Source of the DNA: Endomicrobiales bacterium
GTDB lineage: Bacteria; Elusimicrobiota; Endomicrobiia; Endomicrobiales; JAFGGC01
Length of the DNA: 64,000 nt
Direction of reading: 5' to 3'
NCBI GenBank assembly: GCA_016930715.1
Contig: JAFGGC010000002.1
Location: 1-64,000, forward strand
Part shown: positions 1-64,000 of the stretch, piece after piece
Position numbering within the stretch: position 1 is the first letter of the stretch
Layout: each line of letters opens with the position of its first letter
Notes under the pieces: model-generated
The model's database searches: none
Seen by the model: the letters and a program-made list of their open reading frames with translations, nothing else
Told to the model about the DNA's origin: nothing
Position numbers and translations under genes: made by a program

Positions 1-217
1 GAAGGGCGGCAGTGAGGGCGGCGGGCTTCGGCGGAGCGAAGCTTCAGCGGAGCGGGGGAGAAGAAATCCCACCCCTGCCATTTTTTTGTTTGTTCAAAAG
101 CCCTCAAGTTTCACAAAAAATTCACAGTATTTTTAAGAGAAATACCATCAATTTTTATAACATAAAACCGCAGGAATGTGATTTCAAAGCGTTAAACAGT
201 TTTTTCGGGAGAAGGTT
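1..217. other. Left-edge intergenic region, no convincing gene
   Basis: This stretch precedes the first giant gene. Bases 1-60 are very G-rich and contain a small perfect hairpin, GCTTCG at 25-30 and CGAAGC at 37-42 around a 6-base loop. The rest is AT-rich leader. The reading frame starting at 12 runs into the giant gene in another frame and has no ribosome binding site or recognisable product. The G-rich edge could be the tail of an upstream gene or repeat cut by the window, which cannot be decided here. Confidence 0.5.
133..161 (+). promoter_or_regulatory. Weak sigma-70-like promoter candidate for first giant gene
   Basis: TTAAGA at 133-138, a 17-base spacer, then TATAAC at 156-161. The -10 matches consensus at 5 of 6 positions and the -35 at 4 of 6. 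It would give a leader of about 50 bases that includes the ribosome binding site GGGAGAAGG at 207-215. The match is modest in an AT-rich region. Confidence 0.35.
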
Positions 218-3200
218 ATGTTCAACAGGAACCTTTTTGTGGTTCTTTTAATATCCGGTATCGCCGGTCTTTTCGTGTTGGGCACGCCAAACCTCGACGG
301 ATACTATAGCCAGGACCCCGGCGGTTACGGGGGGGCGTACGGGTACATGCCTCCTCAGGCAGTGTCGATGAGCGCGAGCGCCGCCGAAGCCCACAAGGAA
401 GCGGAGAGATCGCGGGCGGCGGACAAGGGTTTGAGGACTACCACGCCGCCGTCTTCGACGCCGGGAGGTTCGAGCAGCAGTGATACCGGCGGAGCCAGAG
501 ACAGCGGCGAGAATAGCCCTAGCAAAAACGATAACGATGAAGAAAGGGAATACGAAAGGCAGACGAGGAGCTACGAGCGTTTTGTCGACGAGCGCATGGG
601 CGATATAGCCGGCCTTCTTCGCGAGCTTGAAGCTATGGGCGACCCCATCTTCGCCCTCAACTGCCTTGAATACCTTGCATCAGAAAAAGGCGTTGAACAT
701 ATAATGCAGCACATCAACTGGAGGTTTTCGGACGACTTCCTCGAGTTCATGGATGTCGAGGGCGAAAGGCAGGATTTTTCGGGCAGGGCCTGGTGGAACG
801 TGCATAAGGTGTGGTGCAAGAGAAAGGGTTTCGACCATCCGGCCGACACGGAACCCGGGGCGCTCGTCGATGGCGGAAGAAGGTACGATGAAGACGACAT
901 GGACACCTGGGCCAACGATCCCGAAGGCATATTCCGTCATTTCGGCAGCGACTACCAGGAACTTGCCCTGTTCCTGAGGAACTACTGCATAAACAAGCTC
1001 GATCTTGCCGCGGACGTTCTGGAACAGCTTTACGCGAGGGACCCAGCGGCTTTCAGCAGTCTGCTGGGGATGATAAACGAACCCTATTTCCTGAGAGATA
1101 TCGCCGGGAGGTTCACGAACGACACGCTTAAAGAGGCGCTGACCCGGAAGATAGAACAACTGGAAGAAGAGGTCCAGAACGCCATTGACAGGGCCACATC
1201 CTCGAACGGCAGGCTGAACTATGATGTCCTTGTCAGGGATTTGATGTACCGCCTCGGCCACGAATACACGGCGGTCATGCTCGGTGCCCTGATGAAAAGG
1301 GCGAACGGAAGCGAAGAAACCCGCCAGCTTCTCGGTTATCTCGGGAGCGCCCTCGGCGAAATGGGCGAAACCGAAGCCGTTCAGGAGTTTTTCCTGAAGA
1401 CCTGGGAAGCGGTGCTTTATTCCGCCGATATCAGCGCGAGCGAAAAAGCGGCGCTGAAAGAACGGCTGAGAGGGCTCATCGGGGATTTGGCCGATATAGA
1501 CAATTATGTACCGCCCCCGCGACTTCCTCCCGAAGACCCGAGCGTGCCCACCGACACTCCGGAAAACACGATAAAGCATTACGGCAGCAACCTGAACGGC
1601 CTTTACAAGCATTTGATGAAGATGGACACCTGGGAGGACATGCTTGAGGTCGTTGAAAAGCTTTACGAAAAATACGGCGCGGCCATAGTGGCCGACCTTC
1701 TTGACAGGATAGACAACCGGAACCTTCTTGACTGGCTTGCCCGGCACGCCAAGGCGGACGGCCTTGAAGGATTGTGCGAGGGCAAGGTCGCGAAACTTGA
1801 CGGGGACGTCAGCGGTCTGGACAGCGCTGATTCCATATCGGCGTTCTACGGCAAGGATTACGCCGCCATGGGCGACCACCTTGAAAAGCTGTGCGCGGAA
1901 AATCCGAGGCTTGCCGCCGAATTGATAGAGCTTATAATGCAGACGAGGGGCGAAGAAGCGCTTGTCGACCTTCTTTGTTCCATTGGGAGCAAGAGCTACC
2001 TTGAAACCGCAAGGAACGCCGTAGGCGACAGGTATATCAGGGGGTTATTGAACACGAGAATATCACGGATATCCGAGTACATTGACGACTTGATCGGAGG
2101 CATAACCACTTCCGGTCCGGACGAGCCGGCCTCGCCTTACCCCGGACATCCCGGCATCGAGGGTCAACCCCAAAACAACTATTCAAGCGCGATAGACGCG
2201 GTTCTTAACGACGGCAGCATGGCTTTCGCGGCGGATTTCGTGATAGCGTTGTACAATTCAAGTTACGGGGGCGACATAGAAGCATTTCTCGAACAGCTTG
2301 CGGGCGCGGTCCGGAGCGACGAACGCAGGGCAAAATTGTTCGCTTTCATATGGAGTACTATAGATTCAAGCCTCGGCCTTGACGCCGCCGCCAAAAAAAG
2401 GCTTAAAAAATCGATAGAACCTACAATAACGCAAAGCGGAGGCGAAGTGCCGAAACCAGTCGCGGGCGGCAGAAGCCTCGGAGCCGGAAATCCGGACGTT
2501 CCGCTGACGTCGGCCGAAAACGTGGTCATGCATTTTGGCGACGACCTGGGCGGCCTTATGGAATACATAGATTCGCACAGGGACGACATGAGGATGATAG
2601 GGATGATACTCGAAGAAGTGTACGGCAAGGCCGGCGCCGGGACATTAAGCGACCTGCTTGGCATGATAGATGACGCGTCATTTTTAAAAAGCCTGTTATC
2701 CGAACGTTTTTCGGCAGACAGCCCGGTAAAGGAAACCATTCAGGGCAGGATAGGTAAAATCACAGGCGATACCGGAATGCTTGATTCCGCCAACGCGCTG
2801 ATGGGATACTTTGGAAGGGACTTTCGCGAGCTCGCGCGGCTTCTTATTTCGGAGCTCGATTTCGGCCTTGCAAGGGAGGTCCTTGAGACGATATTGAACG
2901 ACTGGGGCGAGTTTGAATTCTCGTCGGTGCTCGAGCGCATAGGGGACACGTCGTTTTTGTTGGACGTATATGCCCGGACTGACAACGCCTATTTAGCCGC
3001 GCTTATAGAAAAACGCATCGGGGACGTGGGCGAGAGCATCAGTTCGGCCCTGAAAGCCGCGATCTCGGGCAAGGACGGTAAATTCAATGCGAGTTATATC
3101 GTCAGCAGGATGCTGAAACAGGAAGATTACGGTTTTAACGTTCAGCTTCTCGAGGCGATACTTGTTCAGCTTGATAACGCGGGGTCTTCAAGCGGCCTGC

Positions 3201-6043
3201 AGAAAGCAATGGAGGTCTGGGAAGAGTACCTGGAAAAAATGTCTCCCGCGATGAAGACTCAGGCCGCGACAAGGACTTACAACTGCCTCTTGCTTGATAC
3301 TATGGATACATACAAGAGGAATCAGCTTGAACAGATGTTCAGGCGTTTCGGCTGGATTGACGAGGGGCTTTTAAACGAGATAAGTAAAGGCGCTATGAAG
3401 TCCATCGCCGGCGATTCGACGGCATCCCTGGACGACTCGGGCGGAGTGGTGCGCCGTTACGGCAGCAATTACCGGGAGATGGGCGATTACCTCAGGGAAG
3501 AGTCCGACGCGGGCCTCACCGCCGAGGTAATGGAGCAGGTCCTGAAAACCAGGGGATGGGGCGCGGTATCGGTCCTGCTTTCGAACATTTCGAACACTTC
3601 GCTTCTGATGCAGGTGATGAGCAGGATAAAAGACCCCACGCTGCACAGGCTGGTGAACGACCGCGTGATGAACCTGAAAAACGGCACCAAAGAGCTTGTC
3701 TACGTCGCTACTAATAACGACGGAACGCTCAACTACGACACCATAATCCAGGGCATGCTCGACAATGACGACTACAAGTATAACGCCGACGTGCTCGACG
3801 CGGTCGCCAGGGCTCACGGCGCGGAGGCTGCCGGAAAACTCTGGGAGAAGTATATCGAAAGATGCCGCAGAGAAAAAAGGAACATAGAGGTGATCGAAAA
3901 AACCTATGCTGCCGCGTCTTCTGACCTGTTGGCCAACTCAACCGTTATAAATATATTGCGGAACGCCCGCAATTCCTACGCGGGCCCGGCAGGGGCCGGC
4001 GAAGCTGAAGCGGCAAAACCGACTAAGGCCGTCTCCGATTCTTCCCGGCTGGTTAACGCCTACGGCAGCGACCTCGAAGCCCTTTCGGACGAGCTCCTGG
4101 GCGCCGATGCCGAATGCGTCGGGGAAACTCTAAAGATAATAGCCAGCGAAAAGGGCGCGTGGGCGGTAAGGCAGATAGTTAATTCTCTCATCAAAAAGGA
4201 CAGGATTGAGCTTGTCGCTAACGCCGCCTACCTTTCCGGGGACATCAGGGTATACGAAATAATCGAGGCGCGGCTGAACGCGTACATGGCGGAACACAAC
4301 AAGAGTTTCGGCGGAAAACTGAGCGCCGGCGACGTGATCGCCTATTTCGGGGAAGACTACGCCGCGATGGGCATGTACCTCTGGAGCAATGGTGACGCGG
4401 GGCTCGCGGCGGACGTGATTAATATACTTTATAATTCACGCAACTACAGCGGAGTCGACGACCTGATAGGGACGATAGAGGACTCCGGTTTTCTTTATTC
4501 GATCGCGGACCAGATATCCAACAAGAACCTCGCGGATAAAGTCCGCGGCAGGGCAGGGGCGCTTGGCGGCGAAGGGTTCGGCGAAATGACGCCGGAAGTT
4601 GTCCTGGAATACTTCGGGACCAACTACGGCGAAATGGGGCAGTACCTCTGGGGCAACAATGACGCGGCGCTTGCCGCGAGGGTTCTCACGGCGCTGTTCG
4701 GGTCCGGGAAAACTGACGGCGCGCAGGCCGTGGTGGACAGCATCTTGAGCAAGGAGTTTCTTGGCGCAATAAAGGCGAATATTACAAACGGTGATCTGAA
4801 TGAAATGGTGGAAAATAAAATGTCGGAAGTGTTGAGCATGGATTTCCCCGCGGTGGCGGCCGAGATGAACGCTAAAGGCGATTATTCGTACAACGCCTAT
4901 CTCTTGTCGCGCTACATCGCAGACCAGAACTTCGGCGCGAGCGGCATGGAGAAATGCTGGGAGCTCATAGACCAGTACCTGAAGTATTTCGATACCGACG
5001 CGAAGAAAGTCGAAGCCCTGGCAAAGACCTGGGAGGCCGTGATAGAAATGCAGGGAGTCCCGGACGGCAGGAAAATAGCCGCGCTTAATATACTGGAGAT
5101 AAATATACGCATACTCGGCGCGGAACCTCCGAAACGCGACGTCAGCATGTTCAACGGCAATCCCGAGGCTGACCCGTCCACGCCGGAAGGCGTTATTGAA
5201 TACTTCGGTGAGGCTTATTATGAAATGGCGAAGTACCTGAAGCTGAACCGGGACGCCGCGATAACGGTGAAAACTCTCGAGAAGCTCGCGGAAATGAGGA
5301 ACCTGTCAGACGTGAGCAGCGTGGTCTCGAACATATCGGACATAAGGTTCCTGCTGAGGATTCTTGAAAAGACATCTAACAGCAGGATAAGGGACCTTGT
5401 GACCGAAAGGATAGCTTCCGTCAAGAGTTTTGAGAACCAGCTAATAGCGACGTTTAGCCTTGAGGACGGCCAGCTGCATTATTCCGCGATTGCGCAGGAT
5501 ATGTTCGAAAGGTGGGATTATTACTACGCCGCGGACGTCCTCACAATGCTTTTTGAGCACGGAACCAACAGGGATGACGGTCTTTCACACGTTGATAAGC
5601 TTCTTGGAGCTTTCACGGTGTTCCTGCAGCCCGAGGACGCGCCTGATTTTCTGGCGCGAACGTGGGTAGCGGTGCACAATTCATTGAACCTTTCGAAATC
5701 CGAAAAAACGGCGATAGAGGATGTTCTCGGAAGCTACATAAAAAAATTCAGCTGGGGTATTGACGAGTCGGTGATAGGCGAGGCGATAGATTACTTCAAG
5801 GAGGACTATCAGTCGATGGCCGGCTACCTGATGCAGAGCCACAGCAGCGACCTGGCGACGGCCGTGTTCGGCAGGATATACAACGATAAAGGCGGCGACG
5901 CCCTGAAATCGGCGTTAGAGTACATAGGCGACGCGGGTTTTCTCGTGGCGGTGATGTACCAGTCGCAAGACAGACATGTTTCCGAGCTTGTCAAAGAACG
6001 GGTCGAGTGGGTGAATTTGAACCTGTACGGAGGCGGGCAATGA
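218..6043 (+). CDS. Giant secreted alpha-repeat protein 1 (1,941 aa)
   Basis: I do not recognise the family. The ATG at 218 follows a GGGAGAAGG ribosome binding site and starts a clear signal peptide (MFNRNLFVVLLISGIAGLF). A Tyr/Gly-rich stretch with the motif GYMPPQAV and a charged Ser/Thr/Pro segment run to about residue 110, followed by a cap module (about 115-220). By eye, type 1 modules start near residues 237, 451, 540, 768, 859, 1076, 1278, 1371, 1461, 1657 and 1854. Type 2 modules start near 330, 653, 950, 1166, 1542 and 1749. Each type 1 module reads as about four short helices with an HFG/YFG-x-[DN]-Y start, as in an alpha-solenoid. The C-terminus ends in VEWVNLNLY, as in its paralogs. 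One type 1 module appears to be missing before residue 1166 compared with paralogs 3 and 4. It is probably exported to the periplasm or surface; its role is unknown. Confidence 0.9.
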   Translation: MFNRNLFVVLLISGIAGLFVLGTPNLDGYYSQDPGGYGGAYGYMPPQAVSMSASAAEAHKEAERSRAADKGLRTTTPPSSTPGGSSSSDTGGARDSGENSPSKNDNDEEREYERQTRSYERFVDERMGDIAGLLRELEAMGDPIFALNCLEYLASEKGVEHIMQHINWRFSDDFLEFMDVEGERQDFSGRAWWNVHKVWCKRKGFDHPADTEPGALVDGGRRYDEDDMDTWANDPEGIFRHFGSDYQELALFLRNYCINKLDLAADVLEQLYARDPAAFSSLLGMINEPYFLRDIAGRFTNDTLKEALTRKIEQLEEEVQNAIDRATSSNGRLNYDVLVRDLMYRLGHEYTAVMLGALMKRANGSEETRQLLGYLGSALGEMGETEAVQEFFLKTWEAVLYSADISASEKAALKERLRGLIGDLADIDNYVPPPRLPPEDPSVPTDTPENTIKHYGSNLNGLYKHLMKMDTWEDMLEVVEKLYEKYGAAIVADLLDRIDNRNLLDWLARHAKADGLEGLCEGKVAKLDGDVSGLDSADSISAFYGKDYAAMGDHLEKLCAENPRLAAELIELIMQTRGEEALVDLLCSIGSKSYLETARNAVGDRYIRGLLNTRISRISEYIDDLIGGITTSGPDEPASPYPGHPGIEGQPQNNYSSAIDAVLNDGSMAFAADFVIALYNSSYGGDIEAFLEQLAGAVRSDERRAKLFAFIWSTIDSSLGLDAAAKKRLKKSIEPTITQSGGEVPKPVAGGRSLGAGNPDVPLTSAENVVMHFGDDLGGLMEYIDSHRDDMRMIGMILEEVYGKAGAGTLSDLLGMIDDASFLKSLLSERFSADSPVKETIQGRIGKITGDTGMLDSANALMGYFGRDFRELARLLISELDFGLAREVLETILNDWGEFEFSSVLERIGDTSFLLDVYARTDNAYLAALIEKRIGDVGESISSALKAAISGKDGKFNASYIVSRMLKQEDYGFNVQLLEAILVQLDNAGSSSGLQKAMEVWEEYLEKMSPAMKTQAATRTYNCLLLDTMDTYKRNQLEQMFRRFGWIDEGLLNEISKGAMKSIAGDSTASLDDSGGVVRRYGSNYREMGDYLREESDAGLTAEVMEQVLKTRGWGAVSVLLSNISNTSLLMQVMSRIKDPTLHRLVNDRVMNLKNGTKELVYVATNNDGTLNYDTIIQGMLDNDDYKYNADVLDAVARAHGAEAAGKLWEKYIERCRREKRNIEVIEKTYAAASSDLLANSTVINILRNARNSYAGPAGAGEAEAAKPTKAVSDSSRLVNAYGSDLEALSDELLGADAECVGETLKIIASEKGAWAVRQIVNSLIKKDRIELVANAAYLSGDIRVYEIIEARLNAYMAEHNKSFGGKLSAGDVIAYFGEDYAAMGMYLWSNGDAGLAADVINILYNSRNYSGVDDLIGTIEDSGFLYSIADQISNKNLADKVRGRAGALGGEGFGEMTPEVVLEYFGTNYGEMGQYLWGNNDAALAARVLTALFGSGKTDGAQAVVDSILSKEFLGAIKANITNGDLNEMVENKMSEVLSMDFPAVAAEMNAKGDYSYNAYLLSRYIADQNFGASGMEKCWELIDQYLKYFDTDAKKVEALAKTWEAVIEMQGVPDGRKIAALNILEINIRILGAEPPKRDVSMFNGNPEADPSTPEGVIEYFGEAYYEMAKYLKLNRDAAITVKTLEKLAEMRNLSDVSSVVSNISDIRFLLRILEKTSNSRIRDLVTERIASVKSFENQLIATFSLEDGQLHYSAIAQDMFERWDYYYAADVLTMLFEHGTNRDDGLSHVDKLLGAFTVFLQPEDAPDFLARTWVAVHNSLNLSKSEKTAIEDVLGSYIKKFSWGIDESVIGEAIDYFKEDYQSMAGYLMQSHSSDLATAVFGRIYNDKGGDALKSALEYIGDAGFLVAVMYQSQDRHVSELVKERVEWVNLNLYGGGQ

Positions 6044-6088
6044 CGCGCAAAACCGTTGTCTATCAGGCAGGTAAAAGGCAAGAATATA

Positions 6089-6117
6089 TTGACATTTTAA
6101 GGTGTTTCTGTTATTTT
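6089..6117 (+). promoter_or_regulatory. Promoter candidate for second giant gene
   Basis: TTGACA at 6089-6094, a 17-base spacer, then TATTTT at 6112-6117. The -35 is an exact consensus and the -10 matches at 4 of 6 positions. It lies in the gap after the first giant gene, so the second giant probably has its own promoter with a leader of about 110 bases. Confidence 0.55.
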
Positions 6118-6181
6118 ATACCAGAGATGTCAACCCGTGCCGTACATACTATGATGGAATTTCCTGTCATAAATGATATTG

Positions 6182-6216
6182 AAGGGTTTTGCGCGAAACG
6201 GCGCGAGGCCTTTTTT
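6182..6216 (+). terminator. Hairpin plus T-tract in leader of giant gene 2 (terminator or attenuator)
   Basis: AAGG (6182-6185), one bulged G, and TTTTGCGC (6187-6194) can pair with GCGCGAGG (6201-6208) and CCTT (6209-6212) around a GAAACG loop, allowing G-U pairs. T's run from 6211 to 6216. It lies between the promoter candidate at 6089 and the ribosome binding site GGAGG at 6223-6227. It could end read-through from giant 1 or attenuate giant 2. Pairing was judged by eye. Confidence 0.4.
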
Positions 6217-6232
6217 GTTTCTGGAGGCCATC

Positions 6233-9200
6233 ATGTTCAATAAAACATTCCTATTAATTTTGGTCGGTTTCGGTATCGCCGGCCTGTTCGTGCTGGGCGT
6301 GCCCAACGTCGGCGTTTCCTATTATTCGCCTGGCGGCGAATACATTCCTCCTGCCGCGTTGTCGGCATCGTCGGCAGGCGCCGCCTGCGCATCGTCGGCT
6401 TCTGCGTCAGGGCCATCAGCGGCATCAGCATCAAGCGCGTCCGCGGCATCGGCTTCGGCCGCGGCGAGCGATGCCAACTACACGCCGTCAAGCTCCACGG
6501 CGCCGACAATGACCGCCGAAGAACTCGTGGACAGCTATACATCGAACGGGGAAATAAACATCGGGGGTTTGTGCTCCGCTCTCGAAGCGACCTGGGACGG
6601 CGACTACGGATACAAGGTTCTAAAAGTGGTCTGGGACCGGAAGGTAAAGGGTCAGTTCAATAGTCCGTACGCGATGAGAAAGGTGCTTAACGGACGTTTT
6701 TCGCTGGCGTACCTGCAGAAGATGGAGGAGGCCGCCACCGCCGCCTGCGGCGCCAACGGCGACAGGGTCTGGTACGGCCTGCACTTTGAGCTGCACCGCC
6801 GGGGCGCGGGACCGCTCAACGACGGAACGGCGATATGCGCGTGGATGACGGATCCCACGAAGATATTCAACAAATTCAAGGACGGTTCGCAAGTTGATTA
6901 CGACGATCTCGGTATTTTCCTTTTCATCTATAATGAAAGCAGGCCCAGGCTGGTGGGAGAAGCGCTTGAATGGATTGCCTTACACGGACAGGGGGGGGCG
7001 ATCACTTCTACCGTATATGAATGTAACAGCGTCACTTTTTTAAGGAGCATAAGATCGACTGTCACCAATCAGACGGTTCTGGACGCCATTAAAAACCGCA
7101 TAGACCAGATAGAGGAGCGCGTGGCCAACGAGGTCTCGCAGACGATGCTGGGCTGGTGGCGCTATGAACAGGGGAATCCCCTGCCAAACGATCCCAGGAA
7201 CCTCTCAGAAGTGTGCTCGCACCTTTCGCGGTACATACAGGACTCCGGAGGCAACAACGCCGAATTCGCGGTGAAGATTTTCATGGCAATGAGGAACTTC
7301 TCAAATGCTGAACACAATCAGACGGACAGCTGGGCGTATTACACGACGCTTGTTGGTTCTTATGCCTCGTTCCTGCGGAATCAAAACAGCGCGGAAGGGA
7401 CCTGCGCTTTTCTTACAAGGATCTGGAATGAGATGTATGTCCAGCCGCTGCCGATGTCCACTCTACAGCCGATGCTCGACCAGATAGCCAACAGGATAGT
7501 CTCATACGGCGGCACGAGGCCGACGCCTCCGGGAGGATACGACGATATTCCGGAAGATGATAGCGTGGAAGTGACCAGCGCGCAGACCTGCCTGCAGAGA
7601 TACGGTACGAACTATCAGGCCATGGCTTCTTATCTTGAATCGACAAAGCTCTACGAGCACGAGTTCCAGGCGGAGGTGCTGAGCGCGGTTCTCGGCCGGG
7701 GCAAAGCGCACCTTCTTGACCTTCTTCAGCACATGACAAAACCGAACCACCTTAAAGACGTCGGTGAAAAAGCCGGCGGCGACGTGGAAAAATACGTTGC
7801 CGGCCGCGTGGGAAAGCTAAAAAACGACGGCAGTGGCCGCAGGACGGCGGAAGGGGTGCTTGCGTATTATTACGACCAGTACAGCGCGATGGGCGAGTGG
7901 CTTGAGGGAAACACCAGAAGCGACAAGTTTTCGCTCGCGCGCAACACCCTTCAGCTTCTGTACTCGGTCCGGGGCAGAAGGGCCTGCATGGACGCAGTGG
8001 CGGGATGGGGCGCCGACATACTGCAGGGAGTGGCAAGGATAACGAGTGACGACAATGTAATGTCCGTTCTTGAAGCCAGGGCCGCGCAGCTGAACACGCC
8101 GCTTGGAGGGGGCATACAGGACATTGTTGGAAGATGCCTGATAGACGACCCTGAACAGACCGATCCCGCATACAAGCTGTTTTCCGCCCGGAAGTTCGCC
8201 GATGAGGTGAACTCATACGGCGACGCGAGCCTCGTGGTTGAGGCGCTTGTCGTCCTTCTGGCGGACAGCCAGTACGGCGGAATAACGGTGGTCGTAGACA
8301 AGGTGTTGCCCCTTTTAAACGACAAGACCGGTATTGCGCAGGCGGTCTGGCGCTCGAATATGATAGTCCAGGAGCACAAATATCGAATAATAGAGAAGCT
8401 GGTGTCTTTGGGGGCCGAAAGGCCCGGACCCCAGGCCGGCGGTTCACAGGGTGACATCAACGGCGACAGCAAGGCGGGGAGGGACACGCCTCAAGGGTTG
8501 CTCGACTACTACGGCAGCGACTATAAGACAATGATGGAATGGCTTGTGGCACACAAAAAAGACGACCCCGAGTTCTGCGCCGAAGTTTTCTCGAAGATAA
8601 TGGACGGAAGCCGCAGGGGAATGTGCGCGCTCGCCGAGGCGTTGAATAACCTGTACGACAAGGCATTTCTTGACGCCGTCAGGAAAAAGACCTCCGGCAG
8701 GATAAAGAACATGATAACGGCGCGAATCGACGAGTTGAACGGACAGCGCGCCGTCAACACGGCGGAGGGGCTGATAACCTTTTATTATAACGGCGAAGGC
8801 GGTCTTGATTTCTCAGGTATAGCAAATGCCGTCGTGGAGCGCCATAACGCGACTATGGCCGCTCGTGTGCTTGAAAACATCCTCCGCTATAGGGGCACGG
8901 ACTGGGTGATAGCCATACTCCAGCATATATCCGACCGTGCTTTCCTTGAGAGCATAATGAACGCGACAGAGAACGAAGACCTGCAGGTGCTTATAAGCCA
9001 GAAGCTCGACGGTTTGACCTATGACTTTCAGACGCTTATATACAGGAACTCGACCTACGACCCGATGACCGGGGAATTCACGCCCGACTGGGGCGCCATA
9101 GCCGCCGACTTGGCGCGCAGGGACGCGCAGTATCTTGTCGATTTCATAGTCTATTTCTGCAATAACTACTGCCAGATACCCGGAGTTGCTTTGGATATGT

Positions 9201-12200
9201 CCAGGAAAAAGTCCATAATAGCCGACGTCGGCGAAGCCCTAGCAGGAAGCAAAAGGATAGACTTTTTGACAAAGGCGTGGTCGTTGATAAAAGGCGACCT
9301 GTCGATTTCCGAGAGTGTAAGAAGAGATCTCCTTTCCGCGGTAGAGGACGCCGTGAAGAAAGGGTACGGTTCAGAGGGGTCAAACGGGGAGTCCAGCAAC
9401 CCTTCCGAGGTTCACAGGATAATAGCCCAGTACAACGGATACGCTAAGAGTCTTGCCAACGCGCTCGGCGGAAAGGACGCGCGGTTCTGCGCGGAGGTTT
9501 TCGAAGCCATACTCGGGATGGGGTCCGGTTGGGATTTTCTTTGCGACGTTGTAAGCAATTTTCATAACAAGGACGAACTTGCGGATATATTCTCGCATCT
9601 AACCAGCGCGAAGGCGAAGAAAGCGGTTTCTCAGCGCGCAAGGATCCTCGGAGGCGATTTTTCATACACAACTGAGCAGTTCACGCCGGGCAACACCAGC
9701 GCGGCCACGGACACGGTCGAAGGCATCCTGGACCACTGGGGCTCGCAGTTTGACAAGCTCGCCGATGACCTGGAACGGCACCATTCCGACGACGCGGAGT
9801 TCATAGCCGACGTCTTGAGCGAACTGCTCGGAAGGTACGGACGCAAATCTCTTATACTATGTATTTCGTATTTCAAGGAAGTCAACGTCCTTGAAGCCGT
9901 CAAGGGCAAGCTTGCGAGCGACATGATTAAGGACATGGTTGACGGCAGGATAGGCGCCATCACTCAGACGGGAAGGGGTATGAATTCGGCATACGGGATC
10001 ATATTGCACTATATGAAGGACGGCGAACTTGAGACCACTCGGCTCGGCCACCACCTGAGGGGGGACCAAAAGCCGGCCCTCGCGGCAAAAACGCTTGAAG
10101 CGGTGCTTCTTGATTTCGATGAGTTTACCGTGAGAGAAGTCATAAAAGACATAAACGACGCGATGTTCATAGAGCAGATAATGGCCAAGACAGAGAATAC
10201 CGAGCTTTTCGCTTTACTTGCCGAGAAGCTCGATCGTCTCGGCAAGGACCTCGAATACGTCGTCGACCTGGGCACTGATTCCGCAGTCCAGGACCTCCAG
10301 CGGCACAACGATTACCGCTACACCGCCGATTACATCGTAAGGCGCTACCTCAAAGACAACAACACCCAAACAATGCTTAAAAGCGTGCTGGACGCCTTTT
10401 TCGCGCCGATGACCACCGCCTCGAGAAAGGCGTTCATCGAACGTGTATGGAAGTTAATACGCGCCAGCACATACGTTTCCAAGTCGCAGAGGGCCGTGCT
10501 CAAAGCCTTCCTTGAATCCTATATGGACGGCGCGAAACTGCCGTCGGGCGCGGCCAATGAACCGAAGACATTGGGAGACCGTTCATCGGACACGAGAGGC
10601 ACGGTCGAGGGCTTCCTCAAATACTACGGGAACGATTACATGGGAATGGCGAAATACCTTCACGAAAAGAACAACGTTGCTTTTGCCGGAACCATCCTTG
10701 AAAAAATATTCAAGGATTACGGCGACCACACCGCGGCGATATTCCTTTACGCGATAAACGACACGCAGTTCCTGAATAATGTCATGCCTTTCATATCGAG
10801 CGTACCGCTCAAGCAGATGGTTCAGGAGCGGTGCAACGCGATACGTGGCGGTTACGGCTACGGCGCGCCCGCCGGCGGGTACGCTTCCTTGCCGGACTCG
10901 ACCTCGACCACGCCCCTCCAGCAGGGTCTTGACGGCCCGGGCGATCCCACATCACCGACCGACACGCCCGCCGGAATACTTGTCCATTTCGGGACAAATT
11001 ACGACGGACTTGCCAAGGAGCTGATGAAGCGCGACGCCAAGTTCATTATGGAGACGCTTGAGCTTCTCGGCTCGATGAAAGGCAGGTCCGCCGTTGACAG
11101 CCTGCTCGGCAGGATGCTCGCGCTGCCCAAGGAAAAGACGGATGGCACCGAAGAAGAGCAGTTTAAGTATTATGAAGAAGCGGGAAAGAAAATCGAAGAA
11201 GCATTTGAAAAACTCTCGGATGCCCTTAGTTTTGCGACAAACGGCGCCGTGCGGAGCGCAGTAGTGGAGTACTTGAACGACATCTCCGAGAAAGTGGGCA
11301 AATTCTTTGACAAGGTGTTCCTCAAGAACCCCGAGGACGTAGTGGCAAAGTACGGAGACAATTACACCAAGATAGGGTTTCACATCTGGGGCAGAGGGGA
11401 CGCGGAATTTGCCGTAAAGGTGCTTGAACTTCTGATACAAAACGGCAAGTCTAACGGCGCCAGGCAGGCCGTCGAGAGCATAATGAACAGCGATTTCCTG
11501 TCGCAAATAAGGGCCAAAGCCGTCGAGATGAAGGCCTCAAACCAGATAATCAGATACATCGACGGATGGATAGGCGAGGTCAAGCTGATGGAGGAGGCCG
11601 CCGCGATAAGCGAGACGCTTACTCGCCTCGCAAAACAGATGCACAAGCTGGGAGACTACGACTTCAACGCCAAAACGATAAGCGATTTCATCAGCGACAA
11701 CCGCTACGGCTCAAGCGGATTGGAGAAGGTCTGGCAGCTGGTCGACACCTATGCCTCGTACTTTGCCAACGACTCGCTTAAGGTCGACGCGCTTATAAAG
11801 ACCTGGCACGCCGTGCACGGGATGACCAACGTGGACCTCGCGAGGCGGGTCGCGATGCTCAACGTCCTTGAGATAGTGATACGCGTTTACGGCGGCGAGC
11901 CGCCGGTGAGGGACGTCACGATGTACGGCGGGGATCCGAACGCCGACCCTTCGAGCGCCGAAGGCGTGCTCGCGTATTTCGGCGAGGACTATTACGACAT
12001 GGCGAAATTCCTGAAACTCAACCGCGACGCCGAGCTGACCTCAGACACGCTTGAGCGCCTGGTCAGCGTGCGCGACGAGGTGGCGATGGTAAACGTCCTG
12101 AACAATATATCGGACATAAGGTTCCTTCTGAAGGTGATAGAGACGACCAATGTTTCAACGATAAACATGCACATACAGCAGAGGATAGCCGAGATAAAAA

Positions 12201-12823
12201 CGGACGAGAAGAAGCTCTTGATAAGGTTCAAGACGGAATTCGGCCAGCTGAACTATTCGGCGATTGCGCAGGAACTTTTCGAGCGTTTCGATTATGCCTA
12301 CGCCGCCGACATTTTCGCGCTGCTCATAAAGAACAAGGATTTTGGCCTTGACGGCGTTGGTAAGATCGGCAGTGTGCTTGATTCGCTTATGGGTTTCATG
12401 CAGCCGGGCGAGAATTCGAGCTTTTTCACCGGGATGTGGATATACGTCAGGGGCAGCCTCAGCCTTTCGAAAGAGGAAAAGAACACGATAGAAAGCGAAA
12501 TAGGCAAGAGGATAAACGGGATGCGCTATGACGTGGGAACCGACGGGGTGAGCGACGTGATGAACTACTTCGGAAATGATTTCGCCGGAATGGCCTTCTA
12601 CATGATGCAGGTCGGCGACATCAGTTTTGCCTCGGCGGTTTTCGAGCGCATATACAACGACAAGGGCACCGGCGCGGTGAACGCCGCCCTTGACACGGTG
12701 GAGCAGTTCGGAGGGGACCTGGGTTTTCTCGTCGGCGTGATGTATCAGGTCAACACCCAGTACCTGCACAATCTCGTCAAAGAGCGCGTTGAATGGGTAA
12801 ACCTGGACCTCTACAACCAGTGA
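6233..12823 (+). CDS. Giant secreted alpha-repeat protein 2 (2,196 aa)
   Basis: Paralog of the protein at 218-6043, of unknown function. The ATG at 6233 is preferred over an in-frame ATG at 6173. GGAGG lies at 6223-6227, and the resulting start (MFNKTFLLILVGFGIAGLFVLG) aligns with paralog 1. After the signal peptide come the motif EYIPPAAL and an Ala/Ser-rich stretch (about residues 45-90), then a cap module (about 95-190). Type 1 modules start near 210, 452, 540, 754, 845, 1060, 1162, 1254, 1458, 1579, 1701, 1910 and 2106. Type 2 modules start near 321, 646, 939, 1352, 1802 and 2001. An insertion of about 45 residues rich in Glu, Lys and Ala (near 1630-1690, coiled-coil-like) interrupts the module at 1579. 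The last 400 residues closely match the other paralogs. It is probably exported; an envelope or surface role is inference. Confidence 0.9.
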   Translation: MFNKTFLLILVGFGIAGLFVLGVPNVGVSYYSPGGEYIPPAALSASSAGAACASSASASGPSAASASSASAASASAAASDANYTPSSSTAPTMTAEELVDSYTSNGEINIGGLCSALEATWDGDYGYKVLKVVWDRKVKGQFNSPYAMRKVLNGRFSLAYLQKMEEAATAACGANGDRVWYGLHFELHRRGAGPLNDGTAICAWMTDPTKIFNKFKDGSQVDYDDLGIFLFIYNESRPRLVGEALEWIALHGQGGAITSTVYECNSVTFLRSIRSTVTNQTVLDAIKNRIDQIEERVANEVSQTMLGWWRYEQGNPLPNDPRNLSEVCSHLSRYIQDSGGNNAEFAVKIFMAMRNFSNAEHNQTDSWAYYTTLVGSYASFLRNQNSAEGTCAFLTRIWNEMYVQPLPMSTLQPMLDQIANRIVSYGGTRPTPPGGYDDIPEDDSVEVTSAQTCLQRYGTNYQAMASYLESTKLYEHEFQAEVLSAVLGRGKAHLLDLLQHMTKPNHLKDVGEKAGGDVEKYVAGRVGKLKNDGSGRRTAEGVLAYYYDQYSAMGEWLEGNTRSDKFSLARNTLQLLYSVRGRRACMDAVAGWGADILQGVARITSDDNVMSVLEARAAQLNTPLGGGIQDIVGRCLIDDPEQTDPAYKLFSARKFADEVNSYGDASLVVEALVVLLADSQYGGITVVVDKVLPLLNDKTGIAQAVWRSNMIVQEHKYRIIEKLVSLGAERPGPQAGGSQGDINGDSKAGRDTPQGLLDYYGSDYKTMMEWLVAHKKDDPEFCAEVFSKIMDGSRRGMCALAEALNNLYDKAFLDAVRKKTSGRIKNMITARIDELNGQRAVNTAEGLITFYYNGEGGLDFSGIANAVVERHNATMAARVLENILRYRGTDWVIAILQHISDRAFLESIMNATENEDLQVLISQKLDGLTYDFQTLIYRNSTYDPMTGEFTPDWGAIAADLARRDAQYLVDFIVYFCNNYCQIPGVALDMSRKKSIIADVGEALAGSKRIDFLTKAWSLIKGDLSISESVRRDLLSAVEDAVKKGYGSEGSNGESSNPSEVHRIIAQYNGYAKSLANALGGKDARFCAEVFEAILGMGSGWDFLCDVVSNFHNKDELADIFSHLTSAKAKKAVSQRARILGGDFSYTTEQFTPGNTSAATDTVEGILDHWGSQFDKLADDLERHHSDDAEFIADVLSELLGRYGRKSLILCISYFKEVNVLEAVKGKLASDMIKDMVDGRIGAITQTGRGMNSAYGIILHYMKDGELETTRLGHHLRGDQKPALAAKTLEAVLLDFDEFTVREVIKDINDAMFIEQIMAKTENTELFALLAEKLDRLGKDLEYVVDLGTDSAVQDLQRHNDYRYTADYIVRRYLKDNNTQTMLKSVLDAFFAPMTTASRKAFIERVWKLIRASTYVSKSQRAVLKAFLESYMDGAKLPSGAANEPKTLGDRSSDTRGTVEGFLKYYGNDYMGMAKYLHEKNNVAFAGTILEKIFKDYGDHTAAIFLYAINDTQFLNNVMPFISSVPLKQMVQERCNAIRGGYGYGAPAGGYASLPDSTSTTPLQQGLDGPGDPTSPTDTPAGILVHFGTNYDGLAKELMKRDAKFIMETLELLGSMKGRSAVDSLLGRMLALPKEKTDGTEEEQFKYYEEAGKKIEEAFEKLSDALSFATNGAVRSAVVEYLNDISEKVGKFFDKVFLKNPEDVVAKYGDNYTKIGFHIWGRGDAEFAVKVLELLIQNGKSNGARQAVESIMNSDFLSQIRAKAVEMKASNQIIRYIDGWIGEVKLMEEAAAISETLTRLAKQMHKLGDYDFNAKTISDFISDNRYGSSGLEKVWQLVDTYASYFANDSLKVDALIKTWHAVHGMTNVDLARRVAMLNVLEIVIRVYGGEPPVRDVTMYGGDPNADPSSAEGVLAYFGEDYYDMAKFLKLNRDAELTSDTLERLVSVRDEVAMVNVLNNISDIRFLLKVIETTNVSTINMHIQQRIAEIKTDEKKLLIRFKTEFGQLNYSAIAQELFERFDYAYAADIFALLIKNKDFGLDGVGKIGSVLDSLMGFMQPGENSSFFTGMWIYVRGSLSLSKEEKNTIESEIGKRINGMRYDVGTDGVSDVMNYFGNDFAGMAFYMMQVGDISFASAVFERIYNDKGTGAVNAALDTVEQFGGDLGFLVGVMYQVNTQYLHNLVKERVEWVNLDLYNQ

Positions 12824-12858
12824 TAGGTATAGAATACTGATAAAAGAATTCATCGGGG

Positions 12859-12896
12859 CGGGTACGTGCCGTGTTGTCATATGCGGTGCGTGCCCG
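12859..12896 (+). terminator. Long hairpin after giant gene 2
   Basis: CGGGTACGTGCCG (12859-12871) pairs along all 13 positions, three of them G-U, with CGGTGCGTGCCCG (12884-12896) around a 12-base loop. Only three T's follow, so it is a weak intrinsic terminator at best. It may instead separate or protect the mRNAs of giant 2 and the glycosyltransferase 21 bases downstream. Confidence 0.5.
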
Positions 12897-12917
12897 TTTC
12901 GAACAAGAAGCTAATAA

Positions 12918-14729
12918 ATGGATATGTCACGCGTTCCACCATCTCCGGAAAAGCACGCCGTTTCCTTCAGGGATTTCATCGACCGCAAAGACGCCGTCAT
13001 AATGCTAATACTGTGCATTGTTTACTTTGTCGTGGCTCTCGTGAATCTCGGAAGCTTCAAAACGCCGCAGACCTTCTGGCGCACCACGGAAAAAAACGAG
13101 AATTTCGAGATAGATTTCGGAAGGCCGGTCAAGCTCTCAAGGCTCTACTATTTCTGGGGTATAGGTCCGGCTTTCGGCAATTTCAGGCTTAGATTCCACG
13201 ACGGCAGGAAGTACGTGACACACCACATAATAGAGAACGCCCCGTATCCCAGGCACGGGCCGCCCGTGGTGCTGACATGGAACTACATTCCGATATTTTC
13301 CGAGACCCGGAAGCTGAAAATAGTGGTGAACGACCCGGGCACCACCCTGAGCGAAATGGTGTTCTTCGAGGAAGGCAGCGACTACCCATTGAGGAATTTC
13401 AAGATATCGAAGAGGTTTTCCGTGCCGAAGGACGAAGGCCGTATACTGAACCTCTTCGACGAACAGCATCTCGTGGACTACAGGCACCCGGAGTACTTTT
13501 CCGGTATGTTCTGGGACGAGATAGGGGTCGCCCGAAGCGCGATAGACTATATTGACGGGGGGAATCCGACCGACTGGATGCACCCGCCGCTCGGCAAGCT
13601 CCTGATAGCCGCGGGTGCCGTTGTTTTCGGCAAGGTGCCGTTCGGCTGGAGGATAACGGGCACGCTCTTCGGCGCGCTTATGGTGGCTTTCCTGTACGTG
13701 CTCGCCAAGGCGCTTTTCAGAAGCAGGTTCCTCGCGTTCGCCGCGGCTCTGTTGCTGTCGGTGGATTTCATGCATTTCACTCAAACCAGGATAGGCACCG
13801 CGGACGGCTTTGTCCCGGCGTTCCTGGTGCTTTCGTACCTTTTCATGTACCTGCACATGCTGCAGCCGAAGGAAACCTGCGGCTGGAAGTATCCTCTGCT
13901 GAGCGGTGTTTTCCTAGGGTGCGCAGCGGCGACCAAGTGGATGGGCGCGTTCGCCGTGCCCGGCCTTGCAGCCGCGTTCGTGGCCGGCGAGATACGGAAT
14001 TTTCCGGTATATTTTTCTAAAATAAACAGGAACACCAGGGTTTCGAGCGTTTTCACGGTGCAAATGCCCGCCATGCTGAAGCACCGCCTCACGAAGACGT
14101 TCGTTATCGTGTTCTTGTCGTCCTTTGCCGTGTACTCGGCCTCGTACATTATGTTTTTCTTCGGGACCGGCCTGTCGAATGTGGTAGTGGATTTCATAAG
14201 TCTTCAGTCAAACATGCTGAAGTTTCACGTGGGGCTGGTCGGCCCCCATCCGTTCGCGTCAAGATGGTGGCAGTGGCCGATAATCGCCAGGCCCATGCTC
14301 TATTTCAAGACCTACTGGCCGTCCGGCGCCGGGGACATCGTGTCGATGATTATCTCGATGGGCAATCCCCTGATATGGTGGAGTGGAATAATAACGGTGC
14401 CGCTCACGGGCTGGCTGGCTTGGAAGAAAAAAACGCTCGTGCCGGCCGTCATCTTCTTCGGGGCCATGGCTCAGTACGCTCCCTGGTTCTATCTTAAAAG
14501 GATGACCTACATATACCACTTTTTTTCGGTCGTGCCGTTCCTGATACTTTCGGTGGTATACGTGTTCTCCGTCCTGGAAGCCAGGTGGAAACGAGCCCGG
14601 TTAGTGTTTTGGGTTTATCTGGCCGCGGCCTTGCTCCTTTTTGCCATGTTCTATCCGGGCATCTCAGGGTTCGCGGTGCCGGCCAAATATATGGCTTGGC
14701 TGAAATGGTTCCCGACTTGGGATTTTTGA
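12918..14729 (+). CDS. PMT-family (dolichyl/polyprenyl-phosphate-mannose) protein O-mannosyltransferase-like enzyme
   Basis: Polytopic membrane glycosyltransferase of the GT-C fold, 603 residues. The family moves mannose (or a similar sugar) from a lipid-phosphate carrier to Ser/Thr of proteins on the outer face of the membrane. Supporting motifs are the Asp-Glu pair of the first external loop (MFWDEIG, D200-E201), the WMHPPLGK segment at about 220-227, and many transmembrane segments from about 228 to the C-terminus. The first transmembrane helix is at about 27-45. Unusually, a soluble stretch of about 115 residues (50-165) lies between that helix and the D-E motif. It resembles a discoidin/F5-F8C-like beta-sandwich (FEIDFGRPVKLSRLYYFWG, then KLKIVVND). 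The gene sits between two giant secreted proteins with Ser/Thr-rich linkers, which suggests they are substrates; that is inference. No strong ribosome binding site precedes the ATG. Confidence 0.82.
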   Translation: MDMSRVPPSPEKHAVSFRDFIDRKDAVIMLILCIVYFVVALVNLGSFKTPQTFWRTTEKNENFEIDFGRPVKLSRLYYFWGIGPAFGNFRLRFHDGRKYVTHHIIENAPYPRHGPPVVLTWNYIPIFSETRKLKIVVNDPGTTLSEMVFFEEGSDYPLRNFKISKRFSVPKDEGRILNLFDEQHLVDYRHPEYFSGMFWDEIGVARSAIDYIDGGNPTDWMHPPLGKLLIAAGAVVFGKVPFGWRITGTLFGALMVAFLYVLAKALFRSRFLAFAAALLLSVDFMHFTQTRIGTADGFVPAFLVLSYLFMYLHMLQPKETCGWKYPLLSGVFLGCAAATKWMGAFAVPGLAAAFVAGEIRNFPVYFSKINRNTRVSSVFTVQMPAMLKHRLTKTFVIVFLSSFAVYSASYIMFFFGTGLSNVVVDFISLQSNMLKFHVGLVGPHPFASRWWQWPIIARPMLYFKTYWPSGAGDIVSMIISMGNPLIWWSGIITVPLTGWLAWKKKTLVPAVIFFGAMAQYAPWFYLKRMTYIYHFFSVVPFLILSVVYVFSVLEARWKRARLVFWVYLAAALLLFAMFYPGISGFAVPAKYMAWLKWFPTWDF

Positions 14730-14933
14730 ATCTTAAGGTAATACGAAAAAAAATGATAGACAAATGAGTCATTTTCTGTTATCTCTTTGTTATGCCGTTT
14801 CAGACGCGTTTTTGCCGTGAGAAAGAATTTTCAAATATTTCACATATATTTCATAGGTTTTTTGTCATTAAAATGTACGATTTTCCTAGATGAATAGCGA
14901 ATAAACGCTCAATAAATTCTAACGGAGCCTGGT

Positions 14934-17900
14934 ATGATTAAAAAAATTTGCGTCCTGACAGCCCTTGCGGTGGCGCTGTTTATGGTGCCCGGCGACCTGA
15001 TGACCGCGCAAAAAATGTTCGAGGACGATGGGTATATGGGCAGATACGGAGGTCCTCCAAGCGGTTGGCAGCCGCCCCAGCAGCAACAGCCTCCGCAACC
15101 GACTACTTCCAGCCCGAGCCCGACTTCAAATCCTACTACGACGACACCGCCGCCCGCTCCCAATCCTACGGCCAACAATAACAACAACAATAATAACAAT
15201 AATACCAATACCACGCAGACGCCTCAGCCGCCCAGAACGCAGACAACCTGGATAACCACGTCGTTTCTTACCGGCGGCGGCGGGTACACGTTTTGGTGGA
15301 CCGAAAGCTACATGACGGTAATCACGAATAACACGGTCCCTACCGGCGGCGGAGGAGGCAGCCAACCTCCCACGACCCACGGCGCGGCCGGCACCGGCAG
15401 CGGAACGGGCGGAGGGGGAACGGGCAGCGGGACCGGCGGCGGCACTACCGGTGGCACCACGAGCGGCGGCGACCGGACATATTACAGCACGTATTACAGC
15501 TATTCCGTAGTGAGCACCTGGACCGGCGGGCAGTACGGCTGGTGGGTGACTTTTACGACCTCATGGCCCTACAGGATAGAAACTATCACAAGGCTCAGGC
15601 CGAGCGACACGAGTACTACCAGCGAAAGCGGCTGGGATTCCAGGTATACTCCCGGAGCTTCGGGGCAGACGGCGGACGGCGTAATAAACCATTATACCAA
15701 CAACGGCACGATAGACATTGACGGCTTGATGTCCCACGTCGAGAACACGGGCGACCTGAAGCTCGCGTTCGAGGTTCTTGACAGCCTCAGGCAGAACCAC
15801 GGCGTGAATATAAGGCCGATACTCGATTCCCACTGGTCCAAAGGTTTTCTCCAGAACGTGGAACGCTGGGCTTACAACACCGGGCATACCGGGGTCACGT
15901 GGCAGACGATACTCGCTGCGTGCAGGGGAAGGGAGCCCGGGTACGACCCTATTGGGTGGGACGACACCGCCAGGGGCGTCATTCAGCATTACACTAACGG
16001 CTCGAATATAGACTACAGAGGGCTCGGCTATTATATACGCGACGCCTGCCAGAACAACATACAGCGGGCGGTCGAAATTTTTGAGGACCTTTGGAACAAC
16101 TACAGTCAATCGGACCTCAGGGACCTCCTGAACAACATCCACGACAGGACGCTTCTAGGCAGGATAAAGAATTCCACGGGAGGCGGCATAGCGGAAGCCA
16201 TACAGGACAGGATGGATGCGCTGGGCAGTTCAACGGAAGGTGTCGTGACGCTGGCTTTTAACCGCCATCCTGGAGACATAAACGCGATATGCAACGACAT
16301 AGTCGACGCGATGGTTTCCACGAACGACATGGGTTACAACGCCAGCATACTCCTTGAAGTAGCCGACAAGGGCGGGAGCGCCTACGTCAACGGCATTCTA
16401 TCACGCCTGCTTTCAAGGATAGGCTCGGGCGATACCGGCAAGGACGTATTCCGCAGGACCTGGGTAAGGGTATGCAACGGCGGCGGCGGAGCGAGCAAAG
16501 GAGTGGTCAAGGGCGCGCTTGAGCACTACATACTGAACGTGCTTCACACTACCCTGCCGGATTCCGGCGACCCGACCGACGCGCACGTCAACGGCAATCC
16601 TAACGCTGACAGAACGAAGCCCGCGGGCTGCGTGGACTATTACGGCAGTGATTACGCCGGGCTCGCGAATTACATCACCGGCCAGTCGCCCGCCTTCTGC
16701 GCCTCCGTTCTCGGTGAGCTCCTCGGCAAGAGAGGCTCGGGCGTGGTAATAGAGACGCTCAAGCACATAAATAACGTCGGGTTCCTTAGGAACGTTAAAG
16801 ACGCGGACAACGCCTCGGTGGAAGTAAAGCGCCTCGTGGACGGCAGGATTTGCCAGCTCACGGGCGAACACTCGTGCTTCGGCACGGCTCTGGGCATCAT
16901 CTCCTACTTTGGGGACAACTATGAAGGCATGGCTCACCACCTTAGGTCGGCGCTCAACGTCCAGCTTACCGTTGACGTCCTTGAAACCTTGATTGCCGGC
17001 AGAGGCAGGGGCGCGGCGGCGTCCGTGATCTCCTACATTAACAACTCCGCGCATCTGAGCGACGTGTATTACTCGACCGGCGACGCCGACATAAGACAGA
17101 TGATCATCGACAAGATAGGCGACCTCGGGGACGACCTCGGCAACAATTACGTGAACGAGCATCGCAAGACCGACGGGTCCGGGAGCATTGACTACGACGC
17201 CATCGCCGGTGACATGGCGGCCCACAACGACTTCCAGTACAACGCGGACGTCCTTAGCATATGCCTCTCGTTCGAGAAAAGGCAGAACGACCCGACTTAC
17301 CAGGAAATACTTAACGGGATTCTGTCGGCGTATTCCCGCATTATTTCCGGACAGCCCAATAACATTAAACTAGACATATACACGAGGACCTATCTTGCCG
17401 TGTTCAACAGCGGGATGGGCGACAGCAACAAACAGATGGTTCTGGGAGCTTTAAGAGGATACATCACTCAGCTTGGCGGCACCGTGCCCACGCCGGGCAC
17501 GGGAACACGCTTGCCGAACCCGGATCCCGAGGTTTCTGCGGACACCCCGGACGGTTTTATACGTCATTATGGCAACGACTTAAGGGCCCTCTCGAACGCG
17601 TTGCGCGAGAAATCAGTGGATTTCGCGCTCGATGTCCTCAAGATATTGAACGAATCCTACGGCGGCATACCTACCGTGGCAGAGGTTGCCGGATACACCT
17701 GGCTGTCCACCAATGTCGATTTCCTGAGGGAACTGCTGGCTGCGGCCGAGGAGGCCGGGCAGACCGCCATAGCCGACGTCATCAAGGCCAGGATAGCCTA
17801 TTGGTCACAAAACCCGAGCGGGCTCGACACGGCCGAGGCTTTCATCGGGTACTACAGGCAGGATTACCTGAGGATGGCTCATCATCTCCGCTTGACGGGC

Positions 17901-20900
17901 AACGCCGACCTCGCCGTGGAAGTGCTCGAAATGCTCTACGCCAATTACGGCGAGTCCGCGGTTTCGGCTGTTCTCAATAATCTGTCAGACAGGTTGCTGC
18001 TGCAAAGGATAGCCGACAAGACCTCCAACGCCGTGATCCTGAGAAAACTAAACGAACGGCTCGGCGGCATCAACCAGGAAACCAACGCTTTCATTGAAGC
18101 CCTGCTCAAGGACTGGTACGACGGCAAGGAAAATCCGCGCCCCAACTATAGCCAGGCCGCAAGCAATCTTGGCGGGCACAATGATTTCCAGTACACCGCG
18201 GACATGCTCATAACGCTTCTCCAGCTGGACATTTCCCAGTTCCGTGGCGCCCCGGGCAACAGGGAACTGGTATCGGGTGTGTTCTCGGCCTGGCTGCCGC
18301 CCCGCGGCAACACCGCCTATCTTGACATACTTTCAAGGTTGTGGACATGCGTGCACAACGGCTCCGGCATAGACGGCGGCGACAAGGCCTTCCTACAGGG
18401 GCTGATAGAAGCAGCCATACGCGCAGGCGGCGGTTCCGTGCCCGACCCGACGGGCCTGAGGCAGATCCGCGGTAACCCCGACGCCGACAGGAACACGGTT
18501 GACGGCATGATAGACTATTACGGGAGCAATTATTCCGGCCTGGCCGGCGACCTGGCCGGCCGCGACGCCCGTTTCGCGGCACAGGTGCTCGAGAAGCTGC
18601 TTGACATGAGGGGGAGCACCGCGGTCACGGCGGTCCTGAACAACTACGGCGAAAACCGCCTGCAATTCCTGAGGGATGTGAGGGGCAGGGCTTCAAGCGA
18701 CGCCCTGAAGAGCGCCCTGGACGGCAAGATAGGCGCGTTGACCGGCGACAGGAGCTCTCTCAAGACCGCGGAATCTGTGCTGGCTTTCTACGGCGAGAAC
18801 TACATGGGTATTGCGCATTTCATAAGAGACGCCTGCCAGAACAACACGGCCCTCGCGCTTGACATATTGTCGACGCTGAAAAACGAGATAGGAAACAGCG
18901 CGGCGATGGAAGTCATAAACAACATATCGGATTCGCAGCTGCTGCAGAAGCTGATGAACGCCGCTTCCGATGGGGACCTTGCCCGCATGCTCGAGGAGCG
19001 CGCGGCGAGCATATACCAGCAGCAGGAAGGCCAGCTGAAGTTAAAGATACAGAACAAGGACTGGGTGTACGTCGCCGGCAACCTTGCCGAGAACAACGAC
19101 CCGGCCTACAACGCGGACATCCTGGCCATGATATTGAGGATGTTCGGTACCGGCGACATCAGCGCCTTCATGGGGCGCTGGGGGCCGCTTGTGGGCAACA
19201 ACGTGGACATACTGAACAGGACGCTGATTGCGGTTTACGCGAAATCGAACATTTCCGACTCGGATAAAGCCGCTATCGCCGGCATGTTGAGGGGATACGG
19301 GGCCACCGCGGACCCGATGCCTACGATAGGTCAGGACACTTCGGCCGACGTTACGACCGTAACCGGCATGCTCGCTTTTTACGGGAGCAACTACTCCGCC
19401 ATCGGCCATGCGCTTGACGAAAAAGCCGATGTGCTGTTCACCGTCGGTGTGCTCGAGCAATGCCTGCGCACGAGAGGACGCGCGGCTCTCGGGAGCATTT
19501 TGTACAACATGCGGCACACGGACCTGCTCAGGTCGGTGTACGGCATAGCCAACGAGAACGTGAAGCTGGCGGTAGCCGACCGTCTCACGGGCCTGGGCCA
19601 GGGCATCAACCCGGGCTACCAGGACTCCGTGGACCTAATCACGGCTATACCGGAAGAAGGGGATTCGAGCGTTCCCGCCGACACCGCCGCCGGCGTGATA
19701 CGCCACTTCGGCAGGGATTTCGGCGCCATCGCGAGCCATCTTTCCGGCTCATCGGCGGCTCTTGCGGCCCAGACGCTTGAGCTCATAATGGAGTTCGAGG
19801 GATCGGGGTCGGTCAAGCAGATACTGGAAGCGATGCTTCCTGATCCGCGTTCGGCGACACAGGGCGAGTACGACGCGTTCATGAGAAGGTACGACCTGCT
19901 GGTGGACGTGGCAAACAGCACGCAGAACCTGCCCTTGTACCAGGCGATAGTCCAGCGCATAGAAGCGGCCGTGGCCCAGGCGGAAAGGGTATTCGGTCAG
20001 GGCGTCGCCGCAGGCGAGGGAGGGGAAGGCGGCGAAGCGGTGGATCCAACTCCCCAAGACGTAATAGAGTACTTCGGTTCGGATTACGAAGGTATAGGAC
20101 AGTATGTCTGGGGCAACGGCGACCCGACGTTTGCCGTGAATACGCTCATGCTTCTTGACGGAGGAGGGATGCAGAAAGCGGTGGAAGCCATATTGAGCAG
20201 CGAGTTCCTCAGGAGCATGCTTGAAAAAGCGTCTGATTCCGGTTTGCGCGGCATGATAGAGGCAAGAATACCCATTGTCGAAGAAATGGAACACCAGGCG
20301 GCCGTGCCGATAGATTTCGATGAGATAGCCGGCGATATGTTCAAGAGGGGAGATTACACCTACAACGCCCAGATCCTCGCCGAATACATCGCCGACCACG
20401 AATACGGCGTGAGCGGGATGGAAAAATGCTGGATGATACTCGAAAAATATCTGGAGCTTTTTGACAACGATTCCAAGAAGGTGGAAGTCCTCATAAGGAC
20501 CTGGGAAGCCGTGAATTTCGAAGGTAGCATCCCTGACGGCCGAAAGATAGCGATACTGAACCTGCTCGAGATAAACGTGCGCATACTCGGGGCCGAGCCC
20601 CCAATGCGCGACATAACGATGTTCGGCGGCAACCCCGATGCCGACCCTTCGACGTCCGACGGCGTTATCGAGTATTTCGGCGAGGCATATTACGAGATGG
20701 CGAGGTTCCTGAAACTGAACCGCAACACGGACATAACGGTCAAGACGCTAGAAAAACTCTCGGAGCTCAGGAACCTTTCCGCCGTCAGCAGCGTGATCGG
20801 CAATATCTCGGACGTCAAGTTCCTCTTGAGGATACTTGAACAGACAACGGTGGCCGGCGTGAGGGACCTGATCACCGACAGGATAACCTCCGTCAAGCAG

Positions 20901-21512
20901 TTCCAGAACCAGCTCATAGCCACGTTCAGCTTCGAGGACGGGACACTTCATTACTCAGCGATTGCCCAGGACATGTTCGAAAGATGGGATTTCTATTATG
21001 CCGCGGACGTGCTCACTCTGCTTTTCAAGCACGGCAAGAACAGGGACGAGGGGCTGGATTACGTCAAGGGCCTTCTTGATTCGTTCACGATGTTCATGAA
21101 GCCCGAAGAGGCGCCCGATTTTCTGGCGCGCACGTGGGTAGCCGTGCACAATTCCCTGAACTTGACCGGCAGCCAGAAGAGCGCGATGGAAGAAATACTC
21201 GGAAGCTACATAAACAAGTTCAGGTGGGAACCGGACCAGGAAATGATCGGCCAGGCCCTGGACTACTTCGGAGAAGATTACCAGTCAATGGCGGGCTACA
21301 TTATGCAGACGGCGAACAGCGCCTACGTTTCCGGCGTGTTCGACGCCCTGTACAACGACAGGGGAGAGGAAGCGTTGCGGTCTGTAATGGAATACATAGG
21401 CGATGACGGCTTCCTCGTCGCCGTGATGTACCAGACCCAGAATCAGGGGGCCTCGGACCTCGTCAGGGAACGGGTGGAGTGGGTCAATCTCAATCTTTAC
21501 AACCAGGAATGA
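14934..21512 (+). CDS. Giant secreted alpha-repeat protein 3 (2,192 aa)
   Basis: Paralog of the other giants, of unknown function. GGAG lies at 14924-14927 before the ATG, and a signal peptide follows (MIKKICVLTALAVALFMVPG). Its N-terminal region is the longest and strangest of the four. It has Pro/Gln/Ser/Thr-rich sequence, ten Asn in a row near residue 85, Gly/Thr runs, and two Trp/Tyr/Thr-rich stretches (about 105-135 and 180-215) that could form beta-hairpins. The cap module starts near 249. Type 1 modules start near 347, 564, 652, 872, 969, 1190, 1280, 1477, 1586, 1708, 1909 and 2106. Type 2 modules start near 444, 749, 1068, 1375, 1793 and 2000. The C-terminus ends VEWVNLNLYNQE. The 204 bases upstream are AT-rich with no clear promoter. 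The Ser/Thr/Asn-rich region is a plausible glycosylation target for the adjacent PMT-like enzyme (inference). Confidence 0.9.
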   Translation: MIKKICVLTALAVALFMVPGDLMTAQKMFEDDGYMGRYGGPPSGWQPPQQQQPPQPTTSSPSPTSNPTTTTPPPAPNPTANNNNNNNNNNTNTTQTPQPPRTQTTWITTSFLTGGGGYTFWWTESYMTVITNNTVPTGGGGGSQPPTTHGAAGTGSGTGGGGTGSGTGGGTTGGTTSGGDRTYYSTYYSYSVVSTWTGGQYGWWVTFTTSWPYRIETITRLRPSDTSTTSESGWDSRYTPGASGQTADGVINHYTNNGTIDIDGLMSHVENTGDLKLAFEVLDSLRQNHGVNIRPILDSHWSKGFLQNVERWAYNTGHTGVTWQTILAACRGREPGYDPIGWDDTARGVIQHYTNGSNIDYRGLGYYIRDACQNNIQRAVEIFEDLWNNYSQSDLRDLLNNIHDRTLLGRIKNSTGGGIAEAIQDRMDALGSSTEGVVTLAFNRHPGDINAICNDIVDAMVSTNDMGYNASILLEVADKGGSAYVNGILSRLLSRIGSGDTGKDVFRRTWVRVCNGGGGASKGVVKGALEHYILNVLHTTLPDSGDPTDAHVNGNPNADRTKPAGCVDYYGSDYAGLANYITGQSPAFCASVLGELLGKRGSGVVIETLKHINNVGFLRNVKDADNASVEVKRLVDGRICQLTGEHSCFGTALGIISYFGDNYEGMAHHLRSALNVQLTVDVLETLIAGRGRGAAASVISYINNSAHLSDVYYSTGDADIRQMIIDKIGDLGDDLGNNYVNEHRKTDGSGSIDYDAIAGDMAAHNDFQYNADVLSICLSFEKRQNDPTYQEILNGILSAYSRIISGQPNNIKLDIYTRTYLAVFNSGMGDSNKQMVLGALRGYITQLGGTVPTPGTGTRLPNPDPEVSADTPDGFIRHYGNDLRALSNALREKSVDFALDVLKILNESYGGIPTVAEVAGYTWLSTNVDFLRELLAAAEEAGQTAIADVIKARIAYWSQNPSGLDTAEAFIGYYRQDYLRMAHHLRLTGNADLAVEVLEMLYANYGESAVSAVLNNLSDRLLLQRIADKTSNAVILRKLNERLGGINQETNAFIEALLKDWYDGKENPRPNYSQAASNLGGHNDFQYTADMLITLLQLDISQFRGAPGNRELVSGVFSAWLPPRGNTAYLDILSRLWTCVHNGSGIDGGDKAFLQGLIEAAIRAGGGSVPDPTGLRQIRGNPDADRNTVDGMIDYYGSNYSGLAGDLAGRDARFAAQVLEKLLDMRGSTAVTAVLNNYGENRLQFLRDVRGRASSDALKSALDGKIGALTGDRSSLKTAESVLAFYGENYMGIAHFIRDACQNNTALALDILSTLKNEIGNSAAMEVINNISDSQLLQKLMNAASDGDLARMLEERAASIYQQQEGQLKLKIQNKDWVYVAGNLAENNDPAYNADILAMILRMFGTGDISAFMGRWGPLVGNNVDILNRTLIAVYAKSNISDSDKAAIAGMLRGYGATADPMPTIGQDTSADVTTVTGMLAFYGSNYSAIGHALDEKADVLFTVGVLEQCLRTRGRAALGSILYNMRHTDLLRSVYGIANENVKLAVADRLTGLGQGINPGYQDSVDLITAIPEEGDSSVPADTAAGVIRHFGRDFGAIASHLSGSSAALAAQTLELIMEFEGSGSVKQILEAMLPDPRSATQGEYDAFMRRYDLLVDVANSTQNLPLYQAIVQRIEAAVAQAERVFGQGVAAGEGGEGGEAVDPTPQDVIEYFGSDYEGIGQYVWGNGDPTFAVNTLMLLDGGGMQKAVEAILSSEFLRSMLEKASDSGLRGMIEARIPIVEEMEHQAAVPIDFDEIAGDMFKRGDYTYNAQILAEYIADHEYGVSGMEKCWMILEKYLELFDNDSKKVEVLIRTWEAVNFEGSIPDGRKIAILNLLEINVRILGAEPPMRDITMFGGNPDADPSTSDGVIEYFGEAYYEMARFLKLNRNTDITVKTLEKLSELRNLSAVSSVIGNISDVKFLLRILEQTTVAGVRDLITDRITSVKQFQNQLIATFSFEDGTLHYSAIAQDMFERWDFYYAADVLTLLFKHGKNRDEGLDYVKGLLDSFTMFMKPEEAPDFLARTWVAVHNSLNLTGSQKSAMEEILGSYINKFRWEPDQEMIGQALDYFGEDYQSMAGYIMQTANSAYVSGVFDALYNDRGEEALRSVMEYIGDDGFLVAVMYQTQNQGASDLVRERVEWVNLNLYNQE

Positions 21513-21622
21513 ACAAAAGGGACAAAAGGACCGATAATGAAAATGGCGCCTTCGGTATGAGCTGGAAAAAGGCGCTATATTTTGTGCCGGGACAAAAGTT
21601 CAATAATATTTTTCAAATACTT

Positions 21623-21652
21623 TTTAAATATTTAACAAATCCCGCATATAAT
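21623..21652 (+). promoter_or_regulatory. Promoter candidate for fourth giant gene
   Basis: An exact TATAAT lies at 21647-21652, with TTTAAA at 21623-21628 as a weak -35 and an 18-base spacer. The ribosome binding site GGGAGA (21678-21683) and the ATG at 21689 follow. The -10 is good; the -35 may be chance in an AT-rich stretch. Confidence 0.4.
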
Positions 21653-21688
21653 TGTATCAGATGAGAAACGGTTCACAGGGAGAATGAA

Positions 21689-24600
21689 ATGAATTGGGGC
21701 AAGGTTATTCTGACTTTATCAATGTCGACCCTGATGGGTTTTTGCTGCCTGTTTTTGCCGGAACTGGACACATCCTGGGGCTATTACGGGCCCAATCACA
21801 ATCCGATAGGCGTCAACAGCGGTTATATGCCGCCTTCGGCGGTAGCTTCGGCATACAGCGCATCGGCATCGGGAACCTCGTCCCCTTCTCAGACATCATC
21901 GCCTTCGTCCTCTCCTTCGCCCAGCCCTTCATCCACGCCGAGCCCTTCGCCAACGCCCGCCGGCGAGGACGGCATCGACAACAGCAACTGGCATTCGATA
22001 ATGGACCACTTCTGGTACAAGAACGCCGACGGAACGCGAGCCGGATATAACCTCAACGCTATGGCGGCATACGTGGAAAAGTATCATCTGACCGTACAGG
22101 CCGTGAACATATACGCGAGCCTTATCGAGATGGGGAAATGTTCCAAGAACCTTTTCAAGTCCGTCGTGAGCCTCGGGTTCGCCAATGAGATGGAGGGCGT
22201 GGCGACGAAGCTGAAAAACGAGAATAGGTCCAACCCCTACTTTAAGAAAGTCTATGACTGGATAAAAGAGATACAGGGCGCCCGTTCCGACGAAGAGGGC
22301 TGGACCAAAACACCGGAAGGCATAATCGACCACTTCCTGACCTTCGGTGGCGCCAACAACAACAAGCTGGCTATGTACATTTCCGTTAACCTCTACGACA
22401 ACCCTTCGATGGCCGCCTCGGTATTGAACAAGCTCATAGAGGGCTACAGAACCTACAACTATATGTCGGCCATAGCCGTCGTCAACCTTATGTTTGACAG
22501 GAACGTTCTTGAAAGGATCCTGCCCAAGATAAAGCACGAAGCAGTCAAGGATGCTATCCAAAGCGCCATAGAGGACATAGTAAACAACAGCGTTGAAAGC
22601 ATAGTGGAGTCTTTTTACGTTAACGACGAGCTGGATAAGGCTTACGAATACTTTGGGACGGTCATGGCCAATTCGAGAAGCCCTAACTATATATCGAGAT
22701 TGGTAAAGCAGCTGGCGGATTATAGCGGCGACTATACATCTTGGGGCGAACTCGTGGAAAACTCACTCAACTGGTGCTTGAACGTGCTCACGCAGAGGGA
22801 CAGGATGGGAAACAGAGAGCTCATCAAGCTGTTCACGGATATATATGACGCCGTCGCCGCGAACGCGGGTCTGACCGGGGCCAAGAGGGAAATGCCGTTG
22901 AACATACTTGTCGACATCGTGACGAACAGGCTCGGCGGTCCCAACCCCGCCGCGCGTTCGGAAGGCCCGGGAGACAACCGGGACATAGTCACTCCCGGGG
23001 ACGTTCTCGCGCATTTCGGGGCAAGATACGCGGATATGGCCAGATACCTCGAAACTAACGATATAGTTGATGGGCAGAAGGGCAAAGGCGGTAACGGCGC
23101 TTTTGTCGCGAAGGTCATGAAAGAGCTGTTTGCTCAAAGGGGAGCCCGGGGCATATACAATCTTCTCGTGAATATGAACGCCGCCGGTTTCCTGAAAATC
23201 GTCAAGGAACAGCAGTACGCCTACACCGTGCGTAACTGGATAGCAGGGCGTATTGACGCCCTTACCAATGAAGGCGGAGGCAGGGGGATAGCCGAAGGGA
23301 TAGTTGTGTATTACCAGAAGGATTTTGCGACTATCGCCGCGCATATGCTTAACCTCAAGGATCCGGCGAAATGCGCCCAGGTCCTTGAATATCTTTATGA
23401 GATTCACGGCGGCGAGGGTCCGGCGCTGGTGGTGGCGAATATAATAGACGTGGCCCTTCTTGACGCCATACGCGAACATGCGACGGCGAGGGTAAGGAAG
23501 ATAATTGAGAATTTCATCGGGGCCATCGATGACGATATCGCGGGGTACTCGAAGGGCAACAGGGACATAGTGCTCCGCCACGCGACATATAACGCCGACA
23601 CGGGAGAGTATTCTTTCACGGAAAAGGATATACAGGAATTCGCGGCGGAGCTTGTGGGCAAGAATGCGTTATACGTGGAGAAGGCACTGGCGCTGGTCCT
23701 GAGGTACACCTTCGCCGGCGACCAGACGCCGGAAGATGTTGTCACGCGAGTGCTGTCGGCGCTATTTGACAAGGTTAACGATTCGAACACCCCCGGTCTT
23801 GGGATAAGGATAGGTATGGGCCCCGCGGTCGAGCTTATGACCCAGATACTTGTCTGCGTGAAAACGGACATGAGCATCGGGGCCGCGGAACGCGAGTTCC
23901 TGAGGGGTCAACTGCTGAAACTTTTCGCGGACGATAATTACAGAGGCGCGACCTCCGGGTACCAGGCGGATATCGCGCCGGATGCTTCAGTGACCGACCT
24001 GAGAACGCCCGAGAACCTGCTCAGGCGCTGGGGAAGCAGCTATCAGGATATAGCCAACTGGCTGGTCAACAACGGCAGGGCGGATTACGCGGCAAAAGCG
24101 TTTGAGCTGATGCTGGCCGATCCGCGCTACGGAGAAGGAGCAGTGGCCGACACTCTCGCGTATATTTCAGACAAGGATTTCCTGTCAGCCGTAAAACAGA
24201 TAAGTGGCCTGCCTAAGGTCATAGCCGACATGATAAACGGGCGGCTGGCGGCCCTTGGCGCGGTTCCACTTGCAAGGACCGTGGGCGGCGTACTGGCTTA
24301 CTACGGGAGCGATTACAAGAAGATGGCGGAGTTCCTGGGCGGCGTCCTGGACCCGGAACTGACAGGGGGAATACTTGAAAGCGTCCTTGCTTCCAAAGGC
24401 GCGATAGCAGTTGCCGAGCTTGTTTCATACATTAATAACGACGAGCATCTTACTGCCGTGTACCAGAGAACCCAGAACGCAATGCTGCGGAAGCTCCTCG
24501 CGGACAAGATAGACGGGATAGCCATTCAGATATCGCAGTTCCTGACGGAAAGATACATAACCCGCGATGAAAATGGACAGATAACCGGCCTCGACCTTAA

Positions 24601-27600
24601 AAAGATAGGGGAGGTCGTGGCCGCTGCGCAAGACCCGCAGTTCGCGGTCAGGGTTCTTGCCGAAGTCTACAGGATAATGCATCTAGATACGCCGCCTCAC
24701 GATTTTTCGAAAGTCGACTGGTGGCACGTGACCGGGACAGCCGGTCTAATGGCTTTCGATTACAGCGAAGAACAGGATGTTTTTGCCGCGATACTCGCCA
24801 ATGCCGTGATGTCTATGAATCTTGACGATAACGAGAAGAACGAGTTCTTCAGGCGGGTATATCTAGTCGCCTATAACAGCGTGTCGATCCCAAGGTCGGT
24901 CCGCGACATCATTATGTCGGCGCTGGCCAATTGCTTCCTGGTGGTTGACCCTTCGACGGGTCTTCTGGACAACGAGAACCCTATCATTGAACCTCCGGTG
25001 GCGCCGGGCAACCCGAACGCTGACAGGAACACGCCCGCTGGTTTAGTTGAGTATTGGGGGGGCGACTATTCTGGAATGATATCGGAATTAACAGGCAGAA
25101 GGAACGACCTGAACTTCGTCGCTCATGCATTCAACGCGATATACGAGAGACGGGGCATGCAGGGCGTTCTCAGGGCTCTTGGATGCGTGAACCTGAACGA
25201 AGTCGGTCTGCTCCAGAGCATCCGCAAGATGGTCGGTTCAAGAGAGCTCACGCAGATGATAGACGGCAGGATCGCTAAGCTCCTCAACAGTACGGATAAC
25301 CTTAACAATGAATACGCTTTTATATCATATTTCGGCGGGGATTACGCTCTCATAGGTACGGCTCTCAGGGACGCACAAAATCACGTGTTCGCGGAAAAAG
25401 TGCTATCGGCGCTGCTGTCGGGAGTCGGAGAAAACGCCGTGAAGCTTGCGCTCCAGAGCATCTCGACCGCGTGGCTTCTTGAAAGCATGCTCAATTACAC
25501 CAAGAACGTGGAACTGGCTACCCTTATAAGCGTCAAACTTGGCTACATACAAACCAGCTTGATCGGCGAGATAGACAGGATACTCGGTGACGCGGATGAG
25601 CTGAATCGCGCCGGCAAGATAGCCGAGTTGCTGACCGAATCGGGCGACATCAGGCTGATAGCCGAAACGGTAGTTGTCCTGGCCTTCAACGGTTCAGGCC
25701 ATCAGAGATTGAGAGAAATGATGGTTCTTTTGATAGGCGGCGTCGAAGAATCTGGGAGAAAAAATTACCTGCAGTGGATACTGGAAGCCGTATTCGAAAG
25801 TCCCAACGCGTCCACGGGCGCCAAGATATGCGTGCTGGAAGTTTTCAACAGCCTTGGCTGCGGAACGTTCGAGGAACCCAAGATCAAGACCGTGGAGGGC
25901 GACACAACGGTGAACCCGGGCTCGAGCGTAGAGGCCTGCCTTGAGTATTTCGGTACGGATTATCACTCGTATTCTCCTTGCACGGGATACGGGGGAATGT
26001 CCGCTTTCCTGGTAAAGAAAGCGGATGCCGTGTTCGCCGCTTTGGTTTTCGAAGCTGTTTACAGAAACGGAGGCCGGGCCCATCTTGCCGACCTGCTTGC
26101 CGGCATCGGGGACGAGGTCTTGCTTCAGGCAGCGCTTTCCACGCTCAATCGCGGGGGGCCGGTGGTCGCGATGGTGGAGGAACGCCTGAAGTTCCTGAGA
26201 TATGAGGCTAACGTGGCCGGAGGGGTTGGAAACGTTCCGTCGCGTTACTCATACAATACGCACGTCGCTTATTTTGGCGGCGGTCAGGTGTCCGACTTGA
26301 CGACGCCCGCGGCTATAATGTCTCATTACGGGACGAATTATTACGCGATGGCGGCGGCTTTCCACACTTTTGGCGTTGACCTTGGCAGGCAGCTGCTGGA
26401 GGCCCTGATAGCCACTCGCGGAGTTCTCGGAGCGAGGACGCTTCTTGCGCTTATCGGCCCAAGCGACGTGAACTTGCTCATCCAGATAGCCTATTCTACA
26501 GGTGAATCCCAGCTCATGGATATGCTTACCGAAAGGATTGCCGATATAATGAGCGGCGCAAGTACCGGTCCGCTGACGCCCGGGAACGTGATGGATTATT
26601 TCAAGGACGATTACAAGGCTATGGGTGAGTACCTCTGGGGCGTCGGCGACGCGGACCTCGGAGCCGGAGTGCTCAAGGCCCTGGCCGACGCGGGCAACAC
26701 GGAAGGGGTCGCCGCCACCCTTGAAGGCGTGTGGGGAGAGGAATTCCTCAGCCAAATCGCGGCGCTGGTCCAGAGCGCAAGCCTTATCGAGGCGATAAAC
26801 GCCAGAATAGAATATGTAGCCGAGCACTACGCGGAATACGAGGCCGCTTCGATCATAGAGTATTACGGGACGGATTACAAGTCCATGGGTATGTACGTAT
26901 GGTTCGCCGACGAAACAGAGATAGCCGTTGAGTTGATAAAACAGCTGGCAGCGAAAGGCGCCGCGGCACAAAAGGCAGCCATTGACGCCGTCATAAGCAG
27001 CCAGTTCCTGTCGAAAGTTGCCGAGGCGATGGACGACCAGTTCCTAAAAGAAATGATAGAGGCCAGGATACCGGACGTGATGCGCAAGGTGGATTCCCTG
27101 TCCGCCGGCGACGTGATAAGCCATTTCGGAGAAAGGTATGAGTTTATGGCGTATTTCCTGATGAGCTATGGCGACGTCGGGCTTTCCGCCGGGGTGTTTG
27201 AGAAAATACTCGCGCTCGGCAAAAGCGAAGCCGCGGGTAAAGTCATGCTGGTAATGACGGTCGATTTCCTGGAAAGCATCAAAGGGTCCACCTCGAACGC
27301 GGCGCTTATCGCGCTTTTAAACCAGAAGATATCCGAATTGCAGAGCAAGGCTCAGAATCCGGATACGGATGTTCCGTCCGAAATTGATTTTCCCGCGATG
27401 GCGAATCAGATGTACCAAAAAGGCGACTACCACTATAACGCGCAGCTTTTGGGGCTTCTAATCATAAACAACAAGTATAACAGCAGCGGGATGGAAAAAT
27501 GCTGGGAGTTGATAGACCAGTACGTTGGAAAATTCGGCCACAAATCCAAGAAAGTCGAAGTGCTTATCAAGACGTGGGAGGCCGTCAATATGCTTGCGAG

Positions 27601-28582
27601 CATTCCAGACGGCCGCAAAATCGCGTTACTCACGGTGATAGAAATAAACATAAGAATCATGGGTTTCGAACCTCCCCAGAGAACGGTGGCTATGTTCAAC
27701 GGCAATCCGGACGCGGATCCGTCAACGCCTGAAGGGATCCTGGAACATTTCGGCGGAGCGTATTATGAGATGGCCAGATACCTGAAGCTTAACCGCGACG
27801 CGGAAATTACCGCCAGAACGCTGGAAAAGCTCGTTGAATTGCGTGACGAATTCGCCGCTAACAGTGTCATAAGCAACATTTCGGACATCAGGTTCCTGCT
27901 AAGAATAATAGAGCACACGGTTTCTCCTGTCATCAGGGAACTCGTCACCGCAAGGATAACGGTTGTCAAGCGGTTCCAGGACAAGCTTATATCAACGTTC
28001 AGGACGGAGGGCGGCAGGCTGCATTATTCGGCGATAGCGCAGGACCTTTTCGAAAGATGGGACGCATATTTTGCCGCGGATGTCTTGAGCATGCTTTATA
28101 AGCACGGAGCAAACGCGGCTGCCGGTATCAAAAATATTACGGAGGTTCTTGATTCAATGACTATGTTCCTTCAATCGGACAGCCCCGATTTCCTTGCTAT
28201 GACATGGGTAGCGATTGACAATTCCCTGAGCCTCTCCTCATCGGAAAAGAGCGCCATAGAGAACGTTTTGGGGGAATATATCAAAAAATTCAGGTGGCAG
28301 CCGGACGAATCCGTCGTGAGCGGAGCAATGGATTATTTCCGGGATGATTATCAAATGATGGCCGGCTACATAATGCAGGAGGGTAACAGCACCTACGCGT
28401 CCGTCATCTTCGATAGGCTTTACAACGACAGGGGAGAGCAGGCGCTGGATGCGGTCCTTGAATGCATCGGGGACAACGCTTTTCTCGTGGCCGCGATGTA
28501 TCAGATGCAGAACGCACAATCGGCGTTGTTCGTCAAGAAGAGAATAGAATGGATAAATTTAAACCTGTACCACGGCGAATGA
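21689..28582 (+). CDS. Giant secreted alpha-repeat protein 4 (2,297 aa)
   Basis: The longest of the four paralogs, of unknown function. The ATG at 21689 follows GGGAGA and starts a signal peptide (MNWGKVILTLSMSTLMGF). The GYMPPSAV motif shared with paralogs 1 and 2 follows, then a Ser/Pro/Thr-rich mucin-like stretch (about residues 55-90) and a cap module (about 100-200). Type 1 modules start near 210, 437, 536, 775, 866, 1117, 1209, 1416, 1542, 1633, 1720, 1807, 2015 and 2212. Type 2 modules start near 306, 637, 962, 1303, 1900 and 2107. It has more consecutive type 1 modules before the C-terminal block (1416-1807) than its paralogs, consistent with internal duplication. The C-terminus ends RIEWINLNLYHGE. 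A strong terminator follows directly. Confidence 0.9.
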   Translation: MNWGKVILTLSMSTLMGFCCLFLPELDTSWGYYGPNHNPIGVNSGYMPPSAVASAYSASASGTSSPSQTSSPSSSPSPSPSSTPSPSPTPAGEDGIDNSNWHSIMDHFWYKNADGTRAGYNLNAMAAYVEKYHLTVQAVNIYASLIEMGKCSKNLFKSVVSLGFANEMEGVATKLKNENRSNPYFKKVYDWIKEIQGARSDEEGWTKTPEGIIDHFLTFGGANNNKLAMYISVNLYDNPSMAASVLNKLIEGYRTYNYMSAIAVVNLMFDRNVLERILPKIKHEAVKDAIQSAIEDIVNNSVESIVESFYVNDELDKAYEYFGTVMANSRSPNYISRLVKQLADYSGDYTSWGELVENSLNWCLNVLTQRDRMGNRELIKLFTDIYDAVAANAGLTGAKREMPLNILVDIVTNRLGGPNPAARSEGPGDNRDIVTPGDVLAHFGARYADMARYLETNDIVDGQKGKGGNGAFVAKVMKELFAQRGARGIYNLLVNMNAAGFLKIVKEQQYAYTVRNWIAGRIDALTNEGGGRGIAEGIVVYYQKDFATIAAHMLNLKDPAKCAQVLEYLYEIHGGEGPALVVANIIDVALLDAIREHATARVRKIIENFIGAIDDDIAGYSKGNRDIVLRHATYNADTGEYSFTEKDIQEFAAELVGKNALYVEKALALVLRYTFAGDQTPEDVVTRVLSALFDKVNDSNTPGLGIRIGMGPAVELMTQILVCVKTDMSIGAAEREFLRGQLLKLFADDNYRGATSGYQADIAPDASVTDLRTPENLLRRWGSSYQDIANWLVNNGRADYAAKAFELMLADPRYGEGAVADTLAYISDKDFLSAVKQISGLPKVIADMINGRLAALGAVPLARTVGGVLAYYGSDYKKMAEFLGGVLDPELTGGILESVLASKGAIAVAELVSYINNDEHLTAVYQRTQNAMLRKLLADKIDGIAIQISQFLTERYITRDENGQITGLDLKKIGEVVAAAQDPQFAVRVLAEVYRIMHLDTPPHDFSKVDWWHVTGTAGLMAFDYSEEQDVFAAILANAVMSMNLDDNEKNEFFRRVYLVAYNSVSIPRSVRDIIMSALANCFLVVDPSTGLLDNENPIIEPPVAPGNPNADRNTPAGLVEYWGGDYSGMISELTGRRNDLNFVAHAFNAIYERRGMQGVLRALGCVNLNEVGLLQSIRKMVGSRELTQMIDGRIAKLLNSTDNLNNEYAFISYFGGDYALIGTALRDAQNHVFAEKVLSALLSGVGENAVKLALQSISTAWLLESMLNYTKNVELATLISVKLGYIQTSLIGEIDRILGDADELNRAGKIAELLTESGDIRLIAETVVVLAFNGSGHQRLREMMVLLIGGVEESGRKNYLQWILEAVFESPNASTGAKICVLEVFNSLGCGTFEEPKIKTVEGDTTVNPGSSVEACLEYFGTDYHSYSPCTGYGGMSAFLVKKADAVFAALVFEAVYRNGGRAHLADLLAGIGDEVLLQAALSTLNRGGPVVAMVEERLKFLRYEANVAGGVGNVPSRYSYNTHVAYFGGGQVSDLTTPAAIMSHYGTNYYAMAAAFHTFGVDLGRQLLEALIATRGVLGARTLLALIGPSDVNLLIQIAYSTGESQLMDMLTERIADIMSGASTGPLTPGNVMDYFKDDYKAMGEYLWGVGDADLGAGVLKALADAGNTEGVAATLEGVWGEEFLSQIAALVQSASLIEAINARIEYVAEHYAEYEAASIIEYYGTDYKSMGMYVWFADETEIAVELIKQLAAKGAAAQKAAIDAVISSQFLSKVAEAMDDQFLKEMIEARIPDVMRKVDSLSAGDVISHFGERYEFMAYFLMSYGDVGLSAGVFEKILALGKSEAAGKVMLVMTVDFLESIKGSTSNAALIALLNQKISELQSKAQNPDTDVPSEIDFPAMANQMYQKGDYHYNAQLLGLLIINNKYNSSGMEKCWELIDQYVGKFGHKSKKVEVLIKTWEAVNMLASIPDGRKIALLTVIEINIRIMGFEPPQRTVAMFNGNPDADPSTPEGILEHFGGAYYEMARYLKLNRDAEITARTLEKLVELRDEFAANSVISNISDIRFLLRIIEHTVSPVIRELVTARITVVKRFQDKLISTFRTEGGRLHYSAIAQDLFERWDAYFAADVLSMLYKHGANAAAGIKNITEVLDSMTMFLQSDSPDFLAMTWVAIDNSLSLSSSEKSAIENVLGEYIKKFRWQPDESVVSGAMDYFRDDYQMMAGYIMQEGNSTYASVIFDRLYNDRGEQALDAVLECIGDNAFLVAAMYQMQNAQSALFVKKRIEWINLNLYHGE

Positions 28583-28606
28583 GAAGAAAGCTGCCGGGCA
28601 CGGAAA

Positions 28607-28636
28607 AAGGACACTCGAACGGGTGTCCTTCTTGTT
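28607..28636 (+). terminator. Rho-independent terminator of giant gene 4
   Basis: AAGGACAC (28607-28614) pairs perfectly with GTGTCCTT (28623-28630). Two further pairs close a GAAC tetraloop, and a T-rich tail (CTTGTTTTTG) follows. It starts 24 bases after the stop codon. Confidence 0.85.
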
Positions 28637-28658
28637 TTTGAGCTGTTTTTTAGCGGTG

Positions 28659-28687
28659 TTCACTTCACGCGCATTAATTGATAGAAT
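28659..28687 (+). promoter_or_regulatory. Promoter of the solo cap-module gene
   Basis: TTCACT at 28659-28664, a 17-base spacer, then TAGAAT at 28682-28687. It lies just after the terminator of giant 4. An alternative in-frame ATG at 28686 would sit inside the -10, which supports the later start at 28716. Confidence 0.6.
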
Positions 28688-28715
28688 GAAAGAGAAGTTA
28701 AAGGCAGGAAAAAGG

Positions 28716-29366
28716 ATGAGCAAATACTCGGCCATAATCGCGGTGATCCTGTTCGCCGGCACGGCGTGCTGTGCCGCTGAAAAAAAGGCCGGCTCGGAAA
28801 CGCCGCAAAATCCCAAGTATAGAATCGAAAACAGCACGGCGGAGAAAAAAGCCAAGCCTGCCTCAAAAACCGTGAAGGATTCAGAAAAAACCACGATGTA
28901 CGAACCGAAGGTATACCAGCATACCTACGGGACGGACGGCAGCGAGGTCACTGTCAGGTTCACTGACCCCAAGGGGGTTGTGTCGGAAAAGGATCTTGCC
29001 CCGGAAAAAACCGAACCTTCTCCGGAATCGCTTCTGCGCAGGAGGCCTTTTGCAAAAGGGAAGGCGGCGGTGTCGCCCGAAGTCGCCATACAGCGCTCGA
29101 CCAACGCGGACGGGGAAATACTCTACGGCGACCTCGAGTGGATGATGATACATTACGGGGACGTCGAGTTCGGATACAGGATTATCGAGCTATTGACAGA
29201 AAGAGGCGCCGACACCAAGAAGTTCCTGTCGACCAGGATAAGCTACGATTTCATCAAGGCGATGGGGGAATACGGCAGGCAAAACGGCAATACCAAGAAA
29301 AAAGAGTACAAGCTTATAAAGAATGAGTATAAAAGACGGAACGGTCTAATGAAGAAAATGAAATGA
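28716..29366 (+). CDS. Small secreted protein with one giant-protein-like cap module
   Basis: Unrecognised protein of 216 residues. The ATG at 28716 is chosen over 28623 (inside the terminator) and 28686 (inside the promoter); it has AGGCAGGA just upstream. A signal peptide (MSKYSAIIAVILFAGTA) ends near CCAAEKK. Signal peptidase I cleavage looks likelier than a lipobox. A Lys/Pro/Thr-rich stretch follows to about residue 130. The last 80 residues (GDLEWMMIHYGDVEFGYRI onward, then a FLSTRISYDFIKAMGE stretch and a basic end) share the spacing and hydrophobic pattern of the cap modules of the four giants (a G-D-hydrophobic-F/Y start, a V-L/I-E-L helix, then an F-L/F-I helix). It may be an accessory or competitor subunit of the giants; that is inference. 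Confidence 0.7.
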   Translation: MSKYSAIIAVILFAGTACCAAEKKAGSETPQNPKYRIENSTAEKKAKPASKTVKDSEKTTMYEPKVYQHTYGTDGSEVTVRFTDPKGVVSEKDLAPEKTEPSPESLLRRRPFAKGKAAVSPEVAIQRSTNADGEILYGDLEWMMIHYGDVEFGYRIIELLTERGADTKKFLSTRISYDFIKAMGEYGRQNGNTKKKEYKLIKNEYKRRNGLMKKMK

Positions 29367-29457
29367 CCTGTATGCCGGTTTTGCGGCGCAAAAGGCATTC
29401 CCGTTAAAGGCCAATCTTACCTCACTGTTCAGCGGCCAATTCCCGCGTATCCCTTTC

Positions 29458-29486
29458 TTGATTTAAATCAACGAAATTGTTAGAAT
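29458..29486 (+). promoter_or_regulatory. Promoter of (Re)-citrate synthase-like gene
   Basis: TTGATT (29458-29463), a 17-base spacer, and TAGAAT (29481-29486). The leader is about 30 bases and carries the ribosome binding site GGAGG at 29511-29515. Confidence 0.65.
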
Positions 29487-29520
29487 AATTGAGCGATTTA
29501 ACGATAGTTCGGAGGACCAA

Positions 29521-30906
29521 ATGCTGAAATTCAACAAGAAAAGAGGTATGTTGGAGCCTGAGGAGTACTCATATGAGCTTCAGGACGTTGCCAAGCCCAA
29601 TCTTTTCAGGGACACTTTCCCTTATACAGACATACCAAAAATACCGTTCAATAACCGCATCGTGCCCATGAACCCCCCCGAGGAAATATGGATAACCGAT
29701 ACTACCTTCAGGGACGGGCAACAGGCGCTCGCGCCTTTCACTGTCGAACAGATAATCGATTTGTACGAGCTCATGCACAAGCTGGGCGGCCCGAACGGCG
29801 TCATAAAACAAACCGAGTTCTTTCTATATTCCGACAAGGACAGGGAAGCCCTGAAGAAATGCCAGGAAAAAGGGCATAGATACCCGGAAATAACGTCCTG
29901 GATAAGGGCCACGAAGAGCGACTTCAAGCTTGTCAAGGAGATGGGCCTGAAAGAGACGGGGATATTGACCTCCTGCTCGGATTATCACATATTTTTAAAG
30001 CTCAAGAAAACAAGAAGAGAAGCTCTCGGCATGTACCTTGACGTCGTAAAAGCCGCTCTTGACGAGGGCATCATTCCAAGGTGCCACTTCGAAGACATAA
30101 CAAGGGCTGATTTCTACGGTTTTGTCATACCCTTCGCGAGGGCGCTGATGAAACTGGCGCGTGAGGCTAAAATCCCCATTAAAATCAGGGCCTGCGACAC
30201 CCTCGGTTTCGGGGTTGCCTATCCAGGCGCGGCCCTTCCAAGAAACGTCAACGGCATAATGTACGGCCTGACGACCCTTGCGGACGTCCCGTCGGAATGG
30301 CTTGAGTGGCACGGCCACAACGACTTTTACAGGGGCCTTACCAACGCAACTTTCGCTTGGCTGTACGGCTGTTCCGGCATAAACGGGACGCTCCTGGGCA
30401 TAGGCGAGAGGACCGGCAACACGCCGCTTGAAGCGCTCTGCATCGAATACATCGCTTTAAGAGGCGACACTAACGGCCTTGATTTGTCGGTCATAACCGA
30501 GATCGCGCGCTATATAGAGGACAATCTGGGGTATCAAATCCCGCCGATGCAGCCCTTCGTCGGAGCTCATTTCAACGTGACAAGGGCCGGGATACACGCG
30601 GACGGTCTCCTGAAGGATGAGGAGATCTATAACGTTTTTGACACCCAGAAGATACTCAACAGGCCGCCGGACGTCGCGATAACGGACAGGTCCGGCCTTG
30701 CCGGCATCGCTTTCTGGATAAACAGCCAGCTGAACGTGCCCGAGGACAAGAAGGTGGATAAATCCCATCCGGGCATAGCCAAAATAAAGGACTGGATAGA
30801 CGAACAGTTCTCGAAGGGCAGGGTCAACGTCGTTTCGGACGACGAGATGCTCGCCCAGATAAAAAAGCATATTCCCGAGTATTCCAAGTATAAAGTGAAG
30901 TTTTAA
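29521..30906 (+). CDS. HMGL-like carboxyltransferase, probable (Re)-citrate synthase
   Basis: 461-residue enzyme of the isopropylmalate/homocitrate synthase superfamily (TIM-barrel, divalent metal), which condenses acetyl-CoA with a 2-oxo acid. The catalytic segment DTTFRDGQ (residues 60-67) and the metal-binding HGHND (264-268) are present. The extended N-terminus with the phrases ELQDVAKPNLFRDTFPY and FFLYSDKD matches, from memory, the subgroup that includes (Re)-citrate synthases of anaerobes. A LeuA-type allosteric C-terminal domain is absent. It would make citrate from oxaloacetate and acetyl-CoA, complementing the malic enzyme and fumarase at 54-57 kb. Isopropylmalate or homocitrate synthase activity cannot be excluded. 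It is monocistronic, between its own promoter and terminator. Confidence 0.7.
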   Translation: MLKFNKKRGMLEPEEYSYELQDVAKPNLFRDTFPYTDIPKIPFNNRIVPMNPPEEIWITDTTFRDGQQALAPFTVEQIIDLYELMHKLGGPNGVIKQTEFFLYSDKDREALKKCQEKGHRYPEITSWIRATKSDFKLVKEMGLKETGILTSCSDYHIFLKLKKTRREALGMYLDVVKAALDEGIIPRCHFEDITRADFYGFVIPFARALMKLAREAKIPIKIRACDTLGFGVAYPGAALPRNVNGIMYGLTTLADVPSEWLEWHGHNDFYRGLTNATFAWLYGCSGINGTLLGIGERTGNTPLEALCIEYIALRGDTNGLDLSVITEIARYIEDNLGYQIPPMQPFVGAHFNVTRAGIHADGLLKDEEIYNVFDTQKILNRPPDVAITDRSGLAGIAFWINSQLNVPEDKKVDKSHPGIAKIKDWIDEQFSKGRVNVVSDDEMLAQIKKHIPEYSKYKVKF

Positions 30907-30932
30907 AATGCTTACTGCACAGAGTTAACGCG

Positions 30933-30969
30933 AAAAAAGGTGTTCCCGGAAACGGGAACGCCTTTTTTT
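30933..30969 (+). terminator. Strong rho-independent terminator
   Basis: AAAAAAGGTGTTCCCG (30933-30948) pairs with CGGGAACGCC plus T's (30953 onward) around a GAAA tetraloop, with one T-G wobble, and ends in seven T's (30963-30969). It closes the citrate synthase-like gene. Confidence 0.9.
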
Positions 30970-30977
30970 ATAGGGCT

Positions 30978-31065
30978 GATTACACGGATTTTACAGCCGA
31001 TTACACAGACACACCGTGTCTATAGTTCCTAATCTGCGTAATCTCCGCGGCGAATCCGTGTAATC
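30978..31065. repeat. Dispersed GATTACAC palindromic element, copy 1
   Basis: The outer arms GATTACACGGATT (30978-30990) and AATCCGTGTAATC (31053-31065) are a perfect 13-base inverted repeat. Inner arms GATTACACAGA (30999-31009) and AATCTGCGTAATC (31031-31043) are nested within them. It lies between a terminator and the histidine kinase ATG at 31075, so it occupies that gene's leader or promoter area. Confidence 0.85.
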
Positions 31066-31074
31066 ATTTTTATT

Positions 31075-32811
31075 ATGTTATTCAAATTCTATAAAGTGTC
31101 CCTCCGCTATAAGGTTATTTCGATTTTCGTGCTCGCGGTCGTTCTGCCCGCTTTTCTCTTCGGGATCGTTCTGACGTCCATAAGCCGCAAGACCATCAAG
31201 AACTCCATTTTTTACAGGCAGCAGGAAACCGTCAGGAGGATAGCCGACAGGATAGACTCGCAGATAGAGCAGTACCAGAAGCTCCTTGTTGTCAGCGAGC
31301 CGGTCATTGAGCTTCCCAGGCAGGATCAGATCAAGGCCCTTAAAGGCATACTTGACGCCGGACCGGCCTTTTCTGAAATAACGCTGTTGAATTCTTCCGC
31401 GTATGAGCAGCTGAAGTACCTGAGGCCCGGTTCTGTCGGCCGGCTTTCCGGGCGGCCGCGCAGGGAGTTCCTGAAAGTGGACCCAAGGAACCCGCTTATC
31501 AGCCAGGTCTACTTCACGGGCGACCGTCAGCCTTTCATAATGATAGTGGTGGCGTTCCGCTCACGGAAAGGATTTCTGTTCGCCAAACTTGATTTCAATC
31601 AGGTCTGGAAGTGGATAGGCGAGGTGAAAATAGGCGAAACCGGGCACGCCTTTCTCGTGGACAGGAAAGGCAACCTCATAGCCCACAAGGAAGTGGAACG
31701 CGTCCTTGCCCACAGCAATTTCTCAAGCCTTCCCGTCGTGAGCGATTTTATGAACGATATCGAGCCTTCGCCCGAAAGATGGAGAGAATACTCCGACGAG
31801 AGGGGAGAGCAGGTAGTCGCCATGTACCAGAGCCTGCCGAAGCTCGGATGGGCAGTCGTCACGCAGGTGCCCGAGAAGGAAGTATACGCGCCGATAAAAA
31901 AGATGTACAAAAGCATTTTTTTCTGGACGGTGTTCTGGACGGCCATTTTCCTGGTCGTGGGCTTCATGCTGGTCAACCAAATTATCGGGCCCATATTGAC
32001 GCTCGAGGAGGGCGCGAAGAAAATAGGCACCGGCAAGCTTGACATAAAACTGGACGTCAGGACCGGAGACGAGCTCGAAGTGCTCGCCGCCAATTTCGAG
32101 AAGATGGCGGTTTCGCTGAAACAGCTTGAGGAGCTCAAGCAGGACCTTACCCGCATGATAATTCACGACCTCAAGAGCCCACTGTCCGGCATCATGGGGA
32201 GCCTGGATTACCTGGAGTCGGGCCTTCTGGGCGAGCTCCCGCAGGACCAGAAGAGGATAATCACGCTGGCAAAGCAGTCCAGCGAAAAGATGCTTGCAAT
32301 GATACAGAATCTCCTCGACGTGGCGAAGATGGAGGAGGGCAAGCTGGACCTCAAGAAAGAGAAGTTCGACCTGGCCAGGCTGATAGAAGAGCGGATCCAG
32401 CAGTACGGCCCGCTCGCGGCCAAGGAGAACAAGCAACTTTCGGCCGACGTCGAAAGCGGCCTGCCGAAGATAGAGGCGGAAAGGCACCTGATAGAAAGGG
32501 TGCTGAACAATCTTGTCTCTAACGCCCTGAACCACACGGCGTCCGATGGAAAGATAGAGGTGGGCGCGCGCGCGCTGGAGGGTTTTGTCGAGGTCCGAGT
32601 TTCGGACAACGGCGCCGGCATACCTCCGGAGTACATAGACAAGATATTCGAGAAGTTCGTTCAGGTTAGGAGGAGGGAAGCGTCATTGAGGACCGGCGCG
32701 GGGCTGGGCCTGACGTTCTGCAGGATGGTAGTTGAAACGCACGGCGGAAAAATAAGAGTCGAGAGCAAGTTGAACAGGGGAAGTTCATTCATATTCACCC
32801 TTCCCGTTTGA
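31075..32811 (+). CDS. Membrane sensor histidine kinase with extracytoplasmic Cache-like domain
   Basis: 578-residue sensor kinase. One transmembrane helix lies near residues 18-40. An extracytoplasmic Cache-like ligand domain follows at about 45-280 (segments such as ETGHAFLVDRKGNLIAHKE are typical), then a second helix at about 285-307, HAMP (about 308-360), HisKA with phospho-acceptor His364 in MIIHDLKSP, and an HATPase domain ending in GAGLGLTFCRMVVETHGG. No response regulator follows directly; two receiver proteins lie 3-5 kb downstream. No clear ribosome binding site or promoter is visible. A repeat element fills the upstream gap, so regulation is unclear. Confidence 0.9.
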   Translation: MLFKFYKVSLRYKVISIFVLAVVLPAFLFGIVLTSISRKTIKNSIFYRQQETVRRIADRIDSQIEQYQKLLVVSEPVIELPRQDQIKALKGILDAGPAFSEITLLNSSAYEQLKYLRPGSVGRLSGRPRREFLKVDPRNPLISQVYFTGDRQPFIMIVVAFRSRKGFLFAKLDFNQVWKWIGEVKIGETGHAFLVDRKGNLIAHKEVERVLAHSNFSSLPVVSDFMNDIEPSPERWREYSDERGEQVVAMYQSLPKLGWAVVTQVPEKEVYAPIKKMYKSIFFWTVFWTAIFLVVGFMLVNQIIGPILTLEEGAKKIGTGKLDIKLDVRTGDELEVLAANFEKMAVSLKQLEELKQDLTRMIIHDLKSPLSGIMGSLDYLESGLLGELPQDQKRIITLAKQSSEKMLAMIQNLLDVAKMEEGKLDLKKEKFDLARLIEERIQQYGPLAAKENKQLSADVESGLPKIEAERHLIERVLNNLVSNALNHTASDGKIEVGARALEGFVEVRVSDNGAGIPPEYIDKIFEKFVQVRRREASLRTGAGLGLTFCRMVVETHGGKIRVESKLNRGSSFIFTLPV

Positions 32812-32944
32812 GATTGTTGAAAAACCTCAACAATCTTGATTGCAACGATTTAAAACAGATTACACAGATTAGGTCTAATCGGTTTTATCGATTAATCCTC
32901 TTTGTAATCTGTGTAATCAAGGCTGTTGAAGGTTTTTTCAACAG
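32812..32944. repeat. GATTACAC palindromic element (copy 2) flanked by two GTTGAA hairpins
   Basis: The core arms are GATTACACAGATT (32858-32870) and AATCTGTGTAATC (32906-32918). On the left is a perfect 9-base-pair hairpin, GATTGTTGA/TCAACAATC (32812-32835, loop AAAACC), which begins at the histidine kinase stop. On the right is an 8-base-pair hairpin, CTGTTGAA/TTCAACAG (32923-32944). The two flanking hairpins are roughly inverted copies of each other, so the whole is a nested palindrome. The left hairpin may also act as a weak terminator. Confidence 0.8.
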
Positions 32945-32950
32945 CATAGT

Positions 32951-32979
32951 TTGAGAATTTTATTGATTTTATGTATAAT
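32951..32979 (+). promoter_or_regulatory. Promoter of secreted protein/HtrA operon
   Basis: TTGAGA (32951-32956), a 17-base spacer, and an exact TATAAT (32974-32979). Both boxes are near consensus. The leader is about 45 bases and contains GAGGAAAAAG before the ATG at 33030. Confidence 0.75.
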
Positions 32980-33029
32980 TTTTCAGTCTCTTCAAAAAAA
33001 TCGCAGAACGGATTCTGAGGAAAAAGTTC

Positions 33030-34649
33030 ATGGTAAAAAGAATTCTATTCAGTTTAGTCCTTTTCATTACCGTGATGAGCGCTGTTTCCCGCGCCGAAGA
33101 CATCGAGGACTTGAAATGCAAGTACGTGATACTCATAGCCGATTATTCCTCCGCCAGGTACTTCAGCAAGCTGCAGAACATCGTGGCCAAGTACAAGGAT
33201 TTCGAAATGGTGACGGCAGTCCCTCCCGGATCCAAGATAACGGAAGAATTCAGGGAACTGATCGCTCAGAGAAAGGTCGAGGTCCCGGTCACGCTGGTGA
33301 ACGAGCCGCTCCTTCCTCTCATTTTCGGGGCCAGGATCGAATCCGAAGTTCCTTTCGTGTATTCATGGCCGCGCGACGTGTGGGACATAATACTCAAGAA
33401 CAGGGAGATAATAAAACGGGAGATCGGTTCCGCTCCCGCGGGTATTCACCTGCGTTCAGGCGTGATATCGGACAAGATAATACCAGGCTTGTCGAAAGTG
33501 GGTATGAGGTGGATAAGCTACAGGAGAACCGACAGCTCCGACTGCGGGGCGTATTTCAGGGAAGGGATACTTCTTGTCTGCGTCAAAGAGGAGGTCTTTA
33601 CCGACAAAGGCGAATTTTTCAAGTGGGTAAAGCATCAGGATTCGAACATCGTGGCCCTGGAAGCCAACGAAAGGAACGGACTCACGCCCGATCTAGTCAA
33701 ATCCATCGCGGCGGAAGCCAGAAAAAGGGACGACGTGAGGTTCATAACGCCGGAGCAGGTCTATTACAGGATGAAACACGTCGTGCCGGTAACAGACACC
33801 GCTCTCGAGCCTGCGCTTGGAGAATGGGTCAAAAGCCCGGGCTATTGGCTCAAGCTTTACACGGTGCGCAAATATATCGAGGAATACGTGAATTCCGGGG
33901 AAGCGGACGTTGAAACCCTCGAAAAGCTGAAAGGCGAGTTTTACAGGCTTTATGATTACAGGCTCATGCACAAGGTAATGTTCGAGAACGTGCCCGAAAG
34001 CGTCGCTCTTTTCGACGAGATAGTGTCCGGCATATGCGGCTCTTTGGGTAAGGATCCAAACGATGTTTCTCAGGTTTCGATCGTGCCAGAGGAAAGGCCT
34101 CTTGTCGTTGAATCAGGATCGAACGGCCTCAAGATCCTGAATTCCTCAACAGTGCGCATCGCGAAAAACATAGAAACGGTGTCCATCTCTGTCAACCCTT
34201 CGACCATAGAATTCTACGTTGCCTTGTCCACTCACCTTCCGCAAGCCCCTTCCATAGTGGACATATACATGGACCTTAACGGACAGAACGGGGTGGGCAT
34301 GCCGAAGCTCCTGCCGGGGCTTGACTCCTCGTTCATGGAACCGGAAGCCGCCTGGGAGTACGCGATAAGGCTCGAAGGAAGGGACGTCACGCTGTACAGG
34401 ACTGGCAGGTTCGAGCCGATCGTCGTGGGAAAATACAGGGCCCAGTCTCCGAGCCATTTTTACATAATGAGAAACGTGCTGAGAGGGAACCCGTTGAGGT
34501 GGGGTTACCAGGTGGTGACTGCCGACAAGGACGAACAAACCGTGTCCTACGTCATTAACGATTTCCTTGCCAAGGACGACAAATCAAGACAAGACATACT
34601 CGCGAAGCATCCGATACAGCTTCCAGCCGTGAGGGTTTCTGGTAATTAA
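33030..34649 (+). CDS. Secreted protein of unknown function, possibly GH57-like barrel
   Basis: 539 residues with a signal peptide (MVKRILFSLVLFITVMSAVSRA). Residues 25-330 alternate strands and helices. The region EVPFVYSWPRDVWDIILK, then REIGSAPAGI and GLSKVGMRWISY, resembles the glycoside hydrolase 57/polysaccharide deacetylase barrel pattern, but the usual catalytic Glu motif after the 'G-x-W-x-x-E' position is not seen (it reads GIHLRSGV). The C-terminal part (about 350-530) looks like a beta-sandwich of the glucodextranase-C/DOMON type (VDIYMDLNGQNGVG). A carbohydrate-binding or inactive hydrolase role is possible but unproven. It has its own strong promoter, and the HtrA gene follows after 18 bases, so the two are probably co-transcribed. 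Confidence 0.5.
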   Translation: MVKRILFSLVLFITVMSAVSRAEDIEDLKCKYVILIADYSSARYFSKLQNIVAKYKDFEMVTAVPPGSKITEEFRELIAQRKVEVPVTLVNEPLLPLIFGARIESEVPFVYSWPRDVWDIILKNREIIKREIGSAPAGIHLRSGVISDKIIPGLSKVGMRWISYRRTDSSDCGAYFREGILLVCVKEEVFTDKGEFFKWVKHQDSNIVALEANERNGLTPDLVKSIAAEARKRDDVRFITPEQVYYRMKHVVPVTDTALEPALGEWVKSPGYWLKLYTVRKYIEEYVNSGEADVETLEKLKGEFYRLYDYRLMHKVMFENVPESVALFDEIVSGICGSLGKDPNDVSQVSIVPEERPLVVESGSNGLKILNSSTVRIAKNIETVSISVNPSTIEFYVALSTHLPQAPSIVDIYMDLNGQNGVGMPKLLPGLDSSFMEPEAAWEYAIRLEGRDVTLYRTGRFEPIVVGKYRAQSPSHFYIMRNVLRGNPLRWGYQVVTADKDEQTVSYVINDFLAKDDKSRQDILAKHPIQLPAVRVSGN

Positions 34650-34667
34650 GAGGAGAGCCTGCAAGTT

Positions 34668-36143
34668 ATGAAGACGGTATTAAAGAGGTGTTTAATCGCG
34701 GCGGCCGCGGCATTTTTTATGGGTACATCGGCCGCTGGTCCGGGTTTCTGTGAAAGTGACTTGTCCGGGCTTCAGGAAGCCTTCGTCAGGATATCCGGCG
34801 ACATAAAGCCTTCCGTGGTCAACATCCTGGCCGTTTTTGAGGAGACATACGCCGTTCCGCAGCAGGAGTTCTTCTTCGGTTCGCCTTTCGAGGATTTTTT
34901 TGAGGACTTTTTTTCCGGACCTTCGGTCCCGCGAAGGAGGCAGAAGGCGGTCCCGCGGAGTTTCAGGTACGAAGGCATGGGTTCCGGCGTCATAATAGAC
35001 CCGAAAGGTTACGTCCTTACTAACGAACACGTGGTAAGGGGAGCAAAAGAAATAATCATCAAGACCCATCTTGACAAGGAATACAAGGGAAAGGTGATAG
35101 GAAGGGACGCTCGGACCGATCTCGCCGTGGTCAAGGTTAAAACCAGCGACGAACTGCCTTTCGCTCGGCTCGGCGATTCGGACAGGATTCGCGTGGGTGA
35201 ATGGGCGATCGCCATCGGTTCCCCTTTCGGCCTGCAGGAGACCGTTACGGTCGGTGTAATCTCGGCGTTGAGGCAGTCGCTTTCGATAGAGGGAAGGGAG
35301 TATCGGGACCTGATCCAGACAGATGCCGCCATAAACCGCGGAAATTCCGGCGGGCCGTTGTGCAACATAAAAGGGGAGGTGGTAGGCATCAACACCGCGA
35401 TATACGCTCCCACGGGTGTTTTTTCGGGCGTCGGTTTCGCGATACCCATAAACAGCGCCAAAGAGATTCTGGACGATCTGATCCACAAGGGGAGGGTTGT
35501 CAGGGGATGGCTCGGAGTGGAGATCCGCCCGCTTGATGAAACGATCGCAAGGCAATTCGGATTGAAGGACACAAGCGGCGTGCTCGTGAACAACGTGTTC
35601 AAGGATTCTCCGGCGGACAAGGCCGGTCTCATAAGCGGTGACATCATAGTCGGGTTTGCCCGGAAGCAAACCGGAAGCGTTCGCGACCTGCAGGACGCGG
35701 TTTCCCAGACGAAACCTAAGAGCAAGGTAAACATAAAAATAATGCGTGACGGAAAAGAGAAGACTTTAAGCATCGTAACAGGAGAAATGCCGCAGGACGA
35801 ACTTGAAGATTTCGAAGACATATCCGAGGATAAGCCCGAGAAGGATACGGTCCCGGGTTCTCATGAGTGGTTAGGGATGGAGGTTGCCGTTGAGGATGAT
35901 CAGGTCTTAGGAGACGGCGGCAGGAAGGGATGCACCGTCGTTTCGGTCCGGAGGGGCAGTATTGCCGAGGCTATGGGGATACTGAAAGAAGACAAGATTC
36001 TTGAGATCAACAGGCAGAAGACCACGGGCCCCGACGAATTTACAAAAGCCGCGAAAAAAGCTAAACTATCCGAAGGTGTGGTGCTTATGATCGAGAGACA
36101 AAACAGGACCCTTTACCTTTCATACGTGGGAGAAGATGAGTGA
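34668..36143 (+). CDS. HtrA/DegP-type periplasmic serine protease with two PDZ domains
   Basis: 491-residue envelope protease/chaperone for misfolded proteins. It has a signal peptide (about residues 1-28) and a trypsin-like domain with the full catalytic triad: His121 (TNEHVV), Asp151 (RTDLAVV) and Ser227 (GNSGGPL). PDZ1 spans about 280-375 and PDZ2 about 400-485. GAGGAGA lies about 14 bases before the ATG. It follows the secreted protein at 33030 by 18 bases, so they probably share a promoter. Quality control of the many large exported proteins encoded here is a reasonable guess. The family is certain; whether it acts as DegP, DegQ or DegS is not. Confidence 0.95.
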   Translation: MKTVLKRCLIAAAAAFFMGTSAAGPGFCESDLSGLQEAFVRISGDIKPSVVNILAVFEETYAVPQQEFFFGSPFEDFFEDFFSGPSVPRRRQKAVPRSFRYEGMGSGVIIDPKGYVLTNEHVVRGAKEIIIKTHLDKEYKGKVIGRDARTDLAVVKVKTSDELPFARLGDSDRIRVGEWAIAIGSPFGLQETVTVGVISALRQSLSIEGREYRDLIQTDAAINRGNSGGPLCNIKGEVVGINTAIYAPTGVFSGVGFAIPINSAKEILDDLIHKGRVVRGWLGVEIRPLDETIARQFGLKDTSGVLVNNVFKDSPADKAGLISGDIIVGFARKQTGSVRDLQDAVSQTKPKSKVNIKIMRDGKEKTLSIVTGEMPQDELEDFEDISEDKPEKDTVPGSHEWLGMEVAVEDDQVLGDGGRKGCTVVSVRRGSIAEAMGILKEDKILEINRQKTTGPDEFTKAAKKAKLSEGVVLMIERQNRTLYLSYVGEDE

Positions 36144-36194
36144 GTGTTTTTAAAACTGGCGGGCAAAATATCGCCGGATTGGCGGGGATAGATC

Positions 36195-36872
36195 ATGAAT
36201 GAAAAAAAAATACTGTTTGTCAGTGACAATTCGCGTTCTATTTCCGACTGGAGAGCGGTTTTTTCCGGGTCGGGCATTGTTTTCGACGTTGCCTTGAGCG
36301 GGAAAGAGGCCGTTGAAAGAGCGGAATCCGGAAGGCCGGGGCTCATAGTTTTTGACAAAATAGAGACTTCTTCCGAGTTGTTCGTGGGCCAGCTGAAACA
36401 GAATCCTAAAACATCTTCACTGCGCGTGCTGGTGCTCAATCAAGGTGAGGCCAAGGAGCCCGCGAAGATAAAAGAAAGAATACTCCTGATGATGGTTTCA
36501 AAAAAAGTTCTGATTGCGGAAGACGACAGGCAGATGGCCGGGGTCCTCGAGTCGCTTCTTATGTCCAGCGGTTATGAGGTCAAGGCGACGTATGACGGCG
36601 TCGAAACGCTTAAAGTAATAAAGTCCTGGCAGCCGCACCTCCTCGTGCTCGACATAATGCTTCCGATAATTGACGGGTTTCACGTTTGCCAGACGATGAA
36701 CGAAGACCCGAGTTTTGAGGTAAAGCCGAGAGTGCTGATAATATCCGGCAGGGGGAGCGACTGGGACCAGAATCTGGGAGCCGCCTGCGGAGCGGAGCAC
36801 TACATTGTCAAGCCGTTCAATAATGAGTTTTTTCTTAAAAAGGTTCAAGAGATAATCGCTTTCGTGCAATAA
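36195..36872 (+). CDS. Two-receiver response regulator without output domain
   Basis: 225 residues. Residues 1-95 are a shortened receiver-like domain with D54 (IVFDK) but missing the usual C-terminal helix and Lys motif. Residues 103-225 are a complete CheY-type receiver with acidic pair E109/D110, phospho-acceptor D153 (LVLDIMLP) and the Lys in IVKPF. There is no DNA-binding or enzymatic domain, so it probably acts by protein contact or in a phosphorelay. The next gene starts 17 bases downstream, and the two probably form an operon. A nearby orphan histidine kinase at 31075 or 39365 is the likely partner (inference). Confidence 0.85.
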   Translation: MNEKKILFVSDNSRSISDWRAVFSGSGIVFDVALSGKEAVERAESGRPGLIVFDKIETSSELFVGQLKQNPKTSSLRVLVLNQGEAKEPAKIKERILLMMVSKKVLIAEDDRQMAGVLESLLMSSGYEVKATYDGVETLKVIKSWQPHLLVLDIMLPIIDGFHVCQTMNEDPSFEVKPRVLIISGRGSDWDQNLGAACGAEHYIVKPFNNEFFLKKVQEIIAFVQ

Positions 36873-36889
36873 CCGGAGAGGCCTGATAT

Positions 36890-37807
36890 ATGGCTACAAA
36901 GATACTCATCGCTGACGACGACCCCGAGATACTTGAGCTTCTTAAGTTCACTTTTGAGTCGGAAGGATATGAGGTGCTCACGGCGGCAGACGGGGAAGAG
37001 ACATTGAAAAGCGTCAAGGATGAACATCCCGATATCGTATCCCTTGACATAAACATGCCCAAGCTTTCGGGCTACGAAGTTCTTGAAAAAATACGCGAAG
37101 ACGGAAACACCTGCCTCATACCGGTCGTCATGGTGACATCGCTCAGCAAAACGAAAGACAAGATAACCGGCATAAAGCTTGGAGCGGACGATTATCTGGA
37201 AAAGCCTTTCGAGCCTTTCGAGCTTCTTGCGCGCGTTGAAGGTATATTGAAGAGGACGGGAGAGTCCCTTTCGGCGAACCCTCTGACGAAACTGCCGGGA
37301 AACGTCACCGTCGAGGCCGAAGTAAAGAAACATCTTGACGGCGACGAAGAGTTCGCGGTCATGTACATAGACATGGACAATTTCAAAAGCTACAACGACA
37401 AGTACGGTTTTGAGAAGGGGGACAACATCATACGGCTTCTTGCCACGATTTTAAGGGCCGCGATGTCCGCCGTCGGGAGGAAGGAGGATTTTCTGGGCCA
37501 TATTGGCGGGGATGATTTTGTTATGGTGAGTTCGCCGGATGCTTCGAAGAAACTCGCCAAAATGATAATCGAATATTTCGATGATATGATACCGAAACAA
37601 TACGACGAAGAAACCAGGCAGAGGGGATTCCTGTGGGGAATAAACCGGCAGGGCCAGGAGATACAGTTTCCTCTTATGGGCGTTTCAATAGGGGTTGCTA
37701 CCGTCGAAAAAGGCAAATTTCAGCATTATTCGCAGGTGGTGGAGGCGGCAAAAATGGTACTGGAGAAGGCCAAGCAGAAAAAGGGAAGCAATTTTGAGAT
37801 AGACTGA
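36890..37807 (+). CDS. Receiver-GGDEF diguanylate cyclase
   Basis: 305-residue response regulator that would make cyclic di-GMP from two GTP. Residues 1-120 are an intact receiver with D53 (SLDINMP), T84 in MVTS and Lys in EKPF. Residues 130-305 are a GGDEF domain with signature GGDDF (206-210), a conservative variant of GGDEF or GGEEF. RKED at 197-200 lies exactly five residues before it, matching the RxxD inhibitory product-binding site, so feedback inhibition is expected. GGAGAGG precedes the ATG. It is the last gene of its operon and faces the convergent LysM/FecR gene. The PilB-type ATPase at 51443, with a possible c-di-GMP-binding N-terminus, is a plausible target. Confidence 0.92.
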   Translation: MATKILIADDDPEILELLKFTFESEGYEVLTAADGEETLKSVKDEHPDIVSLDINMPKLSGYEVLEKIREDGNTCLIPVVMVTSLSKTKDKITGIKLGADDYLEKPFEPFELLARVEGILKRTGESLSANPLTKLPGNVTVEAEVKKHLDGDEEFAVMYIDMDNFKSYNDKYGFEKGDNIIRLLATILRAAMSAVGRKEDFLGHIGGDDFVMVSSPDASKKLAKMIIEYFDDMIPKQYDEETRQRGFLWGINRQGQEIQFPLMGVSIGVATVEKGKFQHYSQVVEAAKMVLEKAKQKKGSNFEID

Positions 37808-37840
37808 TCTGTCAATGTCCGGCCGGCAATCTCTCCCGGT

Positions 37841-39355
37841 TTACTGGACAAAGAGTATTAAAACTCCCAAGATAACCACGGCTGTAAGAACACCCAGCGA
37901 TATCGACGCTATAGTTGAACCTTTTTTGGAAAAGCCGGATCTCTGGCTTTTCTGCCCTTTCTTTTTCACCGCGTGTTTAACTTTAGTGACGACTATTTCT
38001 TTCTTGGTCGTATTGCCCGCCTTGTCCTGCGCGAACAAGGTTATAAGGTTCCTTCCCTTTTTCGGCATTATTGCCGTTATGAACTTCCCGCTTGAATCCG
38101 CCATTATTTCTTTTTCGTTGATTTTCAGGAACTGGTTGGCTTCGGTTTTGCCTTCAACGGAGACGAATTCGGTGTCAACTTCTTCTTCGTTCATCGGCGT
38201 CTCGATTTCTATGGTCGGTGGAACGGTATCCACAACGAACTGCGCCGGCTGTGAAAAACGCCCCTCAAGCCCGAGCTCGTCCACGAAAGCGTATCTGTAC
38301 CAGTACATCCCGTCCGAAAAATTGTGTTTTTTAAAGCTGATGTTGATCTTGTCATTAAGGGGCTTAATTTCTTCGTAGATGATGCTGGCGAAGGAACGCG
38401 TAGTGGAAACCTGTACGTGATACTTGTTTATCATCTGACCGAGGATTTTTGAAGTCTGCTCTTTTTCCTCCCTCCTGGGGGCGGATGAGCCGACAACGGG
38501 AGCGCCGCCGGAAGGCGCGCTGATGTCAAGCTCGAATGAATCGGAAGAAATGTTTCCGGCCGTCTTGGGCTCTTTTTTGCCGGACAAGTCCGCGTTCATA
38601 TCGAGCTCGGGTTCGGGCGGCAGTATTTTAGGCAGGGAGGGGGGCTGTCTGAACTTGACTTCGGTGCCGAATCCTTTTGTCAGCGTCACGGTCCTGCCCT
38701 GCGCGGTGACGTCCACCACGCCTTCGTAAACTTCGACGAGCGTGGTCTTGTCCTCTTTAATTTTTGTTTTAAAGTCAGGCGCGGGCCCTCTCGGCTCGAT
38801 TTTCGGGTCGACTATCGAGGAGTTGGTGATGATCTTCGTGCGGGAGGCTCTCACTCCTCCCGATAAAAGGTCGATCTCTTCCTGTTTTTTCTCGGGTTTT
38901 AGTATAATGAGTGAGTTCTCGTCCATGTTAAGGAGTTCGCCGGAAGGGAACTGAACCTTTGCCCTTGACTGGCGCAGCGTCCTCAAGCCGTCCTCGTTGT
39001 AGAGCTCCATGTCTTTCCAGGCGTTCATCCATTCGGCGTTTTTGTTCCTTCTGTATTTTACCTCGTTGAGTATGTATATCAGTCTTGCCGCGCGCAGGTG
39101 TTCCTTGATAAGAAGTATCGGGACCCTGAGTTTCATTCCGGGTAGAATGACGTTCTGGTCGGTGCCAGGAATGTTGTTGAATTTAAGTATCTCGGGCCAT
39201 CTTTTCGGATCCTTGAGGTAGTAGTTTGCCACTCCCCAGAGAGTGTCTCCTTCCTTCACGGTAACTTCCTGGAGGACTTCCGGGCGCGCTTCGCCAGAAA
39301 AAAACGCCGAAAAAACGAACATGACAAGAAAAAATATCAGAGGTTTTTTATTCAT
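37841..39355 (-). CDS. LysM/FecR-domain envelope protein with C-terminal membrane anchor
   Basis: 504 residues. After a signal peptide (about 1-22), a LysM peptidoglycan-binding domain begins at about 28 (VKEGDTLWGVANYY). A FecR-like domain lies at about 105-245 (RTLRQSRAKVQFPSGELL and DVTAQGRTVTLTKGFGTEV). A Pro/Ser/Gly-rich linker and a beta-rich region lead to an Ig-like domain at about 395-470 (ITLFAQDKAGNT). A basic stretch and a hydrophobic helix (about 480-503) end the protein. It looks anchored in the membrane by its C-terminus while binding cell wall. It starts 9 bases after the stop of the histidine kinase at 39365-41521, so it is probably co-transcribed and may be part of the same envelope-sensing pathway (inference). 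Confidence 0.85.
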   Translation of the reverse strand: MNKKPLIFFLVMFVFSAFFSGEARPEVLQEVTVKEGDTLWGVANYYLKDPKRWPEILKFNNIPGTDQNVILPGMKLRVPILLIKEHLRAARLIYILNEVKYRRNKNAEWMNAWKDMELYNEDGLRTLRQSRAKVQFPSGELLNMDENSLIILKPEKKQEEIDLLSGGVRASRTKIITNSSIVDPKIEPRGPAPDFKTKIKEDKTTLVEVYEGVVDVTAQGRTVTLTKGFGTEVKFRQPPSLPKILPPEPELDMNADLSGKKEPKTAGNISSDSFELDISAPSGGAPVVGSSAPRREEKEQTSKILGQMINKYHVQVSTTRSFASIIYEEIKPLNDKINISFKKHNFSDGMYWYRYAFVDELGLEGRFSQPAQFVVDTVPPTIEIETPMNEEEVDTEFVSVEGKTEANQFLKINEKEIMADSSGKFITAIMPKKGRNLITLFAQDKAGNTTKKEIVVTKVKHAVKKKGQKSQRSGFSKKGSTIASISLGVLTAVVILGVLILFVQ

Positions 39356-39364
39356 ATAGTCCGA

Positions 39365-41521
39365 CTAATTCCTTTGGGGATCTTTCTGTTGAGCGTTCAT
39401 CAGGGGTTCGGGGTTCTTGGGGAGGGTGAAAATGAATTTCGAACCTTCCCCGAGTTTCGATTCAACCCAGATTTTACCGAGATGGGCCTCAACTATGTGT
39501 TTGCATATCGTGAGTCCGAGCCCGGTTCCGCCTTTTCTTTGGCCCGCGACCTGCTGGAATTTTGTAAAAATCTTTTCAACGTATTCAGGAGGTATGCCCT
39601 CGCCCTGGTCGGAGACGGTCGCCTGGATGCCGTTTTCGTGTTCCGACAGGTTTGCGGTCACAACGCTACCATCATACGAAAATTTTAAGGCGTTGCCAAG
39701 CAGATTGGAAAAAACTCTTTCTATAAGATCGGGGTCGCATTTTATCCTGGGGAAATGCTCTGGGGCGGCGTTGAGCTTTATCTTGACGTTCTTCTTCAGG
39801 GCGAGCCCTTCGGAAATCTCGATGGATTTCTGCGCTATGGTCTTCAGGTCGCATTCGGAAAGATTTATCGTCATCCTTCCGGATTCGAGCTTGGCTATGT
39901 CGAGTATGTCGTTTATGAGGCCCAGGAGCTTCAATGAGGCGCTGTCCATGACCGACAGCATCTTCTTCTGCTGTTCCGATATCGGCCCGGCGACCCCGTC
40001 CATCAGGAACTTCAGAAAACCTCTGATGGAAGTCATTGGATTTCTCAGGTCGTGGGTTATAGAATGAAGAAAATCGTCCTTCATTCTGTCGAGTTCTTTT
40101 TCGAGCGTTATGTTCCGCAAGACCGTGACGAGCCCTATCTTTTCGTTGTTCTGCGGAGAGATGACCTCTTCCGTCTTGAAGAGATAATACCGCGCGAGTT
40201 CTTTCATGGAGAGGTTGACCTCGAACGCGTTGTTCTCTTCCGGGTTGGTTATGATGGATTCGAAGGCCTTTTTCATCTCCTGGTTCTTCGCTATGGCGGA
40301 AATGGACTGCTCCTGCCATCCCGCGTCGGGAAGCTCAAGGAGCTCCTTGGCCAGTTTGTTGGCTATCTGTATCCTGCCTTCGTCGTCGGTCATGACTATG
40401 CCGTCCGGTATCGAGAATATGACCGCTTCCGTCTTTGTTTTTTCAGCGACGATCTTGTCCACCTGCAGCTTGTCGAAGCGGTCAAGCTCCATGGTCATGT
40501 CGTTGAACGTTTCCGCCAGGTTCTGCAGTTCGTCCCTCGTGCTGACCATGACTTTCTGGGAAAAATCCCTGTTCGCGATGTGCCTTGCGGCTTCGGTTAT
40601 GCGCACTATGGGCCTTGTCAGGCCCCTTGCTATGGAAAGGGCAAGAAACGAAGCGGCCGCGATGCTTATTAGTATGAGTATTAGCGCCTGTTTCTGCATT
40701 TTGGAAACGGACACGTATGCCTCGGATTTGTCCTGCTGTATAACGACACCCCAGGAAAGGCCCTGAACCGGAGCGTAAGCCCCGACTATTTTCTTGTTCG
40801 TCTGGGGGTGCACGTACTCGCTTGAACCGACGCTCACCGCGCTCAGAAGTTGTTCGACTATGGGTAGTTCAAGGGCCGAAGTCTTGTTCTTTGCCAACGC
40901 CACGTCCTTGTGGGCGATTATCTCGCCTTTTTTGTTGACCACGAAGGCGTAGCCGGTCGAGGCGATCCTGGTGTTCGCGATCTCGTCCCACAGGGTTTTG
41001 AGGGTTATTGTCGTGTATAGGCAGTGGTCTTTTCCGAGGGGGTAGATGATGTTCATCCTGGGCTCGTCCTCCACGAAATAGACGTCGCTGATGGCGGAGT
41101 TCTTGGGCTGTTTCCAGAATTCCCTGAACGTTTCGTCGTTTGACCTTGAGACGAGTCGGGGGTCTTTGAGAAGCGCCGGGTTGTAGGCCTTGAGAAGCTC
41201 CTCTCCTTTTTTTGACACGATGGAAACCGAAGCAAAGTTTTCATTGGTGTCAAGAAGAGCCTGAAGCACGGACTGGCGGTCGGTCCAAGTCATCTGCGCC
41301 GAAAGCGTTTTTAGTATGTATTGTATCTCCCGTTCGAGGTTTTTGAGATGGGTGCTCACGTCGTTGGCGATGTTAGTGGCCGTGTTCGTGTGCAATTCAA
41401 GAATCGCGGCCTGCATGCCCTCCCGGTTTATCTGAATGGTACGGATACCGACAATGGCGGCTGGTATTACCGCAAGCAGAACCAGGATGAGGACGAACTT
41501 CGGGAAAAGTTTAAGTCGCAT
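39365..41521 (-). CDS. Membrane sensor histidine kinase (Cache-HAMP-PAS-HisKA-HATPase)
   Basis: 718-residue sensor kinase. It has an N-terminal transmembrane helix (about 8-28), an extracytoplasmic Cache domain (about 35-275, with STGYAFVVNKKGEIIAHK), a second helix (about 280-300), HAMP (about 300-355) and PAS (about 360-470; IPDGIVMTDDEGRIQ). HisKA carries phospho-acceptor His490 (SITHDLRNPM), and the C-terminal HATPase has GGTGLGLTICKHIVE. It resembles the kinase at 31075 but adds a PAS domain. A good minus-strand promoter lies about 60 bases upstream. The LysM/FecR gene follows directly. The partner regulator is probably among the receiver proteins at 36-38 kb (inference). Confidence 0.93.
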   Translation of the reverse strand: MRLKLFPKFVLILVLLAVIPAAIVGIRTIQINREGMQAAILELHTNTATNIANDVSTHLKNLEREIQYILKTLSAQMTWTDRQSVLQALLDTNENFASVSIVSKKGEELLKAYNPALLKDPRLVSRSNDETFREFWKQPKNSAISDVYFVEDEPRMNIIYPLGKDHCLYTTITLKTLWDEIANTRIASTGYAFVVNKKGEIIAHKDVALAKNKTSALELPIVEQLLSAVSVGSSEYVHPQTNKKIVGAYAPVQGLSWGVVIQQDKSEAYVSVSKMQKQALILILISIAAASFLALSIARGLTRPIVRITEAARHIANRDFSQKVMVSTRDELQNLAETFNDMTMELDRFDKLQVDKIVAEKTKTEAVIFSIPDGIVMTDDEGRIQIANKLAKELLELPDAGWQEQSISAIAKNQEMKKAFESIITNPEENNAFEVNLSMKELARYYLFKTEEVISPQNNEKIGLVTVLRNITLEKELDRMKDDFLHSITHDLRNPMTSIRGFLKFLMDGVAGPISEQQKKMLSVMDSASLKLLGLINDILDIAKLESGRMTINLSECDLKTIAQKSIEISEGLALKKNVKIKLNAAPEHFPRIKCDPDLIERVFSNLLGNALKFSYDGSVVTANLSEHENGIQATVSDQGEGIPPEYVEKIFTKFQQVAGQRKGGTGLGLTICKHIVEAHLGKIWVESKLGEGSKFIFTLPKNPEPLMNAQQKDPQRN

Positions 41522-41577
41522 ATTTATGCTGCGCGCTGACTACCGGAATACGGCCCGAAGGACCGGTCATTACGGTT

Positions 41578-41606
41578 ATTTTACTGAAAAAGTGTTAAAA
41601 AGTCAA
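41578..41606 (-). promoter_or_regulatory. Promoter of histidine kinase-LysM/FecR operon
   Basis: Reading the minus strand: TTGACT (41606-41601), a 17-base spacer, then TAAAAT (41583-41578). Both boxes are 5 of 6 matches. The predicted start is about 50 bases before the ATG at 41521. Confidence 0.72.
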
Positions 41607-41649
41607 AATATTTCTTGTTTCGGACCATGCGCGGAATGCGGCCGGGCTG

Positions 41650-42828
41650 TCACTGGCACTGGGCGAGCTTGGTGAGGAGTTCTTTTTTTGTTTTTGTGAA
41701 CCTGTTCATTTCGTTCTTGGGGATTTGTGTTTTTGAAGCGAACCTGAGTTTCAGGGGATTGATGAAGGCGCCGTTTTTGGTCATTCTGAAATCCAAGTGT
41801 GGCCCGGTCGATAAACCGGTCGAACCCACGTAGCCTATTACCTGGCCCTGCTTGACTTTTTTTCCGTGCCTTATGCCCTTGGCGTAGCCGTGAAGGTGGC
41901 CGTACGAAGATGTGTATCCGTTGGCGTGGCGGATGGTTATGTATTTTCCGAAGCCCCCTTTACGGCCGGCAAACGTGACCGTGCCGTCGCCCAGCGCGGA
42001 AACGGGCGTTCCGATGGGCGCCGCGTAGTCGATGCCGAGATGCGGCCTGTAATATTTGAGGATAGGATGGAAGCGTTTGCGAGAAAAGTATGAGCTTATT
42101 CTCCTGTACTGCAGGGGGGCTCTTAAGAAGGCGCTCTCGAGAGACTTGCCTGACGGCGCGAAATAGCCGCCGTTCCCTTTTTTGTCCGAGTAGTACAGGG
42201 CCGTGTAGGTTTCCCCGGACGCGACGTATTGCGCGGCGAGAATCTGTCCGTTCATGACCCGCCCGTCTTCCACCGTTATTTTTTCCCAGACTATTCTATA
42301 GGTATCGCCGTTCCTCGGCTCGGTGAGGAAATCTATCTGCCAGGCGAAGATATCCGCGAAATCCACTATGAGGTCGGCGGCATAGCCCTCCCCGGTCATC
42401 GATTCCCAAAGGGAATTTTTTATGATGCCCGAAGCGGCCTCGATCGTCGTCTTCGCTTTCTTGGTGAGCTTAGAGGCGGTCGGGCCAGACGATGTATTTT
42501 CAACGCGGTAGTAGTCAAGGCCGTCGCCGCAGTAGGTGAGCACGAACCACTCGTTGGCCGTTGAAAGTATTATGTCGTAGTGGTCGCCTGCCTTGCATTT
42601 TGACGGTGGGAAAACGGAAGAGAAGGCTTTCGTTATCTCGTATCTTGCGCGCGGCGGCAGTTCGAGCTCCCCGAGGCTGCCGTCAAGGGTGTCACCCATG
42701 TTCAAGGTGACGGTCTTCGCGATTTTTATTGGCTCGTTTCTATTTCCACAAGAAAAAACTCCGGCCAGTATGGCCGGAACAAACAGCATCAGCAGTGTTT
42801 TCCGCGTTGCGGGTCCAAATTTCGGCAT
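41650..42828 (-). CDS. Lipoprotein M23-family (LytM) peptidoglycan endopeptidase
   Basis: 392 residues from the ATG at 42828. A longer frame from a TTG at 42867 is less likely because it puts extra polar residues before the signal. The signal peptide ends in a lipobox, VFSC, so it is probably a lipoprotein. A central region with OapA/LysM-like features precedes the C-terminal M23 zinc metallopeptidase domain, whose ligands are visible: H and D in HLGIDYAAP, and the H-x-H of SYGHLHGY/PHLDFRM. It would cleave peptide crosslinks of the cell wall. The layout (N-terminal domain, then M23, about 390-450 residues) is like the MepM/YebA group. It is divergent from atpB. Confidence 0.9.
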   Translation of the reverse strand: MPKFGPATRKTLLMLFVPAILAGVFSCGNRNEPIKIAKTVTLNMGDTLDGSLGELELPPRARYEITKAFSSVFPPSKCKAGDHYDIILSTANEWFVLTYCGDGLDYYRVENTSSGPTASKLTKKAKTTIEAASGIIKNSLWESMTGEGYAADLIVDFADIFAWQIDFLTEPRNGDTYRIVWEKITVEDGRVMNGQILAAQYVASGETYTALYYSDKKGNGGYFAPSGKSLESAFLRAPLQYRRISSYFSRKRFHPILKYYRPHLGIDYAAPIGTPVSALGDGTVTFAGRKGGFGKYITIRHANGYTSSYGHLHGYAKGIRHGKKVKQGQVIGYVGSTGLSTGPHLDFRMTKNGAFINPLKLRFASKTQIPKNEMNRFTKTKKELLTKLAQCQ

Positions 42829-42894
42829 AACTTCATATATTTTACAAGATTTACGCTGATTTGGCAAACCTTGGTGTTTCTACGTCGGAAATGA

Positions 42895-42923
42895 TTGACA
42901 ATGCATTAAAAATATGATAAACA
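42895..42923 (+). promoter_or_regulatory. Promoter candidate for atp operon
   Basis: An exact TTGACA (42895-42900), a 17-base spacer, then a poor -10, TAAACA (42918-42923). It would leave a leader of only about six bases before the atpB ATG at 42937, which also lacks a ribosome binding site. Confidence 0.4.
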
Positions 42924-42936
42924 AACAATCTAAAAC

Positions 42937-43647
42937 ATGATATCCCTTGCGCCCGAGAAGGTCATACAAATCAGCGGTCTGAGCGTTACCAATACAGTGG
43001 CTGCGACGCTGCTCACGGATGCGGTGCTGATTGCGTTTGTGTGGGTGGTCTACAGGAAAGTGGCGCTCGCGCCCGGGGGGGTCCAGAACGCCGTTGAAAT
43101 ATTCGTCGAAGCGTTCCATAATCTGACCGAGCAGGTTGCTGGCTCCCGTGTTAAAAGCATCTTTCCCTGGTTCGCGAGCCTCTTCATCTTCATATTTTTT
43201 TCGAATTTTCTGGCGCTGCTTCCGGGCTACGGCGTCTTTGGCCTGGAAGAACACCACAAAATAGTGCCTTTCTTGAGAGCCCCCTCAAGCGACCTTAACG
43301 TCACGCTGGGCCTTGCCCTGGTTTCGGTCGCGGCCAGCCACGTCTTGAGCGTGAAATACGTTGGTTTGTGGGGATACCTCAAGCATTTCTTCTCGATAAA
43401 TCCGTTGTTTCTTTTCATAGGTATTCTGGAACTTGTTTCGGAAGGAACCAAGCTCGTTTCGCTGTCGTTCAGGCTCTTTGGGAACATATTTGCGGGCGAT
43501 GTGGTGCTCGGACAGGTGTCGTCGTACCTCTCGTTTCTGGCGCCGGTCCCGTTCCTGATGCTTGAGGTGGTAGTGGCGGTAGTGCAGGCCCTCGTGTTCG
43601 CCATGCTTACAATGGTTTTCATGAGCGTCTTGACGGAAAAGCATTAA
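42937..43647 (+). CDS. atpB: F-type ATP synthase subunit a
   Basis: 236-residue integral membrane subunit forming the ion half-channels next to the c-ring. The family hallmark SFRLFGNIFAGDVVLG, with the essential Arg, is present near residues 175-190. About five or six hydrophobic helices are visible. It is the first gene of the atpBEFHAGDC operon; no atpI precedes it. The ATG lacks a clear Shine-Dalgarno sequence, and the possible promoter gives an almost leaderless transcript. Confidence 0.97.
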   Translation: MISLAPEKVIQISGLSVTNTVAATLLTDAVLIAFVWVVYRKVALAPGGVQNAVEIFVEAFHNLTEQVAGSRVKSIFPWFASLFIFIFFSNFLALLPGYGVFGLEEHHKIVPFLRAPSSDLNVTLGLALVSVAASHVLSVKYVGLWGYLKHFFSINPLFLFIGILELVSEGTKLVSLSFRLFGNIFAGDVVLGQVSSYLSFLAPVPFLMLEVVVAVVQALVFAMLTMVFMSVLTEKH

Positions 43648-43663
43648 TGTAGTATTCGGTGTT

Positions 43664-43991
<328 letters not shown>

Positions 43992-43995
43992 CAGC

Positions 43996-44080
43996 GATTA
44001 CACAGATTCTGTAAACCGATTACGCAGATGAACCAAAAGATTTTAATCCGTGTAATCAGCAGTTAATAATCTGTGCAATC
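43996..44080. repeat. Dispersed GATTACAC palindromic element, copy 3 (inside atp operon)
   Basis: The outer arms are GATTACACAGATT (43996-44008) and AATCTGTGCAATC (44068-44080). The inner arms are GATTACGCAGAT (44018-44029) and AATCCGTGTAATC (44045-44057). It begins 4 bases after the atpE stop and ends 14 bases before the atpF ATG, so it is transcribed within the operon. Confidence 0.88.
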
Positions 44081-44094
44081 AATAAAGGTTTTAA

Positions 44095-44604
44095 ATGGAG
44101 ATTCTCGGAAAATTCGGTTTTGACCTGAAGCTTTTTGTCGGGCAGATAGTCAATTTCTTGATACTTTTTGTCATATTCAAGAAATTCCTGTACGTTCCGC
44201 TGATGAACGCCATGAGGGAGCGCCAGGCCAGGATAAAAGAAGGGCTTGAGAACGCCGAAAAGACCAAAAAGATCCTTGAAGAAACCCGAAAAGACCGCGA
44301 GAACGTGCTTAAGAGAACGGGGCTTGAAGCAACGGAGATAATAGAGAATTCCAAGCGGGCCGCCGAGCAACTCAGGCAGGAAATGGAGAAGAAATCGAGG
44401 GTCGAGTCCGAAAAAATAGTTCTTCAGGCGAAAAACGAGGCCCAGGCCGAAATGATGCGCATGGAAAAGGATCTGAAAGGGATGTCCCTCGACCTGTCGC
44501 AGAAGATCCTCGAGAATCTCGTGAAGACGCTGTTTACCGAGGAAGAAAAGGAAAGGATACTTAAAAAAGCCCTCGAAAAACTCAAAGAGAATCCCGAAAG
44601 ATGA
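44095..44604 (+). CDS. atpF: F-type ATP synthase subunit b
   Basis: 169-residue peripheral stalk subunit. One N-terminal transmembrane helix (about residues 10-32, LFVGQIVNFLILFVIFKKFL) is followed by a long charged helix rich in Glu, Lys, Arg and Ala, ready to dimerise as a coiled coil. The length is normal. It overlaps atpH by four bases (ATGA), which indicates translational coupling. Confidence 0.95.
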   Translation: MEILGKFGFDLKLFVGQIVNFLILFVIFKKFLYVPLMNAMRERQARIKEGLENAEKTKKILEETRKDRENVLKRTGLEATEIIENSKRAAEQLRQEMEKKSRVESEKIVLQAKNEAQAEMMRMEKDLKGMSLDLSQKILENLVKTLFTEEEKERILKKALEKLKENPER

Positions 44605-44954
44605 ACAAGGCGTCATTAAAAATACTTGCAGGTCTTACCGCGCGCTCGAGAGAAGTCGGCAGAGAGGTGCGGAGCCACGTGCTCAAAAAACTCAGCAGGC
44701 AGGATCTCAAGAAGTTCCTTTACTTCCTGAGGGAAGAGCTCAGGTATAACAAGGTCACGGTCAAGCTGGCGCAGGCTCCGAAGAAAGACATTGAAGCCAT
44801 GTTCTTGTCTCATTTTCCTTCGAAGGATGTGGATTTTGCTAAAGAAGCGTCGATAGGCGCGGGTTACGAGATAACCGACGGCGACGACGTGATAAGGATG
44901 AGCGTCAGAAGTATAATCGAAAGGACGATAGGCAGGATCAAGCAAGACTTATGA
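44601..44954 (+). CDS. atpH: F-type ATP synthase subunit delta, unusually short
   Basis: 117 residues, against about 175-180 for a typical delta/OSCP subunit, which links the peripheral stalk to the top of F1. The C-terminal part (DFAKEASIGAGYEITDGDDV, then an Arg-Ser-Ile-Ile stretch) matches the conserved OSCP C-terminal domain. The N-terminal six-helix bundle that binds the alpha subunits is shortened. The identity rests on its position between atpF and atpA and on that C-terminus. The reading frame is intact, so it is short rather than broken. A 151-base gap separates it from atpA. Confidence 0.8.
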   Translation: MNKASLKILAGLTARSREVGREVRSHVLKKLSRQDLKKFLYFLREELRYNKVTVKLAQAPKKDIEAMFLSHFPSKDVDFAKEASIGAGYEITDGDDVIRMSVRSIIERTIGRIKQDL

Positions 44955-45105
44955 AGCAGGCGAGGAGAACTTCGTTCTTGGTGAAGCATGACAGGAATGC
45001 CCCGCCACTGCGGCGCGGCGGGTCAATCGAGCGGTTGATATGATTTTGGTTGTGGCTTCGCGAGATGGTTTTTGGAAAATTAATCGAAAGTAGAGGTGCT
45101 GTCGT

Positions 45106-46623
45106 TTGAAACCAGAAGATTTTTTAAAACAGATCGAAGAAAAACTGTTCACGCCCGACATGGCGCCGGAGATGGTGAACCAGGGGGTCGTTGAGTTCGT
45201 CGGTGACGGGGTGGTAAGGGCTTCCGGGCTTTCCAGGGCCGGGTTCGGGGAGGAAGTGGAGTTCGAGAACAAGGCGAAAGGCCTTGTTTTCAACCTTGAT
45301 GAAGAATTCGTATCCGTAATACTTCTTTCTGAAGCAAAAGACATCAAAGAAGGAATGAAGGTTAAAACGACCGGCAATGTCCTCGGGGTGAACGTTTCGA
45401 GAGAGCTAATGGGCAGGACAATCGATCCCGTCGGCAATCCGCTTGACGGTAAAACGCTCGGCATTAAAGGCGAGTTTTACACGCTTGAACGCGCCGCGCC
45501 GACGGTGATTGACCGGCTTCCGGTCGACGTGCCGTTGAAGACGGGAATCAAAGCGATAGACGCCATAATCCCGATAGGGAGGGGGCAGAGGGAGCTGATA
45601 ATAGGGGACCGCAACACCGGAAAGACCGCCATAGCCCTTGACGCCGTAATAAACCAGAAAAAGAAAGACCTGGGCTTGAAACAGGTGATATGCGTTTACT
45701 GCTCGATAGGGCAAAAGAGGGGAAATCTGGCAAAAACGATCGCAAAACTCGAAGAAAAAGGCGCGATGGATTACACGATCGTCGTAGCGGCAGGCGCTTC
45801 GGATCCGGCGGCGCTCCAGTACATTGCGCCGTACACCGCCTGTTCGGTCGGAGAGTACTTCCGCGACAGAGGGGAAGACGTCCTCGTGATATACGACGAC
45901 CTGAGCAAGCACGCCTGGGCGTACCGGCAGGTCTCACTTCTTTTGAAAAGGCCGGCCGGCAGGGAGGCGTATCCCGGCGATATATTTTATCTGCATTCAA
46001 GGCTTCTTGAGAGGGCCGCGAAGCTGAACGTAAAAAATGGCGGCGGCTCGCTCACCGCCCTTCCCATAATCGAGACCCAAGCCGATGACGTGTCGGCCTA
46101 CATTCCCACCAACGTCATATCTATTACTGACGGCCAGATATATCTTGAAACCGACCTCTTCAACTCCGGCCAGAGGCCTGCCGTGAACATCGGTCTTTCC
46201 GTGTCGCGTGTCGGCGGCAACGCGCAGTCAAAACCTATAAAGCAGGTCGCGGGGCTTCTGCGCCTTGAACTCGCGCAGTTCAGGGAACTGCAGGCGTTCG
46301 CGCAATTCGGCAGTGACCTCGACGAGGAGACACTTAAGCGCATCGAACGCGGCAGAAGGCTTTCCGAGATATTGAAACAGCCGCAGTACGGCACTTATTC
46401 CGAAGCTTCTCAGATACTTACAATATACGCTGCGACGTCCGGCGCGCTCGACACTATACCGGTGGAGAAGGTACAGCAGTTCGAGAAAGATATGCTTATG
46501 TATTTTGAGCACCAGAAAAAAGGCATTACTGCAAAAATCAACGAAGGAAAGAAGATGAGCGAAGAACTTCTCGTTGAACTTAAAAGCGAAATAGACAAAT
46601 TCAAGCAACAGTGGGCGGGCTGA
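45106..46623 (+). CDS. atpA: F-type ATP synthase subunit alpha
   Basis: 505-residue non-catalytic nucleotide-binding subunit of F1. The Walker A motif GDRNTGKT lies at about 167-174, preceded by PIGRGQRELI. The start is TTG at 45106 with GAGGTG at 45093-45098; no suitable ATG is near. The length and C-terminal helical region are normal. The upstream gap holds a GC hairpin (CCCGCC/GGCGGG near 45000-45020) and a 30-codon frame that is probably not a gene. Confidence 0.97.
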   Translation: MKPEDFLKQIEEKLFTPDMAPEMVNQGVVEFVGDGVVRASGLSRAGFGEEVEFENKAKGLVFNLDEEFVSVILLSEAKDIKEGMKVKTTGNVLGVNVSRELMGRTIDPVGNPLDGKTLGIKGEFYTLERAAPTVIDRLPVDVPLKTGIKAIDAIIPIGRGQRELIIGDRNTGKTAIALDAVINQKKKDLGLKQVICVYCSIGQKRGNLAKTIAKLEEKGAMDYTIVVAAGASDPAALQYIAPYTACSVGEYFRDRGEDVLVIYDDLSKHAWAYRQVSLLLKRPAGREAYPGDIFYLHSRLLERAAKLNVKNGGGSLTALPIIETQADDVSAYIPTNVISITDGQIYLETDLFNSGQRPAVNIGLSVSRVGGNAQSKPIKQVAGLLRLELAQFRELQAFAQFGSDLDEETLKRIERGRRLSEILKQPQYGTYSEASQILTIYAATSGALDTIPVEKVQQFEKDMLMYFEHQKKGITAKINEGKKMSEELLVELKSEIDKFKQQWAG

Positions 46624-46630
46624 AAAGAAT

Positions 46631-48899
<2,269 letters not shown>

Positions 48900-48909
48900 A
48901 GGTAACGGG

Positions 48910-49314
48910 ATGCTTTTACAGATTATTTCACCCGAAGGGCAGGTGTTCAGCGGCGAGGTCGACGAAGTGACGCTACCGTCGTCCACCGGGGAAATAACCA
49001 TACTGCCCAACCACATGCCTCTTTTCTGCAAGATTGGCGAGGGCGAAATAAGGATGAGCGGCCCGCAGGGAAAGACAAACCTTGCCGTTTGTGGCGGTTT
49101 TCTGGAAGTTACAACGAACAAGGTCAGTATACTTGCCGATTTCGCGGCAAGGTGCGAAACTATTCAGTTAAAGGAAGCCCAGGAAGCCCGTCAGCGCGCC
49201 GAAACGGCGCTCAAGGGGAAACAGGACCACAGGAACGTCATACTGGCCGAAAAACAGCTCAAGAAAGCGATTCTCGAACTCAAAATAGCGCAAAAATACA
49301 AGAAGAAACGTTAA
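48910..49314 (+). CDS. atpC: F-type ATP synthase subunit epsilon
   Basis: 134 residues. An N-terminal beta-sandwich (QIISPEGQVFSGEVDEVTLP, GEITILPNHMPLF) is followed by a C-terminal helical hairpin that can inhibit ATP hydrolysis. It is the last gene of the operon. A repeat element follows 7 bases after the stop. Confidence 0.96.
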   Translation: MLLQIISPEGQVFSGEVDEVTLPSSTGEITILPNHMPLFCKIGEGEIRMSGPQGKTNLAVCGGFLEVTTNKVSILADFAARCETIQLKEAQEARQRAETALKGKQDHRNVILAEKQLKKAILELKIAQKYKKKR

Positions 49315-49321
49315 TTAAGAC

Positions 49322-49409
49322 GATCACGCAGGTTATTTGCGGAGATTACACAGATTAGGATATTCTAATGTCGTTTATCTGTGTAATCGGTTTTAGAATC
49401 TGTGTAATC
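49322..49409. repeat. Dispersed GATTACAC palindromic element, copy 4
   Basis: The arms are a degenerate GATCACGCAGGTT (49322-49334), GATTACACAGATT (49344-49356), TTATCTGTGTAATC (49375-49388) and AATCTGTGTAATC (49397-49409). It starts 7 bases after the atpC stop and could act as the operon's 3' structure. Confidence 0.85.
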
Positions 49410-49440
49410 AAGACCGCCGGGGTTTTTAGCGGCCTAGTAT

Positions 49441-49469
49441 TTGACACGCAAATTCGCTTTTTGTATAAT
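49441..49469 (+). promoter_or_regulatory. Exact consensus sigma-70 promoter, leaderless start
   Basis: TTGACA (49441-49446), a 17-base spacer and TATAAT (49464-49469) match the sigma-70 consensus at 12 of 12 positions. The ATG of the next gene is at 49477, seven bases after the -10, where transcription normally begins. The mRNA is therefore predicted to have no 5' leader. Confidence 0.88.
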
Positions 49470-49476
49470 TTCAACG

Positions 49477-50211
49477 ATGCGCAAAACGACAATCCTTTTA
49501 ACGGCAGTCCTGCTAATCCTTGGATCGAGAGCCCTGCGCGCGGATGATTTCGCGGAAACGGCTCTCGGCCAGGAGATAGTAAACCTCGGCCTCAAATTCC
49601 TGGACAATCCTGGAGATTTCTTCTTCAACCTTCATACCGACAACGAAGACTATTCGCCGCTTCCTCAGGGAAGGCGCGTGGGCCTGAGGTTCAATTTTTT
49701 TCCGACTTTCATGCCCCTGACCTGGGCGAACTTGAACGTCAAGGTAAAGGCGTTAAGCGAGAACGGGCCCTATCCTCAGATAGACGGCGTGGTTTCGTAC
49801 GGCGATATGTTGGCGCTGCGCGCGATCGAGGGCGACGTCGAGCCCAAGTTCACAGACTACTCCATGGGTTTCGTGGCTAGCAAATCCATCAACGACAAGA
49901 CCAAGATTTTCGGAGGCGCAAAGTACTCCACAATGAACATGGACGTCACTTTTTCGACGCCGGTCGTGTTCGGCGCGTTCGAGATGAACAGCCTCAATTT
50001 CAAGATGTCGGAAACATTCTTCTTCACGGGCCTGCACCACCGCTCGCAGGAAGACAGGTACATGGTGGCGCAGATAGGCTACGGTTTCAAGTACAAGAAG
50101 ATAATATCTAGGATCATGGTGCAGAAGAAGCATTTCGAGTACGGAATGGATATATTCCCGGAAGGGCTGTTCGTGATACACCCGTTCATGGCGTGGCACT
50201 GGTATTTCTGA
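49477..50211 (+). CDS. Predicted outer-membrane beta-barrel protein A
   Basis: 244 residues, family not recognised. The ATG at 49477 begins a signal peptide (MRKTTILLTAVLLILGSRALRA); an upstream in-frame TTG at 49441 is the -35 box of the promoter, so it is rejected. The mature part alternates polar and aromatic residues in strand-length segments (RRVGLRFNFF, MVAQIGYGFKYKKIISRIMV) and ends HWYF, with the C-terminal aromatic residue typical of BAM-assembled barrels. It is the first gene of an operon with a second barrel, a PilB-type ATPase and a GAF/HD-GYP protein. It may belong to the envelope part of a secretion or pilus system (inference). Confidence 0.72.
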   Translation: MRKTTILLTAVLLILGSRALRADDFAETALGQEIVNLGLKFLDNPGDFFFNLHTDNEDYSPLPQGRRVGLRFNFFPTFMPLTWANLNVKVKALSENGPYPQIDGVVSYGDMLALRAIEGDVEPKFTDYSMGFVASKSINDKTKIFGGAKYSTMNMDVTFSTPVVFGAFEMNSLNFKMSETFFFTGLHHRSQEDRYMVAQIGYGFKYKKIISRIMVQKKHFEYGMDIFPEGLFVIHPFMAWHWYF

Positions 50212-50223
50212 AGGTTCTAAATT

Positions 50224-51432
50224 ATGCTTAAAAAGGTTTTTTCGTTTCTGTCCATTATCGCGGTAGCGGCTGTTGCGCCGGTCTTTTCGGCGACGAGGGT
50301 GGCCCCGTACTATTCGCTTTCGTTCTACGAGGGCGTGGCCATACCTTCGAAGGGCGAGTGGATGATGTCCACGACCCTTACCGCAGACATAGGCGGGATT
50401 TTCCAGTTCGACCAGAGGCACAGCGCGGTCGGTTTCTACGAAATAAAGTACGCGGGCCCAGGTTTCAAGCGGCAGGAAGGCGAAAAATTCACCGACAGGC
50501 TGATGGACCACATCATAATCGGGCGCCATCATTACAAGATAGACGAAAAGCACACTTTCAAGACCCAGCTCGACTATATGAAGGAATACAAGCGCACCGG
50601 CTCCAACGAGGTCTGGGGCACGGGCCTCTACGACCTTGACCGCTACGGCATCGCTCTTTACCTGGACAGGAAGATGAGCCCGGACCTGACCCTGAGCTTC
50701 GCCCAGCAGTATCATTTCCTCAAGTTTCCCAACTACACGGACCTGCTCGCGGAATTCCAGGCAGGCGGCGAGGCGGTCGAAAGCTCGACGGGGAAGCAGA
50801 ACCAGACCAGCTGGCAGACCCAGGCAATGGCCTGGTGGAAGAGCTATAAGTTCCTGTTCGATCTCAATGTTATGTCTTACGAAAAGCAGAAGGTCATATC
50901 CGGCACGGTCCAGTCCGACGGTACCTTTTATACCGGAGACCTTCAGAAAGACATACTAATATCATTGAACGCCCAGCAGTACCTGAAACTTCTTGGAAGA
51001 ATAGAGTTCACGCCTTCCGTCACCGTCAAGTTCAAGGACTCCAACCAGAACTACCAGCATTTCACCGTGGCCAATTCGACCGTGCCCGTGGCCTATTTCT
51101 CGGACTATTACGATTACCGCCAGATAATGATTTCCATGCCGGCGGTTACAAAGCTCACCGAGAAGTGGGACCTCTACTTCAATCCGGAGTTCGATTACAA
51201 GATATACACCAGCCGCCCGCCCAGAAGCGGCGGCAACGAATTTATGGACGGCAAGCAGACGAATTTCCTGACCATTTTTAATTTCGGGTTCACTTTCAAG
51301 CCGAACGACATAACGAAGACCACACTTTTCTACGTTTTCCAGAACCAGGCCTCGAACATGGAATTCGAAAAGTACCTGCCTTATAACTACACCGGCCATT
51401 ATATGGGAATAAATTTCAATTATTCTTTCTAA
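50224..51432 (+). CDS. Predicted outer-membrane beta-barrel protein B
   Basis: 402 residues, family not recognised. It has a signal peptide (MLKKVFSFLSIIAVAAVAPVFSA) and amphipathic strands throughout (DLTLSFAQQYHFLKF, WDLYFNPEFDYKIY), and it ends MGINFNYSF with a terminal Phe, as expected for an outer-membrane barrel. It starts 12 bases after barrel A and ends 10 bases before the PilB-type gene. Two barrels and an assembly ATPase in one operon suggest the barrels serve surface assembly or motility, but no secretin features are visible. Confidence 0.72.
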   Translation: MLKKVFSFLSIIAVAAVAPVFSATRVAPYYSLSFYEGVAIPSKGEWMMSTTLTADIGGIFQFDQRHSAVGFYEIKYAGPGFKRQEGEKFTDRLMDHIIIGRHHYKIDEKHTFKTQLDYMKEYKRTGSNEVWGTGLYDLDRYGIALYLDRKMSPDLTLSFAQQYHFLKFPNYTDLLAEFQAGGEAVESSTGKQNQTSWQTQAMAWWKSYKFLFDLNVMSYEKQKVISGTVQSDGTFYTGDLQKDILISLNAQQYLKLLGRIEFTPSVTVKFKDSNQNYQHFTVANSTVPVAYFSDYYDYRQIMISMPAVTKLTEKWDLYFNPEFDYKIYTSRPPRSGGNEFMDGKQTNFLTIFNFGFTFKPNDITKTTLFYVFQNQASNMEFEKYLPYNYTGHYMGINFNYSF

Positions 51433-51442
51433 GGGAAAACCA

Positions 51443-53164
51443 ATGGCGCAAAAAGGCTCAGTGAGAAGGAAGACCGTAAAGGAGATACTGACCGACAACA
51501 AGCTCCTGACGGAAGAGCAGCTCAACCAGGCTCAGGAAGAGTGCAAGAGGTCCGGCGAGCTGCTGCAGTCCGTCGTTGTGCGGCTCAACCTGATGTCGAG
51601 GGTTGATCTCTTAAGGACGCTTTCCCAGGAGTGGGGTGTCAAGGCCGTGAATCTTGACGAGATAGAGATAGACCCCGAGGTCGCCAAGGTAATCCCCGAA
51701 GCCGCCGCAAGGCGCCACAGGGCGGTACCTTTCGTCAAGGAAGACAACGTGCTTTTCGTGGCGATGTCCGACCCAAAGGACTTTTTCGTCATTGAGGACA
51801 TACAGCTCAGGACGAATTTCGAGGTCCAGCCGTACCTCACGCTTCCGGAGGACATAAATAAGGTTCTCGACAAGGCCTACGGCCTGGCGGATTCGGTTTC
51901 CGTCGACAAGATATTCGGAGATCTCAAGGAGAGCTCGGAAGAGGGCCTGACGCTCGAAAAGGCCGAACAGAAGGTCGAGGTGACCGATATCGACGCGTCG
52001 GCCCCGGAAGTGGAAAAGCTCGTCAACGGTATAATACTCGGTGCCCTGCAGCAGAAAGCGTCGGATATCCACATAGAACCTTTCGAAAACAAGCTTCTTG
52101 TCCGTTACAGGATAGACGGGGTCCTGAGGGAAGCGCCATTCCACGTTCCTTATTCGTTCAGGAACGCGCTCATAGCCAAGATCAAGATAATGACGGAACA
52201 GATGGACATAACCGAGCGCCGCCGTCCGCAGGACGGAAGGATTCAGGTCATGGCCAAGGGCAACCCCGTCGAATTCCGCGTGAACATCATACCGACGGTC
52301 TTCGGCGAATCCTGCGTTATGCGCGTGCTTGACCGGGCGTCAGTGCGCGTCGATATGGACAAGCTGGGTTTTTTGCCGGACACGATGGAAAAACTGCAGA
52401 TCTCCATAAGAAAGCCCTACGGGCTAATCCTTGTCTGCGGTCCCACGGGATCAGGAAAATCCACGACGCTTTATGCGGTTTTAAACTCAATAAATGATCC
52501 TGACACAAAGATACTGACCGCCGAGAACCCGGTGGAATACAATCTTTCGGGCATAATTCAGGTCAACGTCATCCAGGAGATAGGTTTTGATTTCTGCAGC
52601 GCCCTTAGGGCCTTCCTGCGCCAGGACCCCGACGTCATAATGGTCGGAGAAATCCGCGACAGGGAAACGGCACAGATAGCCATGGAAGCCGCCATGACGG
52701 GGCACCTCGTGTTCTCGACCATACACACCAACGACGCTCCTTCGGCCATCGCGAGGCTCCACGAAATGGGCATACCGAGCTTCCTCATAGCGTCCTCGAT
52801 AGAATGCATACTCGCACAGCGGCTCGTCCGGCGCGTCTGCAACGAATGCAAACAGAAAGTACAGATGACTTCCGAATACGAACAGCTCTTCAAACAATAC
52901 GGCATCGACGCTTCAAACGCCACTCTTTTCAAGGGGAAAGGCTGCGATGTCTGCGGCGGAACGGGATACAAGGGCAGGGCCGGCATACACGAGCTCCTTG
53001 TTATGACCGACGAGATGAGAGCGCTGGTCCTTAAAGAGATTGCGGCCGGCCCTTTAAGGGAGCTTGCCCGCAAGCAGGGTATGAGGACTCTTCTGGAGGA
53101 CGGGCTCGTGAAAGTCACTCAAGGACGGAGCACCATCGAGGAGATTCTCTCAACCGCCCAGTAG
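51443..53164 (+). CDS. PilB/GspE-type secretion-pilus assembly ATPase
   Basis: 573-residue hexameric ATPase that powers type IV pilus extension or type II secretion. The N-terminal region (about 10-150) looks like the MshEN/T2SSE-N type that binds cyclic di-GMP in some members. Then come the Walker A motif GPTGSGKST (residues 333-341), an Asp box and the Walker B motif DVIMVGEIRDRET. The four-Cys zinc motif of the family is complete (CNECKQ and CDVCGGTGYKGR). AAGGGA precedes the ATG. The gene is followed after 7 bases by a GAF/HD-GYP gene, which fits c-di-GMP control of the motor (inference). The matching inner-membrane and pilin genes are not in the window. Confidence 0.93.
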   Translation: MAQKGSVRRKTVKEILTDNKLLTEEQLNQAQEECKRSGELLQSVVVRLNLMSRVDLLRTLSQEWGVKAVNLDEIEIDPEVAKVIPEAAARRHRAVPFVKEDNVLFVAMSDPKDFFVIEDIQLRTNFEVQPYLTLPEDINKVLDKAYGLADSVSVDKIFGDLKESSEEGLTLEKAEQKVEVTDIDASAPEVEKLVNGIILGALQQKASDIHIEPFENKLLVRYRIDGVLREAPFHVPYSFRNALIAKIKIMTEQMDITERRRPQDGRIQVMAKGNPVEFRVNIIPTVFGESCVMRVLDRASVRVDMDKLGFLPDTMEKLQISIRKPYGLILVCGPTGSGKSTTLYAVLNSINDPDTKILTAENPVEYNLSGIIQVNVIQEIGFDFCSALRAFLRQDPDVIMVGEIRDRETAQIAMEAAMTGHLVFSTIHTNDAPSAIARLHEMGIPSFLIASSIECILAQRLVRRVCNECKQKVQMTSEYEQLFKQYGIDASNATLFKGKGCDVCGGTGYKGRAGIHELLVMTDEMRALVLKEIAAGPLRELARKQGMRTLLEDGLVKVTQGRSTIEEILSTAQ

Positions 53165-53171
53165 GAACCAT

Positions 53172-54227
53172 ATGACCAAGAAAAACCATTCGGCCGATTC
53201 ATTAAAAGAAATCTTCGAAATAGCAAAGAGCATCTCTTCCGTGCTTGACGTGGACGCGCTCCTTAAGCGCATAGGGTCGGTTGCGGAAAAACTGCTCGAT
53301 GCGGAGGCCTCCTCGATAATGCTTCTCGACGAGGACAAGCAGTTCCTGTCGTTCAAGGTAGCCACCGGCGAAAAGGGCGGCATAGTGCAGAAGATGAAGG
53401 TCAAGGTAGGCCAGGGCATAGCCGGCACCGTGGCCGAGAAAAAGAAACCCCTGATAGTAAATGACGTCGCCAAGGACGAAAGGTTCAACAGTCAGATGGA
53501 CAAGACCTCGGGGTTCAAGACGAAATCGATAATCTGCGTGCCGATGTTCGTCGAAGAGGACCTCATAGGCGTGGTAGAAGTACTCAACAAGAACGAAGAT
53601 TCCGGTTTCAACAAGGACGATGAAGGCGTGCTTGAAAGCCTCGCGTCGCTTGCGGCCGTGAGCATAAACAACGCGAAGATGGCCGAAGACCAGAGGAATT
53701 TTTTCGTCAACGTCATAGAGGTCCTCATAACGGCGATAGAGTCGCGCGACCCGAAGCTTTCGGGGCATTCCTGGAACGTGGCCCAGATCTCGACGTCCAT
53801 AGGCAGGAAAATGGGGCTCAAAGACCAGGAGTACAAGAACCTCTATTACGGAGCGCTATTGCACGACATAGGCATGCTCAACGCTAGGGAGTACATCTCG
53901 AGCGGGCGTTCCGCGGACGATTACACTAACCATCCGAGGAGCGGCACGGAGCTAGTGCACAACATCAATCTGCTGAGAGGCGCCGAGCCGATCATCCGGC
54001 ACCACCACGAGAATTTCGACGGCACGGGATATCCGGACGGGCTTGCGGGGGACAAAATACCTCTCGGTGCCAGGATAGTGGCCGTTGCCGAGGCCATAGA
54101 AGAGATGAGGATGAACGGTTACGCCCCCGAAAAGATAAACCAGATGCTCAAGCTCGGCGAACACACCAGGTTCGACCCTGCGATAGTCGAGCTTTACATA
54201 AAAGAAGTATCGGAAGCTGTTGCATAA
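53172..54227 (+). CDS. GAF plus HD-GYP protein, probable c-di-GMP phosphodiesterase or degenerate sensor
   Basis: 351 residues. The GAF domain spans about 15-168 (SSIMLLDEDKQFLSFKVATG, GVVEVLNK). The HD-GYP domain spans about 175-351 with H199, H231-D232, H254, the HHH at 277-279 and GYP at 286-288. HD-GYP enzymes hydrolyse cyclic di-GMP. Several usual residues differ: the Lys after HDIG is Met, and the 'VAD-x-x-D-A' metal segment reads VAEAIEEM, with both Asp replaced by Glu and no RPYR. Activity is therefore uncertain. AGGAA precedes the ATG, and the gene closes the barrel-barrel-PilB operon. Confidence 0.88.
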   Translation: MTKKNHSADSLKEIFEIAKSISSVLDVDALLKRIGSVAEKLLDAEASSIMLLDEDKQFLSFKVATGEKGGIVQKMKVKVGQGIAGTVAEKKKPLIVNDVAKDERFNSQMDKTSGFKTKSIICVPMFVEEDLIGVVEVLNKNEDSGFNKDDEGVLESLASLAAVSINNAKMAEDQRNFFVNVIEVLITAIESRDPKLSGHSWNVAQISTSIGRKMGLKDQEYKNLYYGALLHDIGMLNAREYISSGRSADDYTNHPRSGTELVHNINLLRGAEPIIRHHHENFDGTGYPDGLAGDKIPLGARIVAVAEAIEEMRMNGYAPEKINQMLKLGEHTRFDPAIVELYIKEVSEAVA

Positions 54228-54231
54228 AAAC

Positions 54232-54314
54232 GATTACACGGATTATTAAAGCGATTACACAGATACGTCCATAAGTCTTCAATCCGTGTAATCTCTGTAC
54301 GAATCTGTGTAATC
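54232..54314. repeat. Dispersed GATTACAC palindromic element, copy 5
   Basis: The four arms are GATTACACGGATT (54232-54244), GATTACACAGAT (54253-54264), AATCCGTGTAATC (54281-54293) and AATCTGTGTAATC (54302-54314). It starts 4 bases after the HD-GYP stop. This is the cleanest four-arm copy. Confidence 0.9.
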
Positions 54315-54389
54315 ATAATTTATTTGAAAGCGAGTCAGCGGGTTCAGAAGTTCTTTCCTTTTAAGACAACCCTGCCAGAAAATTAAACC

Positions 54390-55724
54390 ATGCGAAACGT
54401 CAAGAAGCTTTTAAAGAGCGCGCAAAAGCCGTCGTTGGACGCCAGGAAGCTCCATCCTTTTTACAGGGGAAAGATCGAGGTTGTCCCGAAGTGCCGCATC
54501 AGGGATTTCAGCGATTTTGCCATATGGTATACACCCGGAGTTGCGGCCGTCTGCAAGGATATACAGGCGAACCCCGAACTTGCCTACGAATACACCAACA
54601 AATGGAACACGGTCGCCATAGTAACCGACGGCTCGAGGGTTTTGGGCCTCGGCGATATAGGGCCCGAGGCGGGGCTTCCGGTAATGGAAGGCAAGGCGCT
54701 CCTTTTCAAGTACCTGGGCGGCGTCGACGCCTTCCCGGTCTGCCTTGATTCAAAGGAAATCGGGGACATAATATCTACGGTAAAGCTGATTCAGCCGTCT
54801 TTCGGCGGCATTAACCTCGAGGATATTGAGCAGCCGAAGTGCTTCCCGGTGCTCTCTCGCCTGAAAAGCGAGTGCAGGATCCCCGTCTGGCACGATGACC
54901 AGCAGGGCACGGCGCTTGTGACCCTTGCCGGTTTCATAAACGCCCTGAAAGTAGTCGGAAAAAGGATTGACAGGGTGAACGTAGCGCTTGTCGGCGCCGG
55001 CGCCGCCAATATCTGCATAGCAAGGCTTCTAATGCTTTACGGCGCCGATCCGGGCAGGATAGTAATGACGGATTCCAAGGGAATACTCAACAGGTCCAGG
55101 ACCGAACTTGCCGCATATTACCCTGAGAAGTGGCAGATGTGCCAGGACACGAACTTCGAAAACCGTTCGGGCGGGATAGCGGAGGCTCTTGAAGGGTCGG
55201 ACGCCGTCGTCGCGCTGTCGGCTTCGGGACCGGGCGTGATAAAGAAGGAATGGATAAGGAAGATGGCGCCGAAACCCATAGTCTTCGTGTGCGCCAACCC
55301 CGTCCCAGAAATATGGCCTTGGGAGGCCAAAGACGCCGGCGCGGCCGTCGTGGCCACGGGCAGGAGCGATTTTGCCAATCAGGTCAACAACTCGCTAGGG
55401 TTTCCGGGGGTTTTCAGGGGAACGCTCGACGTGCGGGCAAGAACCATCACCGACGAGATGTGCATGACCGCGGCCGACGAGCTCGCCAAATGCATAAGCG
55501 GCTCAAAGCTTCGGCCCGACCGTATACTACCGACGATGGATGACTGGGAAGTCTATCCAAGGGTGGCGGCGGCCGTCGGCATTAAAGCCATTTCGCAGAA
55601 AGTTGCTGACAGGAAGATATCGTACGCCAGGATATACGACCAGGCCAAGGATATCATAAAAAGAAGCCGGGCCATAACGACAATGATGATGAAGAAAGGA
55701 CTGATAAAAAAGTCCAGCGTATAG
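54390..55724 (+). CDS. NAD(P)-dependent malic enzyme
   Basis: 444-residue enzyme for oxidative decarboxylation of malate to pyruvate and CO2 (or the reverse). The malic N-terminal domain includes [30 protein letters not shown] and [13 protein letters not shown], the last carrying the metal-binding Asp residues. The NAD-binding domain has [17 protein letters not shown]. The length fits the short bacterial type without a phosphotransacetylase domain. No clear promoter or ribosome binding site is visible before the ATG. The fumarase genes follow, suggesting a malate/fumarate branch. Confidence 0.95.
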
Positions 55725-55804
55725 CGTTTAGCGGATAGGGAATTCCAGGTCGAAGGACTTATCCTTGGTTTTACTATACGCTATATGCTATCCGCTATTA
55801 GCTA
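55716..55804. repeat. Inverted-repeat element overlapping malic enzyme stop
   Basis: The arms are TAGCGGATAG (55729-55738) and CTATCCGCTA (55788-55797). ATAGCGT (55721-55727) and ACGCTAT (55778-55784) are additional matching segments, though not in strict mirror order. The left part contains the stop codon of the malic enzyme (55722-55724), and the right part ends just before the fumarase start. It is a different family from the GATTACAC elements. Confidence 0.75.
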
Positions 55805-55810
55805 AAGAAT

Positions 55811-56647
55811 ATGAGAGAAATCCAAGCTTCCAAAATCACCGAAACTGTGGCGCGGCTGTGCCGGCACGCCAATTATTTCCTTCCGGAGGACGTGTGGCGT
55901 CTTATAGATTCGGCTTACCAGAACGAAAAAAATCCGAACGCGAGGCAGATACTCGGCCAGATACTTGAGAACGCCCGCGCAGCTTCAAAGGAAAGCGCTC
56001 TCTGCCAGGACACCGGCATCGCAGAGGTGTTCGTGAGGCTTGGCAGGGATGCCAGGGTGCAGGGGGACCTGCCGGCTGCAGTCAACGAAGGTGTCAGGGA
56101 AGGCTACTCAAAGGGGTATCTCAGGAACTCGGTAGTCTCCGACCCGCTGGAAAGAAAGAACACCGGCGACAACACCCCCGCCTACATCACCACAGACATA
56201 GTGCCCGGCGACAGGATTGAGATTACCGTTATGCCCAAGGGCGGCGGGACGGAGAACGCAAGCGCCGTGAAAATGCTGGTTCCCGCCGAAGGGTGGGAAG
56301 GCGTCAAGAATTTCGTCGTAGAGACCGTGAAGGCCAAAGGCGTCGGCGCCTGCCCTCCGCTGATCATCGGTGTTGGTATAGGGGGGAGCTTCAACACCGT
56401 GGCCTCGCTCGCCAAAAAAGCGGTACTGCGAGGCGCCGGCAAGCCGTCGCAAGACGCTTCATACGCCTCAAAGGAAAAAGAACTTCTTGATATCATAAAC
56501 TCCACCGGTATAGGCCCAATGGGCCTGTGCGGCGGCACCACCGCTCTCTGGGTGGCGATAGAGGCCGCACCCTGCCACATAGCGTCGCTTCCGGCCGCGG
56601 TTTCCGTGATGTGCCATTCCACGCGTATGAAGACCGAGGTGATTTAG
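55811..56647 (+). CDS. Class I fumarate hydratase, alpha subunit
   Basis: 278-residue large subunit of the two-subunit iron-sulfur fumarase (or the closely related tartrate dehydratase). It interconverts fumarate and malate. The three expected cluster cysteines are visible in CQDTG, GACPPLIIGVGIGGS and VMCHSTR. The segment GTTALWVAIEAAPCHIASLP is typical. The beta subunit gene starts directly at its stop, with the ribosome binding site GAGGTGAT inside the end of this gene. Fumarase is favoured over tartrate dehydratase by its malic enzyme neighbour. Confidence 0.93.
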   Translation: MREIQASKITETVARLCRHANYFLPEDVWRLIDSAYQNEKNPNARQILGQILENARAASKESALCQDTGIAEVFVRLGRDARVQGDLPAAVNEGVREGYSKGYLRNSVVSDPLERKNTGDNTPAYITTDIVPGDRIEITVMPKGGGTENASAVKMLVPAEGWEGVKNFVVETVKAKGVGACPPLIIGVGIGGSFNTVASLAKKAVLRGAGKPSQDASYASKEKELLDIINSTGIGPMGLCGGTTALWVAIEAAPCHIASLPAAVSVMCHSTRMKTEVI

Positions 56648-57184
56648 ATGACAAGGAACATAAACATAAACGAACTCGGAAAGCAGGCGGGCGCTTTGAA
56701 GGCCGGCGAGCACGTTCTTGTTTCCGGCACGCTTTACACGGCAAGAGACTCGGCCCACAAGGAGATTGAAGAACTCATAAAATCCGGCAAGAAACCGCCC
56801 TTCGAGCTCGATGGTTCCGTCATATACTACTGCGGGCCGTGTCCAGCAAGGCCGGGCGAGGCGATAGGCCCGTGCGGGCCGACCACGTCGTCCCGGATGG
56901 ACTCTTTCACCCCGCTTCTTCTGTCAAAAGGCGTCAGGGCGACCATAGGCAAGGGGCCGAGATCGAAGGAAGTGGCCGATGCCTGCAGGCGGTACGGCGC
57001 AGTGTATCTTGCCGCGACGGGGGGTATTGCAACACTGCTTGCCAAAAAGGTAAAATATGCCGAGCTTGTGGCTTTCAAGGAACTGGGCCCCGAGGCCGTT
57101 TACAGGCTCGAGGTATCGGATTTTCCAGCGGTTGTCGCGATAGACGCTTCGGGAGCGAGCGTGTTTGACAGAGATGGGAAATAG
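56648..57184 (+). CDS. Class I fumarate hydratase, beta subunit
   Basis: 178-residue small subunit, homologous to the C-terminal domain of FumA. Key phrases are YYCGPCPARPGEAIGPCGPT, TTSSRMD and TIGKGPRSKEV, and ATGGIATLLAKKV, the substrate-binding segments of the family. It starts immediately after the alpha subunit stop; coexpression is certain from spacing. Confidence 0.93.
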   Translation: MTRNININELGKQAGALKAGEHVLVSGTLYTARDSAHKEIEELIKSGKKPPFELDGSVIYYCGPCPARPGEAIGPCGPTTSSRMDSFTPLLLSKGVRATIGKGPRSKEVADACRRYGAVYLAATGGIATLLAKKVKYAELVAFKELGPEAVYRLEVSDFPAVVAIDASGASVFDRDGK

Positions 57185-57193
57185 GAAAATTTT

Positions 57194-57979
57194 ATGCTGC
57201 TTGCGATAGACATCGGCAATACCAACATAACTCTCGGTATGTTCAGGTTCGAAGGTCAGAAGAGCGAGAAAGGCCCGGTGAACATCTGGCGGCTTGCCAC
57301 GAGCCGCAATATGACCGAGGACGAGTACGGCTCAAAGCTATTGGACCTTTTTCACTATTCGATGCTTGAGCTCTCTGACCTCAAGGTTGTCGCCTGCGCG
57401 AGCGTCGTTCCGGGGCTTACCGGCCTGTTCGAGAGCGCGGTAAAAAAATACTTGAAAAATAAGATGTTTGTCGTGAGCCATGAAACGGCAAAAAAGGTCA
57501 ACATACTTTATAACGATCCGGCCGAGGTCGGCGCCGACAGGATAGCCAACGCCGCCGCCGCCTATCATTTCTACGGGGGGCCGGTCATAGTCATAGATTT
57601 CGGGACGGCCACCACGTTTGACTGCATATCAAAAAGGGGCGAGTACGTGGGCGGCGTGATAGCTCCAGGGCCGGGAATTTCTTCCGAATCTCTGGCCAGG
57701 AGGACTGCGCGCCTGCCTATGGTTGAGATAGCCAAACCAGTGAGGGTGATAGGCAGGTCCACTGTCGGCGGGATACAGTCCGGCCTCTATTACGGCTACG
57801 TGGGCCTTGTCAAGGAAATACTGAGCAATATCAAGGTGGAGATGCGTTCGAAACCGGTCATCATAGCCACGGGAGGGCTTGCGGGGCTGATTGCCGGGGC
57901 GGTGAAGGATGTGAAAGCGGTGGTCCCGGAGCTGACCTTGGAGGGTATTAGACTCATTTGGGAGGCTTCTCGCAGATAG
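57194..57979 (+). CDS. coaX: Type III pantothenate kinase
   Basis: 261 residues. It phosphorylates pantothenate in the first step of coenzyme A synthesis. The ASKHA-fold phosphate-binding motif AIDIGNTNI is at the N-terminus, then GADRIANAAAAYHFYGGP and DFGTATTFDCIS, all family hallmarks. AGGA precedes the ATG. It follows the fumarase genes by 9 bases and is probably co-transcribed. CoA supply fits with the acetyl-CoA-using enzymes nearby, although the link may be accidental. Confidence 0.94.
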   Translation: MLLAIDIGNTNITLGMFRFEGQKSEKGPVNIWRLATSRNMTEDEYGSKLLDLFHYSMLELSDLKVVACASVVPGLTGLFESAVKKYLKNKMFVVSHETAKKVNILYNDPAEVGADRIANAAAAYHFYGGPVIVIDFGTATTFDCISKRGEYVGGVIAPGPGISSESLARRTARLPMVEIAKPVRVIGRSTVGGIQSGLYYGYVGLVKEILSNIKVEMRSKPVIIATGGLAGLIAGAVKDVKAVVPELTLEGIRLIWEASRR

Positions 57980-58141
57980 TTATGTGTTGATACTGTGGAC
58001 AATCTGGTGGATAATAAACCGTTGTTTTTGTAATATTTTTTAGATGTTGCCTAAAATAGTATTGAAAAATCAGTATATTATTTAGATAGGTTATATTTCT
58101 CTTTAACAAAAAGCCCAAAAGTCATAGTTTAGGGAGGGAAT

Positions 58142-59020
58142 ATGAAGAAGGCTGTTATAGTACCTGTCCTTTTTGCCGTTCTCGCCGCGCTGTTCACGGG
58201 TCTCTACCTCAATTCGCTTGAAACTGAATACAAAAAGGGGGCCCTTAAGACCAAGGTTCTGGTGGCAAAGGACTACATAGACCAGGGTACAATACTGGAC
58301 GGGAGCTATACCGAGGAAAAACTGGTGCCGAAGGAATACATCCAGCCTAAAGCGTTGACCAACATCAAAGAACTTGTTGACCAGGACGGACGGCGCGTGT
58401 TCATAACCGTCGTGCCCGTTGAACGGGGGGAACAGATAACGACCACAAAACTTTCCCTGCTCGGTTTTGAAACCGGTATTTCCGCGGTCATACCCACCGA
58501 AAAAAGAGCCCTGACACTTGTTTTTGACGGTGATATCGTGTCCGGGATACTGAAGCCTGGAAACCGGGTGGACATAATCGGCGTTTTTGAATACGAGGAC
58601 AAGAACTCGAGGCTCCAGGAAGCCGCTACTACAATACTTCAGAACGTGCTCGTTCTATCCGTTGGAAAATCCATGCTTGGCGCCGCAAAACCTTCCCCGA
58701 ATGACAAGGGCGGGCAGAACGATATGATGATGCAGGAGCCGTACGAACTCGGAAGCGTTCCGGTGTCTTTCTCGGTAAGCCCCCGGGAAGCGGAACTGCT
58801 GATATTGGCGTCCGAAAAGGGCACGCTTAAGTTCTCGCTGAGGCCGATGGGCGACGACAAGTTGGCCGATGTTACCGGCGCTAAGATGAGCGATGTCTGC
58901 ACGGGCGTGAGCTCGACTTTAAGGTCTTCCAAGGGCGACGCGATGAACGAGAGCGCCTACAAGGAAATGCAGAAAAAACAGCGCGAGATGATGCAGATTC
59001 TCAAGAAATACAAGAAATAG
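58142..59020 (+). CDS. cpaB: Tad/Flp pilus assembly protein CpaB (RcpC)
   Basis: 292 residues. One N-terminal transmembrane helix (about 4-24) is followed by a SAF domain (about 38-110, TKVLVAKDYIDQGTIL) and the RcpC/CpaB domain (AVIPTEKRALTLVFDGDIVSGILKPGNRVDIIGVF). It acts in the periplasm in Tad pilus assembly. AGGGAGGG (58131-58138) precedes the ATG. The 162 bases upstream are AT-rich with no promoter I would defend. It begins the tad cluster with the three genes that follow. Confidence 0.92.
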   Translation: MKKAVIVPVLFAVLAALFTGLYLNSLETEYKKGALKTKVLVAKDYIDQGTILDGSYTEEKLVPKEYIQPKALTNIKELVDQDGRRVFITVVPVERGEQITTTKLSLLGFETGISAVIPTEKRALTLVFDGDIVSGILKPGNRVDIIGVFEYEDKNSRLQEAATTILQNVLVLSVGKSMLGAAKPSPNDKGGQNDMMMQEPYELGSVPVSFSVSPREAELLILASEKGTLKFSLRPMGDDKLADVTGAKMSDVCTGVSSTLRSSKGDAMNESAYKEMQKKQREMMQILKKYKK

Positions 59021-59024
59021 CCAC

Positions 59025-59080
59025 GATTACACAGATTGAAGTCTTTAATCCGTGTAGTCTTTGTTAGAATCCGTGTAATC
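59025..59080. repeat. Dispersed GATTACAC palindromic element, copy 6 (inside tad cluster)
   Basis: The arms are GATTACACAGATT (59025-59037), AATCCGTGTAGTC (59047-59059) and AATCCGTGTAATC (59068-59080). One left arm is missing compared with other copies. It fills the gap between cpaB and the CpaE-CpaF fusion gene. Confidence 0.85.
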
Positions 59081-59091
59081 AAGGGGTTTTT

Positions 59092-61173
59092 ATGGGTAAG
59101 ATAATAGTTGTTCCAGACATCGGTGACAGCGTCCTCTCGGCGTTTTTTGCCGTCAATCTTTCGGCGGCGCTTGCGTCCGGATGCAGGAACAAGGTCGCCT
59201 GCGTTGACCTGAGCTTTTCGGGAGAGAACAACCTGGGGTATCTTTTAAGCTCCGATGCCAGGAAATCCTTGAAGGACATCGCGGGAAATCTCGCCGGGCT
59301 TGACGAAAACCTCATAAAGGGTTACCTGCCGGTGCATTCCTCGAACGTGGCCGTTCTTTCGGGCGGGGATAGGGATCTTAAGGACGTCATCGCGCAGGAC
59401 GATATCGGAAAGATCGTGCGCGTCGTTTCTTCCGCGTATCCTTTTACCGTAGTCGTAGCGGGCGGCTGCTGGGACGCCCATTTTTCTCCCGTGCTCGAGG
59501 CATCGGACCTCGTTATGGCCGCGGTCGAGCCCAATATGATATCGCTTTCCGGGATAAAGGGGCTGACGAAAGTCCTTGCCGCCGGTCATTTCCCGCTCAG
59601 CGTACTCAAGCCCGTGCTCCTTTCTTCCGATTCGAAATTGAAGCTTGACAGAAAAAGGACGGAGGAGTTCCTGTCTCTTGAGGTGTTTTTTGATATACCT
59701 TTCGATTACGCGCTTTTCACGTCGTCCGTCAATGACGGCGCGCCGCTTGTGGTTTCAGATGGCTCAAGCGCGCCAGCTCAGGGGTTCAAGAAACTGGCCA
59801 GACAGCTTCTTGACGAGAAGCTTTACGGCGAGAAGAAGTCCGTCGAGGGGGCGGATCGAAAGACCGATAACCGGATAAAAGCCGCAACGGACGGTGTCAT
59901 CCGTTTGAAACAGAAGGTACACGGCCAGCTTCTCTCTGAACTGAGTTCAAGGAAGGTGGACCTTTCAGCGAACTCCGACCCTTCGCGCCGTCAGGCGTTG
60001 AGAGAAGCGGTTAAAAAAACCATACAGGACCTGCTCGCAAGGGACGCGGACGGTGTTGCCCGGGAAGAAAGAGAGAACTTCGTCGAGGAGATGCTTGACG
60101 AGGCACTGGGCCTCGGGTGCCTCGAGAAGCTTTTAAAAAACGACGAGATAACCGAAATAATGGTCAACGGACCTGACCTGATATACGTGGAGAAGAAGGG
60201 GAAGGTTTTTCTCAGCGGGGAGAGGTTCTCCTCCCGTGCCCAGCTTATGACCGCGATAGACAGGATCGTTTCCCCGATAGGCAGGAGGGTGGACGAATCG
60301 TCGCCTCTGTGCGACGCCAGGCTTCTTGACGGTTCGCGCGTCAACATAGTGATATCGCCGATATCCCTGATAGGACCGGTCGTTACCATACGGAAGTTTT
60401 CGAAGAAGAAACTCGGCATTGATGACCTTGTTTCGTTCGGCGCCATGAAAAAGCAGATGGCCGAATTTTTGAGAACCTGCGTGATGCTTAGAAAGAACAT
60501 CGTGGTTTCCGGCGGCACTGGTTCGGGCAAGACGACTCTTTTGAATGTCGTTTCTTCCTTCATCCCTTCCGATGAAAGGATAGTTACTATCGAGGATTCG
60601 GCGGAACTCAAGCTCCCGCAGGAGCACGTCGTGCGGCTTGAATCCCGGCCGGCGTCCATAGAGGGAACCGGCGAGGTCCCAATAAGAAGGCTTGTCATCA
60701 ACGCGCTGAGGATGAGGCCGGAAAGAATTGTCGTCGGCGAATGCCGGGGGGGCGAAACCCTCGACATGCTGCAGGCCATGAACACGGGGCACGACGGTTC
60801 GCTCACCACCATACACGCCAATTCGCCCAAGGATGGGGTGTCGAGGATAGCCACGATGGTAATGATGGCCGGGATGGACCTGCCGGAGAAGGCCATAAGG
60901 GAACAGATAGCTTCGGCGGTCAACGTGATCGTCCAGCTTTCGAGGCTTTCCGACGGTTCAAGGAAAGTGGTCGAGATAGCGGAAGTAGCCGGCCTGAAGA
61001 ACGGCGAGGTCGAGCTCGTGCCGATTTTCAGGTTCGAGCAGACCGGAATAAAGGACGGCAAGGTTTCGGGAAGGTTCGTCGCGACTGGAAATCTGCCGTC
61101 GTTTTTTGACGGGCTCTCGGCTCACGGAATGGAACTCGACAAAAGGATTTTTGCCAAAGGGGATCTGCAATGA
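59092..61173 (+). CDS. CpaE-like/CpaF fusion ATPase of Tad pilus
   Basis: 693 residues. Residues 1-240 look like a ParA/MinD-type CpaE (TadZ) domain (FFAVNLSAALASGCRNKVACV, VAAVEPNMISLSGIKGL), but the Walker A loop is replaced by PDIGDSVLS, so ATP binding is doubtful. A charged linker leads to a complete CpaF/TadA secretion ATPase (about 285-693) with Walker A GGTGSGKTT (residues 474-482), Walker B region RIVVGECRGGE and the His-box GHDGSLTTIHANSP. The domains are normally separate neighbouring proteins; here they are one chain with no stop or frameshift. It overlaps tadB by four bases (ATGA). It would localise and power pilus assembly. Confidence 0.9.
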   Translation: MGKIIVVPDIGDSVLSAFFAVNLSAALASGCRNKVACVDLSFSGENNLGYLLSSDARKSLKDIAGNLAGLDENLIKGYLPVHSSNVAVLSGGDRDLKDVIAQDDIGKIVRVVSSAYPFTVVVAGGCWDAHFSPVLEASDLVMAAVEPNMISLSGIKGLTKVLAAGHFPLSVLKPVLLSSDSKLKLDRKRTEEFLSLEVFFDIPFDYALFTSSVNDGAPLVVSDGSSAPAQGFKKLARQLLDEKLYGEKKSVEGADRKTDNRIKAATDGVIRLKQKVHGQLLSELSSRKVDLSANSDPSRRQALREAVKKTIQDLLARDADGVAREERENFVEEMLDEALGLGCLEKLLKNDEITEIMVNGPDLIYVEKKGKVFLSGERFSSRAQLMTAIDRIVSPIGRRVDESSPLCDARLLDGSRVNIVISPISLIGPVVTIRKFSKKKLGIDDLVSFGAMKKQMAEFLRTCVMLRKNIVVSGGTGSGKTTLLNVVSSFIPSDERIVTIEDSAELKLPQEHVVRLESRPASIEGTGEVPIRRLVINALRMRPERIVVGECRGGETLDMLQAMNTGHDGSLTTIHANSPKDGVSRIATMVMMAGMDLPEKAIREQIASAVNVIVQLSRLSDGSRKVVEIAEVAGLKNGEVELVPIFRFEQTGIKDGKVSGRFVATGNLPSFFDGLSAHGMELDKRIFAKGDLQ

Positions 61174-62063
61174 CTCTTGTTTTTCAGGCCGCGGCGGTGC
61201 TTTTTGCCGGGCTTCTGGCGTTTATTGTCATAAACAGGGTCGTTTCTTTTGCCTCAAAAAAGATATCTTCAATTAAGGTTGTTTCGGAAGAAGCCGGTTC
61301 GTCCGGAGCGCCAAAGGAAAAACTCGGCGCCGTCAAAACGTTCCTTGCCCCGATAGCATCGGATCCGAAATCAAGTTCGGCGAAAAAGGCGAAAGCGGCC
61401 GTTTCCGTCGCGGTTTTCCTGTTTTTCTGGTTTTTAACAGATAAGGCGGTTTTTTCTTTATTGCCGGCGGCGGCTTTGTTCTGGGGTTTGGGCGCCTATT
61501 TCGACATTAAACAAAAAAAATACGTGATACTTTTCGAGGAACAGTTAATAGAAGCATTGGGCGTGATAACGAATTCGGTGCGCGCCGGACAATCCCTTGT
61601 GCAGGCGCTTGAAAACATGGTAAAGGACGCGAAGCCTCCGCTTTCAGCCGAATTCTCCAGGGCGCTGAACGAGATACGCTTCGGCACGCCCATAGGCGAG
61701 GCACTGACCGGCATATCGGACAGGGTAGACAGCAAGGATCTGAAAATAGTCATAACGTCGATAAATCTTGCCAGGGAGAGCGGCGGCAACATTGGCGAGA
61801 TACTGACGCGCATAGCCGAGACCATGAGAGACAGAAGGAAAATTAAGGGGAAGATCGCCGCCCTCACGGCCCAGGGGAAGATGTCCGGCATCGTCATGGG
61901 ATGCGTGCCTTTCGTGCTACTTGCCGTTTTGTACTTCATCGAGCCGGCCCTGATGGGTCTTCTTTTTACCAATATTTTCGGCAATATCATGCTTTTTATA
62001 GCTGTCATAATGGTTTCTCTGGGTATGTTTTTCATAAACAAGATAGTAAATATAGACATTTAG
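61170..62063 (+). CDS. tadB: Tad inner-membrane protein TadB
   Basis: 297 residues. An N-terminal hydrophobic segment, a Lys/Ser-rich linker and paired helices near 80-105 are followed by a type II secretion F domain (LIEALGVITNSVRAGQSLVQAL, LARESGGNIGEIL) and two C-terminal helices. It forms the inner-membrane platform with TadC. Translationally coupled to the upstream ATPase. Confidence 0.92.
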   Translation: MTLVFQAAAVLFAGLLAFIVINRVVSFASKKISSIKVVSEEAGSSGAPKEKLGAVKTFLAPIASDPKSSSAKKAKAAVSVAVFLFFWFLTDKAVFSLLPAAALFWGLGAYFDIKQKKYVILFEEQLIEALGVITNSVRAGQSLVQALENMVKDAKPPLSAEFSRALNEIRFGTPIGEALTGISDRVDSKDLKIVITSINLARESGGNIGEILTRIAETMRDRRKIKGKIAALTAQGKMSGIVMGCVPFVLLAVLYFIEPALMGLLFTNIFGNIMLFIAVIMVSLGMFFINKIVNIDI

Positions 62064-62073
62064 GGTAAATGAC

Positions 62074-62961
62074 ATGATGGTTCTTATCGCATCGGTCTGC
62101 GCGGGTATCGCGGTTTTCAGCGTGCTGTATACCGTTCTCGAATTCGCCGGCAAGGTGAAGTTCGAAAAGAAATTCAGGGACAGTACGGGCGGTACCGCCG
62201 GGATAAGGGCAAAAGGAATAACGGGGAGCCTTCTTTTCGCGGCGGAAAAGATCGGAGAGAAAACGAAGGGTGTGAAACACCCGAAATTCGAAGGCATGAT
62301 AGCCGAGATAAGGAACAACCTTTCGATCCTGGGAGGCAGCTACGCGAAGATGGACCCTTACACATTCGTCGGCATACAGGCGCTTTCTGCCGTCGGCGTC
62401 ATGATAGTGTGCGTCCTCGTTCTTGACATATATAACGTGTTTCTTGTCGCGCTTCTGGGTTTCGGAGGGTTCTTTATTCCTGTCGGCCTGAACAGGGACC
62501 AGGTCAAGTCAAGGCATAAGGCCATATTCCGGCAGATACCTGACATACTTGACATGCTGACGCTTATGATCGAGGCCGGTCTCGATTTCACGACAGCATT
62601 GAATAAAATCCTGGAGTTCGAAAAAGGCCCGTTGGTCGACGAGTTCATGACTGCTCAGCAGGAGATCAGGCTCGGCAAATCAAGGGCCGAGGCTTTCGAG
62701 AACATGATGGCGCGGGTGAAATACCCGCCGCTTAATTCCGTAATGAACTCGATAATACTCGCGATGAAAACCGGCGGCAGCATGGCGCCTACTTTAAGGA
62801 TCCTTTCGGACCAGTTCCGCGTGGAGCGCGCGCAATTAGCCGAAAAAATGGCTTCCGAAGCGCCCATCAAGCTCATGGGCCCTCTTGTCATACTTATTTT
62901 TCCCACGATATTCATCGTGCTTTTCGGGCCGATACTTCTATCTTTTATGGGCGGGGGATAA
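62074..62961 (+). CDS. tadC: Tad inner-membrane protein TadC
   Basis: 295 residues. An N-terminal transmembrane helix, a pair of helices near 90-130 and a type II secretion F domain (ILDMLTLMIEAGLDFTTALNKI, MKTGGSMAPTLRIL) are followed by a C-terminal helix (PLVILIFPTIFIVLFGPILL). It is the partner of TadB, 10 bases downstream. No prepilin, CpaA or CpaC gene follows. Confidence 0.92.
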   Translation: MMVLIASVCAGIAVFSVLYTVLEFAGKVKFEKKFRDSTGGTAGIRAKGITGSLLFAAEKIGEKTKGVKHPKFEGMIAEIRNNLSILGGSYAKMDPYTFVGIQALSAVGVMIVCVLVLDIYNVFLVALLGFGGFFIPVGLNRDQVKSRHKAIFRQIPDILDMLTLMIEAGLDFTTALNKILEFEKGPLVDEFMTAQQEIRLGKSRAEAFENMMARVKYPPLNSVMNSIILAMKTGGSMAPTLRILSDQFRVERAQLAEKMASEAPIKLMGPLVILIFPTIFIVLFGPILLSFMGGG

Positions 62962-62968
62962 ATAGACT

Positions 62969-63058
62969 GATTACACGGATTTTTTACACAGATTACACAG
63001 ATAAGTCAGCAAACATAGATGCTAATCCGTGTAATCTTTGTATTTGATCCGTGCAATC
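62969..63058. repeat. Dispersed GATTACAC palindromic element, copy 7
   Basis: The arms are GATTACACGGATT (62969-62981), GATTACACAGAT (62991-63002), AATCCGTGTAATC (63024-63036) and GATCCGTGCAATC (63046-63058). It lies between the convergent tadC and minus-strand sensor genes, 7 bases after the tadC stop, and could serve both as a 3' structure. Confidence 0.88.
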
Positions 63059-63062
63059 GTAG

Positions 63063-64000
63063 TTATCCGAGCGTTATTATCGTTCCGGAGAGTCTTTCTT
63101 TTGACGGGCCCAGTGACTTTGCCTTAGCTTGAACGCCGTTTATGGTGTCCTCGACGGTCTGGCCGGGGTTTTCGGTGGATCTTTTAACAAGTTCAAGGGC
63201 GTCGCTGGAAGCGAAAGCGTCAAGTATGTGGAGATCGGAATCTGGAGGAAGGTCTTTTTTGAAGATGAGTTCCTTCGCTTTTTGGTTTGCCGCGATGACT
63301 TTGTTGTCGGCATCAATGACCGCGATACCTTCGGCCCTGATATCGGCGAGTTCTTTGATAATGAGCGCGTGATTTTCGCGTGTTTCGGTGCTTGCCGCCG
63401 ATGGTCTGGGGTTTGCCGGTTCCTGTTTTGAAGCGATTTCGTTCACGAGTTCCGCTATTTTACCCATTTCATCGTTGGTTACCTTCGCGCTCACGCCCCC
63501 GAGCGCAACCGCCTTTATGTCGGAAACAAGAGAATCCATGCGCTTAAGATACGCAGCGCGGAAAAAGAGGGCGGCCGCGGCGACTGAAAGTATGAATATT
63601 ATTAATCCCGTGAGGGCCGCATTCCCTGCGGTTGTTCCCGCGGTCCGTTCCATTTTGGTGTTTGAAATCGCTATGCATAGCGTGGACGAGGAAGGCAGCG
63701 GCATCGAAAAAAGATATGCGTCGGGCTCATTGACCTTCTGTCTGAATATTCTTTTTGAAGCCAAGGCCTTTTTTGAGTAGGGGTCCGCGTAGGTTTTGCC
63801 CCACTCGGCCGTTTTGTTATGCGTGATGACCTTGCCGGTTTCGTCGAGTATGAACGCCGAGATTATGTCATCTACCTTTGAGATGCTTTCTATTTGTTTC
63901 AGGAGCATCAGGTCGTCGCGCAGTTCGGCGCCTTTGAATAGGTTTTTTTCAGACAGCATGTAGGCGGTTTTTACGCGGTCGAAAAGATTTAGCCTCAGGA
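63063..64000 (-). CDS. Membrane sensor protein, partial (Cache-HAMP-PAS-like), runs off right edge
   Basis: The frame stays open from the ATG at 63959 to the window edge, so the true start is probably outside. The visible part has an extracytoplasmic Cache-like segment (SAFILDETGKVITHNK), a transmembrane helix (LTGLIIFILSVAAAALFF), a HAMP-like linker and a C-terminal PAS-like region (AEGIAVIDADNKVIAANQKA). No kinase, GGDEF or methyl-accepting domain follows before the stop, so it ends as a sensor without a recognised output. Function unknown; probably signal input for a partner protein. Confidence 0.75.
   Translation of the reverse strand, partial: LRLNLFDRVKTAYMLSEKNLFKGAELRDDLMLLKQIESISKVDDIISAFILDETGKVITHNKTAEWGKTYADPYSKKALASKRIFRQKVNEPDAYLFSMPLPSSSTLCIAISNTKMERTAGTTAGNAALTGLIIFILSVAAAALFFRAAYLKRMDSLVSDIKAVALGGVSAKVTNDEMGKIAELVNEIASKQEPANPRPSAASTETRENHALIIKELADIRAEGIAVIDADNKVIAANQKAKELIFKKDLPPDSDLHILDAFASSDALELVKRSTENPGQTVEDTINGVQAKAKSLGPSKERLSGTIITLG

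Follow-up and report, generated by a model that had tools for sequence, protein, structure and literature searches.

A cluster of four tandem giant genes for modular, predicted alpha-repeat proteins, with an embedded O-mannosyltransferase gene, in an Endomicrobiales bacterium

At the start of contig JAFGGC010000002.1 of an Endomicrobiales bacterium, four very large genes follow one another, and the question that they raise is what kind of protein they encode and what such proteins might do for the cell. We analysed the first 64,000 nucleotides of the contig, referred to here as the window, together with the rest of the genome and its relatives.

The gene cluster and its modules

The giant genes are four head-to-tail open frames (218-6043, 6173-12823, 14934-21512 and 21689-28582) which encode proteins of 1.9-2.3 kaa, each containing a cap, both repeat types and the common C-terminus VKERVEWVNLNLY or close. 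In this respect the open frames and the HMMs bear out a preliminary description of the locus. That description had also presented four head-to-tail genes filling almost all of 28 kb; the four genes are there, but the run is interrupted between giants 2 and 3 by the gene of a protein O-mannosyltransferase (PMT). Neither this embedded gene nor a small cap protein located beyond the range then described (28716-29366) had been mentioned. The parts of the cluster are the following, A and B being the two repeat modules.

218-6043 (+): giant 1, 1941 aa, 214 kDa, pI 4.7; hydrophobic N-terminus, linker, cap, 11 A and 6 B modules
6233-12823 (+): giant 2, about 2196 aa; Ser/Ala-rich linker, 13 A and 6 B modules
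12918-14729 (+): protein O-mannosyltransferase (GT39), 603 aa, between giants 2 and 3
14934-21512 (+): giant 3, 2192 aa; 218-aa Thr/Asn/Gly/Pro-rich linker, 12 A and 6 B modules
21689-28582 (+): giant 4, 2297 aa; Ser/Pro linker, 14 A and 6 B modules
28607-28630 (+): terminator-like hairpin, 10 pairs and a T-rich tail, directly 3' of giant 4; consensus match only
28716-29366 (+): small fifth paralogue, 216 aa from the ATG (ORF from 28623); exported-looking leader, linker and cap module alone

The ORF of giant 2 taken from 6173 has 2216 aa; its start was placed at 6233 because an RBS there precedes an N-terminus that resembles the one of giant 1.

Further along the window, at 33030-36143, a 539-aa protein with a marginal Glyco_hydro_57 match adjoins the gene of a trypsin/PDZ (HtrA-like) protease, one protein combines LysM, FecR and Glucodextran_B domains (37841-39355, minus strand), and positions 58142-62961 hold Flp/Tad pilus genes encoding RcpC/CpaB, a T2SSE ATPase and two T2SSF proteins.

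Module HMMs were seeded on the two repeat motifs given in the preliminary description. The A module has about 82 aa and six predicted helices and is found in 50 full copies across the giants (11, 13, 12 and 14 in giants 1 to 4 by ordered HMM matches), while the B module has about 120 aa (about 110-130) and five helices and occurs 24 times, exactly six per giant. All four giants share the layout cap-AB-AAB-AAB-A(1-3)B-A(3-5)B-AB-A. In 80 shuffled versions of the giant proteins the A-module HMM gave no match at E<1e-4.

The locus had been described as having two interleaved repeat types. Both are present, but they are not separate: the A-seed HMM scores 17 of the 24 B regions at 4 bits or more, compared with 0.05 expected from shuffles, and hhalign joins A with B at 93.9% probability over 54 columns. 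These profile comparisons make A and B homologous, two variants of a single module, and rule out two unrelated repeat types. A genome-wide search found the module confined to this cluster within the 2.30-Mb genome.

The first and the last A of a block form weakly distinct subtypes (permutation, 0 of 2000), and A modules average only about 23% mutual identity. This value means that they are not collapsed or inflated repeats, which bears on the possibility of an assembly or gene-calling artefact of repetitive DNA. The assembly is indeed a draft in 45 pieces, and the contig starts 217 bases before giant 1; the frames nevertheless stay open for about 2000 codons with the codon-position pattern of real genes, and we give such an artefact practically no weight.

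The last approximately 480 aa of the giants show 42-63% identity between paralogues. Compared by position, the blocks from the fifth B onward are 51-58% identical, against a background level of 13-28% upstream, where position-wise orthology of modules between giants was not detectable. The constant end consists of the blocks B-A-B-A, conserved in all four paralogues, and paralogue comparison places it as follows.

4835-6040 (+): constant C-terminal end of giant 1
11609-12820 (+): constant C-terminal end of giant 2
20301-21509 (+): constant C-terminal end of giant 3
27377-28579 (+): constant C-terminal end of giant 4

Codon differences in this end are much more frequent at the third position (0.52-0.59) than at the second (0.20-0.35), so that purifying selection, rather than recent gene conversion, maintains it.

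The small fifth paralogue was compared with a cap HMM built from giants 1-4 only and reached 28.2 bits (E 6e-11 for one sequence), whereas the best of 2000 shuffles reached 6.4 bits. Its claim to kinship rests on the cap model, because it ranked second among 2001 under a clean A model and fell outside the top four under a clean B model.

Predicted fold and distant relatives

Two segments were modelled with AlphaFold: the C-terminal ABABA stretch and the following unit.

18480-19346 (+): A-A-B unit of giant 3, 17 helices, pLDDT 88.5

The A-A-B model, from an alignment of 13 units, is all helical with a pTM of 0.64. The ABABA model, from four sequences, has a pLDDT of 77.5 and a pTM of 0.51, and six-helix A and five-helix B modules alternate regularly in it. 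The giants are thus predicted to be all-alpha solenoids, apparently open-ended. Structure prediction had been suggested earlier as a check on the repeats, and its outcome was a confident alpha-helical repeat array, neither disordered nor non-repeating.

Pfam, NCBIfam and PDB sequence searches assigned neither module to a family, in agreement with the earlier remark that no named family has these repeats. The only TPR, HEAT or ARM match by Pfam was TPR_6 in giant 3, at 18.7 bits (cut-off 26.3). Profiles A1, A2 and A4 found nothing in PDB below E 0.007, a value that belongs to a short stretch of Colicin-E1, and no ligand-binding or enzymatic domain was found in the giants. Foldseek searches of both models against PDB and viral models gave no match at E <= 0.001 (best 3.1e-2 and 3.5e-3). 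The highest-ranking hits, none of them significant, were to designed helical repeats and to proteins of the TPR, HEAT and ARM types, as would suit a cytoplasmic alpha-repeat scaffold of TPR/HEAT-like type in which the N-terminal hydrophobic stretch is incidental. We regard this as very improbable, since that segment recurs in all four giants, in the small paralogue and in a homologue from another genome, Ser/Thr low-complexity linkers follow it in the giants, and a PMT is encoded within the cluster.

The module is not limited to this locus. Among 341 genomes of the phylum, distant homologues were found in only three others (G004, G002 and G006), all of the same order, and the remaining genomes gave no module match at E <= 0.001. 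An A model built from the window only detects the first two, with one-sequence E values of 1.7e-9 (G004) and 1.5e-10 (G002) and genome-wide values of 3.4e-5 and 2.2e-4. The third is matched only by the A4 profile, which includes the G004 and G002 modules; its two short adjacent copies lie in different frames (L070 7009-7460, G006:C31) and are apparent remnants of a lost gene. Alignment of the C-terminal end retrieved no close relatives from GTDB r220 contigs, and IMG/VR, phages and plasmids yielded no relatives either.

G004 is Elusimicrobia bacterium RIFOXYA2_FULL_47_53, which encodes a single exported-looking module protein of 1282 aa (MGVE01000020.1). Like the giants, of which it is a true homologue, this protein has an N-terminal hydrophobic segment, a linker and about ten divergent modules. 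Unlike theirs, its gene is single, in a genome without a PMT, and no constant C-terminus or A-A-B layout was recognised in it. In its surroundings (L052 4729-13885), a Porin_O_P gene lies upstream of it, and genes for a sigma-54 activator and for sigma-54 lie downstream.

In G002, three module copies are found inside a 12,189-aa ORF with Peptidase_C39-like and Hint domains (L053 12928 onward, G002:C1). By analogy with this ORF, the giants could be secreted effectors or predation or host-interaction proteins acting on another cell, and huge proteins, enriched in Elusimicrobiota, may go with host association (PMC11573180). However, Pfam and NCBIfam searches with the window proteins turned up no domain of a toxin, protease or Hint type, the whole body of the giants consists of the module, and no immunity-like gene was seen. 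We consider an effector role unlikely.

Export, linkers and the embedded O-mannosyltransferase

Each giant has a single strong N-terminal hydrophobic segment, with nothing comparable elsewhere in the protein. A signal peptide had been reported as common to all four; the hydrophobic segment is indeed in each, but a clearly shared leader and juxtamembrane segment, with the motif [GE]Y[MI]PPxA[VL] after the hydrophobic stretch, joins giants 1, 2 and 4, and the leader of giant 3 differs. A stretch GIAGLFVLGxPN is conserved in giants 1 and 2. Giants 1, 2 and 4 show no clear AxA cleavage site, and neither a sorting motif nor an anchor for the cell wall or the outer membrane could be identified in the giants.

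The low-complexity linkers contain 24-38% Ser/Thr (the lowest case, 24%, being giant 1), compared with 10-12% in the rest of the proteins; the giants thus carry the Ser/Thr-rich, presumably exported segment expected of a PMT substrate. The product of the embedded gene matches PMT_4TMC (5.5e-19) and PMT (2.7e-16), both over the cut-off, and its best PDB match is the yeast Pmt2 structure 6p25. A second PMT of this genome, 32% identical, is encoded beside a DNA ligase on contig C22. The motif FWDEIG of the cluster enzyme is aligned with FDEVYY of the second paralogue. The PDB alignment did not span this region, which is where the acidic DE motif of the first extracytoplasmic loop would be expected. 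In both paralogues (12918-14729; L074 9175-10965) about 150 extra residues follow TM1 and precede the DE region; this unusual extracytoplasmic segment may be a discoidin-like beta domain.

PMT_4TMC was found in one of the 40 order relatives searched, namely this genome, and over the cut-off in four of the 341 genomes of the phylum. If two PMT genes were placed at random in 2303 kb, one or both would land within a given 28.4 kb with a probability of about 2.5%, and for this reason the link between the PMT and the giants, an association known from one genome, is suggestive only.

The explanation that we favour, giving it about an even chance, is that the giants are exported alpha-solenoid rods with Ser/Thr-rich, probably O-mannosylated tethers, a constant C-terminal end and variable bodies. 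Export would be of the Sec type, after which the N-terminal segment would either be removed or stay on as a membrane anchor. Next to it, the S/T/P/A-rich linker would form a stalk, probably O-mannosylated by the PMT of the cluster, and the cap would start a continuous solenoid of 17-20 modules. The constant B-A-B-A end could be a shared interface for assembly, for pairing of paralogues or for attachment to a common envelope partner, and the diverged bodies would provide four variants that differ in surface and in length. Such rods would most likely serve as a multivalent scaffold or adhesin, at the surface or in the periplasm.

The same leaders could instead belong to a scaffold anchored in the inner membrane that never leaves the periplasm, its linker spanning the wall zone and its solenoids holding or spacing envelope complexes. 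The lack of an AxA-like site and the GIAGLFVLGxPN stretch of giants 1 and 2 fit an uncleaved signal anchor, and no outer-membrane export device is tied to the cluster. A helical hairpin adds about 1 nm, however, and the solenoid length estimated on this basis, tens of nm, exceeds a normal periplasm unless the rods are coiled or lie flat; the linkers, moreover, are mucin-like, a type commoner on surface proteins. A purely periplasmic scaffold therefore seems to us possible but doubtful. It is rather improbable, on a par with the effector role, that the exported rods form a glycoprotein coat of a new type, a surface lattice in which the four solenoid giants would assemble through their C-terminal ends and stand on O-mannosylated mucin-like stalks, with the small cap protein as nucleator or cap.

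Comparison with known systems

The module of this locus defines a protein family that Pfam and NCBIfam do not contain, and it comes from a phylum known for huge proteins that are uncharacterised and lack COG assignment (PMC11573180). The giants are also a clean natural case of how very large proteins evolve: one end stays constant while the repeat body diverges freely.

The models, helical and regular, suggest consecutive helices stacked into an open-ended solenoid, the arrangement of TPR, HEAT and ARM alpha-solenoids. The giants differ from these in having units of 5-6 helices instead of 2-3, no Pfam match above the cut-off, and Foldseek E values of at least 3.5e-3 with TM at most 0.3.

For Actinobacteria, bacterial PMTs are described as modifiers of exported proteins (PMC11727336, PMC12757957). 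The giants resemble actinobacterial GT39 substrates as exported-looking proteins with S/T/P/A-rich linkers in a genome with a GT39 enzyme; they differ in their host, a member of the Elusimicrobiota, in the extra extracytoplasmic segment of the PMT, and in that glycosylation is here inferred. Linker and PMT together are a concrete candidate for a substrate and its enzyme in O-mannosylation beyond the Actinobacteria, which have been well studied.

Giant1-5 of Apilactobacillus kunkeei are likewise giant extracellular proteins, whose five genes follow one another and have diversified within a single cluster (PMC12863079). Those proteins, in contrast, have 3,000-8,000 aa, come from a Gram-positive organism and include a predicted beta-solenoid domain at the N-terminus of Giant1-4, and no sequence family shared with them was shown. 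Embp of Staphylococcus epidermidis, a proven fibronectin-binding adhesin, is also a giant exported protein whose many alpha-helical repeats make a rigid elongated rod (PMC7587433). Embp is, however, a single 1-MDa protein with F/FG repeats that are paired triple-helix bundles, and our searches found no PDB sequence or fold match for the modules of the giants. No result assigns the giants to either group; by analogy, they may work like Embp or like the giants of A. kunkeei.
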